From NCBI GenBank assembly GCA_947561395.2, contig OX387195.1, forward strand, positions 1,687,828-1,751,827: a DNA stretch of 64,000 bases, given 5' to 3'. The notes under the pieces were generated by a model, which ran no database searches, had not been told where the DNA came from, and saw only the letters and a list, made by a program, of their open reading frames with translations. This document shows, piece by piece, positions 1 to 64,000 of the stretch. Within the stretch, counting starts at the first letter, position 1; the number at the start of each line of letters is the position of its first letter. A program made the translations under genes and the position numbers. The stretch comes from Buxus sempervirens (Eukaryota > Streptophyta > Magnoliopsida > Buxales > Buxaceae).

Positions 1-2
1 AT

Positions 3-335
3 GCACCGGCAGAATTGCTTCCAACACTATTGAAGGAGGGCTATGTGCAGATTAAACCCCCGAACCCCCGAATGATTCGGTCCAGAAACTACAACGCTGC
101 AGAACGATGTGAGTACCATTCTGGTGCTCCAGGACATCACACAAACCGGTGTTGGAATCTGAGGCATGATATTCAAGATCTGATCGACCAGGGATTCTTG
201 AAGGAACTGCTTGAGCAACCAGAGTCTGCTAAAGGACAAGACATCTCTGACAAGTTGGCACAGGTCCGAATGTCTGAATCAACCATCTTCCCGGAAAAAG
301 AAGATGTGACAAAGGAGGGCGATGAAAGCACCTGA
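3..335 (+). CDS. gag: C-terminal fragment of Ty3/gypsy Gag (zinc knuckle)
   Basis: The frame is open to the window edge and ends at a TGA at 333-335. It contains the stretch LLPTLLKEGYV followed by a zinc-knuckle-like motif CEYHSGAPGHHTNRC (C-X2-H-X5-H-X4-C) and WNLRHDIQDLID. The same arrangement occurs in the Gag at 19166-21271 (LLPTLLKGKYL, CDFHMGAPGHSTDAC), so the two are homologous but clearly diverged. Gag packages the element RNA. After the stop no pol frame follows for 640 bp and none is found after the interruption, so this Gag belongs to a gag-only element. The start lies outside the window. Confidence 0.85.
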   Translation, partial: APAELLPTLLKEGYVQIKPPNPRMIRSRNYNAAERCEYHSGAPGHHTNRCWNLRHDIQDLIDQGFLKELLEQPESAKGQDISDKLAQVRMSESTIFPEKEDVTKEGDEST

Positions 336-974
336 AGACTTCCTTCCATGGCATGCAACTAAATTCCAAAAATGCTGATTCGCATCAGCCACCTTTTTGC
401 ATAATTTGCTATTTTGCGTTTATGCTTTCTTTTAATTTCCGAACTTGATAACATGCTTCTTTTTTGCAAGCTAATGAAATCTTTCGGGAAATCACCGAGG
501 TGTTGAACCACACCAAGGCATGACTGTGATCTCAGGACAAACTTGAACAATCAAATTTGACAGATGAAATGTGTTGAACAGCACAAACTGTGTGGGTCTC
601 AACATAGCCAAGGGATCCCCCACCTGCACCACATTTGAACCCTACCTTGCCAAACAGTGGGGCAAGCTGAAAGAAAAAAAGAGGAAGAAGGGGCAAGGTG
701 CCCATACCAGTTAAGGGTCACTGACATGATCCAGGATCAATGATCCCAATGACATGATGAGAGGCCATTTTTGGCTAAAATACTTCAAACAAATTCCGCT
801 AGTCGGACGTGATTGAGCTTGATTGTCTTATTTTTAACCCATTTTATGTCTAGCCACCCCAAACTGGGGCAAAGTCAAAAAGAAAATAAATAAAGATGAA
901 AATGGTTCTTGAGCCAGTTAATTATACAAAAACAAGTGTTACATTCTCTGTAAAAGGATGAAAGGCCATCCTTG
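336..974. other. Non-coding internal region of the gag-only element
   Basis: No supported gene. The stretch contains phrases such as CAAACTGGGGCAAAG (about 850-870) that recur in the later internal part (about 31375). It continues directly at 30444 after the inserted element. Confidence 0.6.
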
Positions 975-2862
975 ATTTTTGTGAGACATGGGAAAATCAC
1001 AGGAATGATCATCCCTCCGTCAACACACGGGGCTCGAAATAAAAAGTGGGAGAGTCACCACCATTCAGAATTTTGGGTGTGAATGGACACCAAAATATTC
1101 AAAAAGTGTAAAAAGGCAAATTCTAGGGTAAAAATAACCCTACTTGAAAATCAAATCCAGAGATGGGTAAGGGGATTAGATTATGAACGGGGGAAGGTGT
1201 TAGGCACCCCCATTCATCCACACGAAGTGGTAGCCAAGTGTATGTTCATGCAAAAATAAGAAAGCTTGCTAAAATCATAGAAAACCTTGAAAAAGGACCA
1301 ATATATGATATTTTCACATGAAGATCTAAATGGATTCTAGATCCTCTCTTATGTCAATATCATTTCTGGAATATCTCAAAAGATGGAAATCAAAGCACAA
1401 GTTATTCAAAACCAAGTTGAATCAAATCCGGAAAATTCGGTGAAAAGTAATGCCATTTGTCTTGAAATCATTCAAATACAATTTTAAATTGAACCAAACT
1501 AAATTCATTTGAAATATTACAGTAAATAAGAGTCTCATGCAAAATTTCACTTCATTCCGATAAAAATCCTAAGAGTTATGCTCCTTTGAAGTTGCTGCTG
1601 GGGATTTTTAAAAGTGATGAGTGGGCAACTTTGGGAAATTGCATAGAAAAATCCACTCCATAAAAATCCGCGAAATTTGGTGTGATTGAAGCCTGTATGG
1701 CCATCTTTCAAAAGAAACTAGCCTCATACAAAAATCCCTTTGGATGTGCCTTGGGTGATCTCCCGAACAGGCCCCGAAGATCACAGATTTACCAAGAAAA
1801 GTACAAATGAACAGTTCTGAGTAAATCGGCTACCAATAATTCAAATGGAATCCAAAAATTATGAAACCAACTGGATTTGAAAATAGACTCATAAAGGAGT
1901 ACTCAAAAACAAAAAGCACTCGAATCGGACTTAAAACGAACACATGGCGGTCCGTTGAAGTGACAAGTTCTGTATTTGAACCTGAACTGTCCACTTAACT
2001 TCGACAGAGAGGTGTCAAAAATCCATTAGATAGAAATTTATGAACTTTGGTGGACATAAACTAAACAGGCTCACCTTTCCCATGGTTCTGGAATCGCTCC
2101 AAAATTCATCCGGACGATGAAGTTATGAGTGTCCGAAGTAAGAGTACAGGTGTTGTCCAGTCAGGCCACTTTTTGAGTAAAACCAACTCAAAACTGTGAT
2201 AAAGTGTGTGAGATTCGTGTGAGATGAATCCAAAACCTAAAAAAATCACTTGAAAACACTCCAGAATTGATTGAGGCCATTTATGTGAGATTTATCATAA
2301 TGAATGTAATAAACCCCAAATATGAACCTATCCCGTCAAAATGGTGCTATGTATGTGCAAATGTGAGAAACCATATAAGATCAATAGAACAACATAGCAT
2401 GCATCAAAATAAGGTTCTAAACAGCCTAGGGTTCCGTTCCATTATCGTTTCCCTCTGTTCTCTCTCCCCGTTAAACACGGTTCTTCAAGATAATCAAGGG
2501 TACTTTGAATATGAAACGGTTTACAATCAATCAAAAGGCTTTATGCTACATGGGTTCTAGCACTAGGGTCAATCCCCAGTCTCGTTTCTCCTAGATCCCG
2601 CCTCCACGTTTTACGGCTAGGGGGAGTCTCGAGATACTTTGAGCCGAGGAAGGATTTTCACACACAAAGAAGGCTTTACACTACAGAAAGGTAGAAGAAG
2701 AGATCTAGATCTAGGAATGTAAATACAGAAAATAAAAGAAAAGTTTGAGGCTTACCTGGATTCTGGAAGCACTCCCGCAGCGATTTCCTTCTTCTCTTGG
2801 AGTTCTTCTTTGTGAGAATTCAAAACAAGAGTTGATTGCCTTTTGCTTAAGGAGGAGCCTCC

Positions 2863-2870
2863 TATTTATA
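2863..2870 (-). promoter_or_regulatory. LTR TATA box (TATAAATA)
   Basis: TATAAATA on the minus strand, about 400 nt into the LTR. Exactly 167 bp separate it from the nearest inverted-repeat unit (3038). The same distance is seen in the 5' LTR (30044 to 30212) and in the related solo LTR (58395 to 58563). Confidence 0.7.
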
Positions 2871-3037
2871 GGCAAAGGTTAGGGTTAGGGTTGGTGAGAA
2901 TGGTAGACACAACATAATGTCTATAGTCCACCAACCTTAACCCTAAGGCTATTTCCGAGATTTCCCCTCATTTAATGAAGGACATGATGGCAAAAGTGAA
3001 AAGCTCTCGGAAAACCCTAATTTTGAGCAAAACTTAT

Positions 3038-3179
3038 GTATCCGGTATATCAGACCGGATACACAAGGGCCTTAAGGTATCCGGTATATGATACCGGATA
3101 CACTAAGGCTCACTTGTATCCGGTACGTCTCACCGGATACACAGAGGAGTACTTGTATCCGGCCTGAGTTACCGGATAC
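3038..3179. repeat. 39-bp-period palindrome array (3' LTR)
   Basis: Four 25-bp inverted repeats at 3038-3062, 3077-3101, 3116-3140 and 3155-3179, spaced exactly 39 bp start to start. Each has arms GTATCCGGT and ACCGGATAC (unit 4 has GTATCCGGC) around a variable 7-bp centre; the 14-bp spacers differ. Confidence 0.95.
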
Positions 3180-3269
3180 AGGTAAAAGTTCATTTTCTTC
3201 AATTTCTGTGCTGACTTTCAAGGAGATAATGATTTTTGATCATTGTTTGTGCAATTTGGGGTGTCTACA

Positions 3270-3284
3270 ACTGCCCCTCTTTGC
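3270..3284 (-). promoter_or_regulatory. Polypurine tract of the giant element
   Basis: Minus-strand GCAAAGAGGGGCAGT directly abuts the start of the 3' LTR (TGTAGACACC). It would prime plus-strand DNA synthesis. The same core, AAAGAGGGGCAG, is at 35099-35110 in the gag-only element. Confidence 0.9.
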
Positions 3285-3667
3285 GGGAGCTGCGAAGCAG
3301 TGAGCTGCAAAGATTAGACAAGCCCAAATTGCACTCCCTTAAGCATGATTTGCTTGATTGAATTCAATTTTGTAAAAACAAATTTTGGGTGGAGATTTGC
3401 CAAAAAGCCCTAACTTTAAGGGGGGCATCATCTCCAAGAGTTCTTAAATTCCACTGAGCTCTCGTGGCTATGAAGTGGATTTTAAGCCCTAAAAATAGGA
3501 TTTTTTGAAAACTGATTTTTTATCAAACCAAGTTAAAAATTGAGTGGATATTCTCCTTTTGACCAGCACATTTCCTAAGGTTGTCCTAAATTCCACTGAG
3601 CTCTCGTGGCTGTGAGGTTGATTTTAAGGCAAAAATAGGACTTTGTGAGAAAATAGTGGAATTTATA
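3285..3667. other. Non-coding spacer with a diverged direct repeat
   Basis: No gene seen. A segment beginning TTAAATTCCACTGAGCTCTC (about 3444) recurs about 140 bp later (about 3588) with small changes. Confidence 0.55.
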
Positions 3668-3875
3668 GCACAATTTTGCTCTTTTTCTCTTTTTTTCCCT
3701 CTCATTTTCCTTTTTCTTTTCTTTCTTTTTTCTTTTTTTTTTTCTTCTTTTTTTTTCTTTTTTTTTCTTTTTTTTTTCTTTCTTTTTTTTTTTTCATTTC
3801 ATTTTCTGTTTTTTTTTCTATTTTTTTTTCTGTTTTTTTCTATTTTTTCTGTTTTTTTTTTCTTTTTTTTCTTTG
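3668..3875. repeat. T/C-rich low-complexity tract
   Basis: About 200 bp of almost pure pyrimidine on the plus strand (runs of T broken by single C). It gives spurious poly-Phe reading frames. It lies just upstream of the palindromes and TATA-like box of the first antisense gene. Confidence 0.9.
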
Positions 3876-3939
3876 GTATCCGGTATGTGTATTCGGATAA
3901 GCAAGGGCTTGCTTGTATCCGGTCTGAGTGACCGGATAC
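3876..3939. repeat. 39-bp-period palindromes upstream of antisense gene 1
   Basis: Two units, 3876-3900 (imperfect right arm) and 3915-3939 (GTATCCGGT and ACCGGATAC arms), 39 bp apart. A TATA-like box follows 6 bp later. Confidence 0.9.
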
Positions 3940-3945
3940 CCAAGG

Positions 3946-3955
3946 TTTTATAAGT
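3946..3955 (+). promoter_or_regulatory. Putative TATA box of antisense gene 1
   Basis: TTTTATAAGT immediately after the palindrome pair; the pyrimidine-rich leader CTTTTCCCCTTCTCTCC follows about 15 bp later. Position, not experiment, supports it. Confidence 0.5.
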
Positions 3956-3974
3956 CGCGCGCGACCGCGACTTT

Positions 3975-5368
3975 TCCCCTTCTCTCCTTTCTTCCCCGAT
4001 TACAAAGACCGGCTACCCTCTTCCTTCCTTCGACACCCGACGACTCGTCCTGCTTCTCCGGCGATCCCAGCAACTCCGGTGCCTCCTATTGCTGTCGGCG
4101 ACGACCTGTAACTCCGGAAACTTCCATTGTCGCCCCTTCTTGGCCGTGGTCGAGCCCTAGCTCGATTTCCTCGACTTTTTTCGATTTCTCAACTGGGCAT
4201 TGGAGGTTCTGCTCCGGCGAACTTGTCCCTTGATTCTCACTTGCAACCAGGCACTTGATTTCTCCACTGTTCGTCCAGGTTAGTGAGATTTAAATTTTTC
4301 TTGGCAACCCATTGGACTAATTTTAATGCCATGTGTGATTCTTGCAATGTACTTTAGTGCCATATCCAAGCAATTTTGCCATGCTATGGTGTCTCTTAAT
4401 TACAGTTAATTGTGGTGAATTGCCCAATTTCCTGCATTTCTGAATTTCTGCCAAGTTTGAGCTTGAATTTCTGCCAAGTCTGGATTTTTGCCAATTGCCT
4501 GAATTTCTGAATTTCCGCCAAGTTTGGATTTCTGCTAATTGCCTGAATTTCTGAATTGATGCTTTAACAAATCGAATCTCGCAATTGCCTTGGTTGTTTT
4601 GGACAAATCATGATGGATTGCAATGCTTTGGACTGCTGATTTTTGGATTGTATGCTGAGAACATGATATAATCTTGATCCTGCATTCTAGATGTTTCTGA
4701 TTCTTCATTGCTGATGCTGCTGTCTTCTTTGCTTGGGACTTTGCCATTTATCTGATCAGACTTTAATTCATCCGATTGCCTGCTGGTGATTATTGGTCGC
4801 ATGAGTTTTTCCCTTTTTTGCGATAATCTCCAATTGATGGTAGAAACCATATTGCATAGCTCAAAACCAATTCTTGATCCAAATTTTGCAATTCTGATTG
4901 ATTTGCTTGTATGTTAGATTTATTTGCACAAACCTTGATCTCCAATTTGCTGCAATTCTTTGGTTTGTTGGAGATATTTTTCCCCTGACCTCACTGATTA
5001 CATGTTTCCGAAGGTCTTCCCATCTGTTGTGAAAATTCCTCCTGACTTTCTGACATGCCATATCAAATTCGAATTTCTGTTGCCTTTCCTATAACTCCTG
5101 TTTTTGATCCTTTGGTCTTCACTTTTCCCATATCCTGCAACCACAAAATATTAAGAAAGGTTAAGTGCTGAAATAATCTTTTAGGGTTGAGAAAAATGTT
5201 TTAGAATTAGGAATAGAAAATATCTCTCACTTCCCCCAAAACTTTGTAGATGACATAAATGAGATAAAATCCCCTCGAGACATAATTCACGATAATTTTG
5301 AAAAATAATCCTATGAACCTAGACCAAAAGCAAGGTAAAATAAATTCATAAAACACTTCCCTGTGTAG
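3975..5368 (+). other. Putative 5' UTR exon and 1.1-kb leader intron of antisense gene 1
   Basis: A C/T-rich untranslated exon (about 3975-4278) ends with CCAG|GT at 4279. The acceptor TGTGTAG ends at 5368, directly before the ATG at 5369, giving an intron of 1090 bp. No long plus-strand frame is found inside. The exon start is a guess from the TATA-like box. Confidence 0.5.
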
Positions 5369-8143
5369 ATGGCTAGGAGTTGTTCTCGCGTTCGGGAGGA
5401 GGCTGACCCTGCTGATCAGCCCTCCACTTTGCGGGCTCGGACAGAGGCGAGTTCCAGCGCCACCTTGTCGGAGCCACTAGATGTCTCTCGGGAGAGCTCT
5501 GCTAGGGTAGGTTTTCAAATTCTTTTCTTCCTTCTATTCTCTTCCTACACCAATCTTCACACCTTTCTCTTGAAATTTAGCCCGTGGTTGCACCTGCTCG
5601 GGGTCGAGGCAGAGGTCGAGGCCGGGTTCCTGATCAGGCCCTTGAGGGCGAGAGAGGTCGTGGTCGAGGCCGAGGCAGAGCCGGAGGTGCAGCTCAGGAG
5701 GGTACTACTGTAGCTCTGGCAGGGGTCTCTGAGGAGTTGAGGGCCTCTGTTCATGATACAGAGCTCCTCCGTGGCTTGGATAGCCACCCTTCTATGTGCA
5801 TCAGGGCTGATGTGCCGCTTCCGTATCACTCCTCCCATTTGCGAGGCAGTTGGGGGAGATTCAGCGAGTTGGCCCAGTCACTTTCTCTGGCCCTCCGGCG
5901 CGAGTTTGGGAGGTGTCATCTGGACCATTTCCTTAGCATCCCATCCTTCAGAGCCGATCGTCCGCTCATTTTTGCTATGATGGAGAGATATTTCCCGGAG
6001 ACCCAGTCATTCCATCTTCCGGACGTGGAGCTAGGGATCCGCCCCTCAGATTTTGTGATGATCACTGGTATTCCGTTGACGGGGCGGACCATTGTCTTGG
6101 AGCGGCCTTCTGCGGAGGACGTCGGCCTTCTCTTGGGATATCAGGCCTTGCCACCTGCTGCTTGGGATGGGCGGAGTGGTCGTCTTTCCATTAGCTGGCT
6201 GCGAGAGAGCCTGGCTCGTCATTACGACGGGAGACATGCGACCATCTCCGTGGAGGATGCAGATTTTGTGCCTATCTTTCGGCATGTTTTCTTGCTGATG
6301 CTTGGGAACTACTTTTTCCCGGAGGATACCACCAGTGTCAGCCCACTTTTCTTGGACACTTTGAGAGATCTTCGTCAGACCCGCCAGGTGGCATGGGGCC
6401 GACTCATCTATGGGACCATCCTGGCCGGGTTGTGCCGAGCTGTTCGAGGCCTGGCATCCCCGAGAGGCGATGGAGTTAGCAGCCGGTTCTTCTGGCAGAT
6501 TCTACAGGTATAGAATTCATCTGTCTGGTTTAATTCCTTAGGCTTTATTTTCTTGATCTCTGACTGATTTTTATTTTGTCAGGTGTTTATGTACACCTAT
6601 ATGACTTTCTTCGGCCCATCCCCGGTACCTGAGGTCGCGGATTTCCCTGTGGCTTTGCGATGGTCGGCCCAAGTCCGGGATGCTGATAGGAGTCAGCCCC
6701 GCACCGCTCGGGTGCACTTGGACCGTGCCCGCCGACCTGATGTAAACCCTTTATCCTTTTCCTTTTTTTTCCTTTTATTTCTTTTCCTGTATCTTGACCG
6801 CATCTGACTATTTCTTTTTTTTTGCAGCTCCTCCTGTCCCGATTTGATGACGTGGACATCGAAGTGGCCCGTGAGATGGCGGTACAGGATGCCTTCAATA
6901 GAGATCGACGACGTCAGCCCTACCAGTGCTTCCTCGGGAGGCTTGGTAGGGTGATGTACTTAGGAGAGCGCCTGTACTTCCAGTACACCAGCGCACTTCG
7001 TATCCCCGTTCTTCCTCCTCCTGTGGGTCCCGACACACTCCTCCCCGGCTTTGATGTTGATCAGTTCGATCACTTCCTGGATGCAGAGGGGCTCACAGTA
7101 GCTGGGGATTACGACGAGTGGTTCCAGAGGGTATCTATTGGATGCTTGATGGATCGACCCACTCGTGCCGGGGTGACCGAGATCGGCGGGATCCGTATCC
7201 GGATCCATGAGGACACAGTAAGTCTTGTACTCTTCATATTTTCATCTTTTCTTCCCTTATGTATTTCTAATCCCACTTCTGTTCTTGTTGGCAGGTACAT
7301 GAGCTGAATACTATCCGGGACCGGTTCGAGAGTCAGCGGGCCGCGATCGATGATATGATCGCTGAGCACGATGCGGTTGTGGCCCAGCGGGATGCCCGAA
7401 TCAGGGAGCTGGAGGCCCTGGTTGCTGAGCTCCAGGCTAGACAGGTATCTGGCCTTCTTATATTTTCATTCGTTTCATTTTCCTATTTCTGCTATTCTGA
7501 TATGCTTGCTTGACTTGTACAGGGCCCGGTCCCAGATCAGGATGCTGCCTTCGAGCCTGATTTCCTTATTCCTGACCCGTCTCCTGCTCGGGCTACGGAT
7601 CCTGTGGATGTCCCAGGTGCTGATCCTGGTGATGCTACACCTACTGATGCCCCAGCTGCTCCTACGGATGCCCCGGCTGTTCCTTCATCTCCAGTGATGG
7701 TTCCTGAGCCGGAGGAGGTCCTTGCTGCTGACCCAGTGGATCCAAATCCCCTAGTCCCTGGTATGTTTTCCTTAGTTTCTTCTCTTTTGTTCATCTTGGT
7801 ATCCCAATTCCTGATTTTTCTCCATTTGGTACAAAATATTTCTGCTCCTGGCCCTTCTTCTGCTGCCGGGCCTTCTGGACATGCGGGAGCAAAGACTGCT
7901 GTAGCTGAGGGTCCAGTTGAGCCCGTACCTGCTGAGCCCGAGGCTTCCTCCGATTCTGTTCCTGTCCCTTCTCCCGACACGTCGGACTACTGCATCGAGT
8001 ACCAGCTTCAGTCCTTCATAGGACGGAGACCGCGCTATATGGCGGAGCGCCTCCTGTCCTATTATAGGCGCCGACCATCTCGAGGGAGAGGCCGTAGAGC
8101 GCGTGGTAGAGGGCGCGGGGATAATCCTGCACAGGAGCAGTAG
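5369..8143 (+). CDS. Plant mobile domain (PMD/MAIN-like) protein, antisense gene 1 of the retrotransposon
   Basis: Spliced model: 5369-5506, 5581-6507, 6583-6741, 6828-7217, 7295-7444, 7523-8143. All introns have GT...AG ends and phase 0, giving about 794 residues with no internal stop. The N-terminus has an RG-rich stretch (about residues 52-85). A plant mobile domain of the aminotransferase-like/MAIN type follows (about 95-480: LRGLDSHPSM, DHFLSIPSFRAD, HLPDVELGIRPSDFVMITGI, WLRESLARHYDG, FLLMLGNYFFPED, WGRLIYGTIL). Next come a short coiled coil (exon 5), a Pro/Ala/Asp-rich linker and an RGRG-rich tail. A further intron (GT at 7761) may have existed, but its acceptor is unclear and the frame stays open through it, so it is read through here. 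Family members include host MAIN/MAIL genes and retrotransposon-captured copies; biochemical function is unknown. Introns can persist because the gene is antisense to the genomic RNA. Confidence 0.8.
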
Positions 8144-8334
8144 ATTAGGATTTCTGTTTTTTCATTATCACTTGTACAAACGAGACTCATATATAAAAGA
8201 ATATTTTTATTCATTCTATCTTGTCTTGCACTTCTTTTGTTCTTAATTTTATGCAATTATAACTTGTACACAGGTGAAACAGGTAAAAAATTCGGAATTT
8301 TCATCCTTAGCTCTTTTTTTGCATTTTTTCCTTT

Positions 8335-8476
8335 GTATCCGGTCTGATATACCGGATACATTGATTGGTCTTTGTATCCGGTATAACATACCGGATACTC
8401 ATGGCCTCCTTTGTATCCGGTATACTTAACCGGATATGAATAAAACCTTGTTTATCCGGTCTGAGTTACCGGATAA
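8335..8476. repeat. 39-bp-period palindrome array upstream of antisense gene 2
   Basis: Four units at 8335-8359, 8374-8398, 8413-8437 and 8452-8476, all exactly 39 bp apart, with TATCCGGT and ACCGGATA arms. The preceding 190 bp (8144-8334) is the 3' region of antisense gene 1 and has no gene. Confidence 0.95.
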
Positions 8477-8488
8477 ATTAAAAGATAC

Positions 8489-8495
8489 TATAAAT
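8489..8495 (+). promoter_or_regulatory. Putative TATA box of antisense gene 2
   Basis: TATAAAT, 12 bp after the last palindrome. A transcript would begin near 8515-8525, just before the coding-like region. Confidence 0.55.
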
Positions 8496-8512
8496 GCCAC
8501 CAGCCTCGGGAT

Positions 8513-10362
8513 TTGAGCATTTTTTACGAGTTTTTGAGTTTAGAAACCCCCTTTTTCGCCTTTTTCTTCCTTCTCTTGAGTTCTAGCTTGCTCCCATCAC
8601 ATCCAATAGAATCTGGATCATTTTCTGCCCCATTATTGTCTGTCCACACTGCATCCTCTGCAAAACAACCTTTTAGATCAAAACTCCCAAATCTCACTAG
8701 GTACAACCCTGTGGATTCCTTTTACACAAGATGGGTTAACTCTATGACCCTAGATGAGGAAAGGAGATGGGATTCTACTAATCTAGGCTATACCTTGCTC
8801 ATTCCCAAGGTTCCCTTCAAGTGGGAGATTATAGAGGCCATGATTGGTCATTGGGTACCGGACCTCAACCTTTTCCGTTTTGGGACCCATGAAATGACCC
8901 CAACCATTGAGGAGGTGGAAACCATCCTGGGCTTGAGGTTTGATGAGAAGGTGGTGAATCCACCTCTTAGGCCCAGTTACAAAAAGGAAGCTTCTACATT
9001 CTTGGGCATAGGGAAGAAGGACTTGGGGGATTCTGACACCCTTTTGACCCTATCTAAGGCTTTTTTGACTGAGAAGCTTTTGAGGGGGGAAAATAAGGAG
9101 GCCCGGTTCAACGCCTTGACCCTGATAGTGGTCAACCAGCTGCTTTTCCCACGAGATGATGATGAGGTGGATTTGGCCTTGATTTCAGTGATATGCCAGG
9201 TTAGGGAGCGGGAGAGGTTGGCCCCTATGATTTTGGCTGGGATGTATCAGGCCTTGACTGATTGCTACAATAGGAAGTCAAAACGCTTCTTAGCATGTGC
9301 CCAGATCCTGCAGGTAAAAAAATTAGAAAATTTTTTTCCTTTGCCTTTTTTTTTCTTTTTTGCTTTTTTGCTTTCTTTTTTTGCGTTCTTTTTGCTTTTT
9401 TGCTTTTTTGCTTTCTTTTTGTTTTTTTTTCTTTTACAATGTGCTGATATATCTCTTCTCCTTTGCAGCTTTGGCTACTTGATCATTTGAATCAGATTGA
9501 GGAAATCAATCGACACTTCTTCCCGAGCTTGAAAGTCCCCATCTTGATGAGCAACCGGGGGTGTCCCGATATTCCAGGGGGCAAACAGGGCTGGTTCACT
9601 TTCTTGGGCTCACTTCAGAATGACCAGGTGAGATGGCCTGGTACTTATCAGCCCAATGCGGAGATAGTGATTAGCTTTCATGACCGCAATTTTCTGATCC
9701 TAGCTGGCCTGAGATATGCAGTGCTGTATCTTCCTTTGCGGGTCCTTCGTCAGTTCTGAGCGACCTAGGGGATTGTCATCCCAAGTGGGTATGAGGACTG
9801 TCTTGGGCCCCTTTCTCCAGATACCATGAAGCTGAATGCCTGGTTGATGAGGGAGTGGTCATATGTTCGCTTTATGCATGGCCCCGTTTTCTCAGAAACC
9901 CATGTGAAGGATTATCTCTTCTGGATCAGGGAGCAGATACACAGTCAGGCACCCGTACCCAAAGATCCTCCTGCAGTCTTGGCTCCTACTTATGAGGATA
10001 TTTTAGAGTCTGAGAGGGCTTCCCACAAGCGACTTCAGCAGATATGGGTACGAGAGGCCCAGGAGCTTAGGATACGGGGCCTTGATATGGAAAGGCAACT
10101 TGCAGAACAGGTATCTCGCCGTCTGGCTATGGAGAAGCAACTTGAGGAAAATAGGCAGGCTCGCTGTCTTGAAGTCCGAGCACTGCGGCAGAAGCATCAG
10201 GATGCTTTAGCCAGCCTTAGGAGCATGAGGATTAGGCAAACTCTTTCAGATGAGGTCATTTCCTTCTTAAGTGATCCCGCTGCAGAGGGGGCTTCTGGGG
10301 TTATCGCAGCTTAGGCAGCTCGGATTCGGGAGCTTGAGGAGAGGCTAGGAGACAGAGATTAG
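8513..10362 (+). pseudogene. DUF7745-like (PMD-related) protein, antisense gene 2, disrupted
   Basis: Exon 1 runs to 9313 (CAG|GT) and exon 2 starts at 9469 after TTTGCAG; the intron is T-rich. Exon 1 reads WEIIEAMIGHWVPDLNLFRF, EMTPTIEEVETILGL and FNALTLIVVNQLLFP. Exon 2 reads LWLLDHLNQI, WFTFLGSLQND, MREWSYVRFM and then a coiled coil (ESERASHKRLQQ to LRQKHQDAL). This resembles the DUF7745 proteins common in plant genomes and related to the mobile domain; function unknown. In-frame stops sit at 9757-9759 (TGA), 9766-9768 (TAG) and 10312-10314 (TAG); after each the frame still reads as the same protein, so these are recent breaks. No ATG is found before 8744 in frame, although coding-like sequence starts earlier; the original start may be lost. 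Confidence 0.7.
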
Positions 10363-10778
10363 CTTTATTTCCTGCACATTTTTTTTCTTTCATACCTTTG
10401 TACGAAATTGAACTCCAATAGTGAAAAGCCAAAGTATTCAATTCAAAATAAAATTTTTATATTATTGGCCTCAGAATGCTCAGATGCTTGTAAAACAAAG
10501 GTTTTATGAAAAGTATTTGATTTCTCATCACCAGCCAAAGTATAATTTTTCTTTTTATATTTTTTTATTTTTTTGAAATTTGGTCCATGCACTTAATCAC
10601 CTATAATTAAAGGAATTAGAACCAGGTTAAATAATGAAAAGAGTAGTCCAGAAAATAATGAGGGATCAGAACCGTCCATCTTAGGACCTTTAGAGTCATC
10701 CCCAAATGCCTTTTTTCCAAAATTGACCGTATTACCCAATCTGCTCAGTTTCAGTACTTGTGCTGATTTTTCTTCAAG
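10363..10778. other. 3' flank of antisense gene 2
   Basis: A/T-rich, no reading frame worth keeping. AATAAAAT-type signals near 10446 could serve for 3' processing of the antisense gene. Confidence 0.5.
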
Positions 10779-11465
10779 CTTGGTGTAAGCACCTTATTTT
10801 TGCACCCCCGGAATTGCTGAAAATGAAAACCCTGGCAGAAATTCAAACCCCGAGGGGACAAAAAGTTGACTTTTTGATTAAGTGATAGTTGGCCGCCTTG
10901 CTTTATATCATTGGATAGAGAATCTCGACACGATTCCAGCGCAACTGAGTTCGCAAGAATCGGAGTCCGGATGAAGGCTCTGCGGGCGGTCAAACTTGAG
11001 CGGAGCCAAAAGTTGACTTTTTGCCAAAATCCGATCCAGAGGCCTACCCCTAGGTCATGGGATAGAGGGCTCTGATACAATTCCAACGCAATTAAGTTTG
11101 CCTAGATCAGAGCCCGGATGAAGAAAATATGAGCCGACAAAATTCCCGAGCAGCAAAACCGGCAAACTGCGCACGTGGCAGAGAGCTGCACACGTGGCGA
11201 GTTGCGCAAGAAAATATCTCGGGGATCAAATCCATAAATATCCAAACATTCAAAATATCCCAGGGACTAAATCTGTAAAAATCCAAGAATATCGGATTAA
11301 ATTGAAAATAACCAGGGACTAAATCCGAAAATTCGGATTTTCCGACCAAACGAGCGGCCGCATTAATGGTTTTTTAATCATTCTGTCGCTCGCGCAAACG
11401 TGGCAGGGGGTATGCGCTCACCTTGAGGTGGGCGCCAAACTCGGCGGATACCCTCTGTCCTCTTC

Positions 11466-11473
11466 TATAAAAG
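11466..11473 (+). promoter_or_regulatory. TATA box of the solo LTR
   Basis: TATAAAAG followed by GCCGCGCAAGG; 29 bp downstream of the GCGCTCACC palindrome. The equivalent in the second copy is CTATATAAG at 27255-27263. Confidence 0.6.
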
Positions 11474-12061
11474 CCGCGCAAGGTTTCATTTCCAGGGATT
11501 GGAAAAATTTTGGTTGGAGATTTTTTCTTGGGTTGGGCATTTTCTGGGTTCGGGATTTTTAAGAAAAGACCAGACACACTCGTTCCCTCCCTTCCTCTTC
11601 TTCCTCATCAAACCCGAAGGTGATCTTGTTGGTGGTTCTCCGGCAGCTGCTCGTTGGCTCCAAGGAACTCTCCGGCCTACTCTACAGAGACCTAGAACCA
11701 AGGTGAGCTCTCCATTTTCTTTTGTTCAATATATATAAATCAAGCTTCCCATGCATCTCTAACATCTGGTTTGTCATTGCTTGCTTGATTCGAAGGGGAG
11801 CATGTTCCCTCTTACCTCATCTCTTGTATCCCGAATAAAGCCCCTGTTCTCTTCTTTGTATGTTATGTTGATGTTTTGTTTCGGATTTGTAGGTTTCCAG
11901 AAAGATTTGAGTGATGAGTGGGAGGATATGTTAGGTTAGGTTAATTTCCATCTATGTTTAGAGGTCTGCTGGGGTTCTAAGGATCCCCAGAAACCAGTTA
12001 CAGAGCTTAAAACCAGTCGGAAATGGAGTTTGGAGAGAAAAAACAGAGAGTCAGGGTCTGC

Positions 12062-12375
12062 GCTGAGCTCGCGCTCACCTAGCTTGGGTCCGCCCACTTC
12101 GCGCCGAGCTCGCGCTCACCTTGCGCCGAGCTCGCGCCCACCTCGCGCCGAGCGCGCGCCCACTTCTTTTTGGGTGCGCTGAGCTCGCGCCCACCTGGCG
12201 CCTAGCTCGCGCCCACCTCGCGCCGAGCTCGCGCCCACTTCTTTTTGGGTGCGCTGAGCTCGCGCCCACCTGGCGCCTAGCTCGCGCCCACTTCTTTTTT
12301 CGTGTTTTTTCGCTGTATTCGGTCCGCCCATTTCGCGTCGACCTCGCGCCTACTACTTGAGGTTGGCGCCTACCC
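12062..12375. repeat. GCGCYCACC-type repeat cluster in the solo LTR
   Basis: About 15 variants of GAGCTCGCGCCCACCT in both orientations. The motif is the same as in the palindrome upstream of the TATA box of this LTR. It yields spurious basic reading frames on the minus strand. Confidence 0.85.
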
Positions 12376-13627
12376 CTAAAACATGCCGAATTGATATATT
12401 TTTGAAAATTTCCAAAAATACCCTTTACTGTTCCGCGGGGGGCAAAGCCCCCCGCACCCCCCACCCCCTTTGTTCGCTACACATCTAACTCGTACCTTGG
12501 TACGGGGAGATACCCCATCCCCGTGGGCTCCGCTTCACTCCACCCACAGGGCCCCCGGGTACCTCCCCTTGGACCCAGCACAATGAGCCAATTTTTTCTT
12601 GATAGAATTTCAATCTTGTGTATTTTCTTATGTGATTATTGCTGAATATGGGTTTTATTTTCAAACCGAACCGGATGAACCAATAGGGTTTCCAGGTCAC
12701 CTGGAAACCCAACATGGGGCTTGGACCCTTGGTCCAACTTGGTTTCCAGTGGGCCTTCCAACGGGGCCCACCAAGCCCGACCAATTCATTTTGCTTAACT
12801 AAGATAATAAAAGATTTGAGTGGGCCAGACCACTCGAGGCCCACCCAAGCTCTAATTGGGCCATGCATGATTAAAGTAGGATGTGGTTTGGCCGAGACCA
12901 CGGGTAGGGCCTATCGGGCCCACTAAGCCCACTAACCCAACCAACTTAGGGTTTCAAAAACCCCAACTCAGGAAGTCTTGGGTTTTCAAGCCCAAGCCCA
13001 GGTAAAAGGCCCCAAGCCCAACACTTGGCCATTCTGGCACAGATAAGCAAAATAATCAAAACCACTTGGCAGCCAACTGTGGGGCCCACCCAGGGGCCCG
13101 AAATGCAATCCGACCCACTTTGTATGGAAATCACTAAATAATCAAATCTGAACTCTAAGATAAAATCAATTCAAAGTGAGCCAAAGTCCAAAGGGCCACA
13201 CTTGGCCCACCAAGGGATACCATGGGCCTTCCAACGGGGCCCACCCCACCAGACCCAGATCATCTTAATTAAAAAGATAAAATCAAGTAAAGGGACCCAC
13301 ACCACTTTGGCGGTCCCGCCAGACTTAATCAAAATTGCTTGCTGGAATAGGAATCGGGTGAGTGAGAGACCAAAGTTGACTCAAACCAAGGAAACCTATG
13401 GGACCCGTCACTTGACGGGGTGGACTGGAGTGTCTACGGACTTCCCCAGACTGCAACCGAGCCCCTACTTAGAATCTCAAGCCGCAGACCAAGCCTTAGT
13501 AGAAGAACTTAGGCACCCCGGTGTCTGCCTGCACCCCATCAGGCAGTGGCGACTCCAAAAAATCCCGAGGCACGCATCGTTTTGCGTGCGCCTCGTCGTG
13601 CGACCGAAATCGGGTGCGCACACTTGG

Positions 13628-14173
13628 GTTTCCATGATCAACTCAACCATTGATTTTTCCTTTATATTTTTTTTCTTTTTTTATTTTTTTATTTTTTATT
13701 TTCGCCTTTTTGCCAATATTGCCCCTAGCGCCAGTTACGGTTTTCACTAGGGCCGGCTTCTGTATTCTGTCATCACCAATCTTATTCTGACATTTGAATG
13801 AATAAACTAAGATCACCGAGGGCTTAAAAATAGGACGAAACAAAGGCTAGGCTCAGTTTATGAAAAAGAGGGTATTAAAGGCCCAAAAATTTTCAAGTGT
13901 GGAAATAGGTCAACCAGACTTACAGTCATGATGAATTTAACCCTTTTCCCCCAAATTGCATTCTTTGCATCCTTTTTTCACACTTGGCTTTCATTTGCCA
14001 TTTTCATTGCTTTTCTCTCTTTTTTCTTTTTTCCTTAATTTTTGCCCCAATTGACTGTAAATCCGGTTTAGGTTTATCAAAGAAACAAACCGGCTCAACT
14101 TGGCTAGACTAGGGATTAAAATTTGAAGGAAATAAAGAAAAATGGCCTCGGATCATTTCCTAGAAATATTCAC
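13628..14173. other. Internal non-coding sequence of the giant element after pol
   Basis: Lies between the integrase stop and the nested solo LTR. A/T-rich with T/C tracts near 13665-13700 and 14010-14040; no gene. Confidence 0.6.
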
Positions 14174-15579
14174 TCAAGGAAAATACCTTTTTACTGCATC
14201 AGAGTTAATTGGCTCAGGAAAATCTGACCCCTCCATTTCTGTCAAGATGAGTGCACCCCCTGACAGGACCTTCTTGATGACATAAGGCCCTTCCCAATTG
14301 GGCTTGAACTTACCACGAGGGTCTTCCAAAAATGGTAAGATTTTCTTTAGAACTAGGTTTCCTTCTTGGAAAGTTCTAGGCCTCACTTTCTTATTGTAGG
14401 TCCGGGCCATTCTCCTTTGGTACAACTGGCCATGACATAGTGCTTTTAACCGCTTTTCTTCTATCAGGTTGAGTTGATCATGTCTTGACTGTACCCATTC
14501 GGCTTCTTCCAGTTCTGCTTCCTTGAGCACTCTGAGTGTGGGATTTCTACTTCCACTGGCAAGACTGCTTCCATCCCATAGACTAGGGAATACGGGGTTG
14601 CCCCGGTTGAGGTCCGGATCGAGGTTCTGTAGGCATGTAGAGCAAGTGGCAGCATTTCATGCCAATCCTTGTAGCTTACTACCATCTTCTGAATGATTTT
14701 CTTTATGTTCTTGTTTGCTGCTTCCACTGCCCCATTCATCTTTGGCCTGTACGGAGCTGACTTATGGTGGGTGATCTGAAACTGCTCACACATCTTCTTC
14801 ATGTCCTTGTTTTTAATATTCGAAGCATTGTCTGATACTATGGCACTTGGCAGTCCATAGCGACAAATGATATTGTGCTTCAAAAATTTAATAACATGGT
14901 TGCCTGTGATGTTCGCATATGATGCTGCTTTCACCCATTTAGTGAAGTAATCAATTGCCACTAGGATGAATCTGTGCCCGTTCAATGCCTTAGGGGAGAT
15001 CATGCCAATAACATCTATGCCCCACATAGAGAAGGGCCATGGTGATGTCATGTTGTGCAACTCACCTGGGGGTGCATGCTTGTTATCTGCATATATTTGG
15101 CATTGATGGCACCTCCTGACATGTATACAGCAATCATGCTCCATGGTCGTCCAGTAGTAGCCCAACCTCAAGATCTTCTTTGCAAGCATGTGTCCACTCA
15201 TATGGGGCCCACAAACTCCTCCATGTACAGTCTCAATCAACCTTTCCGATTCAGCTTTGGCAACACATCTGAGCAGAATGTCGTTATGTGACCTCTTGTA
15301 CACATGTCCCCCACTTAGCAGAAACTGACCAGCCAATCTCTGTATTGTCCTCTTTTCAGTAGCAGTGGCATTTTCTGGTAAACTCCGATTGTTCAAGAAA
15401 TTTTTGATATCTTGAAACCACGGTGCTTCTTCTTCTGGTGCTCCCTCTAGAACGAGACAGTAAGCCGGTTCATCTCTAACCTCAATTTCCAGCGGTCTGA
15501 TGTCTACTCCTTCTGGTATGCTGACCATTGAAGCCAAGGTTGCTAGAGCATCCGCAAACTGATTCTTGGCCCTTGGCAT
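14174..15579 (-). pseudogene. pol: Integrase of the giant element, frameshifted at its C-terminus
   Basis: From 15579 the frame holds a zinc-binding region (HMSGH, then CHQC) and the catalytic core with D189 (WGIDVIG), D250 (VSDNASN) and E286 (GAVEAANK), numbered from MPRAKNQ; D250 and E286 are separated by 35 residues, the D,D(35)E spacing. Near 14535 the reading passes to another frame (14530-14174) that continues with KRLKALCHGQLYQRRMARTY, GNLVLKKI and GPYVIKKVLSGGAL, the usual C-terminal domain of Ty3/gypsy integrase. The enzyme inserts element DNA and gives 5-bp duplications. The core triad is present, but the shift makes the full protein untranslatable. Confidence 0.9.
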
Positions 15580-16624
15580 ATAGTTGAAGGAAATTCGAGA
15601 AATTTGTGCTTATTTCTTCCAAATACTGGTGATAGGGGATCAATTTATGATCCTTGGTTTTCCATTCACCAGTTGTTTGGAAGATGATAAGACTCGAATC
15701 CCCGTATACGTCAAGTTCCTCTACTCCATGATCCACGGCTGCTTGCAATCCAATTATGCATGCTTCATATTCTGCTATGTTATTGGTGCACTGGAATCTC
15801 AGCTTTACTGCAATCGGGATGTGTGAACCATCTGGTTTGACCAAGACTGCCCCTATTCCATTACCATTCATGTTGGCGGCCCCATCAAAGAACATCTGCC
15901 AAGAACTCTCACTGTCCTCCTCTTCAGTGTACAGAATTGCCTCATCTGGGAAGTTGGTCTTCAAGGGTTGATATTCTGGCAGAGGATGTGCAGCCAGGTG
16001 ATCAGCTATGGCTTGCCCCTTGATCACCTTCTGGGTGATGTATGTGAGGTCAAACTCGGACAGTAGCAGTTGCCACTTTGCCGTCCTGCCAGTCAGTGCC
16101 GGTTTCTCAAATAAATACTTCAGCGGGTCCATCCGGGATATCAATAGTGTGGAGTGACTAAGGAAGTAATGCCTTAGCCTCTAAGTGGCCCACACTAGAG
16201 CACAACAAGTCTTCTCCAATGATGAATACTTGGCTTCATATTCCGTGAATTTTTTACTTAGATAGTAAATGGCCCTTTCTTTTCTACCAGTCTCATCGTG
16301 CTGCCCCAAGACGCATCCCATCGATGTTTCCAACACTGACAAGTACAGGATCAGTGGTCTTCCTGGAGTTGGTGGCACTAGCACAGATGGGTTCAGTAAA
16401 TATTCCTTGATCGTATCGAAGGCCTGCTGGCAATCCTCATTCCAGGCCGCCGGGTTATCCTTCCTCAGAAGCTTGAAAATTGGTTCACAGATAGCCGTGA
16501 GCTGCGCTATGAACCGGCTTATGTACTGAATCCTCCCGAGAAAACCACGAACCTCCTTCTCGGTTCTGAGTGCTGGCATTTCAATTATGGCCTTGGCTTT
16601 AACCGGGTCAATTTCAATTCCTCT
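15580..16624 (-). pseudogene. pol: RT connection and RNase H of the giant element
   Basis: The frame runs on from RT: EVRGFLGRIQYISRFI, then QQAFDTIKEYL (RT thumb/RNase H-like part). A TAG at 16181-16183 follows LVWAT; a second RNase H-like domain comes next (MFFDGAANMNGNGIGAVLV, NNIAEYEACIIGL, LDVYGDSSLI). The shift into the integrase frame is near 15590. Two RNase H-like parts before integrase are typical of the Tat lineage (archaeal-type second RNase H). Confidence 0.85.
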
Positions 16625-17563
16625 TCAGCTCACTATAAACCCCAGTAACTTCCCTGATGTAGCCCCAAAGACGCACTTAGCCAGGTTAAGCCGTAGACTG
16701 TACTTCCTGAGCCGATCAAACACTTTCTTCAAATTGATCAAGTGGTCCTCCTCTTTGCATGATTTGGCAATCATATCGTCCACATAGACCTCCATATCCT
16801 TGTGGATCATGTCATGGAATAGTGCTGTCATGGCTCGCTGGTATGTTGCCCCAGTGTTCTTGAGCCCAAACGGCATGACTGTATAGTGGAATGTGCCCCA
16901 AGGTGTGATAAATGCTGTTTTCTCTTGATCCTCCTTAGCCATCTTGATCTGATTGTACCCCGAGAAACCATCCATGAAGGAAAATAGGCTATGTACCGCA
17001 GTATTATCGACCAGAATGTCGATGTGTGGAAGCGGAAAATCATCCTTAGGGCTTGCCTTATTCAAAGACCAAGCAAACACATCCTTGTAATCTGCCAAAA
17101 ACCATGACATTTCATTTTGCTGCACATTAGACAAGCATGACCCGATTTTCACAATTTTTGGGTCCTCTTCGGTCCCAAGATTTATGGATATGGTCTCCTC
17201 AATATTAGGTTGGACCCCCTTTTCATGACGTTCCAATTGGTATTCAATTTCTTTTGGAACGTCTTCTCCTTCGACCTCGATCTCTTCTTCGACCCCCATG
17301 AGGTCAAAGTCGAGCTCAAGGTCGAAGTCATATTCAACCTGGTCCAATTCGGTCTGATTATATGGTTCATAAGTGGTTTGGACCTTTTTGAAAAAATTAA
17401 ATTTTCTAGGAAAAATAGAAAAATCTTTTTGGGTTTTTTGTGAGCCTTCTAAACATAATTCCCCTGAAGACGAAGGCCCATTAGAACCTTCAGGGAAATG
17501 GCAATCCACTATTGGAGTTTTTTTTGGAAGCCGCGTCAGTTTGCCACACAGACGCTGCTTCAA
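16625..17563 (-). pseudogene. pol: Reverse transcriptase of the giant element, with an internal deletion
   Basis: RT motifs FPLPHIDILVD, FMDGFSGYNQIKM, MPFGLKNTGATYQRAM and VYVDDMI are present. At about 17069 the sequence passes directly from DVFAWS to LNKASPKDD. In relatives some 70 residues, the finger region, stand between these points, so a deletion of roughly 200 bp in frame removed them. A TGA at 16625-16627 follows LLGFIVS, and the frame continues after it. A frameshift near a run of eight A (minus strand, about 17517-17524) separates RT from the upstream linker. Confidence 0.88.
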
Positions 17564-18195
17564 AGGTAAGGGGAGTTTCCTCCCAATTGTTCAGTACAAA
17601 ATTTTTGGGAGCAGGGGAAATAGGGAAAGCCTGCTCCTCAAGCCCAGCATCCGATGCCATCATCACCGGGTGGGTACTGCCCTTTTCTGCTACGGGACCC
17701 AGTCCAGATATAACCTCATCCGGAATCTTCACTGCGGCCCAGTCAATGAAAGGTAGCTCGTTGTCACTACCAGTTTTCTCGCCTTCAGTCATGGCGAAGA
17801 AAGCCCCCACATCTTCAGAGAAGTCTGTCCGCTGCTCTGGTTGTGGCCCAGGCCCATCGGCTGCTCCCAGTATAGGAGATGGGTTATATGGTTGCAAGGC
17901 CGAAACAAAAGGCTTTTGAAATGGGTTGAGGTTGTAGTAGGGAGGCTTGGACTGATCCATAGGAGGAGACAGTTGGATTATATATGAGGGTTTAGGGAAA
18001 CTTTCCCTTAAATGAGGGTGTTTTCCTTTACTTCTTTCCTCTCCTTCTTCATGCTTCATCCTCCTCCAGCCTCTGGGTTGAAGCCCAACCCTACTTTAGG
18101 GATCAGTTTCTTAGCCGTGATTGGCTCCACCATCCCCTGTAAATTGATTCCCAGGCCTTTCCCCGGGTGAAAGTGGTATTTTTCCATCACTTTCT
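17564..18195 (-). pseudogene. pol: Protease-RT linker of the giant element
   Basis: Acidic, low-conservation frame (18059-17490) containing ELPFIDWAAV and LNNWEETP. Directly upstream (18195-18070) a different frame reads EEMVKKVMEKYHFHPGKGLG then INLQGMVEPITAKK, a G-patch-like junction common in these elements. At least one frameshift links it to the protease. No catalytic motif. Confidence 0.65.
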
Positions 18196-19032
18196 TCACC
18201 ATTTCTTCTGCAGTGGTCCCCTTTTCCTTCTTTTTCTCACACCCCCAGGTATGTAGTTGACTGCCTCAAATTGGAAGGAGTGGAATGCAATCTTGTCGAC
18301 AGTCAAGTCCACATTGATTAAGGGTACATCAGGTGACACTATGGGTGGCACCAAGTTTTCGGCTAGGACTGTTATCACCCTTTGCCCTCTTACATATTTC
18401 ACCCTTTGGTGGAGCGTGGATGGTATTACCCTAGCCGAATGTATCCACGGCCTCCCTAGGAGTAGATTGAAGGCTGCGGGTATATCCATCACCTCAAATG
18501 TAATGTTGAAGATATTCGACCCAATTGTGACTGGCAGTTCAATCTCCCTTAGGGAGTGGGTCTTGGAGCTATCAAAAGCCCTCACTATCCGCCCATTTCG
18601 TTTGATCCTGGATTGGTCTAGACTCAGCTTGGTAAAAGTGATTAACGGGCAAACGTTTAACGCCGACCCGTTGTCAATTAAAACCCGTGCAATCATGCAG
18701 CCCTTACAAAGCACAGTGATGTGCAAAGGGTCCACATTATAACACCCACCTGAGTTGATCTCACCCTCTGAGAAACTTATCACATTATGTGACAAGATTT
18801 GACCAACCATTTTACCAAGCTGGTCTGGATCAATGGTCTGGGATACGTGTGCACTCTGTAGCACCCTTAACAATGCATCCCTGTGCTTTTCAGAATTCAG
18901 CAAAAGGCCCAGTATTGAAATCTGGGCCGGGACCTTGTTCAACTGATCCACAAGATTGAATTCACCTTTTTTTATTATTTTTATGAGGTCTGCTGCCTCA
19001 TTTTCTGCACCCTGGGGGGTGTCTTCTCCCAC
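18196..19032 (-). CDS. pol: Aspartic protease region of the giant element
   Basis: About 278 residues. The active-site motif is VLIDNGSALNVCP (D-N-G-S), followed by FEVMDIPAAFNLLLGRPWIH, the usual second conserved block. The enzyme cuts Gag and Pol. The frame starts without a clear ATG (GTG at 19032); with Gag ending at 19166 in another frame, it was probably expressed by frameshifting or splicing. Confidence 0.85.
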   Translation of the reverse strand: MGEDTPQGAENEAADLIKIIKKGEFNLVDQLNKVPAQISILGLLLNSEKHRDALLRVLQSAHVSQTIDPDQLGKMVGQILSHNVISFSEGEINSGGCYNVDPLHITVLCKGCMIARVLIDNGSALNVCPLITFTKLSLDQSRIKRNGRIVRAFDSSKTHSLREIELPVTIGSNIFNITFEVMDIPAAFNLLLGRPWIHSARVIPSTLHQRVKYVRGQRVITVLAENLVPPIVSPDVPLINVDLTVDKIAFHSFQFEAVNYIPGGVRKRRKRGPLQKKW

Positions 19033-19165
19033 TTTATTTTTTCCTTTTTGTTTTCTTTTTTCTTCATTTTCTTTTTTTTTCTTTTTCTACTTCTGTCTCT
19101 TTCTCTTTCTCTTCACCCCCTGCACATCTCCCTGACCTCGTCATGAGGTTCACCTCCTCTTGGTT

Positions 19166-21271
19166 CTAGTTACTAACCTTTGGAACCGTAGCCGCGGTTC
19201 CCTCGCTGTAATTCCATGGTACAGTGGCCTCAGAATAGGCTAGTTTGTGGATGTTAACCACTAGTGGCTGGAGTTTGGACCGGGATGTATGGGCCGGTTT
19301 AGGGATGGTCTGGGCTGGCTGCACATTTACAACCAAGGGTTGAAGTTTGGATTTTGTGGGGACAGAAGAAGTGATAGAAGCAGTGGTGGGGTCAATGTTG
19401 ATGACCAGTGGAGCCTTGGACGGCTTGGATGGTGAATAAATGGGTGGACTGCAATTGAAGACCAATGGGGGCCTTGCAGTATTCATCTGGGCCATCAGAG
19501 CAGAGACCCGGTTTAAAGAGGAACTTATGTCCTCAGCAGCTGGATTATTTTTCTGGGAGACCATGTTGATCTCCTCTTCTTCTTCTTCTTGGAAAAAACG
19601 GACCTGGACAGTGGTCCCTACTGGAGCTATGAGTTGTGATGGGTCAAAGGCCCTTTTGGTGGTGGATATGGCAGTGATGGAGTTGGATGGGCCTGCCCCA
19701 TTATGGTACGGCAGAGGGTTCTGCCCAATATTATTCCCGGACGGTGCGGGTGCAGCAGTGTTAAAAACCAAGGCCTTCTGGTCCAACAAGTCCTGGACCG
19801 CGTGCTTCAACACCCAACAAGCATCTGTAGAGTGCCCCGGTGCACCCATGTGGAAGTCACAGGTGACTGACGTGTCAAAATTTCTTCCCCTGGTGGCATT
19901 CGGGTTGGGCTCTTTCAGAGTCAGGTATTTACCCTTCAGCAAAGTTGGCAGCAGTTGGGAAAGAGATATTGGGAGAGGAGTGAAAACCCGGTTCTTTCTA
20001 TTTGCTAACCAGGCCTCTCTTTCCTCCCTGGTAAAGGTCCTCCTTGGGTTAGCTGGCACGGAGGGGGTGAAATTGACATTCAGCGGGGTTTGGTACGATT
20101 GCTGGGCCTGTTGGGGTGCCGAGATGTTCACGTGAAGTGGCTTCTTGGCTGGAGGGGCCTGGACCAGGTTCACCTCCCCTTCTTTTTGGTCCCCGTTCTT
20201 CTTGAATGCGGCTCCCTTCTTCTGGGCCATGGAGGCAGAGGAATCAGACTGCCCAGTTAGAGTTGAGTAGTCTATCAGCCTTCCTGACTTGACCCCTTCC
20301 TCGATCCGGTCCGCTACTTGCACCAGGGCTGCAAAGTTGGTGGTGATTTGGCCCACCAAATGGTTGTAGAAGGGCTGCCCCAGCGTGCCCATGAATGTGG
20401 AGATCATCTCCGGTTCTTGCATAGGTGGCTTGACCTGGGAGGCGGCCTCTCTCCACCTCTTGGCGTACTGTCGTACCGGCTCATCCTTCCCCTTGCTCAT
20501 CCTCATCATGTCGTACCGGTCTGGCACGATCTCAGAGTTAAACTTGTACTGATCCAGGAACGCATCAGCCAAGTCCTTCCACCTCCTGATTCTTCCATGG
20601 TCCACTGTGGCGAACCACCTGAGAGCTGACCCGGTCAAACTTCTCTGAAAGAGTTGGATTAATATGCCGTCATCCCGGCCAAATTGGCATAGGGCCCCGC
20701 AGTACAATTTTAAGTGGCTCAATGGGCAGCCCGTGCCATCAAATTTGTCAAAGTCCGGGCACCTGAACTTGGCCGGTAGACATACGTCAGGATACATGCA
20801 CAGATCTTCGAAAGTGGTGCCTGCATGGCTGCTTCCCCCCTTCACTTCCTTCAGCTCTGCCTGGATCCTTTCTATCCTGAGCAGCATCTTTTTTTCCATC
20901 TCTTCTCTGGCCTTTTCTTTCTCCAGCTCTTTCTCTGATTCTGCTATATTTTCCCTGATCAGAATGGGTTCAGGGACTGGTTCAGAAATGGGCCCTGGCA
21001 TGGGTTGAGTCGGAGGCGGTATGTAGGCCTGCGGTGGTGGTGCCTGATGAGAAGTCGATGCTTGATTTTGGGCCTGGGCCTGTTGGGCCTGAGCCGCCAG
21101 TAAGTCTCCCAGCATCTTGGCCAGACCAGCCACTTGCTCCTGTAGCTGAGCAAAGTCTTGAGCGGGTACGGTGGCATGGGCTTGGTTCTCTTCAATGTTC
21201 ATGGCTCTGGTTTTGGATCTGGTCACGGGAGCAATGGTTGCAAATAATTGTACCTGGATCAGGAAAAGCAA
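19166..21271 (-). CDS. gag: Gag of the giant element
   Basis: 701 residues, uninterrupted. Order: Gln/Pro-rich N-terminus with coiled coil (about 105-145), Retrotrans_gag-like domain (about 165-335: CPDFDKFDGTG, LTGSALRWF, WKDLADAFLDQY, KRWREAASQV), and zinc-knuckle-like CDFHMGAPGHSTDAC (471-485). The C-terminal third is repetitive, with recurring PLVVN and PLVFN phrases. Forms the particle that packs element RNA. It is the only sense ORF of the element still fully open. ATG at 21271 is the first in frame; NIEENQ at about residue 25 could mark a shorter form. Confidence 0.9.
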   Translation of the reverse strand: MLFLIQVQLFATIAPVTRSKTRAMNIEENQAHATVPAQDFAQLQEQVAGLAKMLGDLLAAQAQQAQAQNQASTSHQAPPPQAYIPPPTQPMPGPISEPVPEPILIRENIAESEKELEKEKAREEMEKKMLLRIERIQAELKEVKGGSSHAGTTFEDLCMYPDVCLPAKFRCPDFDKFDGTGCPLSHLKLYCGALCQFGRDDGILIQLFQRSLTGSALRWFATVDHGRIRRWKDLADAFLDQYKFNSEIVPDRYDMMRMSKGKDEPVRQYAKRWREAASQVKPPMQEPEMISTFMGTLGQPFYNHLVGQITTNFAALVQVADRIEEGVKSGRLIDYSTLTGQSDSSASMAQKKGAAFKKNGDQKEGEVNLVQAPPAKKPLHVNISAPQQAQQSYQTPLNVNFTPSVPANPRRTFTREEREAWLANRKNRVFTPLPISLSQLLPTLLKGKYLTLKEPNPNATRGRNFDTSVTCDFHMGAPGHSTDACWVLKHAVQDLLDQKALVFNTAAPAPSGNNIGQNPLPYHNGAGPSNSITAISTTKRAFDPSQLIAPVGTTVQVRFFQEEEEEEINMVSQKNNPAAEDISSSLNRVSALMAQMNTARPPLVFNCSPPIYSPSKPSKAPLVINIDPTTASITSSVPTKSKLQPLVVNVQPAQTIPKPAHTSRSKLQPLVVNIHKLAYSEATVPWNYSEGTAATVPKVSN

Positions 21272-21434
21272 AGAGACATGTCAGCTCCCATTTAATCTGA
21301 GTCACACACCTATAAATGTAGATAAGTAGGTCAGGTGAACACCAGCCCAGATTTTTTGTTTTTTTATTTTTTATTTTTATTTTTATTTTTATTTTTATTT
21401 TTATATATTTTTTTATTTTTTGTTTATTTTTTGT
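21272..21434. other. Leader next to gag, with (ATTTTT)n
   Basis: Short non-coding leader; 21360-21434 is a simple (ATTTTT)n-type tract. Confidence 0.8.
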
Positions 21435-21437
21435 TTT

Positions 21438-22297
21438 GCTTGGAATATTCTGAGGCTTCCAAATGTCCTAAAAATTTTTGACTTTGAGTGGTTCCCATGA
21501 CCAAACAAAGGTTTTTGGAATATTCTGAGGCTTCCAAAGGTCCTAAAAAAATTTTGACTTTGAGTGGTACTCGTGACCAAACAAAGGTTTTTGGAATATT
21601 CTGAGGCTTCCAAAGGTCCTAAAAGAAAGACTTTGAGTGGTACTCGTGACCAAACAAAGGTTCTTGGAATATTCTGAGGCTTCCAAATATCCTAAAAAAT
21701 TTTGACTTTGAGTGGTACTCGTGACCAAACAAAGGTTTTTGGAATATTCTGAGGCTTCCAAAGGTCCTAAAAAAAAAGACTTTGAGTGGTACTCGTGACC
21801 AAACAAAGGTTCTTGGAATATTCTGAGGCTTCCAAAGGTCCTAAAAAAGTTTTGACTTTGAGTGGTTCTCGTGACCAAACAAAGGTTTTTGGAATATTCT
21901 GAGGCTTCCAAAGGTCCTAAAAAGGTTTTGACTTTGAGTGGTTCTCGTGACCAAACAAAGGTTTTTGGAATATTCTGAGGCTTCCAAAGGTCCTAAAAAG
22001 GTTTTGACTTTGAGTGGTTCTCGCGACTAAACAAAGGTTTTTGGAATATTCTGAGGCTTCCAAAGGTCCTAAAAAGTTTTGACTTTGAGTGGTTCTCGTG
22101 ACCAAACAAAGGTTTTTGGAATATTCTGAGGCTTCCAAAGGTCCTAAAAAGGTTTTGACTTTGAGTGGTTCTCGTGACCAAACAAAGGTTTTTGGAATAT
22201 TCTGAGGCTTCCAAAGGTCCTAAAAAAGTTTTGACTTTGAGTGGTTCTTGCGACCAAACAAAGGTTTTTGGAATATTCTGAGGCTTCCAAAGGTCCC
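21438..22297. repeat. 76-bp tandem repeats in the 5' leader
   Basis: About 11 head-to-tail copies of a 76-bp unit containing GGAATATTCTGAGGCTTCCA, AAGGTCCTAAAAA and GACTTTGAGTGGTTCTCGTG. Copies differ by single bases and A-run length. Because 76 is not a multiple of 3, the frames seen across it are not meaningful protein. Confidence 0.95.
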
Positions 22298-23040
22298 ACT
22301 TTTTTTGACTTGATTGGTAAAAAGGAGACCAATCAAGGGTTCATGGAATATTCAAGGGCTTCCAGAGGTCCCACTTTTTTTGACTTGATTGGTAAAAAGG
22401 AGACCAACCAAGGGTTTTTATGGAATATTTTAGGGCTTCCAAAGGTCCCAATTTTTGATTTGATTTGATTGGTAAAAAGGAGACCAATCAAGGGTTCATG
22501 GAATATTCTAGGGCTTCCAGAGGTCCCACTTTTTTTTGACTTGATTGGTAAAAAGGAGACCAACCAAGGGTTTTTATGGAATATTTTAAGGCTTCCAAAG
22601 GTCCCAATTTTTTATTTGATTTGATTGGTAAAAAGGAGACCAATCAAGGGTTCATGGAATATTCTAGGGCTTCCAGAGGTCCCACTTTTTTTTGACTTGA
22701 TTGGTAAAAAGGAGACCAACCAAGGGTTTTTATGGAATATTTTAGAGCTTCCAAAGGTCCCAATTTTTGATTTGATTTGATTGGTAAAAAGGAGACCAAT
22801 CAAGGGTTCATGGAATATTCTAGGGTTTCCAGAGGTCCCACTTTTTGATTTGATTTGATTGGTAAAAAGGAGACCAATCAAGGGTTCATGGAATATTCTA
22901 GGGCTTCCAGAGGTCCCACTTTTTGATTTGATTTGATTGGTAAAAAGGAGACCAACCAAGGGTTTTTATGGAATATTTTAGGGCTTCCAAGTGTCCCACA
23001 AATGTTTTGATTTGATTGATAAAAATAACCAACCAAAGGT
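22298..23040. repeat. Second, related tandem block (alternating subtypes)
   Basis: About nine units of 75-90 bp sharing GGAATATT, GGGCTTCCA and AGGTCCCA with the block before it, but with a new segment GACTTGATTGGTAAAAAGGA. Two subtypes mostly alternate (GACCAATCAAGGGTTCATGG and ACCAACCAAGGGTTTTTATG), so part of it spread as a dimer. Confidence 0.9.
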
Positions 23041-24993
23041 TTCTTTTTTTTTTTTTTCCAAATTTGCTGAATTTTCTCAGTTTTCAAGTTCAAAAGTTTG
23101 ACTGACACATGTTTGAATTGAGTTGGTATCAAAAAATATGACACCTTGGTTCCTTCTTTGAGTTTCCACATTATGTTTAATCTTAAAGGAATATATATAT
23201 TTTTTATTTTTTTATATATATATTTTTGACATTTTTGTATTTTCTTTAGGATGCCTAAGGATTATCCACAGTGTTTAGGCATTTTATTCTGAAAATTTGG
23301 GCTGAAAAGCCAATTTGTGCATTTTTTGAATGTATCCGGTATAATATACCGGATAAGCATATGCCTTATTGTATCCGGTAACCATGACCGGATACACGCA
23401 TATGTCTTTGTATCCGGTAATATATACCGGATATGAAGGAAAGTGTTCTTAACCGGCCTGAGTTGCCGGTTAATGCTGAAATGGCCATTTTTGACTTATT
23501 TTTTCACCAGATTAGGTTTTTTCATTCCCACTTGATGTTCACTTTAATTTGACCTTCAAAACTTGCCCCAAATTGGGCTTGGACATCATACTTGCAAAAT
23601 TCCCAAATTCATGAAAATAACATGGCTTTACCTTGCCACCTTGTATTACCTTCAATATGGTATTCATAGTATACCTTGGCCTGTAGAACATGCAAACGGC
23701 CTTCCCACATTTACACCCAATTCCCCAAACGCAATTGTATGCTTTTAGCTGAAAACGTGTTTCTCCACTTTCAAGTGTATGGTTTTTGGGTTTTGGCTTA
23801 ATTGGCAACTTAGAACTCAAGTCTAGTGATGCCCGGAATCGAATCACAGATCCCATTGTCATCACATCATTGACTCAAATTCTAAGGTAAATGTTTTCAC
23901 TTTTGCTTTCCGAAGTCACGACCTCGGTGTGCCAAGCTACACACATTCATGGTTCAACTTCCTATAGGTAAAAGGGTAGGTTGTGCAAAGTGTTTATTGT
24001 GCTCAAGTGCAATTTAAAATTGTGGTAACATTCACAACGTCCCAGCCCCTTGCCACTTTTTTTCGTAGCCATGCATTCAATTTCAAGCCAAGGCACATAT
24101 GACAATGTAATGAAGTTAAATATAAGCAAGCAAGGGAACCAAAGCAACCAAATATGCACACAAGTATTACATGCCCAAAAAGTGGTATACAAACATGTCA
24201 TTTGAATAACAATTGAACCATGGAAGCATGCTTGAAACCCAAAAGCACTCCCTAAAATTCCAAATTTTCATGCTCTTTTTCATGCCCAAAGTGTACCATT
24301 TCTACCCAAGTTGAAGCCTAAAAATTTAGCATTACTTGACATGGTCCAAAAAGTGTTTCGATTTGGTAAAATATGCTTGAAATCTCCCAAATCATACACT
24401 AAAATTTCCAGATTTTTTTTTATTGCTTTCATGCTCAAAGTGTATCACTTATACCCCCAAATTGATGCCTAAAATTTTAGCACTACTTGACATGATACAA
24501 GAAAGGTTTTGATGGTAAAAACATGCTTGAAAACCCCCAAAATATACACTAAAATTTCCAGATTTTGTATTCTTTATCTTTAGTGCTCAACATGCTTCAT
24601 CCATGCCCAAATCAAAGCCTAGGAATTCAATCACTAAAATATGGCATAAGAAAGGTTTAAATTGGGGAAAACATGCTTGGAACTCTCAACATATACCCAT
24701 TGAGTTTACTGAATTCATGCACTTCATTTTCATGCTCAAAACATGGCACTAAAAACCTCCCAAGACAAGGTACAAAAATATAACAAGTAGGCATGCACAC
24801 CAAAATAAGACCATAAACATGATCTTAGGCATAATCCAACCATATGCACATGCCTTTATCCATGTAGATTTCAAAGCATCCCAATCAGATTTCAAGATAC
24901 AACAATATGTACAAATAACATAAGTAAAATAGCAAGCATTCACAAGCAAAGAAAGCATGAACAAAACACCCAAAATTGGCTTAAATCCAGATG
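23041..24993. other. 5' leader of the giant element
   Basis: Non-coding. Holds a palindrome array (23332-23473). From about 24230 to 24760 there are four diverged direct repeats of about 120 bp with CATGCTTGAAA and CACTAAAATTTCCAGATTTT phrases. No gene. Confidence 0.7.
23332..23473. repeat. 39-bp-period palindrome array in the leader
   Basis: Units at 23332-23356, 23371-23395, 23410-23434 and 23449-23473. The first three have TATCCGGT and ACCGGATA arms; the fourth has TTAACCGG and CCGGTTAA arms, where both sides changed together. Confidence 0.95.
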
Positions 24994-25011
24994 TCCCCAG
25001 CAGAGTCGCCA
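24994..25011 (-). promoter_or_regulatory. Primer binding site (tRNA-Arg-like)
   Basis: Minus-strand TGGCGACTCTGCTGGGGA, two bases after the LTR end. It starts with TGG (complement of CCA) and matches the acceptor arm of a plant tRNA-Arg ending GAGTCGCCA, the primer reported for Ogre-like elements. Confidence 0.85.
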
Positions 25012-26416
25012 GTTGTGAGACATGGGAAAATCACCGGAATGATCATCCCTCCGTCAACACACGGGGCTCGAAATAAAAAGTGGGAGAGTCGCCACCATTC
25101 AGAATTTTGGGTGTGAATGGACACCAAAATATTCAAAAATCATCAAAAAGTGTAAAAAGGCAAATTCTAGGGTAAAAATAACCATACTTGAAAATCAAAT
25201 CCAAAGATGGGTAAGGGGATTAGATTATGAACGGGGGAAGGTGTTAGGCACCCCCATTCATCCACACGAAGTGGTAGCCAAGTGTATGTTCATGCAAAAA
25301 TAAGAAAACTTGCTAAAATCATAGAAAACCTTGAAAAAGAACCAATGTATGATATTTTCACATGAAGATCTAAATGGATTCTAAATCCTCTCTTATGTCA
25401 ATATCATTTCTGGAATATCTCAAAAGATGGAAATCAAAGCACAAGTCATTCAAAACCAAGTTGAATCAAATCCGGAAAATTCGGTGAAAATTAATGCCAT
25501 TTGTCTTGAAATCATTCAAATACAATTTTAAATTGAACCAAACTAAATTCATTTGAAACATTACAGTAAATAAGAGTCTCATGCAAAATTTCACTTCATT
25601 TCGATAAAAATCCTAAGAGTTATGCTCCTTTGAAGTTGCTGCTGGGGATTTTTAAAAGTGATGACTGGGCAACTTTGGGAAATTGCATAGAAAAATCCAC
25701 TCCATAAAAATCCACGAAATTTGGTGTGATTGAAGTCTGTATGGCCATCTTTCAAAAGAAACTAGCCTCATGCAAAAATCCCTTTGGATGTGCCTTGGGT
25801 GATCTCTCGAACAGGCCCCGAAGATCACAGATTTACCCAGAAAAGTACAAATGAACAGTTCTGAGTAAATCGGCTACCAATAATTCAAATGGAATCCAAA
25901 AATTATGAAACCAACTGGATTTGAAAATAGACTCATAAAGGAGTACTCAGAAACAAAAATCACTTGAATCGGACTTAAAACGAACACATGGCGGTCCGTC
26001 GAAGTAACAAGTTCTGTATTTGAACCTGAACTGTCCACTCAACTTCGACAGAGAGGTGTCAAAAATCCGTTCGATAGAAATTTATGAACCTTGGTGGACA
26101 TAAACTAGACAGGATCACCTTTCCCATGGTTCTGGAATCGCTCCAAAATTCATCCGGACGATGAAGTTATGAGCGTCCGAAGTAAGAGTACATGTGTTGT
26201 CCTGTCAGGCCACTTTTTGAGTAAAACCAACTCAAAACTGTGATAAAGTGTGTGAGATTCGTGTGAGATGAATCCAAAACCTAAAAAAATCACTTGAAAA
26301 CACTCCAGAATTGATTGAGGCCATTTATATGAGATTTATCATAATGAATGTAATAAACCCCAAATATGAGCCTATCCCGTCAAAATGGTGCTATGTATGT
26401 GCAAATGTGAGAAACC

Positions 26417-29400
26417 TGTAAGCACCTTATTTTTGCACCCCCGGAATTGCTGAAAATGAAAACCCTGGTAGAAAGTCAAACCCCGAGGGGACAAAAAGTT
26501 GACTTTTTCATTAAGTGATATTTGGCCACCTTACTTTATATCATTGGATAGAGAATCTCGACACGATTCCAATGCAACTGAGTTTGCAGGAATCGGAGTC
26601 CGGATGAAGGTTCGGCGGGCAGTCAAACTTAAGGGAGAGCCGAAAGTTGACTTTTTCCCGAATTCCGTGCCAAGTGCTTAGCCCCATATCATTGGATATA
26701 GAATCTCGACACGGTTCCAACGCAACTGAGTTTGCGGGAATCGGGGTCCGGATGAAGGTTCTGCAGGCGGTCAAACTTGCGCGGAGCCAAAAGTTGACTT
26801 TCTGCTAAAATCCGATCCGGAGGCCTACCCCTAGGTCATGGGATGGAGGGCTCCGATACGATTCTAATGAAACTAAGTTTGCCCAGATCGGAGCCCGGAT
26901 GAAGAAAATATGAGCTGGCGAAGTTCCCGAGCAGCAAAACCGGCGAACTGCGCACGTGGCAAAAAGCTGCACACGTGGCGAGTTGCGCAGAAAAATATCT
27001 CGGGGATCAAATCCATAAATATCCAAACATTCAAAATATCCCAGGGACCAATCTGAAAGTATTTGAAAATATCTGAATAAAATAATATTAAACCTAAATA
27101 TCCCAGGGACCATATCCTAATTTTCAGATTTTTAAACAAACGAGCAGCGGCATTTATTGTTTTGTAATAATTATGCCGCTCGCGCAAACGTGGCGAGCGG
27201 CATGCGCTCACCTTGAGCTGGGCGCCAAGGTGAGCGGCACCCCATTTCCTTTGCCTATATAAGCCGCGCAGGGTTTCATTTCAGGGGTTGGAAAATTTTG
27301 GTTTGGTTGGCTGATTTCGGGTTCGAAATTTTGGGTGAGGTTCCGCGATTTTTGGGGTTGGCTGATTTCGGGTTGGGAAAATATTGGTTGGGTTTTCCGG
27401 GATCGGTCATTTGAGGGTTTGCTGTTCTTCAGCATTCGGGGTTTGGATTTTTTTTGTTGGGAGATTTTTCTTTGGCCGGGCATTCTCTGGTTTTGGGATT
27501 CTAGGGTTCGGCATCATTTTTCTGGGCTCGGGGTTTTGAAGATAAAGACCAGACACACAGGTCCCCTCCCTTCCTCTTCTTCCTCGTCAAATCCGAAGGA
27601 GGCCGCGCTCTTGGTGTGAGAAGAAGGTTGCTCCGGCGGCCGCTCGCGCGCTCCAAGGAGGCTTCACCCACTTCGGAGAGGTGTTAGGAACACCCAGGTA
27701 ATGTTCTCAATGGCCCCTGTTCCAAAATAAATAAGTCCATTGCTATCTATTCTTTTCTGTTATTTCGTATAGTAACAGTGATTGTGTGATTCGAGGGGGG
27801 AGCATGTTCTCCCTGATGTTTGCATCAGTTGTACCCCATAAAGCCCCCAGTCCCCTTCCTTTCATGTTCTGTTAGTGTTTAGGTGTTCGGATTTGCAGGT
27901 TTGCAAGGAGGTTTGATTTTCATAAAAATGTGTTTAGATTAAATCCAAAATTAGTTGGGAGGTGTTCTGGGCATGTTAGGAGGCTAGTCGAGCAGTTACA
28001 GACCGAAAAAAACCGGCCAGAGATGGAGATCTCAAAAAAACAGAGAGTTGAAAATTCAGTGACCTGCCGCCCATCTGGCGCCCACCTGGCGCTCACCTAG
28101 GAGGTGGGCGCCCCTTTCATCCCACTTCCCGCCGAGCTGGCGCCCACCTGGCGCTCAGCTCGCGCCTACTAAAAACCAAGCGAAATTCTCGCGCCCATCT
28201 CGCGCTCACCTCCCGCCCATCTCGCGCTCACCTGGTATCGGGTGAGCGCCAGGTCAAAATTTCGCCCGGATTCTGGCGCCCATCTGGCGCCCACCTGGCG
28301 CTCACCTTAGGAGGTGAGCGCCAGGTCCAAAACTGGCCGAATTGTTATTTTTTTTTTAAATTCCAAAAATACCCCTTACCATACCGCGGGGGCTTCGCCC
28401 CCCGCACCCCCCACCCCTTGGTTCGCTGCGCATCCAACTCGTACCTTGGACCCAGCACAATGAGCCAATTTTTTCTTGATCGGGTGTCAATTTTGTGCAT
28501 TTTCTTATGGATTATTGCTGAATGTGGGCTTTATTTCCAAACCGAACCGGATGAACCAATAGGGTTCCCGGGTCACCCGGAAACCCAACATGGGCCATGG
28601 ACCAACCCGGTCCAAATTGATTTCCGGTGGGCCTTCCAACGGGGCCCACCAAGCCCGACCAACCCATTCATGCTTAAATAAGATAAATAAGAGATTCGAG
28701 TGGGCCAGACCAATTGAGGCCCACCCAAGCCCTAATTGGGCCATGCATGATTAAAGTAGGATGTGGTTTGGCCGAGACCACGGGTAGGGCCTATCGGGCC
28801 CACTAAGCCCATGAACCCGACCAACTTAGGGTTTCCAAACCCTAAGTCAGGAAGCCTTGGGCTTTCAAGCCCAAACCCAGGTAAAGGGCCCCAAGCCCAG
28901 TACTTGGCCCGTGTTGGCACAGATAAGAAAGATAAAATCAAAATCACTTGGCAACCAATTGTGGGGCCAACTCAATGGCCCACAAAGCAATCCCGGCCCA
29001 CTTTTGGCATGAAATCCACTTAACTAAATCCAACTTGAACTCTAAAGTAAAATCAATTCAAAGTGAGCCAAAATCCAAAGGGCCACACTTGGCCCCCCAA
29101 GGAACATGCGGGCCACACTTGGCCCACCAAGGGATACCGTGGGCCTTCCAACGGGGCCCACCCCACCAGGCCCAGATCATCTTAATTAAAAAGATAAAAT
29201 CAAGTAAAGGGACCCACACCACTTTGGCGGTCCCGCCAGACTTAATCAAAATTGCATGCTAGAATAGGAATCGGGTGAGTGAGAGGCCAAAGTTGACTCA
29301 AACCAGGGAAACCTATGGGACCCGTCACTTGACGGGGTGGACTGGGGTGTCTACGGACTTCCCCAGACCGCAACCGAGAACCTACTTAGAATCTCAAGCC

Positions 29401-29540
29401 GCAGACCAAGCCTTAATAGAAGAACTTAGGCACCCAGGTGTCTGCCTGCACCCCATCAGGCAGTGGCGACTCCAAACAAATCCCGAGGCACGCGTCGTTT
29501 TGCGTGCGCCTCGCCGTGCGACCGAAATCGGGTGCGCACA
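26417..29540 (+). mobile_element. Solo LTR, TGTAAGCACC family, nested in the 5' LTR
   Basis: 3124 bp, TSD AAACC (26412-26416 and 29541-29545). Homologous to 10784-13622, with an extra direct repeat near its start (about 26640-26760). CTATATAAG at 27255-27263. The GCGCTCACC palindrome lies just upstream (from 27204), and a cluster of GCGCCCACCTGGCGCTCACC variants lies at 28068-28335. TGGCGACTCC is at 29464-29473. Confidence 0.95.
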
Positions 29541-30211
29541 AAACCATATAAGATCAATAGAACAACATAGCATGCATCAAAATAAGGTTCTAAACAGCCT
29601 AGGGTTCCGTTCCATTATCGTTTCCCTCTGTTCTCTCTCCCTGTTAAACACGGTTCTTCAAGATAATCAAGGGTACTTTGAATATGAAACGGTTTACAAT
29701 CAATCAAAAGGCTTTATGCTACATGGGTTCTAGCACTAGGGTCAATCCCCAGTCTCGTTTCTCCTAGATCCCGCCTCCACGTTTTACGGCTAGGGGGAGT
29801 CTCGAGATACTTTGAGCCGGGGAAGGATTTTCACACACAAAGAAGGCTTTACACTACAGAAAGGTAGAAGAAGAGATCTAGATCTAGGAATGTAAAGACA
29901 GAAAATAAAAAGAAAAGTTGAGGCTTACCTGAGTTTTGGAGGTGATTCCGCAGCGGTTTTCTTCTTCTCTTGGAGTTCTTCTTTGCGAGAATTCAAAACA
30001 AGAGTTCCGTGCCCCTTTGCTTAAGGAGGAGCCTCCTATTTATAGGCAAAGGTTAGGGTTAGGGTTGGTGAGAATGGTAGACACAACATAATGTCTATAG
30101 CCCACCAACCTTAACCCTAAGGCTATTTCCGAGATTTCCCCTCATTTAATGAAGGACATGATGGCAAAAGTGAAAAGCTCTCGGAAAACCCTAATTTTGA
30201 GCAAAACTTAT

Positions 30212-30353
30212 GTATCCGGTATATCAGACCAGATACACAAGGGCCTTAAGGTATCCGGTATATGATACCGGATACACTAAGGCTCACTTGTATCCGGTAC
30301 GTCTCACCGGATACACAAAGGAGTACTTGTATCCGGCTTGAGTTACCGGATAC
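30212..30353. repeat. 39-bp-period palindrome array (5' LTR)
   Basis: Four units starting at 30212, 30251, 30290 and 30329. Nearly identical to 3038-3179; one base in the right arm of the first unit differs (ACCAGATAC). Confidence 0.95.
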
Positions 30354-30448
30354 AGGTAAAAGTTCATTTTCTTCAATTTCTGTGCTGGCTTTCAAGGAGA
30401 TAATGATTTTTTATGATTGTTTGTGTAATTTGGGGTGTCTACAATTTT

Positions 30449-31687
30449 CTCCCAAAAATCATCTGACACAAGATGAAACCCTAGCAAAACACTTTGGGCC
30501 GAACAATTCCTTCATTAGCCCTATCATGTCCTATCTTCAAAATTGGGGCACGGAACTTCATTAAATTGGAGACACAAGAGAGACCAAGGTGAAGAAGGGT
30601 AAAGCGAAAAGCGCCCTAAAAAGGAGGAACGGGATAAAACCCAGAAAACAAGAATGCAAAGAAAGAACTGGGGCAATTCCCTTTGAGAAAAGAAAAAAAG
30701 AAAAAGAAAGAAAAAACAAAAGAAAAACAAAAGCCGGGGTAAACCCCAAAAGCAAAGGATTGGGGCAAAGAACCCAGGAAAGGAAAGGAAAGAAAAGAAC
30801 AAAGATGGAAAAGAGGTAAAGAAGCTACACAAAGCTGAAGTAACAAAAGATGAAGCAAGCCCTAACCAAAAAAGGTAGACAGGACATGGTTCTTACCCTG
30901 CTCACAAATTTTGAGCCTTTATATCATTTCTTCTGGACCCATAAACCCAGCCTACGTTTCGTCCTGTTATGAAGTCCTTTCTGATTACAGAGAATGTGAC
31001 ACTAACTCCTAGACAGACTGGCAATAACAAAATCAAAGGAACAAAAGAACTTTGGCTAGCCATAATGGTTACCCATAGAATGAAGTTATATAGGATTTGA
31101 ACCTGTTTATCCTTCATTTCTAAACACTGGAACCAAAGCCTACATTTCGTCCTACTAATAAGTCCTCTCTGATCGTTGGATCGTGATCCATGGAAATTGA
31201 CAGGACCCTCGGACTGAGGCAATGCACCGAACCTGAATAAGGAAACCAAGTGAGAGAAAAACCATTTCAAAACCCCAAACCAAGGGTGGAAAAAAAAAGG
31301 AGAGAAAATTAAAAGAGCTGGGGAAGGGCAGTGCCAAAGAAACCCCCTGAACCCAAAACAATTCCCCTCATTCCAACTTGGGGCATGCCATTGAAGGCAA
31401 AAATGTTGAGATCTTTACAGGGAATGCTGAGAAGCACCATTTCATAAAGTCTAAATGAGAGTGTCAGGTGACTGACCCAAAGATTATTGGTCTTATCATG
31501 GACCCACTTTGGAAAGCGGGAATTCCAAACATTGGCGAATTCCCAAAAGGTTTTAATTGCTTATGTTTTTCACGTAATTTTGATTAACTAAATTTCACTT
31601 GAACTTTTGCAGGTACTGACAAAGCTTGAAACAGACAAACAAGGCCACTACGGCAAATTCACATACTGATGCAGGAAAAATTGTCTC
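30449..31687. other. Internal region of the gag-only element (3' part)
   Basis: No pol. Purine-rich block 30585-30860. Two diverged direct repeats with AGCCTACRTTTCGTCCT followed by AAGTCCTYTCTGAT at about 30948 and 31138. The minus-strand frames here are A/G-run artefacts. Confidence 0.6.
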
Positions 31688-33495
31688 CATGTATTCTCAC
31701 ATGGGGCACAGAAAGCTAAAAATCGTCACCGTGTATTCACACATGGGACGTAGAAAAGTCGTCGCGGCGTATTCACACGTTGGATGTAAAAGCAAAATTC
31801 GTTACCATGTATTCACACATGGGGCGCAAAAAAGTCATCACAATGTATTCACACATTGGATGCCATCACAGCGTATTCACACGTTGGATGTCAAAACAAA
31901 ATTCGTCACCATGTATTCACACATGGGGCGCAGAAAAAGCCATCACGATGTATTCACACATTGGATGCCATCACCATGTACTCACACATGGGATGTAAAA
32001 TGAATCGTCACCATGTACTCACACATGGGGCGCAAGCAGAATCGGCACCATGTATTCACACATGGAACGCAGAAAAGCCATTTCGGCGTATTCACACGCT
32101 GATGAAAAAACAAAACCATCACCATGTACTCACACATGGGATGTAAAATGAATCGTCACCATGTACTCACACATGGGGCGCAAGCAGAATCGACACCATG
32201 TATTCACACATGGAACCCAAAAAAGTCATTCCGGCATATTCACACGCTGATGAAAAAACAAAACCGTCACAGCGTATTCACACATTGGACGAAGAAGAAA
32301 CTGGAATCAAAACCACTGACGGATAAGTTAGAAATTGGTGAGGGAGTGTCCCAGCATAATTTGTGATATCAGAGCTGTTGATACTTGAATTTGAAATTGA
32401 TAAAAAAAATGGATTGAAAGAAAGAAAAAGAAGAAAAAGAAAAGAAGAGAAGAGAAGAGAGAAATGGACAAAGACAAAAGGAACAAAATGTCTCATAGAG
32501 ACAAAAGTCGTCATGTATTCACACATGGGACGCAAGAAGAGTCATCACAATGTATCCACACATTGGTTGACAAAAGTTTGAAAAGCCACCGACAAATAAG
32601 TCAGCTTTGAATCAAGACAAAACAAGACAAGGACAAAAGTCACCATGTATTCACACATGGGACGCAAAGAAAGTCATCACAATGTATCCACAGATTGGTT
32701 GACAAAAGTTTGAAAAGCCACCGACAAATAAGTCAGCTCTAAATTAAGACAAAAGTCACCATGTATTCACACATGGGACGCAAAGAAAGTCATCACAATG
32801 TGTCCACACATTGGTTGACAAAAGTTTGAAAAGCCACCGACAAATAAGTCAGCTTTGAATTAAGACAAAAGTCACCATGTATTCACACATGGGACGCAAA
32901 AAGAGTCATCACAATGTATCCATACATTGGTTGACAAAAGTTTGTAAAGCCACCGACAAATAAATCAGCTTTGAATCAAGACAAAAAGACAGAGACAAAA
33001 GTCGTCATGTATTCACACATGGGACGTAAAAAGAGTCATCACAATGTATCCACACATTGGTTGAACAAAGTTTGTGAAGCCACCGACAAATAAGTCAGCT
33101 TTGAATCAAGACAGAAAGACAGAGACAAAAGTCGTCATGTATTCACACATGGGACGCAAAAAGAGTCATCACAATGTATCCACACATTGGTTGACAAAAG
33201 TTTGTGAAGCCACCGACAAATAAGTCAGCTTTGAATCAAGACAAAAAGACAGAGACAAAAGTCACCATGTATTCACACATGGGACGCAAAAGAGTCATCA
33301 CAATGTATCCACACATTGATTGACCAAAGTTTGTGAAGCCACCGACAAGTAAGTCAGCTTTGAATCAAGACAAAAAGACAGAAAAAGAGTTACCATGTAT
33401 TCTCACATGGGACACAGACAAAATTCGTCACCGTGTATCCACACATGGGACGCAGAAAGAGTCATAATGTATTCACACATTAATTGACCAAAGTT
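31688..33495. repeat. Hairpin tandem array with conserved ATTCAC loop
   Basis: More than 30 copies of a short hairpin: arms such as CCATGT/ACATGG, CAATGT/ACATTG and GCGT/ACGC around a loop ATTCAC (or ATCCAC). In 31688-32290 they are closely spaced. From about 32510 they pair up in 115-135-bp units together with GCCACCGACAAATAAGTCAG. The frames reading MYSHMG-like peptides are by-products. Confidence 0.92.
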
Positions 33496-33589
33496 TGTGG
33501 TACCAATGCCGCCAGTGATTAAACTGAAGGTTGACTGAGGCATACCTGGGTGTTGTTTTTCAACTCACCCCCTCCGGAAACTTTACATG

Positions 33590-34135
33590 GTCCAACCCTA
33601 AGATACTAAGTTCAAACCAACCAGTTTAACTTTGGGTTCTCTTTCCCAGCCGTTTGGCTAAAATAGACCAGTTTAACCTCGGGTTCCCTTTCCCCAGCCG
33701 TTTGGCTAAAATAGACTAGTTTAACCTCGGACTCCCTTTCCCAGCCGTTTGGCTAAAATAGACCTGTTTAACTTCGGGTTCCCTTTCCCAGCCATTTGGT
33801 TAAAATAGACCAAATTTAACTTTGGGTTCTCTTTCCCAGCCGTTTGGCTAAAATAGACCAGTTTAACCTCGGGTTCCCTTTCCCCAGCCGTTTGGCTAAA
33901 ATAGACTAGTTTAACCTCGGGTTCCCTTTCCCAACCGTTTGGCTAAAATAGACCAAATTTAACTTTGGGTTCTCTTTCCCAGCCGTTTGCCTAAAACAGA
34001 CCAGTCTAAACCAAGTTCCCTTTCCTAGCCAGTTGGCTAAAACAGATTAGGCTAAGGTTCTATTTCCTAGCTATTTGGCTAAAATAGATCAATTTGTCTT
34101 TGGGTTCTCTTCCCCAACTGTTTTAGAACAGTTAA
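33590..34135. repeat. About 60-bp tandem repeats with AGCC-GTTT-GGCT
   Basis: About eight units of the form CTTTCCCAGCCGTTTGGCTA, AAATAGACCAGTTTAAC and CTCGGGTTCC. Each holds a short inverted repeat AGCC/GGCT. The last units are more diverged. Confidence 0.9.
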
Positions 34136-35098
34136 AATAGATCTATAATCAGGTACCAAAATAGCTTTCCGAAGTCTGTACCTGTTAAAAAGGCACAAGT
34201 CCCCGGAAAAGTACTACTACTCGAGTTCTTCAGAAGAACCCACGGAGTTGCTAGATTAGTTAAAGATTACGTCAATCCCAAGCAGATCAAGCACTAATGT
34301 TTTGTTCCTTGTACAGGTTCATAAGATGAACATGAGAAAGGGCACTTTCTTCCCCATTGGAAGCCTATTCTCTTTCATCCCCAGCAAAGCTCAGAAGAAA
34401 GAAAACCGTCAAGATCCTTAGACCCTCCAAAAGCAAGGAGAGACATCACAATAATCCCCAGAGAGTCATCTAGACAGATCATATTAGAATAACTCATGAA
34501 TGGGAAGAGAAGCTTTAATGCCTCGACAGAGAAAGAACCTGGCAAGGAAAAGCAACAAGGAAGAGCAATAATGGGCCAATTCGCCCCCTGTTGTAAATTT
34601 TGATTCCCACTTTTGTAAATAGCATAGGCTAGAGTAGATATGTGTGGTCTCCGAGATGATGGGCAGCAGCGCAAAAGCCTCCTTTCGTTCTCCCACCTTC
34701 ACTTCTAGTCCCTAACCTTGGCCTACAACATCCTAAGAAAAAAAAACTCAAGGAATCAAGAAGGAGTCAAAACTAAAGTCACTAAAATCTTTAATGGAAC
34801 AAAAAAGAAGAAAAGAACATTGTTGAGTGCCTTGCATCAACGCCGAAACAGGCGGATGAGCTCAGATCTAATCTTACCTCTCTTTTCAAAAAACAAAATG
34901 CTAAGGAATAGCCCTATTCAAACCCGAAAGAGGGTATCGGGATTCCAAAGTCAGGAAGTGATACCAGACATCTGACACTTCCTTTTCACTAAAAACAATT
35001 CAATGATTGAGCTCTTCGACCATGTCGACAGAAATGCAAGGTGCAAAAATAAGGTTCTTTTTTCTTCTTTGCCGTTCATCCCCCAAGGTGACTCCGGC
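34136..35098. other. 3' internal region before the PPT
   Basis: No supported gene; minus-strand frames (34375-34702) lack family signatures. Confidence 0.6.
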
Positions 35099-35111
35099 AA
35101 AGAGGGGCAGC
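35099..35111 (+). promoter_or_regulatory. Polypurine tract of the gag-only element
   Basis: AAAGAGGGGCAGC directly before the LTR start TGTTAGCACC. The core is shared with the PPT of the giant element. Confidence 0.9.
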
Positions 35112-35684
35112 TGTTAGCACCTGATTTTTGCACCCCTAAAATGAAGAAAAATGAAAAAATCAAATTAAAAGTCAAACCCTGAGGGGGCCAAAAAATTGAA
35201 TTTTCGATTCAAGTGAATTTGGCCATCAAACTTCATCTCATTGAAAAGAGCATTTTGACACGGTTCCAACGCAACTGAGTTTGCTGGAATCGGGTCCGGA
35301 TGAGAAAGTTATGAGCTGGTCAAACTTTTGGGGAGCAAGACTTTTTGCTCGACCTCAATTCAGCTGCCAAACTTGATCCCAGTGGATAGGTGATTCCGAG
35401 CCGGTTCCAACGACACTAAGTTTGCTGAAATCGGACACCGAAAGAAGTTATGGGCAGTTGAAGTTTCAAGAAAACTACCCATGTGGCAAAACAACAACAA
35501 AAAGGCAGAATAAATGAGTAAAATAAATAAAATAATTGTTTATAAAAAAATATCTTAACTTTTAATAATATTTTAATAAATATCTGAAGATATTTTAATA
35601 TAATAATCATTAAAATCGAATAAAATCCGTTTAAAAATCAAATTTAATAAAGTGTTTCAAATCCAGCATTTAAAAAACGTGCGC

Positions 35685-35900
35685 GCCCGTATTTGAAGTA
35701 CGGGCGGGGCATGCCCGTATTTCAAATACGGGCGAGTTTCTAGAAGGGGACGCGTGTCGCTGTACAGCGAGACACGCGTCCCGTACGGCCGATTGTGCGA
35801 GATTTGGAAATGTGCGTTTTTTCGCCCGTATTTGAATTACGGGCAAGGCACGCCCGTACTTGAAGTACGGGCAAGGCATGCCCGTACTTCAAATATGGGC
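35685..35900. repeat. 28-bp-period palindromes (GCCCGTA type)
   Basis: 21-bp inverted repeats GCCCGTATTTG-AAGTACGGGC and variants at 35685, 35713, 35824, 35852 and 35880. Within each cluster the period is exactly 28 bp. Between the two clusters is a longer palindrome (35747-35782). Confidence 0.93.
35747..35782. repeat. 36-bp near-perfect palindrome
   Basis: Arms GGGACGCGTGTCGCTGT and ACAGCGAGACACGCGTCCC, one extra A in the right arm. Would form a strong stem. Confidence 0.93.
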
Positions 35901-35914
35901 ATGACATTTTTGCC

Positions 35915-35922
35915 TATAAATA
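35915..35922 (+). promoter_or_regulatory. LTR TATA box
   Basis: TATAAATA 14 bp after the last palindrome, followed by a C-rich stretch (35931-35990) typical of a transcription start region. Confidence 0.65.
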
Positions 35923-37572
35923 GAAAGGCCAGCCCCCCCATTCGAACAAGCCATCTCCATAGGCCCTCACCCTCTCCCCCTTGTCCTAACCACGGCCAAC
36001 CCCTGTCCAGATGCTGACACCCCAGTTCCAAATACCAGAATACCCAAAATACCCCTGAAATGCTGCCAAACCTTTTCCCTTTCATCCGTTAAACATAGAA
36101 AACCCAAAGAACCCTTTTCAAAACCCAATTTGAAAACCAACGGGAGTGCGGAAGCGCTGCCAGAATTCTCGGAGGTCCACAACACACAAAAACTAACAGG
36201 TAGTGATACTGTCAGTATTCTAATCATTTTAAATAAACTGATTTTAACATCCCTTCAAGTCCCTTCATTTCTTTACTTATTATTCAGTCTTTTATATTAT
36301 CTCTAACCTGTTTGCTGTGTTTGGCACGCCATGAGAGACCCCACGAAGACGAATGTCTCTATACGGAAAGGGAAGAGAGTGGATTCATAAAATAAAACAA
36401 GAAAACTTGCAAACTAACATATCTTTGTTATTTGATTTCATTTACAAAGTGCAAGAGGGATTTGTCCTCTTTAAATCATCTAATGTAACCCCATCCCATT
36501 CCCTCCTTTCTTTCTCCTTTTAAACAATCAGAAGGTGACTTAGCAAAGTGAAGAAAAGTAGGATTTAGTTCCAAAACACCAGAAGACAAAGAAGAAGACT
36601 TGAAGGCGAACAAAGGCATTTGCATAACAAGAATTGTGCGAGAACCTTGGCAGAAGTCGCCAGAGCCCCCAGGAGACCAACCAAGTTGATCCCAAGCAAA
36701 ATCGGCACAAAACAGCAAAATTGGGCACAAACCGTATACTCAGAACGGGCAAGGCGTAACAGTAGCTAATCTACGGTCTGAACTGAACCGTATTAAATTT
36801 ACAGTTCTGGCCAGACCGTGAATTAAATACGGTCATTTGATAAAGATAATTTAAAAAATCAATTTCTTCGGCCCGGGTGGACCTGAATCCAACCCAAACC
36901 GGTCGGAACCAACCCTTAAGATATTTTGGGCCATTTTAAGCCCATTTGTGGACCGTGGACCTAAATAGGCCAACCAAGGCACCTTGGGCCCACCTGTGTA
37001 GCCCACTTTTGACCGGCCCAAACCGGGCCCGTTTTCAATAAATGGGCCCAAGGCCACTTGACTCACGTTAATGGGCCAAATCCAAAGCCCACCAAGCCCA
37101 AATAAAAATGTAAATAAATAAAGCTTAATAAATAACCAAATGGGTTACCCAATAACCCAACTAGGCCCAAGGCCCAACCATGACAGCCCACGGGTCTTCC
37201 AACGGGACCCGGGTCCGACCCACTCCACTAAATAAAAGATAAAATCAAAATAAAAGGGACGCACACCTTCAGAGGGCCCCGCCAGACCCAATAAACAGCA
37301 TGCTAGTCTAGGAAGGGTGAAACTGACTCAAAAACTAGGGAGACCCAAGGGACCTGTCAAACCGACGGGGCGGGCCGAGGTGTCTTAAGACTTCCCCGGA
37401 CGTAACCGAAGACTTAGCTAGAACTCTGAAAAGCCGCAGACCAGACTTAGACCCGGATAGGGCAAACACCGTGTCTGCCTGCACCTCTCAAGCAGTGGCG
37501 ACTCCAAAAGTCCCAAGGCACGCACTGAAAGTGCGCCTGGTGTGCAATCTAGGCCATTTTTAGGTGCGCACA

Positions 37573-40338
37573 GATAGATTTCCAAATTCTCGAGCTACCA
37601 CTTCTTTCTTGCAGATTATCAAGTTGACCTGAAGCACAATATTTTGCATGCATGAATTCAGACCATAAACTTGTCCCATACAGAGCCCTCCATCCCATTT
37701 TTATCTGAAGACTTTTCATAACATCTGCCACACATTTAATATCCAATCCTCCTTCAAATTTTGCAAAAGCAATTTTTTCCCATCTCAGCCAATGCTTCTT
37801 GAAACCATGATTAGAAGTTTCTCCCCAAAAGAAATTAGAGAACATACCTTCAATTCTTCTTAAAACAGCTTTGGGGAAAGGGATAGCAGAAAGAGAATGA
37901 ACATGAATGCTTGAAAGCACACTTTGAATAAGAGTAACCTTGCCCCCATGAGACAACAACTTGGATTTCCAACCACTTATTTTATTCTGAATTTTCTCTA
38001 ATAGATCAGCAAACAAAGACAAAGAAGCTCTGCCTTGAAACAATGGAACGTCCAAATACTTAATAGGCAAGCAAGCTTCTGTGAATCCCGATAGAGACTT
38101 AAGCATGTCCATTCTAGCAGTGGAGATTCTGGAGGATGCTATTAAACAACTTTTAGACTTATTGACCTGCTGCCCCGAAGCTTCCTCATATGCATGAAGA
38201 AAATTCAAGAGATTGCTCAAAGAAGATCTCCTACCATTTAAAAAAATAAGAATATCATCAGCAAAAAGTAAATGAGAGATCTTAACTGAAGTTCTTCCTG
38301 TGTTGTAATACCCAATAGCACCATTCTGAGCCAAAGACGCCAATCCCCTGCTCATAACCTCCTCAGCTATAATAAAAAGAAGAGGGGATAAAGGATCCCC
38401 TTGACGAAAGCCTCGAGAAGACTTAAAGAAACCAATAATTGCACCTTTTAAGAGAATACTGAACCAACAATTATTCAAACATCTGCTGATAAGATTACAC
38501 CAACTTTCTGAAAAACCAAACCTCCTGCACACCTCAAATAGAAAGTCCCATTCCATTCTGTCAAAAGCTTTAGCCATGTCCAACTTGATTATAATATTAC
38601 TCCCCAAGCACTTTCTATTTATATCTTGACACATCTCATGAGCTAATGATATAGTATCAGAAATATTTCTCTCTTTGACAAAAGCACTCTGTTCTCTACT
38701 AATAATGAGAGGAAGGATCTCGGATAATCTTGAAGCAATAATCTTAGATAAAACTTTGTAAGAAAAATTACAAAGGCTTATGGGACGGAAGTCCGAAAAC
38801 GAACCTGGCTGATCAACTTTTGGAATGATTGCTATGTGAGAAGCAGTGAAAGAGATAGGGAGAGAACTACCATTAAAAAATTCTGAGACAGCCGCCATTA
38901 AGTCTTCCGCTATAATTTCCCAACAGCTTTGGAAAAACCATCTTGTGAATCCATCTGGACCCGGTGCACTGTCAGGATTAAGCTCAAACATTGCTTTTTT
39001 CACTTCCTCCAAGGATGGAATAGCCACAAGCCTTACATTGGTATTATCATCCAGAACTTTAGGAATTACATTCACACAGCTATTAACATGATGAGGCTCA
39101 GAAGTAAAACAAGAAGAGTAAAACAAGACAGCTTCATCTTGTAAGTTTTGGTTATTGGCAAACCAGCCATTTCCATGCATACCTTGCTTTCGTCGGACCT
39201 GAATGGAAGCATGGAAAAACCTCGAGTTCTTATCTCCATTTTTGAGCCATTTGATCCTGGACTGCTGCCTGTAAAATGTCTCTTGTTGAGTGATGCTTTT
39301 AATGAGGTCCCTTTTGTTACTTTGAAGAAGGTCTGCAATGTGCTGATTCCATTGATGTTGAATGTTATTTTCCAGGTCTGAAATTTTCGAAGTAAGAGAC
39401 TCAATTCTTCGATGTACATTCCCAAAACCATCCCAATTCCATTTTCTTAGAATTGCCCTCAAATGCTTGAGCTTGGAAGAGAAAATAATCAAAGGAGAAC
39501 CCACTATATTAATTCTCCATGCTTCCTTCACCACATCAATAAAATTATCATGAGATAACCACATCTTTTGAAACTTAAAATTACTAACAGCTGAAGGTCT
39601 TGAACCTTGCACAACAGATAGCAAAATAGGACTATGATCAGAACATGTGCGCAGTAAATGATCAATCTTAAAAGAAGCAGCATTCTGTAACCCATGATGG
39701 TTAATGAGAAATCTATCCAATCTTGCCCAGATTCTCCGTTGACCAACCTGTTCATTGCACCAAGTAAATTTATCCCCATTATAACCCAGATCGTGAAGAC
39801 CAACACAATGAATACAATCTTGAAAGTCATTCATAGATCTATTATCAGGATGTCTCCCACCTTGCTTTTCTTCCACCGACAAAATAGCATTGAAGTCTCC
39901 TCCTATTATCCAAGGATAGTTAACCGAAGAAGAGAATACCATCAATTCATTCCAAAGATCCCTCCTTTCAATAACATCACACTTAGCATAAACAAATGTA
40001 GATAAAAAAGGAGAAAAGGAAGCACTATCACCAGGACTTACAAGTACTGTGATGTATTGGGCAGCAGCCACAATGATATCTAGTTGGATAGAATCCCCCC
40101 AAAAAATCCATATTTTGCTCCCATTATCATTATTGCAGAAATAATTCTTCAATTTAATTTTAGTGGAAACTTTCTTGCATCTAGCAATGTCAGACATAGG
40201 CTCAAGAATAGCACATAATTGGACCTTATGAGAAGCACCAAGAGATTTCAACATATTCAATGAATCGGTGTTTGCAACACCTTTGATATTCCAGCACAAT
40301 GTGTTAATCATGATAAAACAATTAAAATGTTTTAGCAC
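37573..40338 (-). pseudogene. LINE ORF2: endonuclease and reverse transcriptase, truncated
   Basis: About 922 residues are open; the final residues before a stop at 37549 come from the LTR. The N-terminal exonuclease-endonuclease-phosphatase domain has LCWNIKG (14-20), GGDFN (146-150) and SDHSPI (233-238). The RT domain (about 475-740) has PGPDGF, FRPISLCN, LDMAKAFDRMEWDFL, RQGDPLSPLLF and the catalytic FADD (692-695). It nicks target DNA and copies LINE RNA in place. Start at 40338 is the upstream ATG; MINTLCWN at residue 10 is an alternative. Apart from the 3' loss the frame is intact, so it decayed less than ORF1. Confidence 0.92.
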
Positions 40339-40344
40339 CGGTCT

Positions 40345-41931
40345 TTACCTTAGACCTAGTGCTAATACAGAACTGACCTTTGCACCTTTCTTCTTGGATT
40401 TCTGAATTGGTGAAACCGACTTATGAGCTTCATTTTGAGTAATTTCCATCGGTCTATCTAAGTTTGCAAGAGTAAATTCCATTCTCTTTGATAGAATTTT
40501 CTGTTCCTTTAAAAGAGAGTCTTTAGCATGATTCAATGAAACGTAGCTTGACATTGTCTCTGGTTTAGTTAAACTCAACGTAAGTGCTTGAACCAAAGAT
40601 ATAGAATTCTGCGACTGATTTGATTCCGAAAGTATTATAGGATCCTTTCTCGAATTGGAAATTATGATATTATTCTTACTATTTTTTCCGCCAAAACTTC
40701 CTTCAACGTCTATAACATCTTGAGACTGAATTATTCTTTCCTCTTTATTGAAACTCGACTGAACAGATTTATCTCCCACATCCCTTGGCTTTGGAGATTC
40801 CTTTCCAATATGCTAATCAGCAATAGGAATTACATCCCTGGAATCATGCTTTGGACTTTGATTCTTGCCACTATAACATTCAATATAATGATCTTGCTTC
40901 TACGTTTGATCCATCGAAAACTGCTCAACAACAGCATCCTTCTCATTATCAACAATAATTCCATGAACATTCGACTTATTGGAAACACATAAAATATCGC
41001 TCATTCCTACCATGTCTTTTTGAAGCACAATCTCTTGATCAAGAGGCAGAAGATCTAATGAATTTTCTAAAGAAGGATAATCTTCAAAACGACCAATGAC
41101 TTTATAATGTTGCTGATTCAATACATCTGAAGTTTTCTTCTTCAAAACCAAACGACAAGAGGAGTTGTCATGGCCTCGGTGGAAACAATGAGTGCAGTAC
41201 TTTGGGACGTTCTCATAAATTATTCTCTGCCATCTTCCAAACTCAGATCCCAGACGAATCCAAACTTTCTCCGGATGAGGTTTAAGCAAATCAAGGAGGA
41301 CGCAAACCCTTGCTAAAGAAGGACGTGTAAGGTTTCTTGTTGGAGCATCAACAGTGAGAGGTTTTCCAACCGCACCAGCAACTGATAATAATAGAGATTC
41401 CGGAAAAATATTAAGAGGAAGATTAGGCAATGAAAGCCAAATAGGAGCCAGGGACGATTCTATAGATGCATCAAACCTCATGTTTCATTGAAATAACCGA
41501 AAATGAAACCCTCTTATAATCAAACTCTCCCTCGTCCATGCTTTTATAAAGTCCCTCTCATCTTTGAATCTCAGCAGGAGATGCCTACTATCCAGAACTC
41601 CTACATGAAAGTTGCCTTGGATTCCCCAAGATTTTTGGATGGAGACACGAACCACATCCACAGATGGCCTGCCATTGTGGAACTTTGCAACCAAAGTATA
41701 GTTAAAAGGAGAGATGGATCGATTAATTTCCACATCAGAAAATTCCACAGTAGGAAACCCTTGAAAGCTAGACGCCACTTTCCTTGGGATGTTAATATCT
41801 TCAACAGCTAATGGAGAAGAAGAAACCACTGCAGTAAATGATTTGGGAATATCAGGAGGGATAGAAGAAGATCCCCCATGGATGATATTGGCCATTGAAG
41901 ATGGACGACTGCAACAACCATAATCGTCCAC
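40345..41931 (-). pseudogene. LINE ORF1: DUF4283 and CCHC zinc-knuckle protein
   Basis: One continuous frame of 528 codons with three internal stops: TGA at 41485-41487 (after FHFRLFQ), TAG at 40900-40902 and TAG at 40813-40815. No frameshift is needed. The upstream part matches DUF4283 (FSDVEINRSISPFNYTLVAK, FKDERDFIKAW, LPNLPLNIFPESLL). A CCHC-like knuckle CTHCFHRGHDNSSC lies at about residue 260. This RNA-binding protein is typical of plant L1 elements. Confidence 0.85.
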
Positions 41932-41960
41932 TCACAACCCTAATCGCCCACTCACAAAGA

Positions 41961-42559
41961 GAGCTTGCATTCTAACATGCCTTATGATATTTATTTGGAG
42001 ACTTTTCAACCAAATCCCAGTATTCATATCCAAATTTTGGACACTCGTTTTGACGAACGTTTTTGGCTTTCTTGTAAGTTGTCGAAGTTCTTAAGTTAAT
42101 AGCTCTGCACATATTATGAAAAGCGAACTTCACCAAGCAACTTATATATCTCATCATCATCATCATAAGCTAGTTCCCACCAAAGTGGGGTCGGCTATAC
42201 GAATCTTGTCTCTTCATTCCTGTTATATAAAAATCATATTTTTAGTTAATCTACATTTTATAAATCTTGTTTTATACACTTCATCCATGTCTTTTTAGGT
42301 CTTCCTCTTACTTGCTTAGACCCTTCCATATCTTCCTACAAGTACATTTCTAGGTCTCCGCTTTACACATATACTTGAAATAATTTTTCTTATTTTATTG
42401 TATTTGTAGCTGATATTTTCAAAATAATTCAAAAGATAAAATATTTTAAATATAACAATAGTCTTTTGATCTAATATTGAAAATATATGCTAAAAAAATC
42501 ACAAACTATGATAATCATTCTCAACGTGTAACACACGTTCACAATTGCTAATGTGCATG

Positions 42560-42594
<35 letters not shown>

Positions 42595-42954
42595 TTATAT
42601 TTATATTTATTAAATATATATATTTACATTATATATTAAATATATTATTTTATTTATTATAAAAGAAGAGCTTATGCCCTCTTTTCTTATATTTATAATA
42701 TATATTAAATATATTACTTATCAATATAAAATAGGGGCTTATGACCTTGTTTAATATCAAATATGCGATGGTCTCCTCTCCCTGTCTCTTCTCACACTCT
42801 CTCTCTCTCTCTTCTTTCTTTCAATTTTTTTGTTCAAAGGAACAAAGGCAGGCGATACTGCGCCCTCCTCACCACTGTTGTCCTTCACTCCTATCTCTAT
42901 TTTTATTTCCTCTATTCTCCTCTAGCTCTCCTTCCCTCTTTGTTAATTCTCTTA
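41961..42954. other. Repeat-derived, A/T-rich sequence without a gene
   Basis: Contains CCACCAAAGTGGGGTCGGCT (42178-42197) followed by decayed sequence, a phrase I remember as widespread in plant repeats (recall, not checked). An alternating TA microsatellite lies at about 42560-42620 and (CT)n at 42800-42815. No supported frame. Confidence 0.5.
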
Positions 42955-44722
42955 GGCTTTGTTTGGACACTGAGAGAATGCGAGGAAGTACGAGAAACCA
43001 TGATTTTCTCATATCTAAGATGCGTTTGGATAACGAGAAACAGTGGGCCCCACGATTTCTTGAGATAAAAAGGGACGGTAACCGTCCTAAATTTTTTCAT
43101 GCAACAACTAGTTGGATTTTGCGTCGTGTGAAACGCAATGCAAATAGCATACCGAAGATGCCCTTCTCTCGATAACGGCTATATTCAACTATGATTTATC
43201 TTTTGAGGACTCCATTGACGATTGGGTTCATCAGCAGCATCTACTCTGGCAAATACAACATCTCCTCTCCTGGCAGTGAAGAAACTGTTTTGGGGACTAA
43301 GATATATGGTTCCCAGACCTGTGGGTTGAAAGGCTACATTTTTACTATTCTGATCTTCCTGGCAAGATTTCTCTGGTATGTTTCTCTTGCAAAGCTTTTG
43401 GATATTTGTATTTTTTCTTTTTCATTTCAAGGAGGGATTTTCTGGAAATCCCCTGGTGATTTATGTAGATTCATCACCGGTTTCTACTTTGTATGATCTT
43501 TTGATGACTCCATTGACGATTGGGTTCATCAGCCGCACGTGATCACAAGTCATGCTTGGCAGTCTGATCACAAGTTTCTATTTAATGTTTCATCTACTAA
43601 ATATTGAGAAAGAACAATACATGATTTTTTTGATCTTGGATTTCTTTTATATCATTGGCAAATATACTTTAAAAAGAAAAAGACAGGTGGAATTTCTTTC
43701 AATAGCACAATGCCTTTGACTCATGTGGATGAGAAGCTTTGCTATCAAATTTTACATGAATACAAAATTCACAATGCAGAGGTACTTGGTAGTTGGTACC
43801 CCTTGAACTCCTCTTGCCACATGCTTGTAGTGATTATGTGAATCATTTAACTGGATCACAAGCATTATATCAAAGCCTTGTCCCATTCGTTTGGGCTTCC
43901 TGCACAGTGCCTGTTGTTACATTTATCTACTCATCTCTTGTTAGATGGGACTACAAAGACTTCATATTTTGTGCATTCCTGTGATAAGGGATTGCTATTT
44001 TTTTTTGCTGACAAGCAGTCACAGACTGGTAGTCTTAGTCTTTTATCAGCTTCCTAGTTACATAATGGTTTTTTGTGCTTCTCTGTCATTTTTATTTGCC
44101 ATTCTATGAATAGTGTTTTATTTTTGTTTATCATTATATTGTGAAGGTGAGTCCCTTTTTTTTCCTTCTTTTAAAAAAAGAAATACATGTGACCTTTGCT
44201 AATGAATTCATTTTTTTGTTAGCTTTTGTTCCGTGAAGATGCCACTGTGGATGACCTTATAGATGTTATTGAGTGAAGTGTATATATGTCTATAACAAAA
44301 TTGATGTTGCTGGCATTGATGACGTGAACAAACTAGCCTGACAACCAAATTCCATTGTCATTAAAATGTATCTACCAATAATGGGAGAGTGCCGCATGTG
44401 ACATCCTATAATAGTGTCGTTAAAGGTAAGTAAATGTCATAAAAGAGCCAAGCTGAAGTTGATTTGAGCATCTGTAGACCAACTGACAACCCAAGAGCCA
44501 AAATTGATCATGAGGGTAGACTTGGAAATTGCATTCAACTTTCTATTAACTTTCTAGCTATCCAATCACAAAATTCCAGATTTTCAATTAGAACTATAAA
44601 ATTTTCTTGCAACATCCAAACAACACCAAGAAAATTACTTTTCAGTTTCTTTTACTTCACTTTTCTTTCACTTTCTTTTCTCATATGTCTTTCTTGTATT
44701 TTCTCGGTATCCAAACAGAGCC
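42955..44722. mobile_element. PIF/Harbinger-like non-autonomous DNA element
   Basis: Terminal inverted repeats of about 34 bp: left GGCTTTGTTTGGACACTGAG and right (reverse complement) GGCTCTGTTTGGATACCGAG, continuing with related A/G-rich sequence. Flanked by the 3-bp TSD TTA (42952-42954 and 44723-44725). 1768 bp. No transposase. The inside contains a duplicated segment with GACTCCATTGACGATTGGGT (43208 and 43504) and short coding-like pieces that may be captured exons; I could not assign them. Confidence 0.75.
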
Positions 44723-44725
44723 TTA

Positions 44726-45105
44726 TGGTTTTTTACAAATTCTGCACAACAAATCATCTGTGCAGTGTAGAATTTGACAATTTCGGCAGTATATGTAATA
44801 AAGTGGTTTTTAGCAAAGGAAATTCTCTACGACTCATTCTTTATGACAAACTTTATTGCGCACATATCCATTTGATGTGTGGCTTCCCTTTCTCCAGTAA
44901 CCATGGTTGGGTTAACCACCATCCCACGTTTGACTTGCCCGAATTGTTGCCCGAATTGACAGACTCTGGAAAGAATTCAAAATTCAAACTGGCATTAAAA
45001 GCACACAAACCTAGAGGAGACTAACATGTCTCTCTCATCTCTGCCCTCCATCTCTCTTTCATCTCTATATCTCCTCACTTTCATCGTCTTTCTTCTCTTA
45101 TCTTT
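44726..45105. other. No feature seen
   Basis: Unique-looking sequence between the Harbinger-like and MULE-like elements; C/T-rich at its end. No frame with family signatures. Confidence 0.5.
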
Positions 45106-45143
45106 CACTTTGACGAGTCGATTTCCTCTGGTCTTTTTATTTT

Positions 45144-45683
45144 GAGAAAACTGTACACCCTATCTTTTAAAAATTTATTCCAAACTACACTACCTTTACA
45201 ACTAATTGCCAAGTTTACACTAGTTTTATAAACAAAATGAAGGAATGCCCTTCTATATGTGTCAAGAGACAAAAATTGCCCATTTTACCCCCGGTTTACA
45301 ACTCATAAACCAGTTTTTATACTTGTGGTTCAGCATGTCAGGTAAGAAGCAGACACAACAAAAGCACCAATCGCAGTAGTAGCACCAATCCATGTTCTGT
45401 TAATCTTTTAGTCATAGAAGAAGATAGAAGAAAGGTTTTGATTGAATTTTTTTTTTGGTTTGGAACAATCAAAAATAAAGGAGTAAGGTTCAACAGTTTT
45501 ATTGTTTAGACCGGTTTGTGAGTTGTAAACCGGGGGTAAAAGGGGTATTTTTTGTCTTCTGATATATGCAGTAGGGCATTCTGTCATATTGTTTATAAAA
45601 TAAGTGTAAACTTGGTATTTAATTATGAAGGTAGTGTATTTTGGAATAATATTTTAAAAGATAGTGTGTTCAGTAATTTTCCC
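45144..45683. mobile_element. MITE nested in the left MULE arm
   Basis: 540 bp. Inverted arms of about 170 bp or more (CTATCTTTTAAA, AAGTTTACACT, TTTACCCCCGGTTTACAACT). 9-bp TSD TTTTATTTT (45135-45143 and 45684-45692); low complexity, but the uninterrupted right MULE arm shows a single copy at this point, which confirms the insertion. Confidence 0.85.
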
Positions 45684-46201
45684 TTTTATTTTTGCTCCCC
45701 ATTTACTCCTTCAATCACCGCTTGCCACACGTCCCCAAAGGGCCTTACCATAACTATTTGCGTTAACTTGGGTTAACGCTTGCATTGCAAGCTTGCCTCC
45801 CAACTCCCAAGGGCCCCACCATAAGAGCAAAGTTCACTCTCCCGCCCTTTCTTATTTCTTATTTCTTGTTTCTTCCTCCGTCACTCTCGTCTCTCTCTTC
45901 CATTCCACTTTGTAATCTTTCTTCCTCTTTTCCTTTGCCAAGATCTGCAGGGAGAGAGCCAACTTTGTTTTCGCCGGAATCTGAAGAGAGAGCCGTCACT
46001 TTATTTCTGCATCTAGGAGACCTCCTTGAAATAGGAGCTCGAGCATTCCAACTCTTTGTTGCCACTTAGACCCTGGTACTTCTCTTCCCATTCCTTGCAC
46101 AAATGTAATGCAACAAGGTAGCAGCAATGGAGACATCACCACAGATCAAAGATGGGACGGCACTGCCGAATTATTCTACCAGCTTGAAGCAGTAGCCAAG
46201 A

Positions 46202-46702
46202 ATGCACGAGGGTTGGTCGAAACAGGAGCAAGCAGCAGCGTTAATGGCGACAGCAACACTCTTGGCAGTCATGTCGTTTCAAGCTGGAGTCAACCCACTA
46301 GGTGGTGTTTGGACAGCCGATGGCCCTGGTGATCGTGATCCTGGAACGTCCATAATGTCACAAACATCGCCGGAAAATTATCAGAATTTCTTGATTTTCA
46401 ACTCAATATCCTTGGGTGCATCATTGATTATAATCCTTATGGTTACGAGTGGAGGGCCAGTGCTCCGGCGTGGGTTCTGTAACTGGGTATTGATGGCAGC
46501 CATGCTTATCAGCATCGTTTACATGGCGTTGGCTTACATGACTCCACTCCTCAAGTTCGTACTAGAAGGGGGGCCAGGCCCCTTCGTCGCTGCATTTTTT
46601 ATGTCATTAACGTTGTTGGTGGTGCTTGGAATTTTTTCCCTTGTGTACACTATTCGCTTTGTCAAATATTTGATCAGGAGGTTGAAGCTGAGCCTAGCCT
46701 GA
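46202..46702 (+). CDS. PGG-domain membrane protein fragment inside the MULE
   Basis: 166 residues from the ATG at 46202. A PGG domain follows directly: ATATLLAVMSFQAGVNPLGG then VWTADGP, and FLIFNSISLGASLIIIL. Four likely membrane segments are at about 10-30, 62-82, 94-114 and 128-150. In plants PGG domains usually form the C-terminal end of ankyrin-repeat (ACD6-like) proteins; here no ankyrin repeats are found. Upstream in the same frame a stop (TAG) separates it from a short related peptide (from ATG 46127), so the N-terminus was lost or was never captured. The Leu replaces the first Pro of the PGG motif. Expression is unknown. Confidence 0.75.
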   Translation: MHEGWSKQEQAAALMATATLLAVMSFQAGVNPLGGVWTADGPGDRDPGTSIMSQTSPENYQNFLIFNSISLGASLIIILMVTSGGPVLRRGFCNWVLMAAMLISIVYMALAYMTPLLKFVLEGGPGPFVAAFFMSLTLLVVLGIFSLVYTIRFVKYLIRRLKLSLA

Positions 46703-47085
46703 TTGTATGAACTATATATGACTTGTAAAACTTGTGGTATGATTTAATATTGTAGCAAAAATAAGGTTCCATGACCAATGGAGAGAGGAGAGAGAGAGAG
46801 AGTAGAGGCCGAGGGGTGACGGAGGAAGAAAGAGAGGTGAAGAAGAGAGAAAGTAGAGGAAGAGCAGAGGGGCAAGAGAGAGATAGAACAGGGAGAGAGG
46901 CGAGAGATAGAAAGAGAGAGCCGTTATGGTGGGGCCCTTGGGACGCAAGCTTTCAATATAAGCGTTAACCCAAGTTAATGCAACAGTTATGGTGGAGCCC
47001 TTTGGGGACATGTGGCGAGTGGTGATTGAGGGAGAAAATGGGGAGCAAAAATAAAGGGACCAGAGGAAATCGACTCCGCTTTGAC

Positions 47086-47553
47086 CTGCATCTCTCTTTT
47101 GTCTCTGAAGTCACTTCGAAGGGCTTCTCGTGCTACATATGGTATAGTTATAGCAGTAAACTCAGATCTTTTTCACTCCTATCTTCGCCGGTGGTTTTTG
47201 GTTTTTCCTCGAAGAGCAAGAGAGGAACCAAGGAGAGAAGAAGCAGAGGGCTCAAGATCCTCGAGTATTCGCTCAGTGGGGAGAAACGAGCGGAAGGCAG
47301 TGGTAAGCACTTTGTTTGTTTTCTTTATTTTTTATCTTTTCAGAAATTTGCTCGGCTTCTACCTTTAACGCCACTTCCTCTTCCTCATCTCCTGGGTGTT
47401 CCCAGGTTAGACCATATTTCCTGGTACGAATCTATTTCGTGGTACATAGTCATCGATTTTGCACATTTTGCGTTGCTCTCCAAAATGGAGGGTAACATAT
47501 CTTTCTGCTTGCACATTTTGCGTTGCTCTCCAAAACGGAAGCTACACAGTAAT
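47086..47553. other. Sequence between the MULE and the copia LTR
   Basis: A short direct repeat GCACATTTTGCGTTGCTCTC occurs twice (47460 and 47511). No supported gene. Confidence 0.5.
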
Positions 47554-48698
47554 TGTTAGGTTTAACATTTTAGTTTGGCTTTATTCAGTGTCAAAGAGAA
47601 AATGTTTTAAGTGTGTTTAGAATGTTTAGTTTGATTCCAAGAAGACATGGTTCAAACGGCGTCTACATCGGGGTCAAATTGAAGAAGTTATGCCCAACGT
47701 TTGATCAACGTTCGCTGGCCGTTCGAACGATCATGCTACAAAGAGAAAATAGAGACTAGCGTTCGACCAACGTTCTCTGAACGTTCGACCGTTGGTGACA
47801 CACAGAGAAACCAGAGAGCAGCGTTCGTTGAACGTTTGCTGACCGTTCGACCGATGGAGTTCCACAGAGAAACCCGAGAGCAGTGTTCGCTGAACGTGTG
47901 CTGACCGTTCGACCGATGGAGTTCCACAGAGAAACCCGAGAGCAGCGTTCGCCTCACGTTCTCTAACCGTTCGAACGAGAAGAGGAAAAGTGAGTTTTTG
48001 TCTTGAACGTTCGAGCCGCGTTCGCTGAGCGTTCGAACGTTCGTAAACAAACTTCTGTTTTAGAATTCCGATATTTTCTGATTTGTTTCCTATTCCGAGT
48101 CTACCTTCTCCTAATCTATATAAGGAGTGTCTAGACTATTGTGAGGGTAACTCAAGAGGTTTTAGAAACCCTAAATTCGTGTGTGAGAGCAAGAGTTCTT
48201 TCTCCTCTTCCTTCTCCTTTGTTGAGCCATCAAAGCCTTTCTTCATTTTTCTTTTCTACCTTGGAGTTCCGGGTTGGAGAGTTTGTTCGTGGGAGTTTCT
48301 ACGGATACCAGGCGAGTTCATTTGGGTGATCGTGTGAGAAGATCTTCAGAGTTCTGAAGTGTTGCTGTGGAGAAAATCTGAAGAGTTCCTCAGATACTTT
48401 CAAGTCTGTGAGTTGCAGAGTCTAGCATAGGGATGTTGAGTCGTCTGAACTACAGGTTGTAAGTCTTCTTTTCATATTGGATCTTTTAGGTGGCTCCTGC
48501 ATAGCCCGGAGGGTTTTTCTCTAGTGAGAGTTCTCATAGAGTTTTTCCTTCGTCACCAAAATTGCTTGTGTTGTCTCTTTACTTTATTTGCAATTTTGTG
48601 TGATTGGTTATAGACTTGTGCATGCCTATTAATTAAGAACTTGTTTTTAATTAGTAGAATTTTTATTCCGCTGTGCTTCACCTATTCACCCCCCTCTA
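47554..48698 (+). repeat. Ty1/copia LTR
   Basis: Starts TGTTAGGTTT and ends in the C-rich stretch ATTCACCCCCCTCTA that commonly precedes the copia primer site. A TATATAA box lies at 48117-48123, followed by a C/T-rich leader. A GTTCG-type palindromic cluster is at 47694-48044. Only remnants of internal sequence follow, and no second LTR is seen. Confidence 0.75.
47694..48044. repeat. GTTCGA/AACGTTCG cluster in the copia LTR
   Basis: About five tandem units of 60-70 bp, each rich in AACGTTCG, CGTTCGACC and CGTTCGAACG (itself palindromic), ending about 70 bp before the TATA box. Confidence 0.85.
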
Positions 48699-48700
48699 GG

Positions 48701-48712
48701 TGGTATTAGAGT
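48701..48712 (+). promoter_or_regulatory. Copia primer binding site, mutated
   Basis: TGGTATTAGAGT against the usual initiator-Met-tRNA site TGGTATCAGAGC, two changes. Confidence 0.75.
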
Positions 48713-49208
48713 CAAAACCCTGTTTTTCAGTAATCAAATGTTTCATCTCAGTTTTTGCTTGCGTTCTGCCTCTACACAATAATCAAATACTTCGCATTGA
48801 TTTTTCTGATTTTCTTTATCATTCTTTTTCTTTTTCATGTGTGACTTACAGTTTCATACTTTGTTTGATATGTATTTGAGCTATGTCATAAAAAATTGCG
48901 GAATTTTGCGTTATAATTTACCACTTTGTTCATCCTTTCCACCTTTCTTTCTTGACCAAAGCCTTCTTGAGGGGGTTCTTAGTCCCACATCAGCTAGGAA
49001 TCCTTAATCTTCCCAGTGAAAGATAAAATGAGAGAAGGGTTTGCTTACTTGCTAAACCCATGTGTCTATTCAATACATAATGTGTACAAGAATTTGAATT
49101 TGAAAAATAACAAAATATACAACAACCCAATAACCTGTGTAACAACAAATCTCTTATTGATAAGGATGCTGGTAACCTTAACTGTTAACATTACGTAACT
49201 GTTTAACA
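48713..49208. other. Copia internal remnant and minus-strand copia 3' LTR
   Basis: 48713 to about 48940 is decayed internal sequence. The part up to 49208 reads on the minus strand from TGTTAAACAGTTACG (start of a copia LTR next to the PPT). The far LTR end is not clear. Confidence 0.5.
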
Positions 49209-49356
49209 TGCCCCTGCAAATTCATGGGGAGGAGAGTCACCATGAGCTTGGACTTCAATTGTTGGAATTGATGACTGGATAGTCCTTTGGTGAAAATATT
49301 TGCAACTTGATCAATGGTAGAGATAAATTGTATAACAACATCCTTATTTGAAAGAG

Positions 49357-50697
49357 CTAGAGCACTAACATTGTTACACAGACATTGTTACACCAAATAG
49401 TTGGAGGATCAACCTCTAAGTGTTTTGTACGTGCATGAAAGACAAGGTTATTGGAAAGAGCTAGAGCACTAACATTGTTACACCAAATAGTTGGAGGATC
49501 AGGGAGAGAAATATGGAGATCCTTGAACACCATGCAAATCCAATATAACTCAGCCACTGTCATAGCCAAGGCCCGATACTTGGCCTCAGTACTTGATCGG
49601 GACACCACTTGTTGCTTCTTAACACACCAAGAGGACTTTCCAAGAAAAACACCATACCTTGTCATGGAGCGACGATTGTTAGGGTCACCTGCCCAATCTG
49701 AATCACTATAAGCTTGGAGACAAATAGGACCACGTGTAAAGAGACCATCATCAATACTACCCTTAAGGTAGCGTAGCACACGTTTGGCAAAAATTAAGTG
49801 TTGCTCTGTAGGAGAGTGAAGATGTTGACATAGCTGGTTGACTGTGAAAGCAATTTCTGGTCTTGTTAATGTGCAATATTGTAGAGATCCAACTAGTTTG
49901 CGATAACTGTAACATCTTCGAGAGGGTCATCGGAGTGTGAGGATAATTTACCTCCAAAGACACATGGTGCAGGGCTAGGTTTGGCACCAATCATACGTAA
50001 TTTGTATAGGATATCCAGAATGTACTTACTTTGCCTGAGATGGAGGCCTTGTTCATCACGTGTGACTTGGATGCCTAAAAAATAGGTCAAGGCACCAAGG
50101 TCTTTTAATTTAAAATCTTGTTGTAGATGTGCAATGAGAGCTGAAATAGTAGTGGTATGGGTCCTAGTGAGCAAGATATCATCCACGTAGATCGGCATGT
50201 ACAAATGAACGTCTTCCTTGTGATATGTGAACAGTGACGTATCAATAGTGGAAGCTTTAAAACCAAAGTCTTGTAAGCTTTGTGAGAGTCGATTATGCTA
50301 GGCACGTGGAGCTTGCTTTAGGCCATATAGTGCTTTGTTGAGTTTGCATACAACCTCAGGATGGACAGGGTCTTCAAAGCCATGAGGCTGCTCAATATAC
50401 ACATCCTCTTGTAATGTCCCATGAAGGGATGCATTTGAGAAGTCAAGTTGTTGTATTTCCCAGTCAAACTGAACAGCAAGAGTAAGAACAAATCGTACAC
50501 TGGCAGGTTTAATGACTGGACTAAATGTTTTAGTAAAATCCAAACCATCAACTTGTTCAAAATCCTTTGCAACCAACTTTGCTTTCAACCGAACCACATT
50601 GCCATCCTCTTTTTGTTTGACTTTGTACACCCACTTAGTATGAATAATGTTGTGCTACTCAGGTCTTGGAAATAGTGTCCACATGTTATTTGCCAAC
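49357..50697 (-). pseudogene. pol: Copia reverse transcriptase and RNase H
   Basis: Reads HTKWVYKVKQKEDGNVVRLK, FSPVIKPASVRFVLTLA, YGLKQAPRA, then stop; continues in the same region with IYVDDILL (catalytic YVDD), LGALTYFLGIQ, ending in RNase H (VLRYLKGSIDDGL, LQAYSDSDWAGD, SRSSTEAKYRALA). Several frames are needed (stops at about 50298, shift near 49900). Near the end a segment of about 97 bp with ACATTGTTACACCAAATAG is duplicated in tandem (about 49355-49400 and 49450-49500). Confidence 0.88.
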
Positions 50698-53600
50698 TGG
50701 CAACACCTCATTTTTGCGCACCGAAAGTACCGAAAATGAAAATCCTAATTGAAAAGTCAAACCTGAAGGGGTCAAAAGTTGAATTTTTGATCTAATGCAA
50801 ATTGACCACTAAACTTCTTACCATTGGATAGAGGATTCTGATACGGTTCTAACGACACTGAGTTTACTCAAATCGGAGTCTAGATGAAGAAATTATGGGC
50901 CGGTCAAACCTGGAAATAGCAGAAATTGGCTTTCTGAAAAACCCCAGGTCAGTTATCCAATTTGGCCCCAGCAAAAAGAGCATCTCGACACGATTCCAAC
51001 GCAACTAAGTTTGCTAGAATCGGAGTCCCGGATAGAAAGTTAAGAGCAAAACTGGCTCCAGGGTAGCAGTTTTGCACTTCTACTAAAAACCCAAGTTTGA
51101 TGCCAAACTCTAGCTCAGTGGATAGAGAATCTCGAACTGATTCTAACGCTATTAAGTTTGCTAAAATCAGACACCGGAAGAAAGAGTTATAGGCAGTCAA
51201 AGTTCTGGTAAAACTGTACACGTGGCAAGAATTCAAGAAATGACAAAAAAATAAAAATCTAACAATAAAATAATATTATATCATAAAAATCTATTGATTA
51301 AATTAAATGAAAAATAAAAGAAAATAAAAAATGCATGTGCGTCTAAACAAAAAAAATCAATGAATAAAATAATAATAAAATCATAAAAATCAAATAATTA
51401 AAATAAATAAAAAATAAAATGAAAAAGAGAGAAGGTGACAATGCATTCTCACACATGGAAAATGCGTTGAGAATGAGTTGGTGGATAAGAATGAGAAATA
51501 ATCATCACTTTTTTAAAAAAGGGGTATGATATGAAAATATTCACATTTTGGTCATATAGCATAAAAAGGTTCATCAACTCTCTTCTTATTCATTCGGCCC
51601 TTACCCCTCTCTCCCATCCTTCTCCCATCTTTTCTCCACCCTTCTTCAACTCTAGTCCTCACCTCCTAAAAATCAGTAAAATCCCAAGCACTTCTTCCAC
51701 CTTTCCATCTCCACCTAATTACCATTCTCTTTCCTTTCCTATTCATCTAAAAGGGGATAAGTGGAGATTGTTTGGAGTAAGAAGAGGTCTCCAAGGCTGC
51801 TGTCTTCATCTACCAAGGGTCACTATCCACCTAAAAGTTAAGGTAATATTAAGGTAAGAGTACTACTTGTATTTTATTTCATATATGTTGAAATAAAGAT
51901 ATTCCAAAGACATATTCCTGTTTATTTCATGATCCATTGCTTGCTGTTTCCTCTTCACCATTTTCCTTTGTTTGAAAGCTACTAAGGGTTCTTTTGATGA
52001 GGGGAAATCTTCACGTATGCCCGGGAGGAGGGTTCTATGGAAAAAAGCACTAAGAAATGCTATTTTAATAGCTTTATTTTTTATTCTTTTGTTACTTCAC
52101 TTAGGAGGGCCTGTCCTCCTTCAAATCTGTGGTGTATCCCTAATCCCTTGTCCCTCTCTCCTTTCATTTAATGTGACATTTACTCTCTTTAGGTATGTGT
52201 TAAATTCTTCATGATCATGGATGTATAGGAAAACACTACACACACATGTCAATTCAGTTCATTGCATGCATGTTTTGAATCTTTTTCTTTACATAAAAGA
52301 TCCATTGTTTTAAACTTTTTTGAGGTTCTACAATCACTCATATGTGATATACGTATAGACATCTTGAAATATGTTTGGTTGCTCACTTTTATTTATCATA
52401 GATATTGATAGGAAAATGTATTTTCTAACCCATTTACATCTATCATCTAAACCATTTTCAGTTCTTCAAAGTCTTTTCTTCAAAAAATACTAGGTCACTT
52501 CATCGGGTTTTTTTAGTTTGCTGTTTTAGAACCCACATGCGTATTACTTATTTTGCTAGTTGTAGATGCTCCATGTTGTTAATTTTAGTTTGTTAATATT
52601 GTTTGGATGGTGTGATCGCTTGGATCTTGACCTTAGTTTGATTTTGAGAGTTCCTTAGCTCTTTTCCAAAGAAAGGAAAGGAGATCATATCACACCAAAC
52701 AGGGACCTCTAGAGTCCCTGTTCTATGGTATCAACAAGGTTTAAGATCATTGGTATTTCTCCTTCCAAGAAAACACCATGGAAATGGGCTATGTAAGCCA
52801 AAACCAAGTATCTAAACCACTGTGGTTGCATTCGAAAACCCATAGCAATTCGGGCAGAGGCTAGAGAGAAGGGTGAACGAGACCCCACTGGTGCCATGGC
52901 CATTTTTGGGATTCGGGTCAGATCCGCATACCCAGTGCGGATCAGACCCAACCGCATGATATGTGCGGTCGTGTTCTGACCGCACAAGATTTGCGGTCAA
53001 ACCCAATAACCCCTCAAAAAATCCATTTCTCGGACCCGGACCCGCCTAGTCCAACCTGACCACAAATAATATGAACCTCTTGGGCTTTTGGGTTAACCCA
53101 AGACCATTTTTGGGACATGGACCGCTTGGGCCCAATAAGACATTGTGGGCCTTCCAATGGGACCCACATCCAGTCTGGCCCATACCAAGGCCCATTTTAA
53201 TAATGGGTCCACAGGCCACTTGGTTAATTACTCACGGGCCAAGTCCAAGCCCAATGGGTACTAAAAACCTAAACCCATTTAATTAATGTATATGATTAAT
53301 TAACCTAAAATCAAATAACCTAATCCAATAACAGGGTTACCCAATAACCCTAATGGGCCTTGGGCTGGACTGAAGCCCAACTTGGTATCCAATGGGCCTT
53401 CCAACGGGGCCCATGTCCAATCCACTTCACTAAAAGGGCTAGAAAGATAAAATCAATTTAAAAAAGGGGCCTAGACCTTCAATGGTCCCAGCATAGATTC
53501 AAAAATATACATGCTAGCTTAGAAATAAGGGTGAGATAGAGTTGACTCGATAACTAGGAAGACCCGAGGGACCCGTCAACCGTCGAGACGGACCGAGGTG

Positions 53601-53792
53601 TCTTCGAACTTCCCCGGACCGTAATTGAGAGCTTAGCCGGAATCTTGATAAGCAGTAAACCAGCAAATTAGACAAACCTAGGCACTCCGGTGTCTGCCTG
53701 CACCCCATCAAACGGTGGCGACTCCGATTTTCCGTTTTTAGGAGGTAAGCATTTGCATGCGCCTCGCAGTGCGGCGTTATGACGTGCACACA
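50698..53792 (+). mobile_element. Solo LTR (TGGCAACACC variant) in the copia element
   Basis: 3095 bp with TSD CCAAC (50693-50697 and 53793-53797). Start TGGCAACACC, end GTGCACACA. Arms CATTCTCA/TGAGAATG around 51446-51478 lie upstream of a TATA-like ATAAAAAG (51560-51567). A GCGGTC/GACCGC cluster is at 52926-53000. TGGCGACTCC at 53716-53725 is 67 bp before the end. Confidence 0.93.
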
Positions 53793-53797
53793 CCAAC

Positions 53798-54517
53798 AAT
53801 GCATCATATTCTTCTTCCATTGCACATTTCTAACCAACAAAGACTATAGCTTGAGAAAAATTGGCAAGTTCAATTTCGGTTATTGACTCGGTAGCATGGT
53901 ATGCTTGGATGGGATATTTGGTGGAATAAAAAGTCTGAAAATCTGGATGGTGGAATAAAAAGTCTGAAAATCTGGATATGATTTTGGTTTAAGAGAACCA
54001 GTTTGGGATCTAGTAACTGTGGGTGTGGAGGTAGTTTCGGGTAGAGGGTCTTCATGAGAAAAAATAGGAGAAGATAAAGTGGTAATGGTATTTGAATCTT
54101 GGATAGTAGTTGGAGAAGAAGTAGGAGAAAAATTAGGATAAGATGGATCAACATTATCATCCAACACGTGAGGATTTGATTGAGAAATATTAGTGGGTGT
54201 AAAAGTTGGAATTGATGGAGAAGTTGGCATGGACTAAGTGAAAGGAGAAATGGGATTGTCTTGCAAAATAGGAGATGATAATGATGACAATTGTGAAAAC
54301 GGAATGACAAGTGACTCACCAGGAATCTTTGCATTGGATGGCCAAACATCAAGAGATCTCACGAGTCCTGGAAAAAATTTCTCGTCAAACACCACATGTC
54401 GGGTTAGATAGATTTTATTTGTAGATGGATCAAGACATCTATAACCCTTGTGACTTGATGAATATCCCACGAAAACACATAGTTTACTCCGAAAAGCCAA
54501 TTTATCTAAGGCATAGG
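53798..54517 (-). pseudogene. pol: Copia integrase C-terminus and linker
   Basis: LCVFVGYSSSHKGYRCLDPS, TNKIYLTRHVVFDEKFFPG, then a Ser/Pro-rich linker, then KCAIEEEYDALL (with a TAG just before) that continues in RT at 50697. No enzyme motif here. Confidence 0.85.
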
Positions 54518-55671
54518 TGTGGGCGCGTTGATTTGCAGTCGCAGTGGCTGGGAGGTAAAAAAGGTGCCTTATTTAGGATATGTCTCGGTGCATTATCCAA
54601 TGAAAGTGTGAAGGATTGCACGCTTTTGGGATTGGGAGATTGGAAAAAGGAATATAGGGGAATGGGGAGTCACACTGCCTGATAGAATGCAGGCAAACAC
54701 TTGGGTGCCTAATGTTTATCTATTAGGTGGTCTGCGGCTTGAGATTTCGGTTAAGTACTCGGTAATGGTTCGAGGAAGTCCGTAGACACCTTGGTCTGCC
54801 CCATTGGGTGACGGGTCCCATGGGTTATCCTGATTATGAGTCAACTCACTTTTATTTCATCTGTCCTAAATAGATATGCACTCCTTGGTTAGATCTATGT
54901 GGGGACCACTTAAGTGGTGAAGGTCCCTTTTGATTTTCATCTTCTTTATTTTAGATGATCTATGTCTGATGAGTGGGCCCCTTTGGAAGGCTTGCGGGAT
55001 CCAAGATGGGCTAAAGGATAGCCCATATGTCTTGTTTTGAGCTTAGTCTAATCCTAGAAGCCCTTTAGGATCTTTAATTATTTAAAGTTAAAAGAGATAG
55101 GAATTAAGACTTTATACTTTTTGATGAGATTGAATGATCTTTGGGCCCTTTAGTTGGGCCCCACTGTGGTTTCCTTTAATTTTGTTATCTTGGTTTTGAT
55201 TTGACTCCAATTGGATTAGGGACGTGCTTGGGACCATCTACTAGGCTTAGGTTAGGAAACCCAAGGATTTTATGGATAAGGGATGTGTATCCCTTCCATT
55301 TCTTGGTTTAAAGAGCGGGTTCTCCTTGAAAGAGATAGGGTTTGATAGGCCCAAGCCCTAAGTCACAGTCAAACCATCTAACGCTATTTAAGCATGTCTC
55401 AATTTGGGCCTTGGTTAGGCCTCATGAGGTGTGGCCCTTAATTAGGTTTGTTATGTTAACTTAATTCATTTGAAATGGGTAGGAATGGGTGGGCCCCTTT
55501 GGAAGGCCCATCGGTGTCAAGTTTGGCCCCACAAAGGGCTCAACTCCCATATTGGGTTAAGGGAGAACCTAGTACCCTGTTGGATTTAATTAGTTTATGA
55601 CTAAAAAGGGATTAAAGCAACAAAAGGTCAAAAAATGGCATTTCTAGGTTTAACTGAAAAGACAGATCGGT

Positions 55672-55775
55672 TAACCCAGTAATTGTTCATGGCCGAAATT
55701 GAATTTCGGTCTTACGAGACTTTATGTATAACCGAAATTCAATTTTGGTTATGAGATTTCGGTCAAGCATAGAAA
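55672..55775. repeat. ACCGAAATT/AATTTCGGT palindrome cluster
   Basis: GGCCGAAATT-GAATTTCGGTC and AACCGAAATT-CAATTTTGGTT plus a half copy. Same motif as 62575-62815 of the same LTR. Confidence 0.85.
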
Positions 55776-58191
55776 ACCACAATTTTGCCTTTTTGGGCAG
55801 GGGTTGAGTTCCATTGATCTTTGGGAATGACCAAGGTTACTATAGGCCCTTGGGCAGGCCCACAGTGATCTAAGATTGAGGTTTATGACCTAATTAAACT
55901 AGTTTAATTGATTTTAATATCAAAACAGTAGGGAACAAAGCTTGGGGCCTTGGTCCTCCAGTTTAAATGGGACCATAGGTGTCCCAATTGCTGTGTATAT
56001 GACAGCCTTCTCCTCTCCATGGGAAGAGAATAAAGAAGTGGCCCAATTGGTCTATGTTAAGGGTACGGCCACACCACAATGTATACCCACTCAAGAACAC
56101 AAGTCAGTAGACAGGTGTGTGATGTAAAGTGATCATAAGGGAATCACTAAAGAGGTTAGAAATTGTGGAATCTAGTTACGCTTTTAAAGTGGGAATCCAT
56201 ACATGTGCTCTATGCTCCAAGTGTATTAAAAGAACCTATGAAATCAGTCTAACAAAAGGAAAGATGACACGTATCCATTATGGAGGTGTGTGACACGCTT
56301 ATTGTGCACATGCAAGCCATAAAAACATTCCCCGCACAGTAAAACAACAAAAGGAACCTTATTAAAACTAACTAAGAAAGCATCAAAAGAAAGGGTGGAA
56401 TGTGATTCACTCTTTGGTGAATCACAAGGTAAAATTTCGAGGACAAAATCTCTTTTGTAGGAAGGTGGAATGTGAGATCGCAGATTCTTAGATCATTTGC
56501 TTAAGGGATTAAACAAGAGGTATTTAGTAAATTCTAAATCTTTGTGTTTTGTTGTGAAGGTGAAGTGGGAGAAACCCAAACATGAAGCCAACCAAGTGGC
56601 TAAGTCAAGGCTTGTCAAAAAATGTGCAAAGGTAGGCATCCCTTCCATTAGAGCAATCCCCTAGATTGTTAAATAAATTTTATTCTATGAGAGAGGATGG
56701 CTAAATGGTAAATTTTGTGTGCAGTAGAAGGAGTGGCAAGGTGGTAAATATTGGTGTCTTGATGGGAGAAGGGCAAACTTGGAAGATTGCCAAAGAGCAT
56801 TTGGGGAGAAAATTTACTAAGTACAAAGAGGGGTTTGTCCCATACGATTGAAACCCAAAACCCTCTTCTTCTCTTCTCTTCCACACTCTTTTCTCCTCTC
56901 ATTCTCCTCCCACTCTCTTCACTCCATTCTCTTCTAAGTTGTTGGGCAAGGTTGAGAGAACTCTTTCTAAAGAAAAGGGAAAATCTCAAAGGCTTGGTGG
57001 AATTTCATTTGGTTAAAGCTTGAGGGATTGTGAAGAAAACTTCAAGGAGCTCAAGGGAGAGCTGATCGTGGCTTGCTTTAGGAGCAAGAGGTCATGCTTG
57101 CTTGCTTGCTATAGGTAAGCAACACCCTTCTCTTGTTTTCTTATTTTGAATAAGATTTGAGATTTGGGGGTTTTTGAATATTCATTTTTCCCTTACGAAT
57201 AGGAAGTACATGTGTTCATGGTTAGATAAGTACTAGGTGATAGCTTATCCTAGAGAGATTTAAGAGACAAAAACCATAGAAAATGGGTTAGATTTGAGAA
57301 AACCCTAAAAATTCGTGTTTGGGGGATTTCGCGACCTGGAAATCGCCAGGGCACCTAGCAAAGCGCTATGCCGAGCGCCCATTTTAATTATTATTTGTAG
57401 GCGAGGCCACTCGAGTGCCCAGCGTGTTATTTTTTTAAAACTTAGAACTCAAGAGTTGGATTTTTGGCTAAGCCGGGTGCTAGACCCCGCGCTCGAGCGT
57501 AATTGCAGAAGCCCTAGGTAGTTTTGGGACTTTTGGGAATTGTGAGTGTTTCCAACTACAGATTGTTTTTATTTGAATCCAACCTATGTACAAATAGGAT
57601 TTAGGTGTGTGGGAAGTGTTCTCACTGGAATTTTCTCAAAATTCAAATTAACCAAGAGTTTGAGTACGTTGTACTGAACTAGGTTTCATAGAGAGTTTCG
57701 GTTCTAGATTTCTGTAGGAATGGTATATTTTAATTCTACCACTTGGAACACCTTCCAAATGATCCTTGGAAGCAGAAAACCAAAGGCAACACAAGTTGTG
57801 AATTTTTCTAATGAGTTAAGGGCTAGGTTGTCCAAGTAATGTGTGAAAATTGCATGATTTAATACCGTGAAATTGTCTTGTTGCTATTGGTTGTTGTTAT
57901 AGCATGTGATTTATTATGAAGGGCATTGGCCCAATTGTTTAACATGATATGAAGGGAATTGGCCCATTACTTGTTATATTTATATGGAGGGCAGTGCCCG
58001 GTTCCATGACATGTGGTAAAAAGGGCATTGGCCCAAGTTGATATGGGTAAGGCTACGAGCTACCCTTTGAAATTATACCTGCGTGAATGGCATGAGATGT
58101 TATATGTGATGAACTAAAGAATAATTGCATAATGAACAACCTTAAGTTATGGATCCAAAAATTTTAAGTAGGTATGTTTGTATATAATGCC

Positions 58192-60613
58192 TGTAGACAC
58201 CCCAAATTGCACTGTGAAAAGATGAATAATTGGTCAAAATCATTTTGTCTTTTGTAGCCAACATCAAAATTGGGATAAAAGCTTGTTTCTTTATATCCGA
58301 CAGAAGTCGTCGGATACAAATAATGTTTATTGTATCCGATGGATTGTGTCGGATACAAAGGTCTTTACTAATATCCGACCTGTGTTTCCGGATACTGATG
58401 TTTTGCTGCAGACTTTGAAAATCCCGAGAGTTTTCACTTTTTTACTGTTTTACATATCTCTATGAGTGGGAATTCTCGAAAATAGCTTTAGGGTTTAGGT
58501 TGGGGGATTATAGACATAATTTTGTGTCTACCATTAGGGCACCCTTTGCCCTAGCCTTTGCCTATAAATAGGAGGCCTCTCCTCAAGCAAAGGGCCAAAA
58601 AGTTGGAGATTGAAGAGCTCCAAGTGAAGAAGGGAACCTTTGCCCCATTGGTTCCAGAACCCTAGGTATGCCCTAAACCCTTTTACTTTTCTGTTTTAAA
58701 TTCCAAAGTTAGTCTCTTCTTCTTCCTTTCTGTAGAATAATGGCCTGCTTGTGTGTGGAACCCCATTCCCTACTCAAAGTACCTCAAGACTATCTCTAGC
58801 CGTAAAACGTGAAGAGAAAGCTAGGGGAAACGAGAATGAGAATGGAACCTTAGCTATAAAACCCCCGTAATGGCCTGATGTTGTGTGAAACCCCTTTCCT
58901 ATCTCAAAGTACCTCAAGACTATCTCTAGCCGTAAAACGTGAAGAGAGAACTAGGGGAAACGAGAATGGGAATGGAACCCTAGTCATAGAACCCCCATTT
59001 GATTGATGTATATTTTAATGCTATATGTTGTGATGGGTTGATTAATTTAAAGAGATGTTTTTCACACATGCACACATCGCACTTATTTTGATGAAATAGG
59101 CTTGTATTTTGGATCTATCATATTCATTATGATAGATCTGAAATAAATGGCCCCAAGAATTTCTTAGACATTTCTTAATGGTTTTCAAAAGGATACAAGC
59201 AAGTTCTTCCTTGGATATAGAAGACCTCATGGTCTAATCTCTCTGTTTGGGCATTTTTGCTTCATTTTGGGGGTTTTGGTATTTTCTCTCAAATCAAAAA
59301 GAATGGTGAGCCAAATTCGTGCCCTATATCCTTCTAGAGGTTTTTCCACATTTTTTCAAATGGTTTTTGTTCAGATTACACAGATTACACACACTTGCTC
59401 ATTGTTCTAGGTTGATTTTACTTAAAAGTTTCAAATCTGGACAACACCTGTACCCTATCTTAGAACACCCATAACTTCATCATCCGGATGAATTTTGGGG
59501 TGATTCCAAAGACATGTGAAAGGCAAGATTCTCTAGTTCTTGTCTGTAAAATTTCAGCCATTTTTATGAAGTGGATTTGTGACACCATTTGATCAAAGTC
59601 AACAGGTCAGTTCAGCTCAGATTGTCGAACCTGTCACTTTGAATGAGCACCATCTGCTCGATTTAAGTCTGATTTAAGTGATTTTAATTTCTGTGTTTTC
59701 CTTTATGAGTATGCTTTCAAATCCAATTGGTTTCAAAATTTTTTGCTTTCATTTGTGTCTTGTGTGTATGATTTACTCAGAACTGCTCAATAGCAGAATT
59801 CTGGGCTAATCTGTGATCCTCTGGGCATGTTCAGAGGGTCACACAAGTCACATCCGAATGAAGTTTTGTGTGAGGCCTATTTCATTCGAAAGATGGCACC
59901 ATGTACTTCATTCTTGCAAATTTTCAAGGATTTATATGGAGCCAATCTTCACAAATAGGTTTTTCAAAGTTGCCCACTTGCCACTTTTATCAACTTATAA
60001 TAGTGAATTTCAAACAAACATAACTCTTAGGATTTTAATCGGATCTACTTGAAAATTTTCCTGAGTCTTTTATTTATCATAATCTTTCAAATGGATTTGG
60101 TTTGATTCAATTTGAATTTGATTTGAATGATTTATGGTCAAATGGCTCCATCTTTTACCAAATGCTCCGGATTTGCCTCAACTTGCTTGTATTCAAGTTT
60201 TATTTTGATTTGCAATTAATGGTGATGTCCTAGAAGTGATACTTCCATAAAGAGGGTCTAAAATTCATTGGACTTTTAATGTTGAGGGATCATACATGTG
60301 TTTAATTCTTTTCAAGCCTTTTTGATTAGCAAGCTTTCTTTATTTTGAGCATGAACAATACTTGGCAACCACTTTGTATGGATGAATGGGGGTGCCTAAC
60401 ACCTTCCCCTATTCATAATCTAATCCCCTTACCCATCTCTGGATTATTTTTATTTTAAAGTGGAATTAATTTTGATCTAGATTTGCCTTTTGCGCTTATT
60501 TTGATGATTTTGGTGTCCATTCACACCTAAAAAGAATGGTGGCGACTCTTCCCTTTTTCGAATCCCGTGTGATGACAGGAAAGTCACGAGATTGATTTTT
60601 TATATGTCTCACA
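58192..60613 (+). mobile_element. Solo LTR related to the giant element's LTR
   Basis: 2422 bp, TGTAGACACCCC to TCTCACA, TSD ATGCC (58187-58191 and 60614-60618). Same ends and layout as the giant's LTR but well diverged. TATAAATA at 58563-58570. TGGCGACTCT at 60540-60549 is 64 bp before the end. Confidence 0.95.
58293..58395. repeat. 39-bp-period palindrome array, CCGAC/GTCGG variant
   Basis: Units at 58293-58317, 58332-58356 and 58371-58395, exactly 39 bp apart. Arms TATCCGAC and GTCGGATA (some mismatches) replace the CCGGT/ACCGG arms of the giant element. Confidence 0.93.
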
Positions 60614-61602
60614 ATGCCATGACCGAGTTACTATTGTTCTCATATTATTTCATCTTGTATTATTCCAGCACCAAGGAACATTGATGGCTAATGCCCATAG
60701 CTACGAGGAATCGGCATGGATGCCCTACGTCAAGGGAAATCGACGTATGGATGCCTAACACTAAAGGGAATCGGTGTTGGATGCCTAGCCCACTAAGAAG
60801 AATCGATGCAGTTCGATGTGTTCATGTGTAATATGTATTAAACTACCTAAATAACAAATTGATAAGACTTGATGCGTGATTATTTATTTATTGTTTGACT
60901 TGTACGCATAAACGCGGAACTACACCACTTTTATTATATTGAATTGACGACGATTTAACTATTATTTCAACTACCCGTATGTCATGGTTTATTCCAAATG
61001 ATATTAGCATGAACTGCGTTTTCTCGAGCATACATGTGTTGCTTAATGAGACATTCGTCTCATAAGTTGTTTATTGGTTTTGTTTCCAGAGTCGTTGACT
61101 TCTGGTGCGAAGGACCGAATTGGGAATAGAGGAAAGGAGAAAGCACCAGGGTACAGAGAGGATGATTTTTACTGTCCTACCTAGAGTTTCATTTTCTTGT
61201 ATATGTTGGTTGTATATTTTGGATTGTAGACCCTTATAACTGAGATGAGTGATTAGATACCTATATTTTTGTAATAGCCTAGTTTTTTTATTTAACCATG
61301 GAGTCTATCACAGGACTTGTTCATCTATATACACACTTTGATATGCACATGTATTAGCTGTCCTATCGCTTTCACTTGTTTAAGAAAAGTTTTAAATTTC
61401 CCATGTTTTTATTAGGTCGAAAGGCCTACCCATAATGACCGAGGACAAGTCAGTGCCTTGGATGGGCAGACCTGGTTCCGGGTCATTACAATTTTTGGTG
61501 TCAGAGACTGCCCCAACAGGAAGTGTGGGGGTTCGGCCCAACGCGAGGACGAATTATACATGGAAGGGAGTATATGACATCTTGACTGTCTAAGTGGGCG
61601 GC

Positions 61603-61928
61603 TGTGATGTGAGCGGGGTGAGAGACTTGGGCGAGCTACCACGGTGGCTAGCTACTAGGCAAGGATGTGCATATGGTTGGGATCCCAAATCGCTCGGGGA
61701 TGCTATAAGTAGTCTTGTGATCCCTTACAAAGTAAGAGGCCTTTTAAGGCATAACACGGGACTAAATCTCATTGGAACCCTCAAGTTAAGTGTGCTCGAG
61801 TGAGAGCAGTGCTAGGATGGGTGACCACTGAGAAGTTTTCTCATGTTATCCCTTAAGAATAAATCCATGAAGGCCCATTGGGCCCAGAGCGGATAATATC
61901 TTGCTGGGTATGAGTCTGAGACGTTACA
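61603..61928 (+). other. Cassandra-like sequence with a 5S rRNA-derived domain
   Basis: 61750-61855 resembles the 3' two thirds of plant 5S rRNA, including AAGTTAAGTGTGCTCGAGTG and GCTAGGATGGGTGACCACTG (part of the internal promoter). It is followed by CCATTGGGCCCAGAGCGGAT and ends GACGTTACA. Cassandra TRIM elements carry 5S sequence in their LTRs in this way. Borders are uncertain and no TSD was found. Not a functional 5S gene: the 5' third is poor. Confidence 0.6.
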
Positions 61929-62551
61929 ATGTGAGGGGGATTTATAGGGGTACGTTGATCTAGATTCAAATGGGAAGAAGAAAAACAACATTATACCCAA
62001 ATAAAGAGTCCATAGCTTACTCCCTCAAGCCATGGTTAGCTCCATGCAAATGGTGCCATGAAAACCTCCTTCAAGAACTTAAGTCATACATTGGGTGAGA
62101 CAAATGAAGGACCCTATCTCTCTCACTTGTTCATCAACCTCCCCTTACCATAGGAACCTTCTCTTAAAGAGAAGAAGATCATAAAAGCTCAAAGAATAGA
62201 GGGGAGGAGGGAAGGGAGCATGAAAAGAAAACATGCTTGTAATATCATAAAATTTACATATATTAAATAAGTTTTGTTGAGGAAGCTTACCTTGAAGGAG
62301 TGAGCTCACTTGAAGGTGTGGAAAGCTTCCAAAAGATTCCAACAGCAACTTGGTCCCCTTCTTCTTCCTCGAAGTAACTCCTTAGTGTTCTTCTTGGATA
62401 ATGGTGAAGAGAAAAGAGGATTTGAAGGAGTTGGAAGGAGGTAAGAGGGTTTAGAGAGTGAAGGAGAAAGGTGAGAGAGTGTTCTAGTTTGTGGGAGAGA
62501 GAGTAGTGATGAGATAAGAGACTAAACCTCTTGAAATGAGCTAAAAATCAG

Positions 62552-62559
62552 CTTTTATA
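62552..62559 (-). promoter_or_regulatory. TATA box of the 54518-63307 LTR
   Basis: TATAAAAG on the minus strand, preceded by the ACCGAAATT-type palindromes (62575-62815) and followed by a C/T-rich leader. Confidence 0.55.
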
Positions 62560-62574
62560 CCCAAACAAATTAAT

Positions 62575-62815
62575 GTAACCGGAATCTTAGTCCAGTTACC
62601 TTCTTTTACATTTATAACCGAAATATAATTTCGATTATGCATTAGTTTCTTCAAATTCCAGTTACCTTAATGTCAAATCAGCCAAATCTTGTCAGAGATT
62701 GCCAATGATTAGTCTGACACAAAAAGCTGCACAAAATATTTAAGAACTGAAATTAAATTCCGATTATACATAAAAAAGCTTACAACTGAAATTTAATTTC
62801 GGTTATAATCAGGTC
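62575..62815. repeat. Palindromes upstream of the TATA box (ACCGAAATT type)
   Basis: TAACCGAAAT-ATAATTTCGATTA near 62614, AACTGAAATT-AAATTCCGATTA near 62747 and AACTGAAATT-TAATTTCGGTTA near 62783, plus two weaker copies. Confidence 0.8.
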
Positions 62816-63307
62816 TTTACAAATTTGAGTTTTCTCTCTCCTATTTGTCTGAGCTGATGGATTTGATTTGCCATGATTTCTATTAATGAGAAAATCCGAA
62901 TTTTGATTTAATTAATTAATCAAATTAAGATATTTTAAGAAATAACATTATTTTAATCAAAGATATATTTTTTTTTGTGTTTAGTCTTACTCCTATTTTG
63001 TCCTTTTATACTTTAATTTGACACTTGGCAAATATGGCTTGCACATTTGCCACGTGGACAGAATTTTTGCATTTATTTACAGTTTTGCCCTTAGGGTTGT
63101 TCTGCTCATATCTTTTTCATCTGAACTTCGATTCTGGCAAACTCAGTTGCACTGGAACCGTGTCGAGATTTCCTATCCATTGGGACAAAGTATGATAGTC
63201 AATTTAATCTTGATTAGAAATTCGATTTCTACTCGTTAGGGTCTGACCTGTATTTTAGGGTTTTTATTTCTAGCATTTAGAGGGGGTGCAAAAATGAAGT
63301 GCTTACA

Positions 63308-63761
63308 ATAGGCACACAAGAGAGGATAGCATGCACACCCAAAAGACCAAAGTTGGCAATAGTCAAGTTTCTTGAGAAAGAGTTTTTGATAGGGTGATTC
63401 TTGATTGAGAACTAGTATAGGAAAACAATTGATAAGAAATATTGCTGTGGAAAAAGCATCAACCCAAAAATTGGATGGTAAATGTGATTGTGCTAATAAT
63501 GAAAGGCCAATTTCTTTCTGCCAAACCATTTTGTGGTGATGTATAAGGGCAAGAGAGATGATGGTGAATACCATTGTTTTGAAGAAAGTTTAAATTGATG
63601 TGACACATATTCACCCCCATTGTCAGATTGAAATTGCTATTTTCAACTAGCAATTTAAATTTGACAAAACAAGAGAAAACCTCAGATTTATGTTGAATAG
63701 GATAAAGCCATGTAAAGCGCAAAAAATCATCAATGAATAAAACATAGAAATTGTAACCACC
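63308..63761 (-). pseudogene. pol: Copia integrase core fragment
   Basis: FYVLFIDDFLRFTWLYPI, HHHLSCPYTSPQNGLAER (PQNGLAERN holds the catalytic Glu) and SFGCACYPLL. Two frames are needed, so at least one shift. Joins 54517 after removal of the solo LTR. Confidence 0.85.
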
Positions 63762-64000
63762 TGTAAACACCCCAAATTGCACGGTAAAAATGATGAATAA
63801 TTGACAAAAATCATTCTTTCCCTTAAAACCAGCACAAACTTTGAGAAATATGCATTTCTTCTTGTATCCGACAACTCAGGTCGAATACAAGCTTATCTCC
63901 TTATATCCGACAACTTATGTCGGATACAAGTAGGCATTAATGTATCTGACGACATATGTTGGATACATATAGGTGCTCTTGTATCCGACCTGATATGTCG
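63762..64000 (+). mobile_element. Start of another LTR of the TGTAGACACC family
   Basis: TGTAAACACCCCAAATTGCAC at 63762 interrupts the copia integrase. Palindrome units start at 63864, 63903, 63942 and 63981 (39-bp period) with TATCCGAC/GTCGGATA arms. The element continues beyond the window; a TSD (possibly CCACC at 63757-63761) cannot be checked. Confidence 0.85.

Follow-up and report, generated by a model that had tools for sequence, protein, structure and literature searches.

Why does one giant plant retrotransposon repeat the same short palindromes in its LTRs and leader and ahead of its antisense genes, and what reads them? The window, i.e., the whole stretch of 64,000 nucleotides analysed here, contains element A, in which a preliminary description had recorded five arrays of 4, 2, 4, 4 and 4 palindromic units with an exact 39-bp period. 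All five arrays are present at the recorded places, and the unit starts are exactly 39 bp apart in each of them; chains of at least three equally spaced palindromes were absent from five shuffles of the window (single-base shuffling inside 200-base blocks).

Element A and its arrays

The window contains the following features:
975–979 and 30444–30448: the two copies of the TSD ATTTT of element A
980–30443, minus strand: element A, an Ogre/Tat-like giant retrotransposon
980–3269, minus strand: left LTR of the LTR pair (3' LTR relative to gag-pol), 2,290 bp
2870 (start), minus strand: TATA box TATAAATAG of the left LTR
3039–3178, minus strand: U3 array of the left LTR, four 23-bp units from 3039, 3078, 3117 and 3156
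3877–3938, plus strand: PMD1-promoter array, two units from 3877 and 3916; TATAAG at 3949, 10 bp past the array
5581–8143, plus strand: antisense gene PMD1, several open stretches taken as exons; PF10536 (E=1.1e-13) in 5581–6513
8336–8475, plus strand: PMD2-promoter array, four units from 8336, 8375, 8414 and 8453; TATAAAT at 8489, 13 bp past the array
8477–10314, plus strand: antisense gene PMD2; PF10536 (E=6.8e-14) and DUF7745 (E=3.7e-17) in 8477–9490
14174–21280, minus strand: gag-pol block (gag at 19166–21280, RT, two RNase H matches, integrase)
23333–23472, minus strand: leader array between 5' LTR and gag, four units from 23333, 23372, 23411 and 23450
24994–25011, minus strand: primer-binding site TGGCGACTCTGCTGGGGA, directly after the 5' LTR, read from the sequence
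25014–30443, minus strand: right LTR of the pair (5' LTR), with a 3.1-kb insertion inside at 26417–29540
30213–30352, minus strand: U3 array of the right LTR, four units from 30213, 30252, 30291 and 30330
58192–60613, plus strand: solo LTR B, TSD ATGCC; GAC/GTC-type units at 58294, 58333 and 58372; TATAAAT at 58563
63762–64000, plus strand: LTR C, cut by the window end; four-unit GAC/GTC array at 63865, 63904, 63943 and 63982

The sense-strand LTR of element A starts with TGTAGACACC and ends with TCTCACA. Long LTRs with TG..CA ends and a 5-bp TSD agree with the Ogre/Tat type, as does the domain order Retrotrans_gag, RVT_1, RT_RNaseH (partial) plus RVT_3, Integrase_H2C2 and rve, which includes a second RNase H and places the integrase after RNase H. 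Hallmarks of Ogre elements are an ORF upstream of gag and a pro-RT intron. The primer-binding site is presumably of the tRNA-Arg type. The available text of one report names tRNA-Arg as the primer of Ogre elements (PMC9289625).

Beyond PF10536 and, for PMD2, DUF7745, the exons of the two antisense genes match no Pfam family at E ≤ 0.1, which leaves them outside the VANC family. No known DNA-binding domain was recognised in PMD1, the PDB yielded no relative of the PMD1 and PMD2 exons at E ≤ 1, and the protein collection contains no relative of the PMD2 domain at E ≤ 0.001.

The arrays occupy the U3 region of the LTRs and the gag leader, and two of them closely precede the TATA-like boxes of the two antisense plant-mobile-domain genes. 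The distance from the U3 array down to the LTR TATA box is ~168 bp both in element A, where it is taken from the inner end of the left-LTR array, and in solo LTR B; no clear TATA box is seen beside the leader array of element A. Among the best 30 of 150 scored PMD2 loci, the window's own included, the PMD2-promoter array is present in all 30, and TATAAAT follows it at 13 bp in 28. Dyads stacked at 39 bp could phase chromatin, and CCGG sites are targeted by methylation in plants; both points fit a role of the arrays as sites for chromatin placement, silencing or integration (e.g., nucleosome phasing) and not for promoter activation. The core promoter that adjoins the PMD2 array in these 28 loci makes such a role scarcely probable.

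The arms had been described as kept and the 7-bp centres as variable. The arms indeed vary less than centres and spacers, but those of the window are not invariant: TATCCGGC occurs in units 3156 and 30330, TTCGGATA is the right arm of unit 3877, and ACCAGATA is found in unit 30213. In the leader end unit at 23450, which reads TAACCGGC CTGAGTT GCCGGTTA on the plus strand, both arms are changed and their pairing is intact. The centres vary in general, except for that of the last unit, which is restricted to CTGAGTT, CTGAGTG or TTGAGTT (plus-strand reading) in all five arrays, two of which are an LTR pair. Homologous arrays with other arms are present in two further elements of the window, solo LTR B and LTR C.

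Genome-wide spacing and arm conservation

Exact TATCCGGT-N7-ACCGGATA units occur 8,968 times in the 676.5-Mb genome and exact TATCCGAC-N7-GTCGGATA units 5,483 times, with none for the reversed control of either, while units with mixed arms number just 194 (105 + 89). GAC-type PMD2 promoters were found at 46 places (28 + 18; control 0). In 99 sampled arrays with 365 units, for which chaining admitted 37–41 only, the spacing is 39 in 254 of 266 cases, 38 in nine, 40 in two and 41 in one; larger gaps occur in a few arrays (64 in L040, 72 in L056 and 79 in L079). The gap of CCGGATA-N(2-31)-TATCCGG pairs is exactly N=16 in 17,900 of 20,414 cases genome-wide, and the controls gave 92 pairs at variable gap and none at N=16; other gaps among the matches listed are N=29 (left arm TATCCGGATA) and N=15 at three places. 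Viral contigs contained no match to the arrays, and a literature search, largely limited to openly readable papers, retrieved no description of them.

Mean column diversity is lower in the arms than in the other array columns of the LTR (.040 versus.192), leader (.030 versus.114), PMD2 (.019 versus.108) and PMD1 (.072 versus.199) groups. The arms are less variable than centres, spacers and, for most comparisons, flanks, and the PMD1 group shows a clear difference between flanks and arms. In LTR C, the arms differ more from those of the window (18/64) than the flanks do (31/160), because the arm type itself has changed. Cross-arm mutual information peaks on the pairing diagonal, with a sum of 1.10 compared to 0.10–0.40 on shifted diagonals. 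Mixed arms at arm position 3 amount to 372 (207 + 165), a count of the mixed class alone that carries no covariation inference. The preliminary description had named variable spacing or neutral loss of arms in other copies as the outcome that would speak against it; in the other copies read, layout and period are the same, and the arms are better preserved than the adjoining centres and spacers. Retention of CpG was considered as a sign of hypomethylation and dropped, as the value for the arms (258/268) is little above that for the flanks (132/147).

Dyads of this kind could fold, and might thus serve as RNA hairpins in element transcripts for packaging, stability or processing. Half-changed states at position 8 point in this direction (11 T.G versus 2 C.A on the sense strand), but those at position 7 are split into 7 wobble and 10 non-wobble states, and the sense-strand changes in the arm core, 18 C>T versus 21 G>A, show no excess of the wobble-tolerated type (29 of the 99 arrays, with orientation not callable, were dropped from this test). 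In addition, three promoters have their arrays upstream of their TATA-like boxes. As the wobble test reveals no consistent asymmetry, RNA hairpins were rejected as an explanation and are considered very unlikely.

Arm type and PMD1 divergence

In 13 of 13 elements, the arrays read agree in their majority base at arm position 7, which is G in ten elements and A in three; dissenters are confined to five arrays with one half-site each. The leader arrays of elements E7 and E8 are likewise A-type. Compared with the G-type leader of the window, the E7 leader is changed at base 7 in 8/8 half-sites and at bases 1–6 in 2/48 positions, with a flank that is 95% alike (32/639 changed); in the E7 PMD2 promoter, bases 7–8 are changed in 14/16 and bases 1–6 in 1/48 positions. 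Four separate E7 arrays show the switch, and the leader's own TAACC...GGTTA unit is retained across it. Centres (12/28) and spacers (18/48) of the E7 leader array are changed above the level of its flank, which could stem from recombination of arrays or from gene conversion.

Such changes could also be caused by conversion if the arrays were functionless tandem duplications, homogenised by gene conversion or by palindrome-correcting template switches in reverse transcription. Elements of this type form tandem arrays easily, and the array spacers are partly alike. However, the leader unit retained through the arm switch, the better conservation of arms than of centres and spacers within the same arrays, and the fixed array-to-TATA distance at PMD2 make this origin quite improbable.

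LTR retrotransposons commonly have repeated U3 enhancers that host factors recognise, and the arrays adjoin TATA-like boxes, as would suit host transcription factors that bind them as an ordinary U3 enhancer, reused at the antisense promoters. Candidate host readers are MYB-related proteins (GGATA/TATCC) and AP2/ERF-type proteins (CCGAC). G-type and A-type elements, however, share one genome and are each uniform over their own arrays, so that one host factor alone leaves the arm types unexplained, nor would a host factor require the switch in four separate E7 arrays; host reading is therefore regarded as unlikely. That the sites changed in every array read of one lineage suggests instead a reading protein of the element's own making. 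The preliminary description had proposed a common trans-acting factor or RNA structure instead of random tandem growth; the genome-wide covariation of the arms and the concerted switch per element favour the former, in the form of a DNA-binding factor, while RNA structure has found no clear support.

PMD1 of E7/E8 is about 74% identical to that of the window (~26% different), whereas PMD2 is identical at 173 of 177 positions (~2% different) despite the difference in arm type, and PMD2 was set aside as the main specificity candidate. In the 10 elements in which PMD1 was read (seven G-type and three A-type), PMD1 divergence matches the arm type, but the A-type elements represent only about two independent lineages. 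Of the three A-type elements read in detail, E7 and E8 are close relatives (PMD1 94%), and in E9 PMD2 has diverged too (88–89%). The three A-type PMD1 sequences do not form one tight clade, as L100 shares 73–74% with each of the others. Several of the PMD1 frames are interrupted by stop codons. The flanks of E7's PMD2 array are 22% diverged on the PMD1 side (48/222) and 10% on the PMD2 side (25/244). E7 and E8 look like recombinants, and linkage can thus explain part of the agreement between arm type and PMD1.

A proposed reader and its known counterparts

We lean towards the view that the arrays are operators for an element-encoded dimeric or two-part DNA-binding factor, with a complex containing PMD1 as the best candidate, which would co-activate or un-silence the promoters. 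Each unit is a 23–25-bp dyad of half-sites TATCCG(G/A)(T/C/A) with cores 13 bp apart, and two to four units are stacked at 39 bp. We infer that such a factor would occupy the arrays and jointly turn on, or shield from silencing, the LTR promoter and the promoters of both antisense PMD genes, while gag or an additional transcript may be served by the leader array. Base 7 would be read by this PMD1-containing complex, in which PMD2 would be a conserved partner. In a more specific and tentative version, the arrays may form a private regulon, in which PMD1 is the dyad-reading transcription factor and a change of its base-7 specificity between lineages dragged along every array, in the LTR, the leader and the two antisense promoters. 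Rival lineages in one nucleus would then run separate control circuits.

If operators of this kind exist, there would be a function for the puzzling antisense genes that giant plant retrotransposons carry, and for PMD proteins, perhaps including the host proteins MAIN/MAIL1, a testable DNA-reading role with a defined site. It would also become clear how thousands of element copies could operate under a regulatory circuit of their own, and G-type and A-type arrays with their PMD1 would provide natural matched pairs for specificity mapping.

Element-encoded transactivators that act on an LTR with U3 repeats are represented by foamy-virus Tas, which also acts on an internal promoter, and HTLV-1 Tax. 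Both viruses are vertebrate retroviruses, and to our knowledge their proteins and sites are unrelated to those of element A. In plants, modules of PMD proteins and DNA motifs are reportedly the subject of a newer report. VANDALs are DNA transposons, and their VANC proteins belong to a DUF1985-related family.

Arabidopsis MAIN/MAIL1 (PMD-C), with PP7L and the promoter DOWN motif, resemble the proposed system in that PMD proteins have been linked with a DNA motif in promoters as well as with the activation of genes or the silencing of TEs (PMC7156037, PMC9899485). They are host genes, however, the accessible text leaves direct DNA binding open, and the DOWN motif of the MORC1 promoter, CATGCAGTTT, is dissimilar to the arms by eye (PMC7156037, PMC9899485). 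Retand/Tat LTR retrotransposons carry antisense TRP28 ORFs and, according to the available part of the report, share with element A internal tandem arrays and antisense genes between pol and the 3' LTR that were proposed as DNA-binding regulators, whereas the antisense genes of element A carry PMD (PMC11963269).

The closest published analogue found appears to be the VANC/VANDAL system of Arabidopsis, in which anti-silencing proteins act with tandem target motifs (PMC5735166; PMC10398659). In the accessible text, the VANDAL motifs YAGTATTAY and AGTTGT(C/A)C are, unlike the arrays described here, never termed palindromes, and neither a fixed 39-bp period nor a PMD match is reported (PMC5735166). 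As proposed for element A, a transposon-encoded factor is paired with a short tandem motif in noncoding parts of the element, and motif and protein are both altered between related families (PMC5735166; PMC10398659).

Anatomy of element A and placement of its arrays

Element A, a giant Ogre/Tat-like LTR retrotransposon, measures approximately 23.5 kb without its two 3.1-kb LTR-like insertions and is organised as follows:

980–30443, minus strand: element A
980–3269 and 25014–30443: LTRs, with TG...CA ends and the flanking duplication ATTTT
21280 down to 14174, minus strand: gag, RT, two RNase H matches and integrase
from 5581, plus strand: PMD1, plant mobile domain PF10536
from 8477, plus strand: PMD2, plant mobile domain PF10536
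26417–29540 (right LTR) and 10784–13622 (internal region): 3.1-kb LTR-like insertions, two copies of one piece

This inserted piece begins TGTAAGCACC, and the right-LTR copy has a short duplication at its ends. A long 76/78-bp tandem repeat lies in the leader, close to the leader array (21440–23043).

The five arrays of palindromic units claimed for element A in the preliminary description are all found as described, and chains of three equally spaced palindromes are absent from five block shuffles of the window. Four of the five arrays are promoter-adjacent. Two occupy the U3, one per LTR, with TATAAATAG at 2870 lying approximately 168 bp further downstream; one precedes the PMD1 TATA-like box (TATAAG, 3949) by 10 bp, and one precedes the PMD2 TATA-like box (TATAAAT, 8489) by 13 bp. 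The fifth belongs to the leader that separates the 5' LTR from gag; a clear TATA box was not found next to it. The PMD1 TATA-like sequence is kept in five of eight aligned copies and replaced in three; GTCGCGCGCGACCGCGAC, which follows it at 3954–3971, is strongly conserved among copies with a diverged neighbourhood. Read along transcription, the centres of the promoter-proximal units in element A share the start CTGA (CTGATAT in the LTR, CTGAGTT at PMD2, CTGAGTG at PMD1), whereas solo LTR B, a further element of the window, has CTGTGTT instead.

The window contains additional palindromic arrays. At 31676–33480, 28 tandem units are listed in which the 6-base loop is constant (ATTCAC, or ACTCAC/ATCCAC in some) and both sides of the stem change (CCATGT/ACATGG, CAATGT/ACATTG and TAATGT/ACATTA fully paired, CGGCGT/ACGCTG at 5/6); with a fixed loop and a changing stem, they are the reverse of the main arrays. 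Another LTR-like sequence has GCCCGTA...TACGGGC units at 28–29 bp spacing (35684–35901), the last of which stops 14 bp short of a TATAAAT at 35915. Three 8+7+8 bp dyads with 28-bp spacing and differing arms (GATCCGCA/TGCGGATC, CAACCGCA/TGCGGTCG, TGACCGCA/TGCGGTCA) occupy 52921–53000, and a further array of 39-bp period has arms of the kind CCGAAATT/AATTTCGG (55649–55753).

Genome-wide occurrence and conservation of the arms

TATCCGGT-N7-ACCGGATA has 8,968 exact matches in the 676.5-Mb genome and its reversed control pattern has none, while TATCCGAC-N7-GTCGGATA, representing units of other lineages, occurs at 5,483 places (control 0). Just 194 units combine the two kinds of arm (105 + 89; control 1). 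Among genome-wide pairs of neighbouring half-sites with gaps of 2–31, the gap is exactly 16 in 17,900 of 20,414, which yields the 39-bp period. The layout LTR, leader, PMD2, PMD1, LTR recurs in slices of further copies, with all five arrays in E1–E4, four read in E5 and three in E6. A first look gave 5,247 candidate PMD2 loci, of which 150 were scored; in the best 30, the window's own included, an array always precedes PMD2, with four units detected in 29 loci and three in one (L071). TATAAAT follows 13 bp past this array in 28 of the 30 and 12 bp past it in one, while one has TATAAAA.

When separate copies are aligned, variation in each array type is lower in the arms than in the remaining columns of their own arrays, pointing to selection on the arms. 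Rank tests of arms versus other columns give p values of 6e-8 to 0.005, which serve only as a guide because the copies are related.

Variation of the arrays: mean column diversity (arms versus other array columns); pairwise mismatch (arms/centres/spacers/flanks)
LTR (one per element; diversity from 9 of 18 sequences, B and LTR C left out):.040 versus.192;.045/.242/.201/.083
Leader (diversity from 5 sequences):.030 versus.114;.038/.143/.142/.091
PMD2 (diversity from 7 sequences):.019 versus.108;.022/.099/.143/.090
PMD1 (diversity from 8 sequences):.072 versus.199;.083/.189/.261/.235

Between the window and LTR C, which differ in arm type, this within-type order breaks, as expected (arms 18/64, flanks 31/160). 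CpG retention was dropped as an argument, with 258 of 268 kept in arms and 132 of 147 likewise in flanks.

Covariation shows that dyad symmetry is what is kept in the units. Among 194 distinct sampled units, chosen by positions 1–6, both arms are changed with pairing kept in 56 at position 7 and 76 at position 8, and changed but unpaired in 1 and 8, respectively. One-sided changes number 30 and 52, so that position 8, with its higher unpaired and one-sided counts, is loose.

An element-wide arm switch and its correlation with PMD1

In 13 of 13 elements, all arrays read (two to five each) have the same majority base at position 7 of the arm, G in ten elements (G-type) and A in three (A-type: E7, E8 and E9); five arrays contain one dissenting half-site apiece. 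The leader arrays of E7 and E8 are also A-type, that of E7 being 11 kb away from its PMD2. Compared with the window, the E7 leader array differs at 8/8 arm bases of position 7, 5/8 of position 8 and 2/48 of positions 1–6, and at 12/28 centre, 18/48 spacer and 32/639 flank bases. One of its end units keeps the leader-specific outer letters TAACC...GGTTA, and the array is thus not simply a copy from the LTR. The E7 PMD2 promoter differs at 14/16 arm bases of positions 7–8 and 1/48 of positions 1–6, with flanks differing at 25/244 (PMD2 side) and 48/222 (PMD1 side). As G-type and A-type elements coexist in one genome, the simplest reading of these sequences would be that the factor reading the arms travels with the element.

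The best candidate for this factor, although not proven, is PMD1. PMD1 of E7/E8 is approximately 74% identical to the window's over 256–258 residues, compared with 85–94% mutual identity among seven G-type elements, the window included; the PMD2 domains of E7 and E8 match the window's at 173/177 residues. E9 shares 76–79% (PMD1) and 88–89% (PMD2) with G-type elements. Several copies contain stops in PMD1 and were compared as they stand. Seven PMD1 residues (83P, 84P, 93K, 100T, 188E, 202I and 212T, numbered in the window frame from 5581) occur in all three A-type elements and in none of the seven G-type ones. E7 and E8 are closely related (PMD1 94%) and E9 is as distant from them (73–74%) as G-type elements are, which indicates about two independent A-type PMD1 lineages.

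E7 (L085/L088/L093/L102) and E8 (L086/L089/L094/L103) are diverged from the window by approximately 26% in PMD1 and 2% in PMD2, and this mixture makes them look like recombinants between element lineages. Part of the concordance in arm type can therefore be put down to linkage between the LTR, PMD1 and the PMD2 array; the leader array is the part least explained by it.

Proposed mechanism and known systems

The preliminary description had attributed the arrays to a trans-acting factor or an RNA structure; the former is supported, the latter is not. Alongside the observed anatomy, placement, covariation, arm-type agreement within elements and correlation with PMD1, a mechanism can be proposed in which a dimeric, element-encoded factor containing PMD1 would occupy the half-sites (cores 13 bp apart, units 39 bp apart). 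This putative factor would raise transcription from, or lift the silencing of, the sense LTR promoter; it would act likewise on its own antisense promoters, creating a positive loop. A study of tea plants describes 175 loci at PMD genes that give rise to phased siRNAs (PMC10673657), consistent with host pressure on genes of this kind.

No published description of these arrays was found in the literature searched. DNA binding is predicted for the antisense TRP28 genes of Retand elements, which also contain variable tandem arrays internally; promoter arrays in common are not described in the accessible part of that source (PMC11963269). The short motifs bound by VANC proteins of VANDAL transposons build up in tandem repeats and differ between related families (PMC5735166, PMC10398659). 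By analogy, the present arrays may work like this motif system, although element A differs from the VANDAL elements in being an LTR retrotransposon, with fixed-grid dyads at several promoters and another protein family. In this view, element A, a giant plant retrotransposon, would carry its own version of a known kind of system, a self-encoded factor with operator arrays.
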